This document shows positions 1 through 64,000 of a DNA stretch of 64,000 nt, in pieces. Position numbers and translations under genes: made by a program. Under the pieces are notes generated by a model that worked only from the letters and a program-made list of their open reading frames with translations, was not told where the DNA came from and searched no databases. Source of the stretch: Siphonodentalium dalli (lineage: Eukaryota; Mollusca; Scaphopoda; Gadilida; Siphonodentaliidae); assembly GCA_032622095.1 (NCBI GenBank), contig CP136061.1:91117845-91181844 (forward strand), read 5' to 3'. Each line of letters begins with the position of its first letter. The stretch's first letter is position 1.

Positions 1-1015
1 GAAGCTCACAGCACCCGTTCTCAATCTCAGTCACAAAAACGGCACTGCGGTGGTTAATCAAGTGATAATTTTAATGAGCATTTGTTTTTGACGCATCGCT
101 ATAAAGAGCGTATGTTTACCATTCAACGTTATTAGCATCTGCAGAGAGACATACGGGAACATTGAGTGGTTTCCTATGCGGGGAGATTTATTGGATGCCA
201 TAGTACTCTTACAACATCATTGTTATTAGGTCAGGGCTTAGGGGGGGGGTAGTTAGTGTGGATATAGGCATAATGCTTCTCAGAAATCCCGGTTACAAAC
301 CAACACTCACAATTTCGTATTTACGCAGACGCAACGTTATCGCTCGAAATTTATTATGCAGAGAGATATACGGGAACAAGTGCTTTCCTATTTTTAGAAC
401 GCAACACATGATACCAAACAAAATTACGTCGCGTTGGTGATGGCGTTCACGACGGGATTAATTGACTGTCCGCTCTTTGCGAGGATGGGGTTCACGGCGG
501 GATTAACTTTGCGGGGACTATTGACCATCTCGTAAGGGTGGACAACCTCTGTCAGGGGCTGCTCAATGGCCACGGGCAGGTTAAAAACAATCATACCTGT
601 TCTGGGTCTGTGCGTGTATAGACATGAGCGTGTTGTGTTCCTAAGAACGTGGAGCGTGTTGTGTTCCTAAGAACGCGGATCGGGTAAGTTTTTCCGCCCT
701 GGGTGAGCTCAAACTTCGTATATAAGTGTAAAAACACACGGGGATCGTCGACGTCGCATTGTGTGAAACATTATTATGTCTGTCGTTCCTAGGAACGGGG
801 GAATTTTTCATAGGGTCAGTCTTAACCTTCAAACGTGTACCCACAAATTATATATTGTGACCCCGACATGACTTTGACCTTGAAAATTATCAATTCAAGG
901 TCAAATCGGGTAAAATATTGAAAAACCCAATACTAACTCATTGAAAAACACAAACAAAACATAAAACATTGTCATGTTTCTGACCAAGCACGCCAGGGGC
1001 GGGCTAGCCTGCTAG
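1..1015 (+). mobile_element. Helitron-like element, family 1, 5' end outside window
   Basis: The 3' terminus shows a short hairpin (CGCCAGGGGCG) followed by GGCTAGCCTGCTAG, i.e. a CTAG end, and the next unit begins directly after. No Rep/helicase coding is visible. The internal sequence recurs at 6,360-8,112. Confidence 0.7.
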
Positions 1016-2194
1016 TCTATATATATATTTTGAGACTTCCGTATATATATATGTGTGTATATATATATGTGGGTACGTCATGGAATCGAAAACGCCTGGA
1101 CGGATTGAGCTCAAATTTCGTATATAAGTGTAAAAACCCACGGGGATCGCCGAAGTTGCATTTTGGACAAGCTCTGATCACTCATTCTCCACTCCCAATC
1201 AATAAAATCACCGCAAACACGGCGGGGTTAATCAGGTTGATATTCGCTCGCGATCCACATTTTTCATATCTGTATATGTATATTTTAATATCCATATTCA
1301 CTTCAAACTGCTAAACCCGTTGTGCCAAAACTTGCTAATACCTCGCAAAATATAGAATTTACATTTTCTGATGTATACATTTTTTGTTACGGCTGAAAAT
1401 ATTTCCGAAACATTCAGATTTTAAAGTATAAACTTACACACCACAATTCCTGCTAAGTGACGCAGCTATATGGCTGCTGAAATTTAAGTGAATCCCAGGC
1501 ACTGCGATACGTCCCGAATCTGACGGGACTTCCACTGCCCCAAACCGTGAACGCCAACGACATTGTTGGCGAGAAAATAGCCCCCAAGCCGTAAATATCA
1601 ACAACAACGACATTGTTGGCGTGAAAATAATTAGTTAAAATTACTAAATACACGCAATCCTATTTTCCCTTTTCGGCAATGTGAGATTTTTCGGGGAGCC
1701 GTGATGCCAACAACAACGACCCAAAGCCCTGAATGCCAACAACAACGACATCATCGGGTCATTTTTTTAAGTAAATCCGAGGCACTGCGATACGTCCCGA
1801 ATCTGACGGGACTTCCACTGCCCAAAACCGTGAACGACATTGTTAGCGAGAAAATAGCACCCAAGCCGTAAATATCAACAACAACGACATTGTTGGCGAG
1901 AAAATAATTAGTTAAAATTACTAAATACACGCAATCCTATTTTCCCTATACGGCAATGTGAGATTTTTCGGGTAGCCCCGAGCCGTGATGCCAACAACAA
2001 CGACCCGAAGCCCTGAATGCCAACAACAACGACATCATCGGGTCAGTTTTTTTCCGCCCGATGTACCTTAAATCATACCTCTTTTAGGGAGGGTACAATA
2101 ATTTCTCTTAAAAAGGCACGATTAACTCATTGAAAAGCGAAAAAACAATGTCATGTTTCGGACCAACGCCGCCAGTGGCGGGCTAACCTGCTAG
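1016..2194 (+). mobile_element. Helitron-like element, family 1, complete unit
   Basis: Starts TCTATATATATATTTTGAGA and ends with hairpin CCGCCAGTGGCGG, then GCTAACCTGCTAG. Contains an internal direct repeat of about 330 bp (1,480-1,700 against 1,775-2,045) rich in CAACAACAACGAC. Non-coding. Confidence 0.72.
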
Positions 2195-3287
2195 TCTATA
2201 CTATATATTTTGAGACTTCGTATATGTGTGTGTGTGTGTGTGTACTTCATAGAATCCAAAACGCGTGTACAGATTGAGCTCAAACTTCCTATGTAAGTGT
2301 CAAATCCCACCGACACGACCGTGGTCGCGGTTTAGAGAAGCTCAGAGCACCCGTTCTCCAATATCAAATCACCGCAAAGGCACGGCGTGGGTTAATCAAG
2401 TGATTATTTAATGAGCGTTTGTTTTTGACGCATCTCTATAAGAGCGTATGTTTGCCATTCAACGTTATTTGCATCTGCAGAGAGATATACGGAACATACA
2501 TTAAATTTAAAAAACATTTGTTTCTGACCAACCCTGCGAGCACGGATGGCGCGCTTTGTTTTTACCGTATATAGTTATATACCGAAATCATCCCAGATAA
2601 TCACGAATATAGCATCAGATTTCTCCCCAGATATACCGTTATAAAGCTACTGGAATCTGCCAATGTACGGGAAATTCCAGGGAATGCCGATTGAGCTCAA
2701 ACTTGATACCCACGGGAAGTGTCATATATATGAGTGTGTCCTTTATAGACTCGAACCGATTGAGCTCAAACTTGCTAAATAAGAAAATAGCCCCCAAGCC
2801 GTAAATATCAACAACAACGATATTACTAAATACACGTTTTCGGCAATGTGAGAGTTTTCGGGGAGCCGTGATGCCAACAACAGATTCAATGCAATGTTAT
2901 CTATTATGCAGAGATATTTCACGACATTACGACGGGTACGGCAGACTCAAAATATTATGCAGACAGATTTCCCGACGGGAAGCGTTTGTTTAAATTCAAT
3001 GCAATGTTATCGTAGAGAGATTTCACGAAACAAACAATGCGTTGTCTGTCGTTCCTAGGAAGGGGGGATTTCTACGGGTAAATTTTTCCGCCAGAAACAA
3101 AAAAATTAATTAAAACAATATACAATTTAATGAAAACAATTTAAAATTAAAAAAAATTAACAATAAAAAAACAATTCAGAAACAAAATATATTAAATTTA
3201 AAAAACATTAAATTCATATTCAAAAATGTCATGTTTCTGAAACAAAGCCATTGGACGAATGCCGCCAGTGGCGGGCTAACCTGCTAG
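2195..3287 (+). mobile_element. Helitron-like element, family 1, complete unit
   Basis: Starts TCTATACTATATATTTTGAG, carries a (TG) microsatellite near the 5' end, and ends GCCGCCAGTGGCGGGC plus TAACCTGCTAG. The latter half is very AT-rich (3,100-3,220). Confidence 0.72.
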
Positions 3288-3795
3288 TCTCTCTTATATA
3301 TTTTGATACAATCTATCTGTTTGTCTGTCTGTCATTTATACAAATCTACGATTCTCCACCGATCGAGACCAAACTTCCTATCTAGGGGTAAAATCCCACG
3401 GACACGGGCGTTGTCGTATTGGCGACCCCGTGCGACGCCCGTGCAGCGCATGCGCAGACGAGATCTCGAAAACGGGTGGAGCTATCGACTTGAAATTTGC
3501 TATGTGAATGTATCTTGCCCCGGATACGAATTTTATCGGATCGCCGAGCCCGTGCGACGCCAGCTTCGCGCATGCGCAGACGAGATTTCGGAAACGGGTG
3601 GAGCTATCGACTTGAAATTTGCTATGTGAATGTATCTTGCCCCGGATACGAATTTTATCGGGTCGCCGAGCCCGTCGCCGAGCCCGTCCGACGCCAGCTT
3701 CGCGCATGCGCAGACCAGATCTCGGAAACGGGTGGAGCTATCGACTTGAAATTTGGTTTTTGAATAGCCCGGACAACGTCGGGCTCATCGGCTAG
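3288..3795 (+). mobile_element. Helitron-like element, family 2
   Basis: Starts TCTCTCTTATATATTTTGAT and ends with a different hairpin (GCCCGGACAACGTCGGGC) followed by TCATCGGCTAG. The body is GC-richer and made of roughly 122-bp subrepeats. The long open frames on both strands here are repeat artefacts (arginine-rich translations). Confidence 0.68.
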
Positions 3796-4304
3796 TCTCC
3801 TATGTATTTTAAAGACCTCTGTCTGTCAGTCTGTATGTCTGTATGTATGTATGTCATTTATACAAATCTACGATTCTCGACCGATCGGGACGAAACTTGG
3901 TACGTGTGTGTAGTTTGACCAGGCGGTCGTCGTTGTCGTATTGGCGAGCCCGTGCGGCGCCCGCTTCGCGCATGCGCAGACGAGATCTCGAAACGGGTGG
4001 AGCTATCGACTTGAAATTTGCTAAGTGAATGTATCTTGCCCCGGATACGAATTGTATCGGGTCGCCGAGTCCGTGCGACGCCAGCTTCGCGCATGAGCAG
4101 ACCATATCTCGGAAACGGGTGGAGCTATCGACTTGAAATTTGCTACGTGAATGTATCTTGCCCCGGATACGAATTTTATCGGGTCGCCGAGCCCTTGCGA
4201 CGCCAACTTCGCGCATGCGCAGACCAGATCTCGGAAACGGGTGGAGCTATCGACTTGAAATTTGGTTTTTGAATAGCCCGGACAACGTCGGGCTCATCGG
4301 CTAG
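3796..4304 (+). mobile_element. Helitron-like element, family 2
   Basis: Starts TCTCCTATGTATTTTAAAGA and ends with the same GCCCG...CGGGC hairpin and TCATCGGCTAG as the unit before it. Three roughly 122-bp subrepeats. Confidence 0.68.
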
Positions 4305-5490
4305 TCTATACTATATATTTTGAGACATCCGTATATGTGTACTTCATAGAATCGAAAACGGGTTGACCGATCGGTACCAAACTTCCTATGTAAGTGTCAA
4401 ATCCCACCGACACGACCGTGGTCGCGGTTTAGAGAAGCTCAGATCACCCGTTCTCCAATCTCAAATCACCGCAAAGTCACGGCGGGGGTTAATCAAGTGA
4501 TTATTTAATGAGCGTTTGTTTTTGACGCATCTCTATAAAGAGCGTCTGTTTCCCATTCAACGTTATTCGCATCTGCAGAGTTATACGGGAACGCAAACGT
4601 TATCGCTCGAAATTTATTCCCTGCGAGCACGGATGGCGCGCTTTGTTTTTACAGTATATATACCGAAATCATCCCAGATAATCACGAATATAGCATCAGA
4701 TTTCTCCCCAGATATACCGTTATAAAGCTACTGGAATCTGCCAAACTACGGGAAATTCCAGGGAATGCCGATTGAGCTCAAACTTGCTACCTACGGGAAG
4801 TGTCATATATATGAGTGTGTCCTTTATAGACTCTAACCGATTGAGCTCAAACTTGCTAAATATGTAAATAGCCCCCAAGCCGTAAATATCAACAACAACG
4901 ATATTGATACCTACGGGGAGCAACGTTATTAGCATCTGCAGAATTATGCAGAGAGAAAGTGCTTTCCTATTTTTAGAACGCAACACATGTTTACGTCGCG
5001 TTGGTGATTGAGGTTCACAACGGGGTTAATTGACTGTCCGCTCTTTGCGACGATGAGGTTCACGGCGGAGACTATTGACCAACACTCACAATTTCGTCTT
5101 TTGCATCAGATACCAACACCTCGACCGATCGGGACGAAACTTGGTACGTGAGTGTAGTTTGACCAGGTGGTCGTCGCTGTCGTATTGGCGAACCCGTGCG
5201 ACGCCCGTGCAGCGCATGCGCAGACGAGATATCGGACACGGGTGGAGCTATCGACTTGAAATTTGGTATGTGAATGTATCTTGCCCCGGATACGAATTTT
5301 ATCGGGTCGCCGAGCCCGTGCGACGCCAGATTCGCGCATGCGCAGACCAGATCTCGGAAACGGGTGGAGCTATCGACTTGAAATTTGGTTTTTGAGTAGC
5401 CCGGTCCTGTACGGGGTTACATTGAAAAACTAAAATTAATGCGACCAAAGCCATGGGACGAATGCCGCCAGTGGCGGGCTAACCTGCTAG
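4305..5490 (+). mobile_element. Helitron-like element, chimera of families 1 and 2
   Basis: The 5' end (TCTATACTATATATTTTGAG) and 3' end (hairpin CCGCCAGTGGCGG, CTGCTAG) are family 1. Positions 5,125-5,405 are a truncated family-2 body ending inside its hairpin region (GAGTAGCCCGGTC). Confidence 0.65.
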
Positions 5491-5554
5491 TCTATACTAT
5501 ATATTTTGAGACTTCCATGGGACGAATGCCGCCAGTGGCGGGCTAACCTGCTAG
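5491..5554 (+). mobile_element. 64-bp minimal Helitron-like unit
   Basis: Consists only of the 26-bp 5' terminus (TCTATACTATATATTTTGAG...) joined to the last ~38 bp of the 3' terminus with hairpin CCGCCAGTGGCGG and CTGCTAG. Confidence 0.65.
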
Positions 5555-6197
5555 TACTATATATTTTGAGATTTCCGTATATATATATGTGTGTACTTTA
5601 TAGAATCGAAAACGACTGCACCCATCTAGCTAAAATTTCGTATATAAGTGTAGAAACCCACGGGGATCGTCGACGTCGCGTTTTGGACAATATCTGAGCA
5701 CTCATTCTCCACTCACAATCATCAAAATCACCGCAAACGACTCTTCGGGGGTTAAGGCATTAACGATCTTTATATTGACCGTATTTGGAGTCGTTGACCG
5801 TATTTGGAGTCGTTAACCGACGAACGCTCTTATTGCCATCGTCTTTTCTAAACGGTTAACCATGCGTACGAAACTACGGACGCGAAACGCGAAATGCATT
5901 ATCTCGATTAAAAAGGCAGAATACCTTAAATCATAGCTCTTTTAGTGACGGGTACTGCGTGTTTAGTGATTATTATGTGTTCTTCACCTTAATCGGGTAA
6001 AATAAGGTCTAATCGGGTAAAATATTGAAAAACCAAAAATTAAATTCAAAAAATTCAAAAATCCAGTAAATTAAAAATGCACATTTAACTCATGTTATAA
6101 ACAAAAAATTACTATTACCTCATTGAGAACAATATTAAAAAATTAAAAAATTGTCATGTTTCTGACCAACCACGCCAGTGGCGGGCTAACCTGCTAG
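5555..6197 (+). mobile_element. Helitron-like element, family 1, short
   Basis: Starts TACTATATATTTTGAGATTT (lacking the first TCTA) and ends CGCCAGTGGCGGGC plus TAACCTGCTAG. Confidence 0.65.
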
Positions 6198-6223
6198 TCT
6201 ATACTATATATTTTGAGACTTCC

Positions 6224-6267
<44 letters not shown>

Positions 6268-6977
6268 TTTATAGAATCGAAAACGACTGCACCCATCGAG
6301 CTCAAATTTCGTGTATAAGTGTGAAATCCCACGGACCCGGCCGTGGTCGCGTTTTGTAGAAGCTCACAGCACCCGTTCTCCAATCTCAGTCACAAAAAAA
6401 ACGAAACTGCGGTGGTTAATCAAGTGATAATTTAATGAGCCTTTGTTTTTGACGCATCGCTATGAAGAGCGTTTGTTTACCATTCAACGTTATTAGTATC
6501 TGCAGAGAGATATATACGGGATTTTGAGTCGTTTCCTATGCGGGGAGATTTATTGGATGCCATAGTACTCTTACAACATTTCTGCAATATAATTGACTCA
6601 AATTGTTCAGCATCATTGTTATAGTATGTATGACACTTAGGTCAGGGCTTAGGGGGGTAGTTAGTGTTAATATAGGCATAATGCTTCTCAGAAATCCCGG
6701 CAGACGAGATCTCGGAAACGGGTGGAGCTATCGACTTGAAATTTGGTATGTGAATGTATCTTGCCCCGTGCGACGACAGCTTCGCGCATGCGCAGACCAG
6801 ATCTCGGAAACGGGTGGAGATATTGACTTGAAATTTGGTTTTTGAATATTTGACAACGTCGGCTCAGCATTATCTCATTGAAAAACAAAAAATTAAATTA
6901 ATTAAAAAAATTAATTTAATTTTTTTTAAATTGTCATGTTTCTGACGATTGCCGCCAGTGGTGGGCTAACCTGCTAG
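6198..6977 (+). mobile_element. Helitron-like element, family 1 with family-2 insert
   Basis: Starts TCTATACTATATATTTTGAG, followed by an AT dinucleotide run (6,225-6,267). Positions 6,698-6,860 are family-2 body. Ends GCCGCCAGTGGTGGGC plus TAACCTGCTAG. Confidence 0.65.
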
Positions 6978-8112
6978 TACTATATATTTTGAGACTTCCT
7001 TATGTATACATATATATATATATTTATATATATTTACTTTATAGAATCGAAAACGGCTGGCTCGATTGAGTTCAAACTTCCCATCTAAGGGTAAAAACCA
7101 CGAACACCGTAGTTGTCGCGTTTTGGAGAAGCTCTGAGCACCCTTTATCCACTCCCAAATCATCACAAAGGCACGGCGTGGGTTAATCAAGTGATTTTTT
7201 AATGAGCGTTTGTTTTTGACGCATCGCTATAAAGAGCGTCTGTTTACCATTCAACGTTATTAGTATCTGCAGAGAGATATATACGGGATTTTGAGTGGTT
7301 TCCTATGCGGGGAGATTTATTGGATGCCATAGTACTCTTACAACATCATTGTTATAGTATGTATGACACTTAGGTCAGGGCTTAGGGGGGTAGTTATAGG
7401 CATAATGCTTCTCAGAAATCCCGGTTACCAACCAACACTCACAATTTCGTATTTCCGCAAACGTATACGGGAACAAGTGCTTTCCCATTTTTAGAACGCA
7501 ACACATTACACCAAACAAAATTACGTCGCGTTGGTGATGGCGTTCACGACGGGATTAATTGACTGTCCGCTCTTTGCGAGGATGGGGTTCACGATCAGAT
7601 TAACTTTGTGGGGACTATTGACCATCTCGTAAGGGTGGACAACCTCTGTCAGGGGCTGCTCAATGGCCACGGGCAGGTTAAAAAAAATCATACCTCTTCA
7701 GGGTCTGGGCGTGTATAGACACGAACGTGTTGTGTTCCTAAGAACGCGGAGCGTGTTGTGTTCCTAAGAACGCGGATCGGGTAAGTTTTTCCGCCCTAGG
7801 TGAGCTCAAACTTCGTATATAAGTGTAAAAACACACGGGGATCGTCCACGTCGCATTGTGTGAAACATTATTATTTCTGTCGTTCCTAGGAACGGGGAAA
7901 TTTTTCATCGGGTCAGTCTTAACCTTCAAACGGGTACCCACAAATTATATATTGTGACCCCGACATGACTTTGACCTTGAAAATGATCAATTCAAGGTCA
8001 AATCGGGTAAAATATTGAAAAACCCAATATTAACTCATTGAAAAACACAAACAAAACATAAAACATTGTCATGTTTCTGACAAAGCACGCCAGTGGCGGG
8101 CTAACCTGCTAG
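6978..8112 (+). mobile_element. Helitron-like element, family 1, last unit of the array
   Basis: Starts TACTATATATTTTGAGACTT and ends CGCCAGTGGCGGGC plus TAACCTGCTAG at 8,112. The sequence that follows is not Helitron-like, so the array ends here. It resembles 1-1015 closely over most of its length. Confidence 0.7.
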
Positions 8113-11100
8113 TGCTATATAAATGTACTGTACAAACATGCCAATATAACACAATATATGTTTATTTTTTGTATTTGATTTGTTACTGCATCAATTTGAA
8201 ATATAAGCACACTTTATTATGAACATTTCACATTAAAGGTACCGGTACCACTTTGTAGTAGTACCAGGGATGTGGCGACCCCCACTCAACTTTGGCAAAC
8301 ACTTTAAACAGTTGGAAATTTGATACCTGACACAACAGTAGTTGGAAATTTCACACCAACATTCGTTTTTTCCAACATTTTATTAGGGGAGAATTTTTTA
8401 TTTTTAGACCAATACTTGCATATTTACCTACTTCTTGGTCAAAATCTTTGACTGAAATGGCCATCAGTTGGAAATTTTCTAACCTTAGGGAATGTGTCAG
8501 GTTGGAAAAATCCAACACTGGGAAAGCTTGTGTCCTGGTCGATCCCTTGTGGCCAGTCAAAGACTGCTAATTTAAGAACACAACATTTTCCTACATTTGG
8601 TAAAAATTGTGAACTGAAATGGTCATCAGTTGGAAAATGTCCAAAATAACGGGGGTATGAGCTTTGAAATTTCCGACACTATAGGAAGGCTTGATGCCAG
8701 TCTGGATGCTAGGATTTTGCGATTTTCTTGCTCAGATTTCCAAATTTTCTCACACCAGGCCGAACCATGGTCCGTTCAGCCTGTCTTGGTCTCGCACCCG
8801 TGGCCCTGTGAATTTGTTTGGATCTGGACCACCAGATGTTTAGGATTTATGCAATTTTCAGGTTCAGATCTGTAAAATTTGTCATACCGGGTGTATAGAA
8901 TCATGGTTCTGTTTCTCCATCATTCTGGCTATAGTGACCACAAGATAAGATCCATTAAGAATCAGTGAGCAAGGGGAGGGGGTTCGAATGTAATTTCGCA
9001 AAACTTTAGTCTGATTCAATGGGGCTGCATTTGGAATTCCCAAGGTGGACACCCCAACCGAGAGCCTCTAGTCACGTCCCTGAGTAATGCCATATCAAGA
9101 ACAAAAAGTATATGGTCCCTAAATGAAGGGGGGACTTGCAAGTTGCAAACCTGCAGGAAACCCACAATGTTATAAACATTTGAATATCTGGTCCAGTACG
9201 TCACAGCACATCAACCTAGATCAGCCTTATTCTAATCTTACGATTGTGTGTAGCCATTTACAGCACATTTCCATATAATCACAGTTATTTACATGTTTTA
9301 TGTTTATCCACTTAAAGGGGTACTGTACACGGAGATAGGCAATTTTTTTATTTACTCCCATTGACATAACTTTCAAGTTAGATTGTGTTCGTGTTATATG
9401 AGTTTCGTATAAACCTGAGAACACCGGAGAAGACGCAGGTTGTAGGATGAACCGGAGGTTCAATTCATGCCTGCAATCTCTTCCATCGAACAATCTCACC
9501 CCCTATAAAAATATTGACGCTTTATGAATCTTGTTTCTTCTCTTTTTTTCCAGATTGGTTATAGCGGGACTTCCTTTTGCATGTAACATGTTTTGTTCGC
9601 AACTCAATAATGTTCGTCGTGAACGGCTTTCGATAAAAGACACCCAACATGTGAGATTTCAAGAACGGTAACTCGTAATGGCATAATTCGCCATTTTATG
9701 ACTCCAGCCATAAATTCATTTATATTAAACAAATCAATTTGACTTTTATGATAGCCTGTTAACCGGAACTTTTTCAGTAGACATCGTCGACTCAAATACG
9801 TTATTTTAAAATATAATATTGATATTAGATCGCAATTGTTACCGGGAATTTATTGAAATTGGCGTACATTATCCCTTTAATGTATTTACATGTAACAAAG
9901 TAAAAAATAGAATAATAATTAATGTTAAGAATTTAGACAACTGGGGCAGGCTGTTGTGACAGTTTGGGGCGGGTTATCCCTGGTTGGATTGTCATATTTA
10001 CCACGGTTATCATTATTAATTTAAATATACTTTATTCTCATCGATTAAATTTGTGCTACATGCACATCGTCATTAATGTCACTTTCTTCATTGTTTATTG
10101 TCAACGCAAAAAGTTTATTATAAGTTAAAAAGTAAGCAGAAAAAATTTAAATTAGTTTCTAAAATTGACACACATACTAGTATGACGAGCATCCATTTAC
10201 AGTCAGTTGTGGAAATAGTTGCAGAATGAAATGTTTGAGATGTTGATGTCACTGACGATAGCACAAAACAGAAAGACAAGTTGGACCGCCCCCTCCATTC
10301 ACAGTATGAGTCACATGGCCAAGGACAAGATGCAGGGTGTGCTGTTGAATCAAATGTGAAATCCAAGATAAAATTAGGAAACAATGATAAACTCTCATCA
10401 CTCAAGAATCCATATGAAGTTTGTTGGCGATTGAATGAGAGATGTGGGCTATAGGGTATTCCGACGACAATCGTTGATGCACGCATGGACGGACGCCAAC
10501 CCACTACAATAGCTAAAACTTTATTTCGTTCAGTTGAGCTTAACATTTAGTATAAACATATGTGCGAGGAGATGTGGTCGGCGGCTTCCGTAAGCCTTGG
10601 AACATACCAGAGTGGACCCCCTGTACGTAAAGCCGTTCATGGAACATTCTGGGTAAAATGTTTTTGTTTATCTGTGCTTTGCATTCATACAGATGTTGAA
10701 TGGTGTAAGGTAATGCATTCATTGTTTGTATACACAACGTTAGGCAAGTTAAACCTAGCAAAACAAACAAAAAAATGAAAAATAAAATGACATACACATT
10801 AAAGCAAGTGCCAATTTTAATCAGTTACGTTAAATAATTACCCCAAAATCATTTATAGTGAAGCAGTTTGATGTAGTTTTTTTTAACGCCGAACGTCGAG
10901 AATAGGCAAAATTGGTACATGACAAAATAAAATTCACCTGAACAAGATAATGTCAAGCCACAATTAGCTGCTACCAAGTGATATTGATACATGTTCCAAC
11001 GCAATAGCGATATATATAGTTTATTCTTCTTCTTACCATGTAAATCAAATCAATTTTATTTCGCTTGTTTCGTTTTTGGTGAAAATTACAAATGGCTTTT

Positions 11101-11977
11101 TTCCGTTTGAACAGATACAAAATGCGGAAAACCGGAACGATGTGAAAATGCTACATAGAGCATCACATATGTTACTGAGGTAGCCGGTCCGCTACATTTG
11201 TATACATCGCTTGTGTATTAACAGATGATTAGAGACTCATATACCATACCTATCTATTTGGTTGCTTTAGATAACATGGTATCCCAGTTGAATTTTGTAT
11301 TGTTGTATCACATAGTTATACGCGATAATGAGTCTAATTAACGTTTAGTTGTGACAAAATTACACAATACAATTTCTGGTCTATGTTAGCAGTAGCCATC
11401 ATTGTTAACTAAACAGTCACGTTTTTAAACCAGAACATATTCGAAATATTATCAATATTAATCGATAGAAGCATTTCCGGACATGTGTCTTCGATTCATA
11501 TATAATATATTATACCCTGGTAACTATATAACACATGTTTACAAAGACATAGACCATATTTAACCTGTTGATATATGTGTGGTCTTCTGTTATTGCACCC
11601 CTAGCAGGTAATCTACGGAAATGTAGGTCATTATTGCTTTATTAAATTTAACATGTATGATTTATGTAGCAGATACTTGATAATTTAGTGAAGACATTTT
11701 CAGTTATTGTTGATATCGTCAAAATGTTGTCAACATAACCAGTTTGCATTTGTGTTATAATGAAAATAGTAGATGTTGTGAAATCTTCCGTATTTTGCAT
11801 TAAATTGATACAAAAAGAAGACATAAAGAAATTATTGTGAAATAAATATAATTCTGCATTGCTATTCAATAAATACATATCTTTTGAAAAGGTAAACATT
11901 AATCCTTGGACTTCAGCAAAATATCGATTGGGTTGTTCGTTGATTGATTATATATGTAAGTGCTAATTGAAAATAAC
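8113..11977. other. Region downstream of last recognised exon; repeats, no supported gene
   Basis: Contains an internally duplicated segment (8,420-8,470 against 8,600-8,640, sharing TGAAATGGCCATCAGTTGGA with one mismatch) and a 569-bp inverted-repeat element. A piece near 10,470-10,520 is shared with 38,960-39,010. The remaining PTP exons should lie here if the gene is complete, but none could be recognised. Confidence 0.5.
9312..9880. mobile_element. Inverted-repeat miniature element, 569 bp
   Basis: Left end TTAAAGGGGTACTGTACAC matches the reverse complement of the right end GCGTACATTATCCCTTTAA. No transposase; the two minus-strand open frames inside resemble nothing recognised. Confidence 0.5.
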
Positions 11978-12123
11978 CTGCAATGAACCAGGAACCGACC
12001 ATCGATGTGTTGATAACTTATCGCCTCTGATAGCAGCAGTAGGAAATCGTCAAGACTTGCCGTGTCGGTGAAATCAGAGCCCGATAGGAACTGAATATGA
12101 GTAACTTCTCTACTACTTTCATC
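11978..12123 (-). CDS. Receptor exon: altered WPD loop through catalytic His-Cys
   Basis: A 146-bp exon after acceptor TTTTCCAG encoding [12 protein letters not shown], then LSGSDFTDT, a leucine-rich helix ([11 protein letters not shown]) and DGRFLVHC followed by AG|GTTATT. R-E-V-T-H-x-Q-F and V-H-C are standard PTP landmarks. W-P-D-H-G is changed to G-S-D-F-T: Asp is kept, but Trp and Pro are lost. The exon ends in phase 2 inside the codon after the catalytic Cys, the usual PTP intron position. The next exon was not found. Confidence 0.87.
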
Positions 12124-15100
12124 CTGGAAAATGAGATCAGAACACAGAGTAATTTGATTCAACTGAATGACGAAGACAGATGGTAATACATTGACATGAA
12201 TTACTAATATGAGCCCCCAATCAGTAAAAGATCACGACATTTATTTGAGTATCTGAGTTAAATTTATAAAAGGAATGTGTAACTAACAAAATATAAACAA
12301 TCCGTCAACAAAATCCAAATCAACTCAGAGTATAACCTTCATAACTTATTTAATCAATATAAACATATGTTGACTGTTAAGACTATAATTTTTTATTTCT
12401 ATGTAAGTAAGCCCAGTTATTTTATCAGGCATGAAATATATCTCCCATAACATAAACAATGTTCATCATCATCTGAATTTGCATATCTGGATGATTCCAC
12501 TGGTCATCTTTGCTTGTGACATGCGTACAGCTACTGTCAAAGCTGCCTGGTACTCGGTTAACGCATGAGTGGTGCCAAGTGACAGTATGAGCAACCTTGC
12601 TCAATACAAGGGTCAAATATTGGTATGGGATTTTGAAACAGCAGACAATCCGACAATTGCACGTCACTCAAAGTTGCCAAGCCCGATGCTGTGTGAAGAC
12701 TCACAATAGACCAGAGACGCGCTGTGTGATGAATGACAATAGATCAGAGACGCGATGTGTGAAGACTCACAATAGACCAGAGATGTGATGTGTGAACACT
12801 CACAATAGACCAGGGACGCGCTATGTGAAGACTCACAATAGACCATAGACGCGCTGTGTGAAGACTTACAATATAACAGGGACGTGGTGTGAACTCATAC
12901 CGCTGTGTGTACAGCGAATACAAGCCCGGCATGCTAACCACCATAGTAGTGGGGATAACCTTAAGGTCAGGACTGTGTTCATATGAGTTTAATGTTCCCT
13001 CACATATCATCAAAACACAGGGAGTCTGAATGGTATGCATCATTATGAATGTCATGTTTTCCGAAGTGTGGACTACATGCATTGCCTGCATAGCATCGCT
13101 GATTTGTCAGATTTTTTGAATCACACAATTGCATATCACATATGTAATATTAATATTAGTGTATTAAACTGTTATGCCAATGTCCTATCAGTTAAGTTTA
13201 CAACGTCACAGAACATACACCAGCCCATCCCATAAGTTTATAAAGTTAATTGCACCACTGATTCTTGAACATATCAGTACCTTTACAAACGTGAAACAAA
13301 CAAAAACAGTGCCGTTATACAGGTGATACCGAAATAGTTCACAGCATAATCACTATACTCACTCTCCAAACCGTCAGTTCTCTTAACGTGAAAGATGTCA
13401 TCCTTTCTTCTGATTTCAGAATGATTGCTGTTTTCCCACATACCATTGGTGCATCCAACTTCTTAGGCCAATAGGCAGGACAAGCATGCTGTAGATAATA
13501 CGCAGTAAATAATGTAACGACACATAGAAATAAGCAAGTTATTGTATGTCTCAAATAAAACAGTTTGTTACACTCCTCCCAATTTTACCCACTTATAATT
13601 GGCTCAAGTCATGTACCGGGCAACAAATCACAATGTCGCCAACTGAACATGGAGACATTGTTTTAGTTGCCCACCTGATGTTCTATTGCAAGACTTTTCC
13701 AAGCACACACATACACAGTACAGTATCTCAACTATATCACATGGGTGCAATAATACAAAAATCTTATATAACCCAATGGGTAATGCAAACGACACAAGTT
13801 GTGGTGATGACTAATTTCCGTGTATTTAGTTAACACTGATATTCGAACATTTCAGTTGATACGTTTATCGGGAAAGTGCAATTCTATACTTCTTCAACGT
13901 CTGGGAAATGAAATATATTACTGTCGAAATGATTTTGCGACATTGAACAAGGTGATGGCTCGAGGTAGGTTGGTTATAAGTTCAGACCGGTGTATAACAT
14001 ATTCGTTTGTCGTGCATGAATTCGTCTGTAGACTTATCCCTTATAACATATTTCTGAGGCGTGTTTGTATTTTTATTGTTGAAATATAATTACAACTTCT
14101 TGCCCTTTCGCTTAAATGCGAACACTTGATTGGTCAATGCCCTTAGATACGCTTTGTAGCGACAATCTCAATCAGCCTAGGGAAATGTCGCCCCATAACA
14201 AGGCGACATTTCCTGAACGCGTCCTTAGTTACCATACCGTGAAACCAAATTATCGAATTAGACTGATCATTGAAACTATGCAATGCGATACTTACATGTA
14301 GTTGGGAATAAAGTAATATGTTACATGACTATTCCACCATTAATATTAGTATTTATCCAGCTTCGGGCATAATAATATGACAAGACAGTGGTCATGAGAG
14401 CATAGAATGCACCTTTGTGTCGATTGTTTACCGTTCGAGTTTGTCACCGGAGACCGAAAATTCGGTGGGGAAGTTTGGGAACACCGCTTTGGAATTGCTA
14501 TCGACTCTGGTGTCCTGATGGCAATAGATGTTCTAGAACCGTTTTAATTAAGTGAATTTTACAACAACATGTACAGTCTAATAGTTTACGGTGTGGTGTA
14601 TTGCTTTTGTGTACCGAAGTTGGAACTTCGGAAACATAGATCGAATTGTGTGTGTGAAGTTCCGGTCGGTCGCCCAATTTATTCTCGACCCTATTTCCTA
14701 TTTTCGGTTAAAAGAAAAGATAAAGTCCAGACACAAGTATCACTTGGGTAGTTTTACTATTTTAGTGTTTTAAATATAGTTTCTTCATAAAGTTCATTCT
14801 CCCTATGTCAGAATCGCATATACATGAGAATGCACTGACACAGGATATTTAATGCAGCTCCCGTCATGAAAGTCTACCTATGGGAGAATCACATATATAA
14901 GAGAATGCTCTGGAACGTGCTCTTTAATGTTGCACCAGCGCAGCTCCCGTCTAGAAAGGGGTAATTGCAACTAAGTACGAATCTAGAAGCAACTGACAAG
15001 AACAGAATAGACAACAGTAGAACATTGATGATCAGCACTACTAAATGTCTTTATATCTCAGACTGCATGCATGATTGTACCCAGGCATACATCAACACCC

Positions 15101-18100
15101 CGAATATGTTTCCGTAAGACAGATATGTAGTACAGACAACAGTCAAAACGTGTAACCAGAATTAAATGGACTCAGTTGGCATATGTGAAACCACGTCTGC
15201 AAAACAATTATGTACGTTACTATGTAATCATTAGTGTTACTGATACATGTACTTTACTGATCAAAGTTCAACTAGTCCAATAAAATACCAAAATCCAATC
15301 AAAAAGAAAATAATATAAAATGGAAAATGTCAAAGCATACTCACATTCTGAGTAACAGATTTAAAATATATTTGTTGACAAACTGCTTGTAATAATGGTT
15401 TTAACAATCATGACTAGATAATTATATTTATAGTCAATCTGGTCAATCTGTTTTTCCATGTTCGTTTTGGTGATTACCGATCTACAGAAGTTTTATGGTT
15501 TCTAACATCTCTGGGATATCTTCGGAAAACTGTCTGTTCCGTTATAAACTTCCAATAATAACACCAAGTTCATAAAGATGTGCTATCGACGCGACAATTT
15601 CAATTCATTAAGTTCACCTAAAGACGGTCTAAAATCTGTTTTGATTCAGACAGACACGATGTAGATGCGACAAATTTAATTAAGAGCGAAAAATGTGCAC
15701 ACTATTTTGTCTCTTTACCGATTGTGGTTTGGCAATGAATCTTCAACACGTTTTGTAGTACAAACCTGTTCTGAATCACTCGCCACTCCATTTAGCATAA
15801 CAATGATTTGGCAGTTCGTGTTCCACACAACTGACCACAAGTCTTCTAAATTCCCAGCAACTGGATCTACATATATATTCATCAACATAATTAAAAACAA
15901 TTACATGACAGAAACATCGTAATATAAAATAAAATAAAAAAAGTAAAGCGAGAAAGTATATGACTGAATCACGATGAAGTTTCAAATAACGAATACCATC
16001 AATTCCAACAATCCCAAGAGCAGAATTTTATATGTTTAAGTTTCATACCTATGTGTATTGCGGTAGCATTACAAGAAAGTTACCAGTGCGTTATAACACG
16101 TTGTCATATGCGATACAATAGTATCATGTAATTAAATATTTCCTTGTAAGTGATATTTGTGAGATTTTAATCATGCAATAGGATATATAAATCACTATGT
16201 TTTATGGATGGAAATGATTCTCAGCAGGGTCGACGCTGGACTCAAATGTTCTCGTACTAAAATATTTGCCAAATTAATTTTTTGTTTGCCAAATTTAATT
16301 GAGGGTATAATTGGAGAAATTGAAGAAAATTCTCATTTTTTTATCTTTATTATATATTGTAAAACCAAACCACAGCTACAGGTAAAGTGGGCTACTAAAG
16401 CAAGCTAGTATTATTAATATATACCAGCGTAGCAATAAATATATAAGGTAGACAGTTATCAAGCTACAAGCATATCACCAAAGCATATATAGGATACATA
16501 TTAATTCACCTTGCATCTTTGTTGGCAACAAAGCGAGCCATAAATTAATCCATCGCACACCATTCACATTCAACTGATTAACCTATTGTCCTATGACACC
16601 GATATCATAAATATGTAGTGTATATAGAGGATATCCAACGAGTTATGTCGGGATATAAGATTTTAGGAAACGAGTTTGATAAATTTGATTCACAACGAGT
16701 CATAAACCACCGATATCATAAATGCGTGGTGTGTAATGTCTCCAGTCCAGTAATATGCATTGTAACATTGACTGCGTCCAGACATTAATGGATAAACTGT
16801 AAAAGCAATTTGATAATTTCCTTTTGCTGTTTCGTGCGACATGACGTAATCTACTTCGAGAGCTGATTACAAACAGATTACATGTACCAGTCTCAATTTA
16901 CAGAACATCTCTTTTTTCTGATGGTCTTCTTTTAAACATGGTGTATTGACTGTTTGATGAACGTTTGATATCGACAGAAAGAAGTATTACCGTTCTGTAA
17001 ACACCGAAGACGAGTAAGTACATTTAGCACTTTCAACATATCACTGTGTTCATATATATGTTGATTGACCTTCCCTTTCTAATGCCTGTACGGTGGTTCA
17101 CGTAACGGTAATCCACCTTTGAGTTTGTTGTATGATTAGATAGTTCACATCACATAATTAAAAAACCCACTTTCCAACATTTTTGCCAAATCTATTTTAT
17201 TTTGCCAAAAGAAAATATGTTTTTCCCATATGGCAAGCAAGGGGGTTATGTTATTGAACACATGGGAGATATGTAAATGAAACCAACCTGCCATGGCGAT
17301 ATGACTTCTTTCTTTTCCGTATCCCTGACGATATAGATATTTATTATTGGGAGATATGCACAGAAATCCATTATAAAAAAGATTCCATGACTGCGATATG
17401 TATGTCATTATTTCAACATGGTTTATAGGCAGTGCTTTGTGAGATGATATACATCGACAATATACCATCATCCATGAATAGTTATCTACCTTACATGTAT
17501 TTAAACACACATCGGTGTGGATTTATCTACCTTACATGCATTTAAACCAACATTTTTGCAGAGTTAACGACCTTATTTGGATTTTAAACCATGAGCGTTG
17601 CAGAGTTATCTACCTTACATGTATTTAAACCACCATCGCTGCAGAGTCATCTACCTTGCATGTATTTACACCACCATCATTCCAGTCATCCACATTACAT
17701 GTATTTACACCACCATCATTACAGAGTTATCTACCTTACGTGTATTTAAACCACCATCGCTGCAGAGTTATCAACCTGACATGTATTTAAATCATAACTG
17801 TTGCAAAGTTATCTACCTTACATGTATTTAAATCATAACTGTTGCATAGTTATACACCTTACATGTATTTATACCACCATCGTTGCAGAGTTATCTAACT
17901 TACATGCATTTAAACCACCATCGCTGCAGAGTCATCTACCTTACATGCATTTAAACCACCATCATTGCAAAGTTACCTATACTTTACGTGTTTAAACCGC
18001 CATCGTTGCAGAGTTATCTACCTTACATGTATTTAAACTATCATCTGTGCAAACTATTTAAACCGCCATCTGTGCGGAGTTATATACCTTAAATGATTTA

Positions 18101-21100
18101 ACCATTCCATGACTGGAGCTTCCCCTCAACATTTGCGAACACCTGTGGGAAGTAAGTGATATGTCAACATGAACAGTTAAAGTCGCCTAATTTTGTGCTT
18201 TTTTCCATATGGTCACGCAACTATGTTGATCATATAATGCATGTGTTAACATCCAACATAATTATTAGAGCTATTAATCAATAAATCAAAGATTGTGGCA
18301 ATACACCCTATAGTAAAGATACTATGTTATCAGATGAACACGTATCCTGTACCAGGAAAACAGTTGTTAGACAAGCCATGAACTTCCATTTTGAAGAACT
18401 AATAGTTAATTAACTCTTAGGGTACGTCCATACGCTGGCAATATTGCACTGCAAACTGCAAAAATGCCAGCTGCAAAGGTTGTTTTGTTTTGTTTTGTTA
18501 GCTGGCATTTTTGCCAGCTACCGACTAGCTCGTGCTGGGCCATGGCTGGTCGTCAACAATCAACGGTGATATATGATAACGGCCTATACCTCTCTGCCGG
18601 TGGCCACAACACAAGGCCACTAACAGTAATTGATTGTGTATGTACCGTCCTTGATACGATCGAATGGGATCGGGTTGTGTTCTCTGTGATTCTCATACAC
18701 ACTTAATTATACGTGTGTACGGATCTCCGTTATATGAGGATATGATGAAATGGCGTGATACAAAGAGTACCAAAAGTGATGCTTCCCGAGTCATAAATAT
18801 GGGAGCTATATGGGAGGTGGTGGCAGGACTTACTTCAGTGAGCGTGTACAAATTCTCAATTGTTATCGAAATGGTCATGTATCGATCAGAATGGCACATT
18901 GAGATATCACTCAATTCAGACCAAGTTGGGGTTCCAATACGTGCCAACACCATCTACACAGACTGCGATATCGATGTCATTGTAGTGGTTTAAAAGTGAC
19001 TGCTTGTGTCGTGATGGTGGGGGCGGCCGGGTTGGGTCTAACAGTAGGGATAATGGGATGTTATTCTTTGGCACTGATAAAGCATATGTGAGCCTATATA
19101 ATTATTCATGCCATTTGAATAACAATATATTGTGTGCCTTTGATTAAATTGTGTTACTATTTATTTAATTTCTTTGTTTTGTTTAACATCAGCACCACCC
19201 CCCTTAACTTATTGTTTTGCTTAACATGAAGAACAACGAGTTTGTGACTAAAATTATTGGAATGACAAGTTTGGAGTTTGGGATGATACCCGGGAAGATT
19301 TGAATTCGTCGGTTATCTTCGTTGAGCCAAGTGCGGACCCACCATCTCCTGTCTAGGTGACGTTTATTGTATCCAGCGAGAGAGGTGGCCGTGGCGATAT
19401 CACATTCCAACATGTCAAGTGACATTATTTTGACTGGCCTAAGAATACCAACACACATCGTGTTCTAATATATTGCAAACAGCTCATCAATCACACAAAA
19501 CGGCTGTCGTTTATTGATCCCTACTAACGCTGATTTGTTGACAGCGGCAGAAATAAATCCGTTTTGGCAATTTTGCAGCTGGCATTTTTGCAGTTTGCAG
19601 TGCAATATTGCCAGTGTATGAACGTACCCTACTCGTATTGTCCCTATGACCTGATGTGTTTGTGACATTTTGGCTATGAACTTACATTAATGTAGGAGGC
19701 ATTCACAAACTGCGTATCACCTGGGAGGACAACTCTCGTGTGGTCATCTATAATAATTAATAATAACAATACACACAAATCAGGCATGAGAATACAGATA
19801 AATTTGTTTTTTAAAGATAATTAGAAAGCAATCATAATGTAAATTTGAGGAAAAATGCTTCTGAGATTAATGACCATTTGGCTTTTTTTTCTAAATGAAT
19901 TCGGAATTTAAAACTCAAATGTTATCCGAATGAAACAGGAAGATGAAATTCGCATTCGAATATTATCCAAAACATCTGTGGAAAGTTATCTATATACAGA
20001 ATAATCATTGATTGAACTGGTGACGTGACATTATTTATGAGAGGCAAGGAAGTTTTGCAAACACTAGAGCGCATTGCACTCGAGAGTTTTACAAACTAGT
20101 CCCTGCCTCGAATAAATTACTTCACATCACCAGTTCAATCAAGTGCTTATTCTGTTTATTATAGTCCACTATAAACATGTGATTTACCATAAATCCGAAG
20201 AATACCGTTATTATATCCATGCCACATACATTTGAATACATACTTGATTATATAACGTTAGTTAAAGTGATATAATTCACTAGTGAAATAATCGTTTATA
20301 ATCATTTAGGAAATAAAGGTAAATTACACATTGGAATGTTATAAATATTAATAACAATATCAAGAGATCCAGTTACGACCAGTTTCGACCTCATGACGTC
20401 ATTTGTCTTGGCGGGCAAGAATCCAAACAAGGCTGCAATTGTCATGTCGTATCTGGAAACTGAGTTCGCCTCACTATAGACTAGACCCATCCATATAAGT
20501 TGACGCAGGCATGCTTCGATACATGGGGCATTGATAATATGGTTCTACCGGATCCGTGTCCGTGTGAAGCCTCATGTCTAGTTGTAAATCTCTGATTTCT
20601 CATACACTCGGATATGTGATTGACACAATGTATACAGTAAGTTGCTTATTGGGACCCCTCTGTTGATGAACCCTTGTGTCCGGAGTGTAATTAATAATAA
20701 TCACCAAACGAAGTAAGGCCTAAGTGAATCTTATTTGATGGGAATACATATCAGTGAACTTATTTTTATAACATTAAAAAGCCACATACATACCTTATGT
20801 GTGTGGTTTAGCTGCGGCTCGTTAATTATGCTAGTGTAACGCTAGCGTATGGTCATATTATAATACAATGCAACATAAAAGCCTGGTAACTAGTGAGATA
20901 TTCAAAAGATAGTAGGATAAAAGCGGAGGAAACAAACAAAAGAGAATGCAGATGGCCAGAACTAAAACTTAAAAACAGGGATATAGCTCAGCAAGTATTA
21001 AAATGTGGAGATAGGAGGATCAAATATTATAGTGTTGATAAAAAAGATGTCAGATGAGTTTTCATACAATGGCGGATATGGTTGATGCTAATTGAATTAT

Positions 21101-24100
21101 AACACTGATCTGCATAAGCACAAAACATGAAGGAAATTATTGTCAGTTATTTTATGACGGTCTCTGTTTACATTTGCAACGTGTTCTTGCTTGATAAAAC
21201 CAACTAAAGCTGACTAAGTTGTGGCTCAATTGGTAATTTATCAAGAGGGTCCTGCTATAGGAAGGTATATTGACTGGACGTGTAATGTGGTATGGTAAGC
21301 GTTATTCATACCCAATAAATCATTGAACAGAAACAAATTATGGGAACAAGTATGCCACCGATGATGCTATGAACACAACATAATCACGCCCAGATAAGAG
21401 GACAACAACTAATTAAATTGGAGACAATACAATCATAACAGCCCCTACATACTAGATTAAAAGTAGCTAACTAACAAAAACTAACACACCCAAGAAAGGT
21501 GATGTAAACAACACATTCCTTGATAGTTAACAACGGATACTTTACCTAAACTCAAGCCTAATCAGTAATGTACACGGGAATGCGTATACACTTGTTCTAT
21601 GGAAGTACATGTACTGGTAAAGCTGCTAAACAAAATGCACTTAACCAATATGTAAGCCATAGCTCCCTGGTTATTTAGGACACTGCTTATTCATTTTAAT
21701 AAAAGGAACCTAAACAGTAATACGAGCAAAACAACTTGCAAAATAGAAAAATTATAACGTTTGAATTATGGTTCGGAAGAATACAATACAATAGTAATAA
21801 ACCACATACATTAAAAAGTGAGTCCTTAACTAATAAAAGAGCAAATTGCCGTATTTTGGACTTGTTCTGGTGCGTGAAACTGATAAGTTAGTACTCAGGC
21901 GCTATGTCATCAGGAGGAATGTAGCATTCTACTAATGTCGCCGGAAATAACCCCATAGAAAACATTATCTGAACTACGCTCAAATGTAAATATTTATTTC
22001 TCGATTTGGGACGCAACTATCGGCGATAAACTAACGAAAACGATTTCGCCATCGAGCGTCAGTACATGCAATTAATATATAAAAATGACGGAGTGTGCTG
22101 TCGATTTGAATGCTAGTTATATAATATTTGTAAAAATAAATACTTTGAGCAATAATATTCTCCATTTCTATTTGATTACCCAACCGGAGTGTTTCACATC
22201 ATTTTAAGTTGGAAACTACTCTAATAAAAATAGACTTGGAGACAAATAAACCCGACATAAGCCAAAATAATAGTTGTAAAGTAACTTTATAAAGCGGGCA
22301 ACCAATTATAAGGATTATGTTGATGTTTAAACCCGTCTTTTCCCGATGAAACAATGGACAGAGCAGAACGGAATCTACCGAATCTGCTTCCATGTAGCTC
22401 AGGTTGACCTACTTTCCACAAAAAAGTCACTTGCCCAGGTCCCGAGTAGTTGAGATCGCTACCAACACACTTAAACAATACTAGATGGGGAAGAACATCA
22501 GTAACAAACTCTAAAGTGAGCGACTGCACGACCAGGTCCTGCCTATCTGCACCACTGCGCCCTACTAGCCGAATTTCCAATTCCGATTCCACGAATCGCA
22601 TAAATGGGGAACAGTTCGTCATGCGTGGACAATCCGATGAGAACGCAACACGTCCTTGTTATACAAATAACCTCCCAGACGGTCAACAAAGGAGTGACCA
22701 ACAATTAAAACACGAATGGTCATAACATTAACAACAAACACCACATAATTGGAATAAAATAGAATACATATGATAGAGCAATTAAGCTACAAAGGATGTT
22801 ACATGATTGCTCATACAATGGCGGATATGCATGGTTGGTGAAAATTATAGCACTAAGCTAGATAAGCACCAAAACAGGAAGTAAATTACGGTGATTTCAG
22901 TTATGTTGGTCTCAGTTTGTTTACATTTACATGAACAATGAAGAGTTATTATATGATAACACCATCTACGGTGTGGTTTATTTGGTAACTTACAACTGAA
23001 ACATTCAAATATTTAGAGTGATGTCATATGTTATAACCGCATATCATCAGTACTAACGCTACATGGGGGACAATTCGTTATGCGTGGACTTTCCCGATGA
23101 GAACGCAACAAGTCACCAACCATAAGTATATTAGGGTGATTTCAGTTATGCTGGTCTCTGTTTACATTTACATGAACAATAAAAAGTTATTGCATGATAA
23201 AACCAACTACGGTGTGGTTTATTTGGTAATGTACAACTGAACCATTCGAATATTTAGAGTGATGTTCTATCAGTACTAACGCTACACAACATAGTTGTTA
23301 ATACCATAAAACAGCGTATGTAGGAGATGGCAGTAATTGAATGATAGCACTTTTATTCGTGTGTAATGCACTATACAGTAGTGAGTCTATACATGTATTA
23401 TCATCCAATTCCTGTCATCTTATAACTCGATCAAGACTCATACGGGTATGAATATACATCATCAGCATAAATTATGTAAGGGGTTATTATATACAGTTTA
23501 CATGAATTTATGCATCAAACGAAACTGACAACATTATATTAAATTAGCGTATATAGGATTCAAAATGAATATTTGTTAAAACTTAAAACTGGTGCAATAA
23601 TATAATTTCAGAAATGAGTCGGGGCTATTATATAATGGTCGTACATTGCTGCATGAGGAGTGTTGGGAATGTTGTATAATCGTCTAGTTCTCATCACAAA
23701 AAAAGAGAGAAGGTAGTTTCAAATATAGACCAGGTAACAGAATACACTGCTGCAATACGTGTTTCCCCACATATAATTTTTAAATATGGCTTGCCTGGTT
23801 ATCTCTGGTGACAAAAACTACGTTAAGATCGACGATATCTCACTATATGGGAACCTTTAGTTCTCACACGAAGAAATTTCAAGAAAAAAATAAAAACTAT
23901 TCAAATACACTGGAGTACAATGCGACTGTATCTTATGAGGTTTATATGTATATAAGAAAACCATCTGGTTACTCACATGCACATATCTTCTGCGACCATT
24001 TTGCTTTCTTTAATTTAGCATCTCTTTTGGCAGCTGCACATTGCTTTACTGTCCCGTGTGTTAGCCCCTATAGGTGGATAAGTATAGATGGATAATGATA

Positions 24101-27100
24101 ATATTTCACATATAGAATATGTAGGGATTGTTTTGAGTATTACCTCTTGCCTTTTGTAAACACTTTGTCAAAATAATCCGCATTCAATTTTACATTCCTT
24201 AAACTTGGCCATGACAATAAGCAATGTCGTGGGAAACGACATGGCACATTTGGAAACTGACATTCCACAGCATTAAATTTACTGTGGGTCATTTTTCCTA
24301 ATTTCGAAGGCTGAATAGTATCGTTCAGCGTGTTGTATACAGGTTTGTGGTGACAAAAGGAATAAACAGTATCGGTGTGTTAATATTCGTCGATTCTGGT
24401 GTTCTATTCTAAAGGATTGTTGTCTTAACCACTGTCATATCTATAGTGTGGTAGACGTTGCGATTAATGAATGTTTTGTGCTAAGGAGGTTATAGTATTA
24501 AATTAATTATATACAATTATAATAATATATTACATTAACTTACATAAACAATTTAAACTATTAGTTATCTTCGCCAACATCGGGGGTACATGAAGGTTTA
24601 ATCCTGGATGTTGATTGTAAAACTTAATCCGAGCGGCTCATAAAGAGACATCCAGGTATTAAATCGCTATGTAACCCACGATGTTGTCGGAGATCATGAT
24701 TTTGTACCACATCAATAACCATGCAACCTTAATTTAAGTGTGCTTTCCACAGGTTATCAGATGAATTCACACCAATAAGAATAATTCAGTAGCCAGTTTA
24801 TGGATCCCATGTTAAGAGACGCCAAACTCGGTAGAGGAACGTCACGATTGGTGGACACTTTCATATCAAGGGTCATTCATATACCCCCGATGTTTCGCGT
24901 TCTCATATACCCCCGATGTGTGGCGCAGGTTCGCTTAAATTATGTTTTTAAGGCCGACGGGGGATATTGTGATTTAAACATGGCGTTGTAGCAATCACAT
25001 TTGGTAATATCACTTTGAATGGATGTTGACAGTGAATCACACACATTTGCCAATCAAGTTTATTAATTCAGGACAATTGTTTTCGGCAAATACTCCATAT
25101 CAAACAAATCACCTTGAATTGATCAGAATAATTCGTTCCGAACGACAGATCTTTGATGTATTCTCCAAAGTAGTCTATGGTTATGTCCTCGCCATTAACA
25201 CTCTTAGAGGGTGCACTCTGGGTTTGAATTTGGATTTCTGAAAATAAGACATACAGACAGTGTTTAATCTATCTCTACCATACCACAATTACAACAACAT
25301 ATTTTTTATAAATCCCAATTGCAAGAATACAAATAGCTATTTTGTGAATAAAATACAAATAAAACCTGAAGACTGAATATATCATTTGTCCATAATGCAT
25401 AACAAAGTGATTTATGTCATTCATAATATCGTGGTAAATACACAGCCGTGATTGAGCCTGCTAACAAAGTAGAGTTGTTCTTGTTTGCAGACTTTTGGTT
25501 TGCTCTCAACGTATGCACACAAATGTTTGTTCTAAAAATAGGCACTAAACTGTCCTGCTGATGTGATAAGAATTCTAAAAAAAATGGTATTAATTTATGG
25601 AAACGTTTCCGTGTCACATGTGTCTTCGATTCATAAATAATATTTCACACCCTGTATAATAATTTATGGGAAGAGATCGTTAAGTTTACATATTTTGTTT
25701 GAATACTGAAATATCTCATGAGTGTCTGGAAATAAATATCAAATTCAAGCCTTGAAATAGGGTGTCTGTCATTTGCAGAATGAGGTCCCCAGAGGGTGAA
25801 TTTAGTGATGCTACCCCGCATATCGGGCTAGCGTCACCACATTCACCCTCTGGGAAACCTCATTCTGCTGAGGTGTAAGCAGAATGACGTCCCCAGAGGG
25901 TGAATTTGGTGATGCTAGCATGGTAGCATCACTAAATTCACCCTCTGTGGACCTCTTTCTGCAAATGACAGACACACTATTTCAAGGCTTGATCAAATTG
26001 TCATGAGTGGCTGTAATCCAAATTCTCAGTCTTGGTATATGCATAGATACCACTGTTGCATCCAATTGTGAATCTGACAGTTAGGCCATTAAAAAGAAAG
26101 ACATGTGTTACAATTACATAATTTATGTGAAACTGGATGAGAGAGGTAGTTTTTTTTAGCTCACCTGAGCTTCGTACATCTCGCCGTTTGTATACTATCT
26201 AAGCTGAACAATACATATTACTTTAAGGAGAGGACATGAGGATATGTCGTATTACCTTCATGTATTGTTGTTGTTTGCATATCAGTCAGCTGATTCTGAT
26301 ATGGACCTGAAGTCTCTGACTTTCTCCTTAAATAAAGTAATTGATCAAAATAAATGTTTGAATGGTTTGGTATGACTAGTTATATGAGACAGAGAAAGGA
26401 GATATTACACCATGTTTTTATCAACATACACGTTTGAATTGTTTGTTTTGGCTCGTTACATGAGGTGGAAAAAGAAGATATGATACCCTGTTAATAATCA
26501 ATATACACGTTTGAATTGTTTGTTTTTGGCTCGTTACATGAGACGGAGAAAGGAGAGATGATACCCTGCTAATAATCAATATATAAGGATTAACTGTCAT
26601 GTGGACTGTTTTTATGGAGATGTAACCGTGAGGTAAGTGGTTATAACTTGTGTAAAACCCGCTTACCTCACGGTAACATCTCCATAAAAACAGTCCACCT
26701 GACAGCTGATCCTTATATTTATATAAATTTAGCGAAAAGGCCACTTTTGTAAATGTATTTAAATCGAAAAGTGTATCGTGACAAAACCAGCCCAAAATAT
26801 CACATAACACCCTTGGAAAAAGTTAACAGGAACAATTTCTCTTTGTATTGAAACCCGATGATTTATTAAGTCAATCCTGCGCGAGGCCAAGTGCGCCCAA
26901 AACATTACGCGTTCGTCTTTCCAAAACCTATGACGCGTCGATGTAATTATGAGGCTGCAGTTATGAGCTGATGCGCGTTCACCGATAACTAATTGCAATT
27001 AGCCACGTGGGTACCGACCAATCAGAATGCTGGATTTAGTGATAATCACACTTAGTATGTAAATATACATGTTTGAATGGTTTGTTTTGACTCGTTACAT

Positions 27101-30100
27101 GAGACACGATATAGGAGTGATTACAACCTGTTAACAATTGTTCAGTTATACCTTCACTAATCATATAGACAATAATGGTAAAGTGTCGCTAATATTCGAA
27201 CAGAGTAAGATAATTGAATACTAGCTACAAACTTAGCCAGATTAGAATGACGATCGGTTGGCACAGCACCTTCACAGAGTGCCAAGATAAATGTAAGAAT
27301 AGAAAAGGTATTTACAACCATGATATGCATCTCAAATCATGTACATATATGTAAGTAATACACAGGGGCGCACAGTATATAAATGCAAGCTAAAATAACA
27401 AAGCATATTAATATTGTCAATATTGCCCCTTTATAATATACTGTGTTATTAGCGACAGTGTCCCTGTATGTCGAATGTAAACAGTACTTACATATGTGTC
27501 CTCCTAATCATACTTGTTTGTGATATATGTTGCCGTAGTAGCACCTACACTACATATGCAGTGCCTCAATCAAATTGCCATCTGTATATATACTCTTTTT
27601 GCAAATAATCGTCACCACTTCTTATATAAATTTCGAGATAGGGAAGACACATTCAATCGATCATTATGCATGACAAGACGCATCTGAGTTAATATGTCTC
27701 ATTTATCTCATATCCTACAGTATTGTTACTATATCTATACAGTTGACATATCAATCAGCGTCAATGGCATATATAGATATACAGCCAATATAACAAATTG
27801 CTAGATTTACATCCACCCTACCCTATTTTTACTCCCCTCCTCAATTTATATTTTGTTTGGATATTTTTGATGCAAAGTTTTTTGCTCAAGCCTTAATCGT
27901 CAATTTACATTTCGATGACCATTAATCAGTATGTTGTGATCAAATTGGACAACCATAAGCACATTGCAATATAAAGTATATGATACCTCTTCAATATCAT
28001 GAACTGACCATGACCGTTTATGATAAGAAGCATAATACATAAACTTCAGAGATGAATATCGTCCGGTGCATACTCTGATGTGGTATAGCGCCTGGTGTGG
28101 GATTACCTATAATCAATGAGTAATTATATTCAGGCAGACGGACCCAAACATCAACAATTTCAGATAAACAAAGATGAACAACTCAAGAGCGGAAAACCTG
28201 AACAAAACGATATAACACTCAATTGAATGGCCTCATAGTAGTGAACATCAATATCAAAGGTCATTGAGTTCCGAGCACCACTGTTCGAGTTATGACCTGA
28301 AGTGACACTGGACGAATGTACGGGCGCCCCATAATGCAGAGATGCACCTACGGATGGAACGATGAAATACAGCTATTGCCTGTCTTTTTCAAAAACATAA
28401 ATGGGGTATAACACTAAATTTCACCTCCCGCCCAATTTTGTTTGAAAAAGATGGGTGTATATCTAGCAATTTATTTATTATGTCATAACACATCAATAGA
28501 CAGTTCACTCGCCAACGGGTTATAGTGTTATGTGATTTGCTTGAATCATTATCATAATTTTGATAAACCATTTGATCATTGGTTATTCACTCGTATGTGG
28601 CTTCCCAGATCTGTTACTGATTCCGTAATATGCTAGTTAGATAATTAGTTGTGACTTATTGACATTTTCATCAGCTATGATCATATCGTGACAAATAAGA
28701 TACCTAAGTTCAGGCCATGTCACTTCTACATTTAGAAGTCTTCTACTTATAAGTTAATGGAGCAAGTTTTCCGATAAACACATAGTTAACTGGATGTTGT
28801 ATGTTATCAACCCAAAGTTACGAAACATCGCTGCACACCACTATCAACAATAAATAATTAGATTTTAACGATACTTACCAGCTTACATACTGTTTAACCC
28901 TTTACCCAACAAAACCGCCAAAACCGGCCAAATAAAACTTCAACAGCATAAAATATCTTCGGTCTGTCTCAATAGAACCATACAAATATGGATATCATTG
29001 GAACCGGCTCATTGACCACATTGTGATAGTTACAGTTATGCCCTGTGCCAATGCATTCTCTTATATATGCGAGTCGACCATAGGTCGCCTCGCATATATA
29101 AGAGAATGCATTGGCCTAAAAAAATCTTTTTTGTAACACTTTTTACCATTTTTTCTTACATTCTTTGACAATTTTATAATTTTTAATGTGTTAAGCCAAT
29201 GTATTCTCTTATATATGCGAGGCAACCTATGGTCGACTCGCATATATAAGAGAATGCATTGGCACAGGGCCGTTCTGTTGGGTAAAGGGTTACCAAATTG
29301 TTTCAAAATGTCAACTTACTCATTGTTGTGCTTCCTTATCCTTATAAAAATGATAGCGCCAATAGCTATAATAACCAAAATGACAATAACTACTATAGGT
29401 GCAACTATAGCAGCGATGGGCAGACCACTTTCATTGTTAGAACCATTGCCATCTGAAATTAAGTACAATTCAAAAAGTTCAATAGGCAGGTATTAGCTGG
29501 TCAAGTGATTATGTAGCATCAGAAGTTTGAAACATTATATGTGTAGAGTTCACAGTGGGGCATACTGTCTTGGTTTGATGAATGACAATCAATAGCTATT
29601 ATATTATGTATGACGCAATTACCGACTAGCACCAACCATGACATCATCAAACGGGTAATAGTTCAAACACTATAGTCTGGCCGGTGGTTCGCTTGTTAGG
29701 TAATGATGAAAGCAACTCTCCAACTCGTGGTCACGTTTCGCCCAATCAAAAGACTGTATGACTCTTTGTTAACCCTACGTATATAACAATTTTCTCTATT
29801 CCACCCTCGTGTAATTTATATACGATACTAACAGGGTTACCCGGCGTTGTCCAGATTAAAATGATGTGAAATCCTCTGCTGTGGACATTTATTGGGAATA
29901 GAGAATACTTTTTTTCAAAGAGTTACACATATTTTCATAAATTGTATATCCAAATGGCATCATAAAACGTCATTATATGTGAAATATAAGTAGTGGCTCA
30001 CCTTGTCGGAGCGATTGTTATTTTGTTTATCGCGATTAATTCGTCCCAACAATAACACTTATTTATTTACAACTGTGCGTATACTTATCATTTTGTTGGT

Positions 30101-33100
30101 CGTACAGTCGATGTGATTCGAATTGGCGTTTGTTTTTGTTTTTGATTTGATTTGAATCGTTTTTAATAGTTTTATTGTGATCAAAACGTTAACATGTTAA
30201 ACCCATTAGTTCACAAAAATAAAAGACGACAATTGGGTTTTACATGATTGTAGATGAATAAAACAATATTGTGGGTTAGACTAAGATGTTGAGGACCCCT
30301 TGTTATCATATATACATTAAGATGCAGATGTATGAAAGAAATATCCATGGTGCTCCACTGGCTAGTTATTCTCAATTTAAAAGAAATGTGATTTGGCAGC
30401 TACATGTGCCAGACACAAAGCCATATTTGAAGTTATGTATGCTAGGCTATGTGTCTGTTCTGAAAAGTGAAAGAAATTCTCTCTATCTGGCAGGTGTACC
30501 CTTGTCAGTCGGATCACGAAACGTCATGTGCTACTGACTGTGTTCTCTGTTATCTCGGAAGAAAGTATATTTGACTGCACATTTTGACTAATACTTTTGA
30601 AGAGGCCTTTTATATATTTCCATCTCACGCTTGACAAATTGTATCTTTCTTGTTGAAAATATCTTGAATGGGACAGACTCAATTGCTTCATTATACATGA
30701 ACCATTCGAACATGCCATCCTTAAAAGCAAATAGCACTTGATGTTTCCATTAACGGAAGGAAAAATAATATGGTCAGGTCAGCAAAAATTTATTAAATTT
30801 CCGATGGACGCCCAGACCAATAAAACGGGCGTAAAAACCAAATGAACATGATTATCGTTTTAAAGTAAAGCCAGTGAAATCATATAATCAATCATTGAAC
30901 TCGCTTCTGATTTAAGAACAGAGTTGTTACTTTACATGTTCAACAAGAGCACCGTGTGGTCCCGGTATATATCTTACTTACGTGTGTTACAAATTCTGCC
31001 ACTCCAGTAATAATAAGAAGCAAAAGCACATGAAGTCTCGACACAAGTCATGTACCAGTTGCAGGTATACATATTTATTATATAAACATATGACTCACAA
31101 CTGAAAGATATGTTATAGTACCATCTCATTGCTAATCGTTCAATGATGCTTGTTGAATTTACATATATTTGTGGGGGTCTCCTATTTCACCTCGAAACAT
31201 TGTGACATTTATAAGCACTTGTTTTATGCTGAGAGAAAGAAGATTGTCTAACCCGAAAACAGAATATAACGGACAGTATATGTGATAAACAATGGGGATT
31301 TAAACGTTAAAATAGCTCGAAAATTCACAGAGGAACACCACGTCTAATATTTTATAACCAGGCTGATGTGTTGCAAAGACGGGCGTATAATAAGTATGTA
31401 AAAGTATGTTAAGGGGTTGAACATGGGGCATGGACCATTTTCGAGAACGGTAGGAATTTCGGCCAATTCGACGGCATTGGTGGGTGACCAGTCCCAATTA
31501 CCCCATAGAAACACACATACTCTCCACCACACTCATCACCCTCGTGGGATACCATCCCGATAGGGTGAACATGGGGTGTGGACAATTTTCGAGAAAGTTA
31601 AGGATTTCGGCCAATTTTACGGCATCGGTGAGTGGCCCGATTCAAATACCACCAGAAACATTTAGAGTCCTGTCTTTGATATCTGAAAAGTAACAGAACT
31701 GTGGTTTCAGATGTGTAATTTTTTCACACTTTTTCAATTGGCCCACGTTTTCATCAGACACAAGCTAATTTATGCGTGGATCTTCGCTTTCAATTCTCAA
31801 TTAATGCAGATATTTCAATTCCACAAATGGAACACTTAAACGATATTAATGTATAAATATTTTAATTGAACGAATGGGAGTCAGCGTATCCCGTCCAGTT
31901 CCCAACTTGTTGCCCTTAGCCACTAAGTTCGGTATCATACCTAGGAACGGAATTGTCTACGGTATTGTTTTGGCTTCTCATTTGGAATTTAACATAGGTT
32001 CGTATGTATTGTGGTGTACTCAGATCTGAACTTTTAAAACTGTCTCCTTGTCATCTGGATGTGTCAGAAGTGAAATCCTATGAGTATATTGTCCGATTGT
32101 AACAATGGACGATTCTTTATTTCGTCTTAAGCTAACACGTACTTCAATGGTTTCGTTTTCGATGGTGACTGTCGGGTTTCCGGGTACATGACATCTGTGG
32201 TGGGATATCACATTAGTGCCTAAATTAGCGAGGACACCGATTTACCCGTAGAGAAGAATGGCGAGCAGTAATTTTTGTTGTTGCCATAATATCTAAAGTA
32301 AGCAATTAGAAATCTAGACATCCGTCCATATCGATGTTTGCGAATATTATATACAGTATGCAAACCAAACATAAAAAAGCATATCTACTTATTGCACGCC
32401 TTATTTGTATCCTGCAAACAAATGAAGAAACATGCGTATTATGTAACAACAAGCACAAAGATCTTGTAAAACATGCCTTAATCGAATGTTCTTCCATTTG
32501 CGACGATCGAAATGCCTTTGAATTCGAGCTACTAAACTTGTTTCATGTAGACATTTATATGCAGTATGACAAACTGGATGTAGAATCCAAAACGCGCGTT
32601 CTGCTAACAGGTCTACATGAAAACATATACCGTGCTGCCGAAGAAGGAAATGAACTAACAGACGTTTTTGTGAACAAAGCTGCATTCCTCTGGAGAGTAT
32701 ATGTTGATCAACTGACGACAAGTCCTGACTAGATCTCACACGCCTGCATATACACTCGATCATAACATGCAGTTATAAGTGTGTGCGTAATTGTTCATAT
32801 CACATGTATCTGTGTATTGTTTTACCAGTAAGTACATGTGTCTGTATGTATGTCTGCCGTTTGTTTGTTTGTCTCGTATATGCCTGCATGTCTGACTGTC
32901 GTATGTAAGTCTGTAAGTACGATACGTCTGTATATATACATGTACATGAGTGGTGCTTGGGAAATGGTCGGCTCCGAGTCGGCAAGACTACACAAATGCA
33001 TTGGCGTTTGTGGGTCTTCCAGAGAGAGAGAGAGAGATCCCTGATTTTGGTCCAACTCCGGTTTGGTCGTCTCGGAGTATGCTATTTCTCTGTCTGTAAG

Positions 33101-36100
33101 TACGATGTGGCTGTAGAGTGGAATGTCTACTTTATGTGGTGCATGATTGTGTGTATATGTGCATGTGTAGATGATTCATCATACATATTAAGACATGTAT
33201 TGTAGATATGTTTGTAATCTTAAATTTATGATACACTGTTATGTACCAAATTGTGTTTGTTCTCATAATATAAAAACTTATATATGAATCTCCATATGTG
33301 GAGGATAATAAAGATATATATATAAAAAGCCTCGAAGTGTCCGTTACGTCGCCATGTAGGCAAGTGGAAGCTACCTTCACGCATTATACACAATTTCGCT
33401 GTTGTTGCGAAATGGGCCACATATCCAAATATGACAAAATTATGCTCGTCATGCATCGTCTGTGAAGAACGATTGTTAAGTCAATATATAGACTTATGCA
33501 TGTCGTGCGAAGGAATGTATTGAGGAATGTTAAAATACGCACATATTAAACACACGATTATCCATAATAATAATAATAATAACTAGATGTCTGATTCCAT
33601 GAAATCAGATATACTTACATGGTATCGATATCCAATGGGTTTACTGTAAATATATAAGTTTGTTCCTCTCCATGCGAAGGTAAACTGGTGTTTCAAGTTT
33701 TGCTGTTAGATTTGACTTTAATTGGCAATCGAAAAGTGATATATTGCATGGTTTTATGTCATATGTTTCGAACCAGCGTTGATGGTTTATAACTGTATAA
33801 TGCATCATGTTTCTAACCAACTGGGCCACCGTTGACCCCAACCAAACGTTGAGTTCGACTTGGTAGGGATTCATTTTAGGGCTAATTGGCATCCCTTTCC
33901 CAAGACGCCCGTATCTTGTTCAACGTTCACAACATTTGGCGTGTATGGTTGTATTGTAATATGTAGAAAAATGGTTTGAAGCATATCAAGGAACCATAAC
34001 TCAGGTATTTCGCCATTTTTTTTAATTCTTTCAGTTTTGGATTCAGTATATTTAGTAATTTTAATAGTGGATGAATGACCGCGCATAATTAATATATATG
34101 TATTCCAGTACTTCATCGCTACAAAGAGTCGCTAGCGTCTCTGTAATAGCAATCACATCGCGCCGCACGATATTGCTTTTTAGGTTTAGTCGTGAATGAC
34201 GTCACTAATTTTTACAATACAATGAAACAAAATTTCGACGCGATCTATATCTATTCTCTTATATATATATACACCCTCACATATATAAGAGAATGTACTG
34301 GGTTTCAAGTTGAAGGCAAATATTGTTATGCAAAGGCATTCTCGTATATATTCGAGGCTCCCTATGGGAGACTGTCATGACTTATATAAGAGAATTAATT
34401 GCCATGGGTTTTCGCAAATTTCAGGAAGCTCCAGTCATGGAAGGGTTTGCGTAAAAATTAGCCCTCCCCATGACGTTAGCACCCCAAACAAAACCGTTAT
34501 ATTATAATAATGCTCTATATTTACCGAGACATGTCTTGCCATCTGTAGCCAAATAAAATCCATCATAACATCCACATGTATAGCTGCCGATGGAGTTTGT
34601 ACATAAATATTGACAAGGAGCAGCATTATTTGTGACTTCACATTCATTTGTATCTGAAGATATACAAATAAGGCCAATAAAAATAAAATTCAATACAAAA
34701 GGAGCTCCATATATATGCATTAGTGGGAGGAGATTACAGTTGCTTGAAAACAAATCACATCCAGAAACAATTTAATTACCTTTTCAGTGCTGTATTATAT
34801 GGCACAATACACCTGACATAAGACCTTCTTTTTGTCTATATTTCTGAAAAATTGAATGTCACACAAAATGTAAAAAGTGTTATAATCATTGATAAATTTT
34901 TAACACTATTTAGCACAAATCAAAATTTCAGGACATTATTTGACAACAAAAAAGTCTTTATAATTTGTTTTCACATTATTTAACATTTAAAAAAAAAAAT
35001 TAATAATGTTTTCTTACGTTCTATAACAATTGTTATCAGTTTTAATTCTTTAACAATTTTATCATTTTATTCTTACATTCTTTAACCATTTCTTATCAGT
35101 TTTGACCATTTTTTCTTACATTCTTTATCAATATTTATAATGTTTTGTTACATTCTTTAACGATTTTTATAATGTTTTATCATTATTTGTTACATTATTT
35201 AATCATTTTTATAATTTTTTCTTACATTCTTTAACAACTATAAAAATAATATATAATTTGTTAGTCCAATGCATTCTCTTATATATGCTAGTCGACCTAT
35301 GGCTGACTCGCATTATAAGAAAATGCATTGGCTCAGAGTTTTCGCAAAAATTCAGGAAGCTACTGCCGTGAAGGGGATAAAATCTCATAGGTCTCAAACA
35401 GTGTTACATCAAACCTCTGGAAAAATAATAATAGTGAATTATATTTTAAAACAAAGTGTCGATAACTATATCATGGCAGTCATACTAATATGAACATGTA
35501 CCTTCACACTCCGACTGAACATTCTTTTCGTAACCGTCGCTACATACACACTCATGAGATCCTGCTGTGTCCTGGCAGTGTGAGTTGGACCCACATGTTG
35601 TTGAGGGTAACAAACATTCGTTAATGCCCACAGAACAGGTCCTACCAGTCCAGCCAAATTTGCAAACACATCCCGTAATAGTGTCACAATTCTCAGCACC
35701 AATTCCACAGTCGCATGAATTATCACAGTTATGTCCCCAATGTCCGACGCAAGCTACAACCAAATTAAAGTGATGTGAAACACTCCGATAGGGTGATGAA
35801 ATAGAAATGTAGAAAAATATTGCTCAAAGTAGTTATTTTTTATGAATATAAATCCAAAGTGACTACACACGCCGTCATTCGTATATATCAATTACATTTA
35901 ATGACTCTCGATGGCGATATCATTTGCGTTGGTTAATTGACGTTTGTTGCATCCCCAAACGAGATGTAAATATTTACAATTGCGCGTTGTTCAGCCGATG
36001 TTTTCTACGGAGTGGTATGGTCGATTTCGTAGAGATTTTCGGCGATGCTAGTGGAATTCTATATTCCTCCAGTTGACACAGCACCTGAGTAACAACTTAT

Positions 36101-39100
36101 CAGTTTCATGCACACGAACAAGTCCATAATATGTCTTTAAATATCACAACTTACCTTTATACACTTAACCATTTCTATTATAAACACTCTTTGACGAGTA
36201 GTTACCGTATGAAATGTTCAAATAATAAGTTCAACAAACAACCATAGTTCATTTGTAAACTTATTATCTGAAGATTTCCCATATGAATCCTTCTAAGATT
36301 GTATTATCTTTTCTTCATACTGCTGTCTGCATATTTTTCCTGACCCCCCCCCCCTCCAGATGAATAATAAATCATTCCAATGTATACTTTAATAACTGAA
36401 TGGGAGAATCAATTTAGTATAGAAATGGTGAATGTTCCAGCCGTTTCAATTTTAACCATTTAACAATATACTAAATACTCATTGACGAGTAGTTAACACT
36501 TAGGAAATGTTCAGATAATAAGTTTGTCGTTTGCTGAACTTATTTTCTGAACATTTCTCAGCATTGAATATGAATCCTTCACCACTTGTATTACATGTTC
36601 CCAGTCAGTTGTCTGCTTATATGATCTGAATATCCCTCCAAATAAATTATAGATCATTCCAATGTATGCCTTTATAACTGAATGGGAGCAAGTCTGAATT
36701 TAATGTGTCTGACATTTGCAGAGGGTGAATTTGGTGATGCTACCTCACACAGCGGGCTATATAGTATCAACATATTCATCCTCTGTGGGATCTCATTCTG
36801 CTTATGTCGCAACAGCTACACATAGGAGACTTAGGGTCACATTGAAGTTCCACAGTTGAAGTTGGTGATGTTCACCAGTTTGTCACCTCGATTATGCATT
36901 TTATCTTCTACAAATTTGGTGATATAGAAACTCAACAGAAGGGAAAACGTAACTAAAAACAATGTTAATTTGAGAGTATATATACTTCTCAGAAGATGAT
37001 GCCTAAGCAGAATGGGGTCCCCAGAAGGTGAATTCATTTATGCTAGCCCACTGTGCGGGTTAATGTCACTAAATTCACCGTCTGGGGACCTAATTCTGCA
37101 AATTTCAGACACACTAAATTCAGGCTTGAATGGGAGAATCCATTTAGTAAAGAAAACGGTAAATTAAGAGAGACTCTCCCATTGATACTTTATATACCAG
37201 CAAGGCTCAAATAAGTGGTCTGACATGGACAAAAATTGACAGACGCCAAATTTAAATGTTTATAGGTTGTCAGGCTCTGCTTTTCAACTGTCTGACATAA
37301 TGTCAGGTTGAAATATAGACGTATTTTTAAGGAAAATATCACTGGTATTGGTAATGTTGTATTTGCCAAAATAAATTGATCTAGTGTGCTGTTAAATGAG
37401 ACTTATTCTACTGGGGAGTATTTTTTTATTATTTGTTTTTCCAAAATCTGGGGTTTTCAGATGTATGATTATTAGAACATGGATGTCTACGAATAGTGAA
37501 ATTGGAAAATTTATGGAAAGAGTTATTCGATGCTCCTAGTCTAGTTATAACATACTATTGTCCTGCATGACAGTTCTATACAGTTCATAATGGTATCAAT
37601 AACAGTGCTGGGATCAGAACAATCAAACATGTTTGGTGTTGTGGCCAGGGTGGGAAGATTTGCATTATTTATAGACAAAACGTGACAATTGAGAAGAGGA
37701 AAATAATTGGGGGATAATACATCATTATTATATTCACTTGACATTATTTCAGGTGATAAAAAAGACATGTCAGGCCTCATTTTGAAACATCAAACCATGT
37801 CTGTTTGGTGCTGACAAAATGTCAGACAGTCAAATAAAAATTATTTTAAGGCTTGCGTACCAGTACATGTAGCTCCATCATTCTCCAACATGAATCCATC
37901 TTCACATCTGCACTTGTACCGGTATGTGCCTTCCATATTTGTACAAGTTTGCTTACATGGCTTAGTTAGGCATTCGTCCGTGTCTGTCAAATAAAATAAA
38001 ATTTGACGAGTTAAAGGCATTAATTAGAGTTTAATATGAATTCAAAATGTGAATATAAAATTATTGAAATTTCACAGATGAAATTAGAAATAACAATTTG
38101 TTCGAATAATACTGTGCAGCCTCTAGTGCATAGGAGTGCTTCACATCACCAATGGAAACAAGTACAATGACATAGTCTGGCTTAATACAGTAATGCCACG
38201 AGAGCTTTCCGATTAATGGCAACAAGCCATATTTCCGACTGAATCCTGAAAACTTACCCATAATTCTGCTGCGGTTAAGGAGTCGATTATTTAGGCATTA
38301 CTGTATATTACAAACAATGGAGCGATAAGGAATGCGGAGTAGAAATGTCAAGAAATACTAGAGGTCAAGCCGGATACCAACATTACGTTTAGGATCAATC
38401 GGATGAGAAATATTGGTTATAGGGCGTTTCAAAGAGTAAAATCCAATATGGCTGCCGGCAGCCATAATTTTGATTGAAAGTTGTTCAAATTTGAAAGCTC
38501 TCATCTAATGGTAACCATGATGATCTGTATGAAGTTTGGGATAAATCAGATGGAATGCTGGTTAAAGGGTGTGCTGAAGGATTAGTCATGAAAAGAAAAC
38601 CCAAGATGGCCGCGGGCGTGGATTGGTGACAATGGGATGAGGTGTATGGTCTGTAGGATGTGTCAAAGGATTTTGACATGCAAAGAGTAAAATCCAAGAT
38701 GGTTCAAATTTGATAGCAACAATCTAGAGGTGATTCTAGACATGCTTCTAAATTTTCAAAACTATTCTAAAATAAAAGTGGGCTACAGGTTGAACCTGTG
38801 AGAAAATTCAAATTTGATCAAAGATGGCTGCAGGCGACCATGTTTTTAATGAACTCCGGAAAAAAATTGATGGCTTCCATCTAGAAGTCACCCAACAGAT
38901 CCATTTTTGTTAATGTTTAGAGATGATCAAATGAGAAATGTGGCCTGTGTGGTGCTGAAGGAAATTGTTGATGGACAGACGGATGCCAACCCATGGTAAT
39001 AGCTCAGACTTGACTTTGTCAAATTGATCTAAAAACACAGACTGAGTCCAACACTCAAATTTGCGTACTTTAAGTCCAACAAGGCAAAATTTGCGTATTT

Positions 39101-42100
39101 TAAGTCCAACAGAAAAACTTTGTCAGACCAACCCCAACTTAACAGGGTATGTTTATCTCCCAAATATTAGCAAAGTCTTGGCTATATCTCTTCCAGATTG
39201 CAGAAAAAAACATACCAGTAATGCCCTAAATACTTAACCACAGCAGAATTATGGGCAATTTTTCAGGATTTAGATTGTAAATATGGCTCTCATTGAGAGC
39301 TTTCCGATGAATGGCAATAAGCCATATTTCCGACTAAATCCTGACAAATTACCCATAATTCTGCTGTGGTTAATGAGTCAATTATTTACAGCATAACTGT
39401 ACCACTTCAGCTGTTAACCTTCATCGACGAGTAGTTCCCTCAGGAAAACGACCAGATAACAAGATCAACAAATAACCAGTTTGTTGAACTTAATATCTGA
39501 ATATTTCCCATTGGAAGACTTCTTACCAGATCTGTTAAGTTTTGAAAATTACCATCCGGGAGATTTTTTGCGGGAGGGGCCACCTCACGTTTCCTGTTCA
39601 ATGACTGGTTTATTGTATATATCACATTCAACCTGTTAAATGCGACCACCTAATTTTCAGTTCAAACACAAATTCCATGAATTGCACAAAACCGAAAGTA
39701 CAAAATCGGAATAAACTATAAAATGGACTCGTCTTAACCCCCAAAAGAAATGGACACATTCCACCATTTATTAACAATTTTAAGAAGCTTTGTTTAAAAT
39801 AAGTTAAAATGAACCAGATTTACGCATATTTACTGGACATGCGTGAAACCGAAAGTACAATATGGACAGTTTTACCCGCCAACGAAATTGACACATTCCG
39901 TTCACATGCTTTGTGACCTAGTGAATATTTAACAGCTGTGTGATTATGTGTCAGTCAGGAGGTCATTAACAAACAAGAAAAACCATAGTCAGATATGGTA
40001 ACGCGCTCAAGATCATATATTATATACCCATGATTGTAATTATAGAATATAAAATATATTGGTTTCGCGAAGGACCAACTCAGAATTCCGTTAAAATAAC
40101 AATAACAGCCAACACCAAATTAACGAACCGGCGGCCGACTCGACCGTCTCCGACCACAACCATCAGTAGGCTGCAGAACGAAACATATCTATAAAAATTG
40201 AAATACAAGACTTACAAATTATCATTTTCATTCCTTAATTTGTAATTGACATAGCTTTTCACAAACCAAAAATCAACATTATTGACATAATAATGTAAAG
40301 GACAATAAACGAAATTGATATTTCCAACTACACCTTTTACCGGACTCGGTTTCCTGGTCGCGCAGTTCGACTTTTAAACCGGAATTTTTTTTTTATCTAT
40401 AAACAAAACGCCCAGCGAACCATAGCTATCTATAATTTGGACAACAATATACACGCGGAGCGCGCGTAATAAGCCGACATGTATTGGAATAATGTAGATG
40501 CATGATTGCATGTTAGTTTTGACAAACGCTCAACTGTCTCGGAACAATAAATTAATATATTGAGGGATACCCAAACTATGAAAAAGGGATTAGTGACCGA
40601 TGCGTGTACTCGGTTTACCTGTTGACATGCGTGGCCCTACTAATTAGCCACATTGTAACATGCGAGAGAAATGGGTGGTTATCCGTATTTTATATGTGTT
40701 CGCTATGGCAATCGGGGACAATCCATGAAACTTAACAGCTCTGCTTCATACCTATGCATCGTTGTTTGTCTGCCAATAAATGTTTTCCTCGAGGACAGAT
40801 ACACACAGCATCTGTCCAGGTTATAGGTCGATCACAGCCGTATTCACATGACAAACCCTTCAGTTCACAGTAATCATCGAAAATGGATGGATCTGAAGAA
40901 GAAAATTATCACCACTAAATGAATAAGTAGAGATGAATAGAGCAGCCAATGGATGAACACACCGTCTGTCATAGTGGGCGGATTGTCATGCTCTGGACGC
41001 AATTGTCTGCTCAAGTATACAATAATTAATTGTTCAGCTGTATGCCTATGCTGAAACACGCACAATAACATACGTTGTTCTTGGGCTTAACGCTTTCATG
41101 ACGGGAGCTGTCATGGAAGGGTTAAATGTGAAATTTATTATGAGTGTCATGCAAAATTAATGCCACGGTTGTATTTAATAACTATCATTATCAGTGCCCA
41201 GGTTCTGTGAATGACTGGTTGACAGCAAATCATTTGAAAACAGTCTATTTAACCACAGGGGCTTGTCGTTAAGAAAAACAGTTAAAATGTATATCATTTG
41301 TATTTAAATGAGCACACCACTTAATTTAACAACCAAGTTGCTATTGAAATAATGCTTTACTGAAGTGTTATATCAATAGCAATGCACTTGTTGAAATGGC
41401 AAAATTGTATACTTAATCACTAGCCCTGTGAATTTAACATTGAATGTATGCATGCGGATATCCAATTGTTGTGAGTAAGTATGGAATCAGATTGTTCAAT
41501 GCAGCAATGATCCAAGTCAGCCACTGATGGTTGATTATATCTGTTAATAATTCTTTGGAAAGATCTATCAAAGAAATATACAAATTACCTAGAAACATTG
41601 CAGGTGGGCCTGAAAATATGGAGCTCCACATTTGAATAATAAGGTCACCAGAGGGTTAACTTAGCGATGCTAGCACACTGTTCATCCTCTGGGGACCACA
41701 TTATACATGGTCTCACCTGCTATGGGAGACATAGGCATAAGTTCCCAGACGGTGAAGTGCATCCATTGGGCACCTCGATTATGCAATGTATCATCTTCGA
41801 ATTTTGGCATATAGAGAAATTAACTTGAAAAACAAAAATAATCTTTTAGAGTAATTTCTAAAGAAACTAAAACAATATTTCGATAATAAAGATACTTTCC
41901 AGATCAGATGAGGCCTAAGCAGAATGAGGTCCCAATAAGGTAAATTTAGTGTTTCGAGCCCACTGTGTGGGACAGCGTCACTAAATTCAACATCTAGGGA
42001 CCTCATTGTGCAAATATCCAGCACTATATTTTTTTAGGCCTGATTGTGGGTGATGTTATAAACCAATTGAGAACCCCAAACAAACAGCAGATGACCAGAC

Positions 42101-45100
42101 TCAATAACAAAGAGCAAAACTATGTTTGTTCCTCTTGATGCATTCGTCTGACATCTGCCATTACATACAGCATGTATTTAAGGATATTCTTTTTACAATT
42201 TTCTTAAAAGAATTTTGTTAGTTACAATTCATTCTGAGAAATTAAATATTCATATTCAATGACAATTGACAGGATCTGATCAAATTACCCAGAAAATGTC
42301 CGTTAGATGAATAATGCAAAATAGTCCATCGTAATATTCCTGTTTTCCAGGAAATAACTGAAAGCACATGGTGCTGTAATGAGAATTTAAACTCATTTGC
42401 CGGAACTTTCATTTGATTATGTATTGTTTTTCTGTTTATAGTGGATTTAAATTTTAATATAGTGTGGATGCATCAGTAATTCTCAGCATGAGCATAGATA
42501 GCGCTACATGCAGCTTGTCTCAACAGTGAAAACCTAGATCAGTACAATGCACTACATGCAGCTTGTCTTAACAGTGAAAACCTAGATCGGTGCAATGCGC
42601 TACATGCAGCGTGTCTCAACAGTGAAAACCTAGATCAGTAACATTGATAGCGCTACATGCAGCTTGGCTCAACAGTGAAAACCTAGATCAGTACAATGCG
42701 CTACATGCAGCTTGTCTTAACAGTGAAAACCTAGATCAGTGCAATGCGCTACATGCAGCGTGTCTCAACAGTGAAAACCTAGATCAGTAACATAGATAGT
42801 GCTACGTGCAGCTTGGCTCAACAGTGAAATCATAGATCAGTACAATGCGCTACATGCAGCTTGTCTTAACAGTGAAAACCTAGATCAGTAACATAGATAG
42901 CGCTACATGCAGCTTGTCTTAACAGTGAAAACCTAGATCAGTAGCATAGATAGCGCTACATGCAGCGTGTCTCAACAGTGAAAACCTAGATCAGTACAAT
43001 GCGCTACGTGCAGCTTGTCTCAACAGTGAAAACCTAGATCAGTACAATGCGCTACGTGCAGCTTGTCTCAACAGTGAAAACCTAGATCAGTAGCATAGAT
43101 AGCGCTACATGCAGCTTGTCTCAACAGTGAAAACCTAGATCAGTACAATGCGCTATATGCAGCGTGTCTCAACAGTGAACACCTAGATCAGTAGCATTGA
43201 TAGCGCTACATGCAGCGTGTCTCAACAGTGAAACCCTAGATCAGTAGCATTGATAGCGCTACATGCATATTGGCTCAACAGTGTAAACCTAGATCAGTAC
43301 AATGACCAACTTTGTAAGAATAGATACATTGTTGATTACATTAGAAACCCAATGGTATGATGAAAAAAACCCAACTTAACCTACCTGCATAGCATGTCCG
43401 GCGATCGTCGGTGAGCAGATATCCTTGCTGACAGTAACAGTTGTAGGTTCCGACTTTGTTTTCACACTGCAGTTCACAGCTGTCTGCATAAAGCTCACAC
43501 TCATCTATGTCTAAATACAGATAATAATACAAATTAGTAATTTCAATGGCATTCCGCTAAACCTGAATGGAAATAAAATGATATATATCAGGCTCTACTA
43601 CCTTACTCGTATTATATTTGCGCAGTACTGTTTTTATCTCAGCTTTAAAATCGCGAACTTTGCATTCATGCACCCTGATTCACTTATTCAAACCTGAAAC
43701 AAATATTTATGTAAAACTCATATCCGATGACAAGCATGCAGTTATGGTTCAAAATAAGAAATTAATATTTAGCTGTGAAAGTATTTCTACTGCACTGATC
43801 CGATAATAACTAGAAATATGGATAGGTATTGCCAGCATTGACATGGCATCGAAGTATGTATATTGACATCAGAGAATATCAATAGGCTTCTTACTTCAGA
43901 AATGTCACTTCGTAGTTTACACCTACAGTAATGCCCTAAATAATCGATTCCTTAACCACAGCATAATTATGGGTAATTTTCAGGATTTAGTCAGAAATAT
44001 GGTTTGTTGCCATCCATCGGAAAACTCTAACTGAGAGCTTTCCGATGAATGGCAACAAGCCATATTTCCGACTAAATCCTGAATAATTACCCATAACTCT
44101 GCTACGTATATCGATTAACTAATACACACACCACTTTATTTTTTTTTACTTTTGTTCGCTAACATCTTTGAAAAAACATACTACATTTCTGATCAGGTGC
44201 ATGGATACTAATCCTACATTAAAAAATTATCTGGGGGCTGAAATAATGTGTATATATTAACTAGTAGATGAACAACACACAAGGGGGTCCAAACTGTATA
44301 TAAGGGTAAATACCGGCATAACCACCACTATCACCGTTTTAATTGTTACCATTATCATCTTCATCATATCATTATACATGTGTGTCATTATCTGTTTGTT
44401 AACTCACTGCATGTTACATACTGATTGGTGGCTAAGGCATATAATAAATAAACATTTCCAACAATGAAAATTGACCTGGGGCCCTGAATATAAATCTAGC
44501 TAGATACATTCCAAATTTGTATTTCCCTTTTTTCTTTCAGATAATAATAAATTTGTTATTTTTGGTTTGTTTAAACTGTAAATATTTGGGTTGTACAACA
44601 GACTACTACATTGTGATAATGTTACATTCGATTAAAGTATATGAAACACTCCGGTGGGGTCATCAAATAGAAATGGAGAATATTCATGCTCAAATCAGTA
44701 TTTTGTTTTACAAATATCATATCCAGATTGATAACAAACATTGTCATTCATACATACTAAATAAATACAGTGACTCTTGATGGCGAAGTCGTTTTCAATA
44801 GTCTATCGCAGATTTTTGCATCCCGATTCGAGAAGTAAATATATACGATTGTGCGTAGTTACTAGAATGCTATATTCCCCATTCACATAGCGCCTGCATA
44901 CTAATTTATTAATTTCATGCACCCGAATTAGTACATAATATGTCTTTAACACATAATTATGAAAAGTCATTATTCACATCCAAATATATATATTTTTAAT
45001 TCGGTAGTAAACACATGCATGCTGGGACATTTGTGTCATAAAAAGAAGGAATAAAACATGCCTGTTTTGTAAACTTGGAGGTAAAAACATAAATTCAAAA

Positions 45101-48100
45101 CTCTGCCTGCCCGTTAACTATAAAGGCATCTGAGAATCATATAATCAACTTTGAGCGGTCGTACTACTATTTTGAAAGTAAGTGTAAATGTCGTTAAGTT
45201 TTGAAAGTAGATGTAATGGTAATCTATTAATTGGTTAGTGATTGACCCTTGAACCACCCATGTTACCTTCACATGCCCCAGCATCCGTCTTCCGTGAATA
45301 GCCTGACGCACACCGACATGTGTAGCTGCCTATTGTGTTTGTACAGACCTCTGTGATGTAATCGCATGCATCCAATATCCAACCTGTACACTCATTTATA
45401 TCTAAATATTAAGAAGACACAACACTGATTTACTGAATGTTCTAAAATAATACATTAGAAGGGTCCATTATTCTTTGTAGGCTTGTTCATATGTGACCCG
45501 CCATATCAAATCCAGTCGTAAGTCGGGATTTTTTTTTACCCTGTGCCAATGCATTCTCTTATATATGCGAGTCGACCATAGGTCGCCTCGCATATATAAG
45601 AGAATGCATTGCCCTAACAATTTGTTATCATTGTTTTTAAAATACAAAACATCAATTACCCTGCAGGGAGCCCCACACATATATAGAAGCATATAGAAGA
45701 GTGTCGTCTGCTCATGTTTGTCTGGGGCTCTGTATGGGTGAAATTATAAAATTGTTAAAGAATACAAGAAAAAATTATTAAAATTGTAAATGCATTCTCT
45801 TATATATGCGAGGCGACCTATGGTCGACTCGCATATATAAGAGAATGCATTGGCATAGGGTAAAAAACAACTGACTTACGAGTGGATTTGATATGGCGGG
45901 TCACATATGAACAAGCCTACAAAGAATAATGGACCTTTGTAATGTATTATTCATGACAGACCATGAGGCATTGTATTTATTATTCTGTGTAGGCTTGTTC
46001 ATATGACAGACCATGAGGCATTGTATTTATTATTCTTTGTAGGCTTGTTCATATGACAGACCATGAGGCATTGTATTTATTATTCTTTGTAGGCTTGTTC
46101 ATATGACAGACCATGAGGCATTGTATTTATTATTCTTTGTAGGCTTGTTCATATGACAGACCATGAGGCATTGTATTTATTATTCTGTGTAGGCTTGTTC
46201 ATATGACAGACCATGAGGCATTGTATTTATTATTCTTTGTAGGCTTGTTCATATGACAGACCATGAGGCATTGTATTTATTATTCTTTGTAGGCTTGTTC
46301 ATATGACAGACCATGAGGCATTGTATTTATTATTCTTTGTAGGCTTGTTCATATGACAGACCATGAGGCATTTTATTTAGTATTACTTGGTTTACGGATT
46401 TATTTTAGCTCCAAGGCAGGGGAGGTGGGAAGGAAAAAATAAAAATAAAATAAGTATAATTATTTTAAGGGGGATTTTGCTGGCGTGATCGTTGCTCGAT
46501 TTTATCGACTCCTTTCAATTCAGCTAGTTTTCTTCCTAACGTATTTGCATACTATTACTATGTCTGTAGTGTATTATATCATAATCATAGCCATGCTTCA
46601 CTGTTGGATTGATTATGTTGTATATTTTATGCAAACATTAACTTTTTTTATCTCTTTGATTTATTTGTTTTGTATGTGTATTATTATTCCCATGTGCGAG
46701 AATTAAACAAAAATACAAATTTATTTTTTTGACAAACAGCTTTTATTTGGGTTGGGAAAACCGTGAACCAAGTAATAACAAATAAAATGCCAGATACGCT
46801 ATAATGATTCATTTGTGGTATGTTCTGATCATCCGATTTGACACCCAATCACCAATATATGTCTGTTTTCTACACTTAACGCTTCCATGACGGGAGCTGC
46901 GCTGGTGCAGCATTAGAGATCCTGTACCAGTGCATTCTTAGGAAGTTTCGCATATATAAGATAATGCACTGGTTTACAACGTCAAGGTAATTATTGTTAG
47001 GCCAATGTATTCTCTTATATATGCGAGGCTCGCATATATAAGATAATTCATTGGCACAGGGTTTTCACAAAACTTCAGAAAGCTCTAGTCATGAAAGGGT
47101 TTAAACCAATGAATTAAACATATGGAACTATTCAAGTGTTAAAGCCCCACAATTGAGGCATTCATACTTGCCTAACACATAACAATGTGCACGCACAAAG
47201 GATATTGTATCAACATTTATCATTAATTATCAATAATTAGCACTTCAATCTGGCCTCATATTTTATAGTAAAACACGTATGTATTATCGGCATGCATCGT
47301 GATGTAAGAGCTTAGCGCAATGATATCGATGTCCATGCAGGAACTTTAATTAGAATATAATTAAATAATAAGCATGGGTGATAAGGGTGGTTGAACAACG
47401 TTGACAACATGAAATATAGATTTACAACTATATTTATTCTTGAAGGTGACCTTATCTGCCCTTTTGTTGTGATGAGGAAATCTATATTAATTTTGTTTAA
47501 CACCAGTCGTTTCAAGTTCGTTTTTCCTTGCTAAAATGTGATGTGTGATAAAAAGGATATAAAATTTGTCGCATCTCTATAAAAAAATTATTAACTTCGT
47601 CCACTAAGTTTGAATTTAACTTCGCTAAAGCTTGACTCGAATCAAATTTAGTACACGCGGTAAATAATTACTTATTAGAGATCATTCATATAATCACCTA
47701 AAATCATATCTGCTACTTGAGGTGTCCATATTGAGGTTTCCAAATTGTTTTAATACCAAGAAAATAATATGAGGCGACTTGATAGCTGCCATGGCTGTTG
47801 AAAATAATTTAAAGAGGAAATATGCAACACAACACAACTGCTCGTGACCAACGTTATCTGTATTTTAGAGACATTGTTCGTTGCTCAAAACTTGCACATT
47901 GACCTTTGTTACAGTAGATTGTTTACCAACGTTGGTTTTAAAAAATATTTTTGACAATGAAAATAAGAACAAATTTCTTCTATTTTTAATGTCCTTTTTT
48001 GTAACAAACAAAATAAACAAAATAATCGACCCCTAAACCACAGCAGAATTATGGGAAATTTTTCAGGATTTTATAAGAATGGCAACAAGTCATATTTCCT

Positions 48101-51100
48101 ACTAAATCCTGAAAAAAATCCCATAATTCTGCTGTTGTTAAAAATACGGGTGGCGTTGGCGGTGGGTATGCTGTTAAAATATTCACCTCCATCAAAAACG
48201 GCCATAAACAGAAATAGTAAAATATAGGCAGACCTTGTTCTTATACCAATCAGAAATATGGCATAAACAGTATGCTATTGTCAAATGTTTTTCCTTTGTC
48301 ATGCAAACAAAAGCAAAAAAACGTTACAGAACCGGGCTTTTGTTTAGATCCGGATATGGTAAACATAAAGAGCGTTATTTGTTAATGTTTTCGTGATTTG
48401 GAAATAATAAAGAGCGTTTATATAATTTGTTGTGATTAACCAATATAATTTCGCTGTGTTATGTAAACAGAAGCAACGCTTCTATGACACGATCAGGTTC
48501 CTGTTTACGTACACCATCATATGTCTTGACAATATAGTATTTACGCGCTGATTATGTTAGGCATATGAACAAAACTATACATATTTTAATATTCCTTCTG
48601 TTGATGGAGATTTGAACAAATAAGAATATTTGAGCATCGAACAGTGCCTTCAATGGGTCATGTACCTCTGGAATTACTCTAGTGGCCCCATCAGTCATTG
48701 TCCACTAAGAGTATAAGGTGTACATTTAAAGAGATGTTAAACACTCAGCTGAGGTGTTCAGAATGCCAAAATTGGTTATTTTCATATATCTGATTGGCAT
48801 AAAACAGTGTCAATGTTATAATAAATTACATGCAGTTGTTATTATTGGCGGAATCTTTGCCATACTGTTTATGCCCATTAATTCGTCCTGAATAAAGAAG
48901 AAATATTTACATTTGCGCGCAGTTCAAATGGTGGCTTATCTGAAATGGTATAAGGCATGCGATGACGTTTTACGCAACTATGCGCTGCTTGCTCACGTAA
49001 AGAAATAGTCTCAGATAAATAAAGACTCTTTGGTATATTTAATGTTGTACATTTAATGACATAGCTTTTCAAACTCTTCATTCATTATAGTTTGTTGGAA
49101 AAATAGTGGAAGCCATAGTATTCTGAGACGTAGCGTGCGGAATGTAAACAGACGACAAGCTGGAAGTCAAAGGTCACCTGGCACTATTTCCTGTTATTAA
49201 ACGAATGCTTAATATCACAATTTAAAGAATGGGTTTATTGAATGGAATAAGGGTATGGTCATGTAATAAATATTTATCCAGTATTTTTACAGTTAATATT
49301 TCTGCAGCTAATTATAAATTGTTCCCTCAAAACTGATGTCGTTGCGATGGCATGCGTGTACATTGTTCATGGTAGCTTGAGAAGTTGAGACCTCAGTTGT
49401 ATTTAACCCTTTCTACACTAAATGGATTCTCCCATTCAGTTATAAAAAGTGGAATGGTCAATTATTCATTTGGAGGGGTTTTCATGTAATAATTGACAGA
49501 CATAAAAAGTAATAATACAGAAGTAGAATGATTCATATTCATTGGTGGGAAATGTTCACATAATAAGTTAAAAAAGAGTTGTTTGTTGAGGTGAACTTAT
49601 TATCTGAACATTTCCTAATGAATCAACTCATCAATGAGCATTTAGTATATTTACCTTGACCCTGTAAGCCAGTGAATTCTCTTATATATGCCAGGCTTCC
49701 TATGGGAGAGTCGCATATATAATAGAATGCACCAGCACAGGATCTTTAATGATGCAGTAGTGCAGCTCCCATCACGAAAAGGGTTTAGATTAGTTGGGTG
49801 TTTTTTTTATTCTCTAGTTCTGTCATTGATCCATGTAGAGTAAATGGCATGGATATATCATATTGATGCCCATATTAACAAGCCTTTCATTTTCCACATA
49901 AAATATAAGACAAACTTGCATCCATACTCCATAGAATGCAAGTAAATCAACATTCATTTCTTAACCCTTTCATGACGGCCCGGGAGCTTCCTGATTTTTT
50001 GTGAAAACCCTGTGCGTTGCATTATCTTATATATGCGAGTCAACCATAGGTTATCTCGCATATATAAGAAAATGCTTTGGCCTGAAAATTATATATTTTT
50101 TATAATGTTAAAAAATGTAAGAAAAAATGAAAAAAATTATACAAAATTGTTAAAAAATGTAAGAAATAATGATAAAAAACTATTTTATTTTCAAAATGTA
50201 AGAAAAAATTATAAATGTTAAAGAATATAAGAAAAACATTATAAAAATGATAAAATTGTTAAAGAATATAAGACAAACTGACACAAATGGTTACAGAATG
50301 TCAGATAGTATTATACAAATTTGTAAAAATTGTTAAGGAATGTAAGTAAAATGATAAAAATTGTTAAGAATGAAAGAAAAAAATAAAAAATTGTTAGGCC
50401 GATGCATTCTCTTATATATGCAAGAGACCTATGGTCGAATTGCATATCTAATATAATGCATTGGCACAGGGTCTTTAAAGTTGCACCAGCGCAGCTCCCA
50501 TCATTAAAGGGTGAATATATTAGCTGTATAACATACCTTGACATTTTCCATCAGTATCCTTATAGAAACCTTCAAAGCACTCACAAGTGTATGAACCTGG
50601 AGTATCTATACATTGTTTATCAGCATCACAGAGTGTCGAACTAGAGTCACATTCTTTAATATTATCACTGCATGTAGTTCCAGTCCACCCAGGCAGGCAC
50701 ACACACCCTCTAACCGGATCACAGCCGCTGGCGTGATCAATGCATGTACATGACTGTGTGCAGCCATCTCCAAATGTTAAAGGCTTACACGCTGTATACA
50801 AAAAACGTTCAAAGCTTCAGCTCGAAATGTTCACCATAAAGCTTAAGACCAGATAAATATTTTGATGTTTGTAATAAATATGTCAAAATGTGTTTGCTAT
50901 ATTTGTCAGTAACAGTCAGATATTAGTCCAAATTTCCTTCGACATGCACCAGCTAGTAAAATCAGTTGGGATAATGCTGGTTTTATGTTAAAGTCCCGTG
51001 CGTATATCTTTCTATAGCAGACTTAACGCTCAGACCCAGTGGCGGGAATTTTGTCACTTTTAATCACTTTTACCCTACACATCAATACATGATGCTAGAT

Positions 51101-54100
51101 ACATCAGAGAGAGTGATATTTTACGGTTATGATGATGTATTAAACTATAAGTTTCATGTTAAATTATGTATAAAATATGCCGCATAATTACGATTAACAT
51201 TGGTTTGTTTACATATAATACGCACTGGCAATTTGCGAGGTCAAATCAGTTTGTATTTATATAGACATTGTGATAAAATACATTTCTAAGTTCAGTTGAC
51301 AACTCTTGCGGAGTTATATATTTTCTATGGAATAAACCAGTTTGTTCTATTTTCATCAACATTTTACGTCAAGATATATATCATATCCCCACTCACAGAA
51401 GACCGAACGTGTTATCCTACTCTCAAAATGTTACCCTACTCTCAGCCCTGCTTCATGACATCTATCTTTGTGTCAGTCTGTATCCGTGTGCGCTATTTTA
51501 ACAGAAGGTCATATTGTATATATATATTAGGTCTGGGTCATAACAAACTGGTATATCAAATATAATAAACTCAACAGTCCGAGCAGCTTACGGGTTTTCT
51601 CCTCTTTTTGAGATGCAAGGATTATTTTCACTGGACTAGTGCCTCGCAAAAATAATCCTCCACATTTCACTTGAGTAAAACCGTACGCTACTCAGAACAG
51701 TTAACAATTGTCTATTTATACTATCACTATTGTGACATTTTATTAATTACAGTAATTGGGGATTTTAGGCGAGCAGGCCAACAATGCTAAATGCCGATAT
51801 AATAAGTCATATACACATGACTTATTACAGCATTAGCCCAACTGATTGGTCTAGCTAGTTTACGTCGAAGGAAACTTGGACTGTCAAATATATGACATAT
51901 ACAGTGGTAATAGATGTAGTGTATCCTTCTGTTTAAAATACTAAAATACAAAAATTAGTAGAGATAAATGTACGATATGATCAGATATTTACATTAAATA
52001 CAATATTCACTTATAAATCGCGACGGATATCCAACGAAGTGCATGAGTGTTAGAGTGGAGTTGTGAATACGGCACGAGTGTCAGTACAAGTGCAGTATCA
52101 ACAAACCCATTCACAACCATGACGAATTTCTCAAAATAATAAAAAAGAAAGAAAAAAAAGCCATTTGCACCGGCCTATTGTTATGACCTCCTTAAGATCG
52201 ATATTCGATTTTGCCGTGGCGCAAATAAATTTAGCTAAATTATGTCAACGTCGAGATCAAGACAACGTTACCAGCAACTAATATATTGCAGTAACCATTC
52301 GTCTACAACATCATTCATATTGCCACCAGTGGCACGAAAGTAGGCCAAACGCCCACACGCACAATGCATGTGGTCGTCTGGAACGCGCGCGCCAGTCAAA
52401 TGTTTGCATAAATGTAATTTGGTTTGGTTACCCCAAAAACAAACAAACCCATTCACTTCACACATGTGTCGTTCTGTGTTTATTACATGCCACCCGTCGT
52501 AGATTCCATAAATTGAAGAGAAAAGAAAAGACTTACAAAGTTTATTCGGCTTGTCGTATGTGTTACGATGCTTTTATTGTATAGTGCAAGTTTCATGGTA
52601 AATGAAAACGCCATTTATGATGTGTGACGCTGACGTCCGATTCCACATCTTGAATATATAATTTTATACGGTTGAATCTACATCAAAATAAGGAAAATAG
52701 GTTCACAAAAATATAGATTGAAATTCTCAATACATCTTTAAAATAGATCGATCAATAAATAATAATAAGCTACACACTCAGAGTGTGGTATAAGGAAAAC
52801 ACTCAACACGGTGGGGATATTTTTGGGAGAGTGATTCACGGTGGCCCACTCAACAGCGTTGGCCTTAGTGGAGAGGATTAGCAAGGCGCTATTGTCTAAT
52901 CAACAGGGTGACGACAGTTTATTCCCACCTCACTACATATCACCGCGAATCACCGTGAAACACGGTGGATTGCCGACAATCACTGCGAAACGCTTATACA
53001 TGTATTCGCAACCGAATAGCATTGCATTTTCCACCATCTACTTTTTATTTGTTTTCATTTAAAAACAATTGAAAAAGACAACATAGTAATGTACAATTAA
53101 AATTAGCTGTATACGGAAGACTTTATTATACTGTGGTCCGTTTGTGTGCTTCGCGCACATTTTTATCTTTTAAACTTTTTGACATGTTGACTTGAGAAAA
53201 AAAAACAATCATAATGTTTTCAGTTTCAACTTCTTGCTCATTTTAAAGGCACTTGTTGGTTAGAAAGTCAAAATTATGATCGATTTTGATACACCGCGGA
53301 TCATGGATCAGCATATGCCGATAAGTACGCTAGACATTTTTATACATGAACGGCATATTTCTGGTTGTATTATTGTGATCGAAGAACGTTTGGGTCCCGA
53401 ACATTCTTCGGCATACAGATAATTCCCAGTTAGTCTAGTCATTACATGGTAGAGATAAAGAGCGTTTATTTCACTTATATGCGAAAACTGAGTACAGCTC
53501 GTAAATATCTCTGACATTATCAAATACATGTTTTGTTCAGAGCAGGTGCAACTAAATATATCGCGTATTTATCAATATATCATTGTAATAATAATATCAT
53601 TTTCAAACTTTAGTAAAACTAACACCGTTATATCACCCACCAGGTTACTCGTGTTACCTTTCCAATTTTGGTTTAATGATCTTTATTTGCATCCAATTTT
53701 CCCGGGATACATGTGCATGTACATAGATTATCGGTATCAATTAAAGTCAACCTATATTTTATACCTCCTTCCAAATTACGTACAGGTATAATTCGGAAGC
53801 TCGAGACCCGTTAATTGTGAAACAATATAATCTGCATTCTGAATGGCAAAGTGAACACTACATGTAAATGTAGCTCATATGGTTATGATTGAAACTCGCA
53901 CCCTGTGCGGCACTGCAATGGGGACAATTAATTTTGACACCTCTTACATACATGGCGGAACTTTTAAAGGTTATGTAAGAGCTAACTGACACCCATTATA
54001 CTACCATTGTCTGAAATAACACGGACACAGTCATATTTCTTTTTTTTCTCATGTGATTCCTAGTGGTCACCGACATTTTGTTTTATCATTTTTAGCTGGT

Positions 54101-57100
54101 ATATATATTTACACTATTCACCCGTTTAATCCACTTCATGTTATTATACACCCATAGCATGATAATCATTAAAATTCAAAAGTGCATTGGTTTTAGGGAA
54201 GTAGTTCCGCCCCTTCCAAATCCTCCTGGGTTAAATCCAAAACCCCAATAAATAAATAAAAAAAATATATACGCTAGCTGAATCAGACTTCCCTCGGGAG
54301 ACTTTATGCATGCATTGATATAGGGGCCTGAACAAATGAGAAAGCTAGGGAATGTTATCCATATTTGCGTTTCGCGCATATTTCGACCTTTTAAACATTT
54401 TGCTAAACAAGATAGCATTATTAAAAATAAATAAAAACATATTTAATTGTTTTAATGGACTTGAATCATTATATTATACATATATGTGTGTGTGCATGTG
54501 TGTAAATAATACGAGATTTGCGCTTAAAATTTGAAATAAGTGATCGAGGGACGGAAGAAATCCATACAATAACAAATTGTTTATTTATTTTACCTATACA
54601 TGTAGCTAGTTAATCATTCAGGATTTTCTGAAAATATCAACCATAATATAAATATAATGTACAGCAGCATACAATGCATGGCCCACTGAGTGTATGCTTT
54701 AGAATAAACTACAGTAAAGGGTTTCGGCTATGCATGACGTGATACAATATAGCTGTCGGCGTTTTGAAGCGATTCTCTGTGATCCGCGGTGATTCCCAGT
54801 GGTCACCGACAAGTCACCCGGACGTTTGTTTATTCAACTTAATCCGATCCACTCGGGTTCACCGTGGAACACCGTGGAAAAATCACCGTGAATGCCGGTG
54901 ATTCACAGTGGGCTTAGTGGGGTTCCCACCGTGTTGAGTGTTTTCCTTATACCACACTCTGAGTGTACTGTAGGTAAGCCATTGTAACTTACTTTTACAA
55001 GACACTTTATCACTATCGAGATAGAACCCGGATATACATGAACAAGTAAAGCTGCCTACATAGTTTGCACATGTCTGGGCACAAGTTTTACTATCACATT
55101 CATTGAGGTCTGAAACAAATGTATAGAGAAACATCATTTACATGCAGGAATCATTTTTTACCTCCATTATTTTTTGGGATTCTGTAAAGTTATCAATAAT
55201 TATAGATAGTGTATGGCTTTAGCCGCGCCACAATTACAACAACATACACTTTTGATAAAATCTGATTTCAAGAGTGGAATCCTTGTGAGTAAAATACTGA
55301 TCAAACTGATGATTGATTTGTGTCAGGTAAATGCATAATAAAGCAGTTTATGTCCAATACAGTCAAATGCAATTCATGTTGAAATATGTTAGGGTGCTAA
55401 CAAAGAGTTCTCCATCTTGATACAGTCTGAATATTTTCTGTTCTAAAAATAGCCCCCTTTGCTGAGGATGAATTTAGTAATACTATCCCACACATCAGGC
55501 TAGCATCACCAAATTCACCCTCTGGGGAACTCATTCTGCTTAGGCCTGATCTTCTGGGAAGTAGATATAATTTCACATTAACATGGTTTTAGTTACTTTT
55601 TCACTTCTGTGAAGTTTCTATATCCCTAAATTGCAGAAGATAATATTCATAACCGAGGTGACTAATGGATGAACACCACCAACTTCTACTGTAGAACTTC
55701 AGTCAATCTTATCATAGGTATCCCAGAGCAGTCGAGGCCTAAGAAGAATGAGGTCCACCGAGAGTGTATTTGCTGACGCTGGCCGACCGTGCAGGAAAGA
55801 GTCACTAAATTCACACGCTGGGTACCTCATTCTGCAAATGACTGACACATTATAATCAGGCCTGGTCAAGCCTGCAAATAGTGTGCCTGTCATTTGCAGA
55901 ATGAGGTCCCCAGATGGTGAATTTAGTGACACTATCCTGTATGGCTGGCTAGCATCACCAAATACACCCTCTGGGAAACTAATTCTGCTTATACCTCAAC
56001 TGCTATAATATGGGAGACCTAGCATCAGATTGAATTTCCCCAGTTGAAGTTGGTTATGTTCACCCATTTGTCGCCTCGATTATGCATTTTATCTTCTGCA
56101 AATTAGGGGATATAGAAACTTTCCAGAATGAAAAAGTACCTAAAAACAATGTTAATTTGAGACAAAAGATACGGGATAGCATCACTAAATTAACCCTCAG
56201 GGGACCTAATTCTGCAAATGTGAGATACATTAAAACCAGACTTGTTTACCGTCCAGGGAATGTGATGTCAATTGATAGGAGCGTTTCCGGACAGCTGTCC
56301 TCGATTAATATCTATTATTTTATTCCCTGGAGATACACTATCATTAATATACCATGTCTAAAAAACTAAAGTTGAAAATTCCAGTCTGAAAAAATATTCT
56401 GATTTACTCCCGATGTTTTACAAGAGTTTAGTATTATGCTACTTTCGGTACCATTTTATATTTTCAAAGCACCTAGTTGAAAAAGCTCACCCAATATTGG
56501 TGGGTGGAAGGGATGCAGTTAGAAAAAATATTTGAGTGATTCTCAGCTCATATTCCCACAAAGATGGATATTCGCTGATGTTTACTAATGTTCTGAGGAC
56601 CATTGCGTCACAAGAAATGAATGGACAAGATATGTTGCATGTAGGCATTGTTGCCCCATTCTGCACAATGAGTACGCTGTTGATATTTTGGTGAAATCGC
56701 AGTGAAATTTCAAGTTGTATTTTTTCTAGGTTCATGATATGTTATTTAATTTTTGTATGTGAATTCTATAAATAATACTATACTGACCTTCACATGTTTT
56801 ACCATCTGATTGGAGCTTATAGCCAAGTGGACACTGACATTTCACTTTTCCTGTTTCGTTGGAGCATATATGTTGGCAACCAGCAGCATCACACATATCC
56901 ACAACTGTAATTGGCATTATGCCAATGGCATATAACTGATCATATTTTCATATATAACCTCTTGGCTTCTACATGTCAGTACTGATTACTGATATAAAAT
57001 GCCAATCTGGGTTCTATACATGCGTAATCTACAGAAAGGATCTACTTCAGCACACTAGCAGTCGGCAAATCTCTTAACTAGAACTAAGAAAAGTGTGCAT

Positions 57101-60100
57101 TGATACCATTGTATCTCAAAGATTGAATAGTGCATGATGTTTCAGGATAGTGAAAGATAACAGACATTTAATAAGAGTAATTTTCAGGGTTTTCGTGATA
57201 TTCCCGTTATATTTTTCCACTGGAATATTACCATAAAATAAACGCCCCAGCACTTGACACCATGACGTCATTTAGCATTGAAGAGGTTAATTTTAATCGC
57301 TATACAAAAACAATTGTGGTATATTTTTTAGATGAGAATGCACATAAATAGACCGAACAGACCAGTTTGCTAGTCTGATTTATGATTCATTACTCTCATT
57401 GATTTTAAACATGAAGAATGGCGATTGTTATCTCAGCCGAGATATTTGATTGGGTAATTTTGGACAAAAATGAATAACACGGAATCCATCAATAAAACAT
57501 ATGTTAGTGAAATATTGGCAACGGGCTGCTAATACTAGATCTGGAGCCAGATGTGGAGGTGGAATGTTATATAAATTCATGACCATGCATGCTTTTCAAA
57601 ATGTTTTGACATGAGAAACGCGAAATTTACTTTGCATGGCCTAACAACTGTAGATCAAGTAATATAAAACTGCTCAATTAAACTGAGATAATACCATGTG
57701 CAATGCACGATTGAAACTACAGTCAGACTCAAAACAGTATAGAACTACTACAAAACACACCTTGGTACATTGACAACAAAACACTACCTTTCATCTAAAT
57801 ATTTAGTCGATCTTCATGCAACATATACTGGAGTAAAATATGGTGTCATTTGTCTCCAGTAGTGGTATGTTCTACGAAATCAATAAATTGTTCTGTATAA
57901 AAGTATTTTGCATATTTACGGACCTATTTCGAATTGCAGAATGTGGAAAAGAAGCGACAAAGTATGGCATCATTTGTGTCCAGAGTGGTATTGTCTATGA
58001 AATCAATACATTTCTCCAAGACGTAAGTCGATATGAAAGTATTTTGAAAATTTACAGACCTATTTGCAGAACGTGACAGATAAGCGCCAAAGCAAGAATT
58101 ACTCAGCCTAATATATAACTCCAAACAGCCTCAGACCATGAACTTTTAATGTATTCAGGCCAGTAATATGGTGCTGGGCATTTGCAGGATGAGGTGCACA
58201 GAGTGTGAATGTAGTGATGCTACTCTGGCACAGCAGGCTAGCATCATCATATTCATCCTCTGGAAACCACATTCTGCATGGCCTAATTTGTTATTTGAGA
58301 CCTAGACTCAGATTTAAGTTCCCAGATAGTGAAGATGGTGATGTGCACCATTAGGCACCTCGATTAGGCATTGTGTCATCTGCCAATTTGGAGATTATAA
58401 CAAAACTTAAAATGAAGTAGAAACTTTCTAAAGAATTTTGATTATAAAGCTACGTTCCCAGAAAAGATGAAGCCTAAGCAGAATGGGGTTCCAGGTGGTG
58501 AATTTAGTAATGCTAGCCCGCTGTCTGGGGTAATGCCACTCAATTCACTCTCTAGAGACCTCATTCTGCAATGACGGGCCACCATATTATGAGGCCTGAA
58601 TGTAATGTTGCATGTAATACAAGTAGTGTTACCTCCACTACATGTGTAGCCGTCAGCTTCCATGGTATATCCAGGAAGGCAGCTGCATGTGTAAGATCCT
58701 TGAGTATTCCTACATCTGTGCGTACAAGGGATTGTCCTCTCGTCACACTCATTAATATCTGGAAATAAGCAACCCCCAGATCACTTATATAAAATATATG
58801 CCATATTATATACCATTTGAAAGAGGAAGTTCAAAAACATTGTATTATCAACTTATCTGGTGTAATAAACTGTGAACATGTTTTTGTTTAGTTACCAACA
58901 TGTTATTTCATCTAGATTGTAGTAAAACGTGTATTATTTTCAATAGATGGAAACTAACTCTATATCTTAAAGATAGAGTTATACCTCGTCCATTGGAAAT
59001 TCATTTTTAGTTTTCATCTTCTGAGACAGAGTTGTTTCAAATGGTAAATTACAGTATTTTTCAGCTATGAATTTGTGCATACAGGTGCGCAAATTTGAAT
59101 TCAACTGAGTGAAAAATAATACGGCATTGAAGTTAAACATGAGTAAGGTAATTGCATGAACACACAACTTGTTTATTTAACTCTTCTATGACTGGAGCAT
59201 CCTGAATTTTAGATTGAACTCCTCGCTCAATTTAGTTTTAGTTTTGTTTTGTTTTTGTTTTTTTTAAATCTAAATTTTGAAAAACGCTGTTATAACATCT
59301 GCCAGGTTACCCCGATGTCACCACAACAAATTCGGTAGAATCAGTCCTGGGGTCTGGGAGAAAAAATCCAGACAGACAGACATACAGATAAACATATCCT
59401 ACTCTTATACATTGTATATAATGATAATGCACAGAGAAAACAGCGCTATTCAAGAAATGCTTGCACAATGGCATAAAAAAACACAGAATGACATCACGCC
59501 AAAGATTTAAGGTTCATGGCTATATTTACGGTGTTGTAAACGGACCAACAGCCCAATAACAAGAGTTTCATACCCTCACACAGGTTGGAGAGCATCCTGA
59601 ATCCACTGTTACATTGGCAGTAGTAACTTCCTTCTGTGTTGAAACATGCACTGTTGGATGGACAGTCAGGGTTGTTGTCACATTCATTTATATCTGTGTA
59701 TCAATAAGATTATAAGATATAACTGGAGCAGTATGGTTTCTTGGGGGTTCACGACCAGGAACATATGTCACTAATCATGTCTCTAATCCAAAGCGTTTTT
59801 TTGTCATAAATTTTGTTTAACCCTTTACCCAACAAATCGGCCAAAAACGCCCAAAGAAAGCTTCAACGGCCTAAAATATCTTCGGTCTGTCTCACTAATA
59901 CCATACAAATATGGATATCATTGGAACCGGTTCATTGACCACATTGTGATGGTTACAGTTATGCCCTGTGCCAATGCAGTCTCTTATATATGCGAGTCGA
60001 CCATATGTCGCCTCGCATATATAAGAGAATGCATCGGCCTAAACAAAAAACAATTAAAAAACAATTTTATAATTTTTTCTTACATTTTTTAACAATTTTT

Positions 60101-62850
60101 ATAATATATTTCTACATTCTTTGACAATTTTATCATTTTTAATATGTGTTAAGCCAATGCATTCTCTTATATATGCGAGGCGACCTATGGTCGACTCGCA
60201 TATATAAGAGAATGCATTGGTACAGGGCCGTTCTGTTGGGTAAAGGGTGAAAACATACATAAACGTTGGCGGGATAAACTAGCAAATGAGCTGTTGAAAT
60301 TCACAACAAAAAATCAGCAATTGTTAAACTCATATGGACAGCTCACAATTACAAGGAAATAGGTATTGATTTTGTTCGAATTTCAACCATTAAATAGATG
60401 TTCGTAAAATACAACTGCAACTCCTGCAACAATTATATAGCTCATCTATGGCTTGAGTTCCAGATAGCTGTTACCCGAACATCTGAATCGGAGGGCTTAG
60501 TAGATTCATGGCCCTAGGTTTAGCATCAAGGAATGTGGCAAAGTGGAATTATACTTTGTTTGTTGTTCGCCCACTGACACTACTATACACAAAGATATAT
60601 CGAAAGATCTTGAAAATTTTATAAAAAGAAGGGGCAGTCCTGTCTTTTGTTCACAAAACAAGAAACTTTCATAGAATTGGGAATTTCCGTGTCAGAAATT
60701 GGGAAAAATTTAGACTAATTGTCATTGGATACGGGGCCCATTTTCAGACCCTGATATCTAAAAAATCCCCGAAGGACTCACCAAAACATTTGCCATCCTG
60801 TATCACGAAGCCAGCAACACAGTCAGAGCAGTTATACACTCTCCCGAATCTCTCCTGTTCAGCAGGGGGTAAGTTTGTACAGCTATGTAGCGAGCCACAT
60901 GGATTTTCATTGCAAGCGGTGATAACAGTGTTACATATGTCACCTGAAATATATTCTCATACAATGGTGACATCCTCATCACATACCAATTGGAGGGCGG
61001 CAATAACAATGCCACATATCATCGATGTGCTTACAAAATGTGTTATCTTCCAAAAAATAAAATTTTACAGACAAACAAATCTATTTATATCTGGAAATGT
61101 AATTGGTATATGCCAATACCTTTCCATGATACAGTAATGCCCTAAATAATCGACTCCTTAACCACAGAAGAATTGTGGGTAACTTTTCAGTACTTAGTCG
61201 GAAATATGGCTTGTTATCATACATGAGAGCTTTCCGATGAAGCCATATTCCGACTAAATCCTGAAAAGTTACCCATAATTCTGCTGTGGATAAGGGGTCG
61301 ATTAATTAGGACATTACTGTAGTCCTTTATATCATATTTGTTATAAAAGATAAACTTTCATATTCATACCTTGCAGTGTAATGGCTTCTTTTTCACAAAT
61401 AGTTAATAAACGACGAAGTCCTACGAGAGATGGGGAAACAAGACACATGTCGTCTGCATAAAAAGATTATTAGTCATAGACTTACCAATCATGCACCCAC
61501 TCCATATGCATTCACATTATCACTCATGCAATTTATGTACATATTAACCCTTACTATACTAAATGAATTGTCCCATTCACTTATAAATGTATTCATAGGA
61601 ATGGACCTTTTTGTATTCATTTGGATGGATGTTAAAGTGGTGTGAACCACTCCGGTAAGGTGCTCAAATAGAAATGTAGAATAATCTTGCTTAAAGTAGT
61701 TATTTTTACAAATATTATATCCATATTGACAACACCCACCGTCATTCTTATATATTAAATAAATGCAGTGACTGTCGATGACAAAATCGTTGCATTATTT
61801 TATCGCCTATAGTTGCATCCCGAATCAATATTTACAATTGAGTGTAGTTCAGACGATGTTTTCTATGGATTGGTACGGTCGATTTGTTTGCGATTTTCGT
61901 TGATGTTAGTAAAATGCTTACACTCCTCCAGTTGGCATAAAGCCTGAGTAATAATTTATAAGTTTCTCGCACCCTAAACAGTCCATAATAATTCGTTAAG
62001 GATATATGAGCTGACATCTGCCAGTCAAAATGAACAACATTGCAGAATAATTCATATTCATTGGTGGGCAATGTTTAGATAATAAGTTCAACAACGTTTG
62101 TTGAACTTATTATCTGATCATTTCCGAAGGTAACAACCTACCAATGAGTGTTTAGTATAGAAAGTGCTAACCCTTTCAGTGCCAGGTCCGATTTTTGTAT
62201 CAACCCATATACCCTGTGCCAATGCATTCTCTTATATATGCGAGTCGACCATAGGTCGCCTCGCATATATAAGAGAATGCATTGGCCTAACAATTTTTCA
62301 TCATTTGTTATTATGTTTTACAATTTTTTACAATTTTAATAATTTTTTCTTATATTCTTTAACAGACTTATTTTGTAGGTTTAGTGCCAGGGAATCTTAC
62401 GTTTTTCATGGGCATACAAATTATTACTATGAATATTTGGTGATAGTTTTGAGTTATAACATGCCCATAAGGTTTTATCCAGTTTGTTTTTAATTTCGCT
62501 ATAGCATGCTTAAGCATACCCAAAAAATATTCAACCCAAACAAATCTATAAAAAAAAAAAAAATCAATTTGTTTAGGGCCGATTTTACAGACCGTAAATT
62601 AAGGCCGATGAGATCGGCCCCTGGCACTGAAAGGGTTAAAAAAAATAACTTAACACACTCCCTTCAATGATGAGTCTCACCTTCATATCCTATATCACAA
62701 GTGCAGCCGACCAGACTGAATGAACCATTTGTATATCTTGAATCCTCAAACACACATGTTGAATGTGCTAAATCACAGTCACATAGCCGTATCAACATTT
62801 CAATTGGCTCCGTCTGAGCGGGCATCGTAGCATCATCCACTGCTCCAATT
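11978..62850 (-). CDS. EGF-rich receptor-type protein tyrosine phosphatase-like gene, 22 exons, 5' and 3' incomplete
   Basis: Exons (low..high): 62681..62850, 60782..60943, 59574..59693, 58633..58758, 56788..56904, 54993..55109, 50537..50791, 45267..45401, 43385..43510, 40752..40892, 37861..37983, 35502..35753, 34525..34653, 29320..29452, 28425..28462, 25113..25237, 20188..20242, 19686..19747, 17288..17324, 15766..15866, 13363..13488, 11978..12123. Every exon has AG/GT borders, every junction keeps phase and none has an internal stop. The predicted protein is a type I membrane receptor: fourteen EGF-like modules outside, one transmembrane helix, and a PTP-fold domain inside. PTP domains remove phosphate from phosphotyrosine, but motif loss here makes activity doubtful. 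Cysteine spacing and PTP motifs are seen directly; the single-gene join is inferred from strand, order and phase. The start codon and signal peptide lie upstream of 62,850 and the 3' end is unresolved. Confidence 0.85.
12683..12893. repeat. 33-bp minisatellite, about 6 copies
   Basis: Unit close to CGCGCTGTGTGAAGACTCAC plus AATAGACCAGAGA. Because 33 is a multiple of three, it yields repetitive false open frames on both strands. Confidence 0.8.
13363..13488 (-). CDS. Receptor exon: PTP C-x-x-Y-W-P motif
   Basis: A 126-bp exon encoding [11 protein letters not shown], then [10 protein letters not shown] and [10 protein letters not shown] before donor GTGAGT. It matches the PTP block K-C-x-x-Y-W-P ... 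V-x-L-x-x-E-E-x-x-x-x-Y-T-I-R-x-F-x-V. Both borders are phase 0. Confidence 0.9.
15766..15866 (-). CDS. Receptor exon: PTP L-x-D-L-W ... I-I-V-M-L motif
   Basis: A 101-bp exon encoding (D)[14 protein letters not shown], then [10 protein letters not shown] and ending SDSEQ. It matches the PTP motif D-F-W-R-M-I-W ... I-V-M-L-T. Phase 1 in, phase 0 out. Confidence 0.87.
17288..17324 (-). CDS. Receptor micro-exon: degenerate F-I-A-x-Q-G-P segment
   Basis: A 37-bp exon between acceptor TCGTCAG and donor GTTGGT encoding [12 protein letters not shown]. Joined in phase 0 after NASYIN and in phase 1 before (D)PVAG, it gives [17 protein letters not shown]. This aligns without gaps to the PTP motif G-Y-x-x-x-x-x-F/Y-I-A-T-Q-G-P. 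Q-G is replaced by A-D. Confidence 0.68.
17521..18095. repeat. 41-42-bp minisatellite, about 13 degenerate copies
   Basis: Unit close to GCAGAGTTATCTACCTTACA plus TGTATTTAAACCACCATCGCT. Lies in the intron between PTP exons 19,686 and 17,288. Confidence 0.8.
18418..19631. mobile_element. Harbinger-like element with ~60-bp terminal inverted repeats
   Basis: Left end TAGGGTACGTCCATACGCTG and on, through GCAATATTGCACTGCAAACT, is mirrored at 19,571-19,631. ACTC or CTC flanks both ends. A minus-strand frame at 19,204-19,458 contains [11 protein letters not shown], resembling the N-terminal R-R-W-W-V-R-P-W motif of HARBI1/ALP1-like transposases, then loses similarity. Probably a decayed non-autonomous copy. 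Confidence 0.55.
19686..19747 (-). CDS. Receptor micro-exon: PTP H-x-R-V / N-A-S-Y-I motif
   Basis: A 62-bp exon encoding (D)[20 protein letters not shown] before a perfect GTAAGT donor. It matches the PTP block Y-D-H-S-R-V-V-L ... D-Y-I-N-A-S-Y-I very well, with D-Y-I changed to Q-F-V. It is seen directly and cannot easily be chance. Confidence 0.85.
19996..20155. mobile_element. 160-bp miniature inverted-repeat element
   Basis: Both halves are near mirror images: ACAGAATAATCATTGATTGA with ACTGGTGACGTGAC on the left, the complement on the right ending TTATTCTGT. It lies 32 bp from the donor of the 20,188 exon. Confidence 0.7.
20188..20242 (-). CDS. Receptor micro-exon: degenerate KNRY/phosphotyrosine-loop segment
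   Basis: A 55-bp exon encoding [18 protein letters not shown], ending G|GTAAAT. It sits where PTPs carry K-N-R-Y-K-N-I-L-P-Y-D. Only the second Tyr, Asn, Ile-Leu and Tyr-Asp positions survive, so the phosphotyrosine-recognition loop is altered. It enters in phase 0 and leaves in phase 1, exactly what the flanking exons require. The acceptor (AAG) is weak, with a TTAACTAAC branch-like site upstream. Confidence 0.55.
21020..23290. repeat. Three diverged copies of a dispersed repeat
   Basis: Segments at 21,060-21,250, 22,805-23,060 and 23,120-23,285 share blocks such as ATACAATGGCGGATATG, GTCTCTGTTTACATTT and TACGGTGTGGTTTATTTGGT. ATGCGTGGAC and GATGAGAACGCAACA recur at 22,622 and 23,081. An uncharacterised minus-strand open frame at 22,287-22,622 lies between them. 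Confidence 0.6.
21830..22060 (-). repeat. Dispersed repeat, inverted copy of the 35,775 family
   Basis: Reverse complement resembles 35,860-36,120 (CGATGGCGA..., TGCATCCC, GTAAATATTTACA, CTGAGTA). Other copies lie at 44,643-44,955 and 61,640-61,995. Confidence 0.55.
25113..25237 (-). CDS. Receptor exon: PTP domain wedge/helix start
   Basis: A 125-bp exon after a strong acceptor (TTATTTTCAG). It ends [14 protein letters not shown]... and then NYSDQFK before GTGATT. The pattern (I-x-I-x-x-F/Y-x-x-Y-I-x-x-L ... F-K) is the N-terminal helix of receptor PTP domains, normally just after the membrane. It ends in phase 0. Confidence 0.82.
25750..25992. mobile_element. Nested palindromic element, AGAATGAGGTCC family
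   Basis: Outer arms CAAGCCTTGAAATAGGGTGT / complement, enclosing two inner palindromes built from CAGAATGAGGTCCCCAGAGG and GTGAATTTAGTGATGCTA. Other family members: 36,690-37,130, 41,630-42,040, 55,450-55,995 and 58,150-58,600. Confidence 0.7.
26354..26586. repeat. ~76-bp tandem repeat, three units
   Basis: Units begin CACGTTTGAATTGTTTGTTT and contain CTCGTTACATGAGACGGAGA. A further unit at 27,062-27,140 suggests that later insertions split the array. Confidence 0.65.
26578..26730. mobile_element. Foldback element, ~150 bp
   Basis: Arms of about 62 bp containing GACTGTTTTTATGGAGATGT face each other around a 20-bp centre. Inserted next to the 76-bp tandem repeat. Confidence 0.65.
28425..28462 (-). 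CDS. Receptor micro-exon: juxtamembrane segment
   Basis: A 38-bp exon between TAG acceptor and GTGAAA donor, encoding [12 protein letters not shown]. It was accepted because it alone converts the phase-2 exit of the transmembrane exon into the phase-1 entry of the 25,113 exon, with Glu completed on both sides. Homology cannot be judged over so few residues. Confidence 0.6.
28898..29289. mobile_element. TTAA-flanked piggyBac-like miniature element, copy 1
   Basis: Left TTAA|CCCTTTACCCAACA, right TGTTGGGTAAAGGG|TTAC. CCCT-starting ends with TTAA targets are typical of piggyBac-type transposons. Holds two hairpins (29,048-29,113 and 29,195-29,262) around an AT-rich segment. No transposase. Confidence 0.6.
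29320..29452 (-). CDS. Receptor exon: stalk and transmembrane helix
   Basis: A 133-bp exon. It starts with a short polar stalk ([10 protein letters not shown], two glycosylation sequons), followed by about 25 hydrophobic residues ([18 protein letters not shown] and on) and then the basic stop-transfer run RIRKHNNE. This fits a type I single-pass membrane protein. It leaves in phase 2 with donor GTAAGT at 29,319, some 30 bp from a TTAA-type miniature element. Confidence 0.88.
31414..31645. repeat. Direct duplication of ~85 bp
   Basis: 31,414-31,500 and 31,561-31,645 share TGAACATGGGG, TTTTCGAGAA and ATTTCGGCCAATT with ACGGCAT. Cause unknown. Confidence 0.55.
32300..33583 (+). mobile_element. 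3' end of a non-LTR retrotransposon (LINE)
   Basis: Begins with a truncated coding end (see 32,334-32,732), continues through a 3' untranslated stretch of TCTG/TATG-rich sequence and ends in an ATAATAATAATAATAAC tail. 5' truncation is normal for LINE copies. The 3' limit is inferred from the AAT repeat. Confidence 0.5.
32334..32732 (+). pseudogene. LINE ORF2 C-terminal fragment with Cys/His zinc-binding motif
   Basis: A 132-residue plus-strand frame with [19 protein letters not shown] (C-x2-C-x8-H-x5-C), followed by a C-terminal helical tail. This C-C-H-C motif is found after the reverse transcriptase in many animal LINEs. The reverse transcriptase itself is absent; stops occur just upstream of the ATG at 32,334. 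It is a truncated copy, not a host gene. Confidence 0.5.
34252..34400. repeat. Two degenerate hairpins of the TATATAAGAGAATGCATTGG family
   Basis: Hairpin remnants at 34,252-34,300 and 34,328-34,398, followed by AAGCTCCAGTCATGGAAGGG, a sequence that accompanies this family elsewhere. Confidence 0.55.
34525..34653 (-). CDS. Receptor exon: membrane-proximal calcium-binding EGF module 14
   Basis: Phase 1-1 exon of 129 bp reading (D)[25 protein letters not shown] and [13 protein letters not shown]. Its final G combines with AT of the next exon to give Asp, leading directly into the stalk and transmembrane exon. Confidence 0.92.
34975..35331. repeat. AT-rich degenerate array plus hairpin
   Basis: Repeats of TTTTTCTTACATTCTTTAAC with variable spacing, ended by a palindrome at 35,266-35,331. 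The same array-and-hairpin layout, on the other strand, is seen at 50,012-50,464. Confidence 0.6.
35502..35753 (-). CDS. Receptor exon: double module, MEGF/laminin-type EGF 12 plus calcium-binding EGF 13
   Basis: A 252-bp phase 1-1 exon. The first module (CVGHWGHNC..., [13 protein letters not shown]) is MEGF/laminin-type. The second ([12 protein letters not shown]..., [12 protein letters not shown]) is EGF-like, with His where an aromatic residue is usual. Its organisation is identical to exon 50,537-50,791. Confidence 0.92.
35775..36140 (+). repeat. Dispersed repeat family, ~340 bp
   Basis: Shares GTGAAACACTCCGATAGGGT, ATAGAAATGTAGAA and CAGTTGACACAGCACCTGAG-like blocks with 44,643-44,955 and 61,640-61,995. 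Non-coding, no clear terminal repeats. Confidence 0.6.
36205..36560. repeat. Two palindromic AATGTTCAGATAATAAGTTC units
   Basis: Palindromes at 36,213-36,290 and 36,493-36,558. Related units at 39,430-39,512, 49,546-49,616 and 62,066-62,132. Confidence 0.6.
36697..37130. mobile_element. AGAATGAGGTCC-family element, ~434 bp
   Basis: Long terminal arms reading GTGTCTGACATTTGCAGA on the left and its complement on the right, each arm itself palindromic. The middle holds a block (TTGAAGTTGGTGATGTTCAC and TCGATTATGCATTTTATCTT) shared with 41,720-41,900, 56,030-56,160 and 58,310-58,440. Confidence 0.65.
37861..37983 (-). CDS. Receptor exon: calcium-binding EGF module 11
   Basis: Phase 1-1 exon of 123 bp reading (D)[23 protein letters not shown] and [13 protein letters not shown]. 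The module has two extra residues (YK) between the aromatic position and the fifth cysteine, unusual for this family. Otherwise it is a normal calcium-binding EGF. Confidence 0.88.
38186..38305. mobile_element. TA-flanked CAGTAATG miniature element, internally deleted
   Basis: Left TACAGTAATGCC, right GGCATTACTGTA. Members of the family: 39,211-39,395, 43,929-44,118, 48,028-48,140 and 61,132-61,321. TA flanks and CAGT ends suggest a Tc1/mariner-type origin. Confidence 0.6.
38400..39060. repeat. Dispersed repeat with CCAAGATGGC motifs
   Basis: Several AAATCCAAGATGG/TATGGC words and an end segment GACGGATGCCAACCCATGGT shared in diverged form with 10,470-10,520. Looks like a decayed non-autonomous retroelement or MITE; class not determined. 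Confidence 0.45.
40752..40892 (-). CDS. Receptor exon: divergent EGF-like module 10
   Basis: Phase 1-1 exon of 141 bp with six cysteines in EGF order: [16 protein letters not shown], then [10 protein letters not shown] and QRC. It has none of the calcium-binding signature (no D-x-N-E start, no C-x-N-x4-Y-x-C). It probably forms a non-calcium spacer module. Splice borders are good (CAG in, GTATGA out). Confidence 0.82.
42495..43308. repeat. 48-bp minisatellite with 52-54-bp variants, about 16 copies
   Basis: Unit ACAATGCGCTACATGCAGCT plus TGTCTTAACAGTGAAAACCT and AGATCAGT. Alternating spacer variants (ACAATG against AGCATAGATAG) form a higher-order pattern. Lies in the intron just downstream of exon 43,385. 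Confidence 0.88.
43385..43510 (-). CDS. Receptor exon: calcium-binding EGF module 9
   Basis: Phase 1-1 exon of 126 bp reading (D)[23 protein letters not shown] and [13 protein letters not shown]. Full calcium-binding EGF consensus. A 48-bp minisatellite ends about 75 bp downstream in the following intron. Confidence 0.92.
43929..44118. mobile_element. CAGTAATG miniature foldback element
   Basis: Left ACAGTAATGCCCTAAATAAT, internal TCAGGATTTAGTCAGAAATA mirrored on the right. Right end partly decayed. Confidence 0.65.
45267..45401 (-). CDS. Receptor exon: calcium-binding EGF module 8
   Basis: Phase 1-1 exon of 135 bp reading (D)[24 protein letters not shown] and [13 protein letters not shown]. 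Six cysteines with the calcium-binding consensus and a slightly long first loop. Acceptor is TAG, donor GTAACA. Confidence 0.9.
45446..45953. mobile_element. Foldback element with ~80-bp inverted repeats and two inner hairpins
   Basis: Arms include GGTCCATTATTCTTTGTAGG and TATGTGACCCGCCATATCAA. Hairpins at 45,546-45,611 and 45,789-45,852 belong to the TATATAAGAGAATGCATTGG family. Confidence 0.72.
45952..46383. repeat. 50-bp minisatellite, about 8 nearly identical copies
   Basis: Unit GACAGACCATGAGGCATTGT plus ATTTATTATTCTTTGTAGGC and TTGTTCATAT. Half of the unit equals the end of the adjacent foldback element's inverted repeat. Confidence 0.9.
46877..47101. mobile_element. Hairpin-containing TTAACCCTTTCATGACGG-type element
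   Basis: Starts TTAACGCTTCCATGACGGGA, ends TAGTCATGAAAGGGTTTAA, with two degenerate hairpins inside. Confidence 0.55.
49655..49790. repeat. Single hairpin unit with CATCACGAAAAGGG end
   Basis: Palindrome at 49,669-49,733, followed by GCAGCTCCCATCACGAAAAG. Same family as 46,877-47,101. Confidence 0.55.
49963..50514. mobile_element. TTAACCCTTTCATGACGG element with two hairpins and AT-rich array
   Basis: Left TTAACCCTTTCATGACGG, right CATCATTAAAGGG. Hairpins at 50,012-50,075 and 50,399-50,464 flank a degenerate array of AAATGTAAGAAAAAATTATA-like units. It ends 22 bp before the donor of the double-EGF exon at 50,537. Confidence 0.6.
50537..50791 (-). CDS. Receptor exon: double module, MEGF/laminin-type EGF 6 plus calcium-binding EGF 7
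   Basis: A 255-bp phase 1-1 exon with two modules. The first ([10 protein letters not shown]..., then [13 protein letters not shown]) is the laminin/MEGF type, with the G-x-x-C start and the GW-x-G-x-x-C end. The second ([12 protein letters not shown]..., [12 protein letters not shown]) is a calcium-binding EGF. Exon 35,502-35,753 has the same two-module layout, which suggests internal duplication of a block of the gene. Confidence 0.92.
51575..51690. repeat. Foldback pair with AAAATAATCC core
   Basis: CAGCTTACGGGTTTT and GGATTATTTT are mirrored as AAAATAATCC and AAAACCGTACGCTACTC. Short inverted-repeat element. Confidence 0.5.
52774..54966. mobile_element. 2.19-kb element with ~43-bp terminal inverted repeats
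   Basis: Left ACACTCAGAGTGTGGTATAA plus GGAAAACACTCAACACGGTG, exactly mirrored at the right end. The inner zone repeats GATTCACGGTG/CACCGTG words. TAC flanks both sides. No recognisable transposase; the longest frame (53,528-53,791) is AT-rich and unrecognised. Confidence 0.65.
54993..55109 (-). CDS. Receptor exon: calcium-binding EGF module 5
   Basis: Phase 1-1 exon of 117 bp reading (D)[21 protein letters not shown] and [13 protein letters not shown]. Full calcium-binding EGF consensus. The donor GTAAGT at 54,992 lies only about 25 bp from the right end of the inverted-repeat element at 52,774-54,966. Confidence 0.92.
55450..55995. mobile_element. AGAATGAGGTCC-family elements, two or more copies
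   Basis: Palindromic blocks at 55,470-55,545, 55,745-55,860 and 55,885-55,990, arranged as nested or adjacent elements. Confidence 0.6.
56788..56904 (-). CDS. Receptor exon: EGF-like module 4, weak calcium site
   Basis: Phase 1-1 exon of 117 bp reading [22 protein letters not shown] and [13 protein letters not shown]. Six cysteines are in EGF order. The usual D-I-N-E is replaced by V-V-D-M and the aromatic residue before the fifth cysteine by Val, so calcium binding is less certain than in its neighbours. N-E-T is a potential glycosylation site. Confidence 0.88.
57835..58078. repeat. Direct tandem duplication, ~120 bp x 2
   Basis: Copies share TATGGTGTCATTTGT/TATGGCATCATTTGT, GAAATCAATA and AAAGTATTTTG with TTTAC and ACCTATTT. 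Both strands carry short spurious open frames. Confidence 0.7.
58150..58600. mobile_element. AGAATGAGGTCC-family element
   Basis: Ends with the palindromic GCAGAATGGGGTTCCAGG and CACTCTCTAGAGACCTCATT blocks, 33 bp from the donor of exon 58,633. Confidence 0.6.
58633..58758 (-). CDS. Receptor exon: calcium-binding EGF module 3
   Basis: Phase 1-1 exon of 126 bp reading (D)[23 protein letters not shown] and [13 protein letters not shown]. Six cysteines with the full calcium-binding consensus. Acceptor TTTCCAG, donor GTAACA. Confidence 0.92.
59574..59693 (-). CDS. Receptor exon: calcium-binding EGF module 2
   Basis: Phase 1-1 exon of 120 bp reading (D)[10 protein letters not shown], then [12 protein letters not shown] and SGFRML. 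This is the classic calcium-binding EGF pattern: D-I-N-E-C start, six cysteines, and the C-x-N-x4-Y-x-C signature associated with Asp/Asn beta-hydroxylation and Ca2+ binding. Donor is GTATGA. Confidence 0.9.
59821..60247. mobile_element. TTAA-flanked piggyBac-like miniature element, copy 2
   Basis: TTAA|CCCTTTACCCAACA on the left, TGTTGGGTAAAGGG on the right. Hairpins at 59,971-60,036 and 60,156-60,222. Clear sister of 28,898-29,289. Confidence 0.62.
60782..60943 (-). CDS. Receptor exon: EGF-like module 1
   Basis: Phase 1-1 exon of 162 bp beginning (G)DICNTV and ending DGKCF before donor GTGAGT. It has eight cysteines including NPCGSLHSC and NCSDCVAGF, so it is a long, slightly divergent EGF-like module. 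N-C-S is a potential N-glycosylation site. The first residue is completed by the last base of the preceding exon, giving a smooth GYEG-D join. Confidence 0.75.
61132..61321. mobile_element. TA-flanked CAGTAATG miniature element, full length
   Basis: TACAGTAATGCCCTAAATAA at the left and its complement at the right end (GGACATTACTGTA), with long mirrored arms. The best preserved copy of the family. Confidence 0.7.
61640..61995 (+). repeat. Dispersed repeat, 35,775 family
   Basis: GTGTGAACCACTCCGGTAAG, AAATAGAAATGTAGAATAAT and TTGCATCCCGAATC match the 35,775-36,140 and 44,643-44,955 copies. Confidence 0.6.
62168..62639. mobile_element. TTAACCCTTTCAGTGCCAGG element containing a hairpin insert
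   Basis: Left TAACCCTTTCAGTGCCAGG, right CCTGGCACTGAAAGGGTTAA. TTAA-type target and CCCTTT ends as in piggyBac-like elements. A perfect palindrome of the TATATAAGAGAATGCATTGG family lies at 62,218-62,286. Confidence 0.62.
62681..62850 (-). CDS. Receptor exon 1 seen: atypical Cys-rich (EGF-like) module
   Basis: The most 5' exon recognised. It reads IGAVDDAT..., then LCDCD, a central [13 protein letters not shown] motif and the glycosylation sequon NGS. The C-x-C-(5)-G-Y-E-G end is EGF-like, but the first half is not a normal EGF module. It enters in phase 2 and leaves in phase 1 with donor GTGAGA, unlike the 1-1 EGF exons that follow, so a different domain probably precedes it outside or near the right edge. 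Acceptor is a clear pyrimidine tract ending CAG. Confidence 0.65.
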
Positions 62851-64000
62851 CTGAAGGAACGATAATTGCAAGGTCTTTATAGCAAATGAGTGAATTTGAT
62901 TTTTTCAAGAACTAAATGTGTGGACAAATGTTGTTTCTCGATGAATGGCTATATATTTCTGTTTACTCTTCTCGAAAATATGAGTGCGCTCACAGCAGTG
63001 GGGGAGGGGAGGCATGACAGAGGGCATGCATGAATCCAGTTCCACTTGCCCTCATTGAACACCTGACTGAAGAAGTTGAAACTGTTTAAAACGACACAGC
63101 GTATTTACTAGACAATTGCGTACTCCTCCCAACAGTCAACTTAGTTATAAAGTTCTTACAATTGTCTCTTACTCTCCTTTTGCCATCTAAAGTGTGAATC
63201 GCTATAGCACAAGGTCATACTTCCCTTCTGACTCTTACTAGTACATGTATGTGCTTTCTATATTTAGCGCGGGGTTTTCCAGCATAAATGGCGAAAACGG
63301 ATCGCCCGAAAGTCATATTTCCTATGTGTTTTGAGAACAATTCCCACACTAAAAACTGATGCCAGAATGGAGGATCAGAGCGGTAGTTTTGTTGTTTATT
63401 TTTGCAAGACACTGATTGGTTTCGTCAAAATTGCAGCAAATTAGGACTCTTGTATTTGACCTGCCGCGAGTGTTGTCATGACATTGTCATTCATGTGCGT
63501 TTATACTCTTGTGTTGATAAAATAATCGGAGAACCAAATCACACCGTTTTGCAATATAGTTCTTTGCTTTTAGTGGGACTTTCCAAACGTAAGGTACGAA
63601 ATTACTCAAATTTTAATCAATATTTTGTGTGTTTAACAAGGGCAGCTTGTTGTTCTGCTCGCTTAGTATATATCTTAATATTGCAGAAGTCCACCAAATG
63701 TGGATAGCATGTCACCGGTAGCAGCGGTCTTACCGAGACACCAAGGTAGGTAAACCCTGCATGGAGTTTGACACTATAATGCGCTCATCGTCTGAAATAA
63801 TTTTCCATCTGTTATGTTACCATTATGTGGAAACTCATATTTCAGAGAGATGTTTTGCCCAAATGATGAGTATTTTACGTTTAACCCTTCCAAGAAATCA
63901 CACGAATGCGCTGTGCCAATGTATTATTTTATATATTCGAGTCCCCCATGGAGATCCTTGCATATATAAGAGAATACATTTCCCCAAAAATATTTACCTT
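62851..64000. other. Right edge; no supported exon
   Basis: The upstream part of the receptor gene should begin here or beyond the window. The minus-strand frame at 63,215-63,412 shows no recognisable domain. A degenerate hairpin-family palindrome lies at 63,915-63,980. Confidence 0.4.

Follow-up and report, generated by a model that had tools for sequence, protein, structure and literature searches.

The window analysed here, 64,000 nucleotides of the scaphopod Siphonodentalium dalli (C1:91117845-91181844, C1 being contig CP136061.1), was read together with 30 kb below and 40 kb above it, and whole-genome comparisons covered 2.23 Gb in 9 contigs. Its minus strand carries, in order, exons for 14 EGF-like modules, a transmembrane (TM) exon and exons of a protein tyrosine phosphatase (PTP) fold, all with compatible phases. 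This is the arrangement that the initial annotation of the same DNA had described, and both the exons and candidate splice sites for them could be located. The extent given there, 62,850 to 11,978, held in part: 34,525, 25,237 and 11,978 coincide exactly with exon ends, whereas the limits of the gene had to be moved, because exons continue beyond both ends of the window and the gene measures at least 99 kb from the NIDO exon to the stop codon. A signal peptide exon and a start codon were not found in the window or in the 40 kb above it. We lean towards one chimeric minus-strand gene, which would encode a single-pass receptor with a MUC4-like ectodomain, one TM helix, a dead PTP domain and a short, tyrosine-bearing tail. 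On the plus strand of the window, a Pfam scan covering 10 of the window's 14 ORFs with at least 100 amino acids gave no score above cut-off.

EGF Array and MUC4-Like Ectodomain

Within the window the ectodomain consists of 13 Cys-rich minus-strand exons, from 62,874 to 34,525, which encode the 14 EGF-like modules (12 of EGF/EGF_CA type and two of MEGF/laminin type) and one further Cys-rich segment. In window coordinates these are:

62,681-62,874, minus strand: Cys-rich exon after the He_PIG domain, acceptor uncertain (from splice-candidate and domain reading)
60,782-60,943, minus strand: EGF-like exon E1, phase 1-1
59,574-59,693, minus strand: EGF_CA-type exon E2, phase 1-1
58,633-58,758, minus strand: EGF_CA-type exon E3, phase 1-1, donor at 58,633 or 58,639
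56,788-56,904, minus strand: EGF-like exon E4, phase 1-1
54,993-55,109, minus strand: EGF_CA-type exon E5, phase 1-1
50,537-50,791, minus strand: exon E6, one MEGF/laminin-type and one EGF_CA-type module, phase 1-1
45,267-45,401, minus strand: EGF_CA-type exon E7, phase 1-1
43,385-43,510, minus strand: EGF_CA-type exon E8, phase 1-1
40,752-40,892, minus strand: divergent EGF-like exon E9, phase 1-1, scoring weakly in the HMM (E 2.0)
37,861-37,983, minus strand: EGF_CA-type exon E10, phase 1-1
35,502-35,753, minus strand: exon E11, one MEGF/laminin-type and one EGF_CA-type module, phase 1-1
34,525-34,653, minus strand: last EGF_CA-type exon E12, phase 1-1

Candidate phase-1 donors accompany all 13 exons and candidate phase-1 acceptors 12 of them, the first exon having an acceptor candidate in phase 2 only. 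Pfam EGF_CA matched two joined sets of modules at 94 bits (four stretches) and 121.6 bits (six stretches). An HMM trained on ten EGF modules recovers the ten, each on the minus strand and with E < 1e-3, a result that is circular for these matches; the same model gave no match in 10 Markov-simulated windows.

The ectodomain had been taken for an EGF array alone, and this did not hold. Exons with NIDO, VWD, C8-3_MUC4 and He_PIG domains lie on the same strand at C1:91183066-91204254, some 1-22 kb beyond coordinate 64,000. In Pfam searches of the exon translations, joined for the first two domains, NIDO scored 66.3 bits (E 4.7e-18), VWD 60.8 bits, C8-3_MUC4 41.1 bits and He_PIG 24.6 bits against a cut-off of 24. 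These exons above 62,874 are known by their domain matches, and the splice-site and phase checks span 62,874 to the stop. Near window coordinate 76,100 an AMOP-like Cys pattern can be seen by eye, with no Pfam match. The presence of NIDO, VWD, a MUC4-type C8-3 and He_PIG upstream makes the ectodomain MUC4-like, and it belongs to a family with further predicted members in the genome. NIDO/VWD/EGF matches of lower identity, about 33-51%, occur at C7:0.58-0.77 Mb, C2:0.05-0.15 Mb and C2:13.95-14.17 Mb.

Exons from the TM Helix to the Stop Codon

The remainder of the gene model starts with the TM exon and runs to the stop codon; its eleven exons encode 403 residues with no internal stop. Nine of them lie in the window, and the catalytic-loop and last exons are found 10.9-12.9 kb below window coordinate 1:

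29,320-29,452, minus strand: TM exon, phase 1 in, 2 out
26,256-26,326, minus strand: cytoplasmic linker exon, phase 2 in, 1 out
25,113-25,237, minus strand: exon for the juxtamembrane part and the first PTP helix, phase 1 in, 0 out
23,977-24,067, minus strand: PTP exon with degraded pTyr loop, phase 0 in, 1 out
19,686-19,747, minus strand: PTP exon (begins with a split Y codon), phase 1 in, 0 out
17,288-17,324, minus strand: PTP exon (ends with a split D codon), phase 0 in, 1 out
15,766-15,866, minus strand: PTP exon (begins with a split D codon), phase 1 in, 0 out
13,363-13,488, minus strand: PTP exon, phase 0 in, 0 out
11,978-12,123, minus strand: PTP exon, degraded WPD loop (GSD) to the HC-AG junction, phase 0 in, 2 out
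C1:91106809-91106944, minus strand: catalytic-loop exon (SDGIGATG), below the window
C1:91104934-91105116, minus strand: last exon with the stop, below the window

AG acceptors are present at all eleven exons and GT donors at 10 of 10, and all phases fit. The exons at 26,326, 24,067, 17,324 and 13,488 and the last exon were found through comparison with paralogous loci; the linker exon at 26,326 is required because the TM exon (phase 2 out) is incompatible with the exon at 25,237 (phase 1 in). The spliced 403 residues match Pfam Y_phosphatase at 174.2 bits against a cut-off of 20.9, over profile positions 7-232 of 234, and the PDB sequences closest to the spliced intracellular part are RPTP-alpha and LAR. 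Since the stop lies about 45 residues past the PTP fold, a second PTP domain is absent from the gene model.

The C-terminal tail carries the tyrosine motifs YDTF, YYQL and YDEL. The ITAM consensus is YxxL/I-x6-12-YxxL/I; its spacing is not present in this tail. Pfam gives no ITAM match. The tails of two farther relatives, P39 and P4 (see below), carry YDSLxNQxPxxYDRL, which fits ITAM spacing, with two matches in P39 and one in P4, and each has an additional overlapping match to the ITAM pattern that starts in the last PTP helix.

Degraded Active-Site Motifs

In the HCX5R signature of PTPs, the Cys is the nucleophile and the Arg is catalytic. Aligned to RPTP-alpha D1, the signature HCSAGVGRTG is replaced by HCSDGIGATG, so that the Cys is kept and the Arg of CX5R has become Ala. 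Three further segments, which we take to be the WPD, pTyr and Q loops, also depart from the sequence of active PTPs: SWPDFG reads SGSDFT, KNRY reads KAKW, and MVQT reads MVPK, with the Gln replaced. The PTP domain is, as judged from these motifs, catalytically dead.

The same replacement runs through the family. Ala occupies the Arg position in all 17 loci with at least 58% identity over the catalytic-loop exon, the window's own included. This count leaves out 36 matches that belong to two tandem arrays on C3; the units read from these arrays do not carry the motif. A whole-genome search for DGxGATGxF gave 14 sites, against none in the reversed control; these are 14 of the 17 loci, and the remaining three, on C6, read SDGIGATGVL. 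The HC of the preceding exon was read in five of the 17, namely the window, RP84, a copy at C1:366 kb, P39 and P4. Loci of lower identity carry GRTG (e.g., C3:131144642, C4:258576867 and C5:80756223), a looser pattern with 28 genome matches compared with 12 in the reversed control.

The idea of an active receptor phosphatase with EGF repeats, in favour of which one could cite the retained Cys of the HC motif and the complete PTP fold, is highly improbable and was rejected, given Ala for the CX5R Arg here and in 16 of 16 close relatives (hence in all 17 loci), GSD for WPD, AKW for NRY and the replaced Q-loop Gln. The receptor had been proposed to act on tyrosine signalling, and in the sense of dephosphorylation by its PTP domain the Ala at the catalytic position speaks against this. 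With the catalytic Arg missing, signals would probably be passed by binding rather than by phosphate removal.

Several repeats and clusters related to these exons were also seen. The two satellite-like arrays on C3 (C3:298705485-298708974 and C3:300418061-300421032, together the 36 matches) are built of units of about 167 bases derived from the catalytic-loop exon, and the units read lack DGIGATG. In two RPTP copies, short tandem repeats of the YRTDMVPKGVSHIS kind, which resemble the end of the catalytic-loop exon, continue 3′ of it into the intron. Further clusters of PTP exon matches occur at C5:43.85-45.27 Mb and C5:80.68-82.87 Mb (among the best 150 of 344 candidates), with GRTG at six sites of the second, and PTP matches of 44-47% identity, which might represent the 3′ end of the C5 ectodomain gene described below, lie at C5:82.4-82.9 Mb.

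Paralogues of the Two Halves and Their Junction

The ectodomain has two colinear paralogues, at C5:83.07-83.20 Mb and C2:64.55-64.65 Mb, both with more EGF exons after the equivalent of E12; an EGF profile did not find these additional exons in the window. Among the matches listed, no TM, juxtamembrane or PTP match accompanies either paralogue, for which 20 kb past E12 was read, short of the 3′ ends.

The half from TM to PTP has its own paralogues elsewhere, RP84 (C1:84.94-85.02 Mb) and RP211 (C3:211.25-211.30 Mb). Both share with the window the TM exon and about 220 preceding intron bases, at 85-86% identity over 385-397 bases. The juxtamembrane exon is common to all three loci, and the linker exon, read in the window and RP211, is common to these two. 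Over the 20 kb that was read above the TM exon, RP84 and RP211 show neither an EGF nor an EB exon, and no NIDO, VWD or EGF match lies near them among the matches listed (the best 80 of 102 and the best 73 of 898). Upstream of the TM exon the two are 96% identical to each other over 2.86 kb, which suggests a recent segmental duplication, and the window matches there in short dispersed pieces only. A long 63-base minisatellite (C3:211228802-211235309) is located upstream of the RP211 TM exon, near the 2.86 kb RP84-like stretch.

The farther relatives of the PTP half, P39 (C1:39.05 Mb) and P4 (C1:4.86 Mb), have EB modules upstream and no EGF modules (Pfam EB, 26.7 bits on the joined P39 modules), and we infer that these modules and the PTP exons belong to the same genes. 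Around the window, the best match to the EB profile in 134 kb had an E of 0.3. EGF-TM-PTP had been put forward as a receptor class, possibly expanded in molluscs; among the best-scoring matches listed, a second locus with that order was not found in the genome.

The limits of homology of the two halves leave a single interval between them:

29,681-34,251, minus strand: inferred junction interval; ectodomain homology stops near 34,252 and RPTP homology starts near 29,681 (dispersed repeats aside)

These limits place the change-over within the phase-1 intron that separates E12 from the TM exon (34,525-29,452), and the gene looks like an exon-shuffled chimera joined within this intron. Through recombination there, a shortened MUC4-like ectodomain would have come to precede the exons of a pseudo-RPTP from TM to stop. 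A MUC4-PTP architecture may instead be older and have since been lost or moved at the C5 and C2 paralogues.

Selective Constraint and the Case for One Gene

Constraint was assessed by Nei-Gojobori counts, in which a few edge codons of the exon pieces may contain intron bases. Between the window and RP84, 169 codons in five PTP exons differ by 19 synonymous and 18 nonsynonymous changes, giving an omega of 0.26 (Fisher 1.2e-4); the corresponding omega is 0.29 for window-RP211, 0.20 for window-P39 and 0.35 for P39-P4. RP84 and RP211 are separated by 6 synonymous and no nonsynonymous changes, RP84 and the C1:366 kb copy by 2 and 3. In nine ectodomain exon pieces omega is 0.55 against the C2 paralogue and 0.60 against the C5 paralogue, and the C2-C5 comparison itself gives 0.75, indistinguishable from neutral (p 0.29). 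When changes in the PTP exons are polarised by P39 and P4, the window branch receives 4 synonymous and 7 nonsynonymous changes and the RP84 branch 9 and 5, with 11 unresolved, and the linker exon compared with RP211 has 3 synonymous and 12 nonsynonymous changes (omega 1.19, 24 codons). The PTP codons are thus constrained pairwise within the family, not demonstrably on the window copy's own branch, and the 4 to 7 ratio together with the linker omega makes relaxed constraint on the window copy possible. Under neutrality, with branch lengths assumed, the chance of encountering no stops is 0.10-0.33 for the PTP half and 0.02-0.07 for the nine ectodomain pieces.

The EGF array, TM exon and PTP exons probably share a single transcript, since both halves look incomplete alone, only 5 kb lie between them, the phases fit, and the interval offers a single, weaker hydrophobic stretch (at 33,582, with a mean hydropathy of 2.27 versus 3.4 for the TM helix). 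One could instead picture two functional neighbours, a MUC4-like gene with a last exon of its own following E12 and a separate pseudo-RPTP with an undetected ectodomain and start, and it is true that elsewhere in the genome, among the matches listed, the two halves occur only apart. Such a pair is quite unlikely, as it would have to be accommodated in just 5 kb from E12 to the TM exon, where neither an EB module nor an extra EGF exon is found and the hydrophobic stretch just mentioned is the only one. The homology to RP84 and RP211, moreover, ends about 230 bases above the TM exon, which means that their upstream region was not carried along.

The other arrangement to be weighed is one of fragments juxtaposed after segmental duplication, in which a truncated MUC4-like gene and a 5′-truncated pseudo-RPTP lie side by side, one or both decaying, and make no joint protein. 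The break in DNA homology at either end of the 34.3-29.7 kb interval and the weak constraint on the window branch would agree with this, as would the seemingly partial copies found elsewhere (exons c and d were undetected at RP211, and exons a and b at the C1:366-370 kb copy). We nevertheless regard it as unlikely: the eleven 3′ exons have suffered no stop, frameshift or splice-site loss, the nine ectodomain pieces have stayed open against the neutral expectation given above, omega is 0.26 in the comparison with RP84 and, for the ectodomain, 0.55 with the C2 paralogue and 0.60 with the C5 paralogue, and the phases match across the junction.

Comparison with Known Receptors

As outlined in a passage of PMC5354666, human MUC4 has NIDO, AMOP, vWD and three EGF domains, a TM segment and a 22-residue tail. 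The gene described here resembles it in the succession of NIDO, VWD, MUC4-type C8-3 and EGF modules ahead of the TM helix, and is unlike it in its 14 EGF-like modules and in some 370 intracellular residues with a PTP fold. Vertebrate RPTP ectodomains, according to part of a 2024 review (PMC10815196), are of FN3, Ig, MAM, carbonic-anhydrase-like or unstructured kind. The initial annotation had set this ectodomain apart from the vertebrate RPTP classes, and this is borne out in so far as the term “EGF” does not occur in the available portion of that review. The TM helix and PTP fold are shared with classical RPTPs, RPTP-alpha and LAR giving the best PDB sequence matches; unlike these, the present gene has a single PTP domain without the catalytic Arg.

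The pseudophosphatases PTPRU and PTPRN/PTPRN2 are likewise receptors with an inactive membrane-proximal PTP domain, the inactivity here being read from sequence. PTPRU, in the portion of the study consulted (PMC7320164), is inactive via structural rearrangements, has both D1 and D2, and binds substrates of its active relatives, whereas the gene described here has Ala for the CX5R Arg and a single PTP domain. For the eastern oyster, “EGF-like domain-containing proteins” are mentioned among the transcripts in PTP-activity GO terms (PMC13070813). The likeness is that of EGF and PTP annotation in a mollusc; the passage describes neither the domain architecture nor the presence of NIDO or VWD nor the state of the active site, and because of these oyster proteins the combination of EGF and PTP alone is not new. 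A literature search over titles and abstract openings, with most subscription journals and preprints outside its coverage, did not find a NIDO/VWD/EGF/PTP protein, nor a MUC4-like ectodomain joined to a dead receptor PTP.

Possible Working and Meaning

If the gene is expressed as one receptor, its ectodomain may bind a ligand or a neighbouring surface by means of its EGF and VWD modules, while for the PTP fold the likely role would be that of a non-catalytic binding module, acting by substrate capture, by competition with active PTPs or as an adaptor. The tail tyrosines, once phosphorylated, could be docking sites for SH2 domains. The mechanism that seems most likely to us is that a MUC4-like surface molecule captures substrates or signals as an adaptor.

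More tentatively, recent exon shuffling may have given rise to a new kind of receptor, which combines a MUC4-type adhesive ectodomain with a dead PTP whose relatives have ITAM-like tyrosine pairs, in a family of at least 17 dead-motif loci diversifying by ectodomain change (EB, MUC4-like), as immune-type or self-recognition receptors would. Should the single transcript prove true, the locus would represent a young ectodomain swap that brought a transmembrane-mucin ectodomain together with a phosphatase fold whose dead active site is common to many copies. It would then open the question of what a receptor pseudophosphatase does without an attached active domain, and whether such families are immune-type or recognition receptors.
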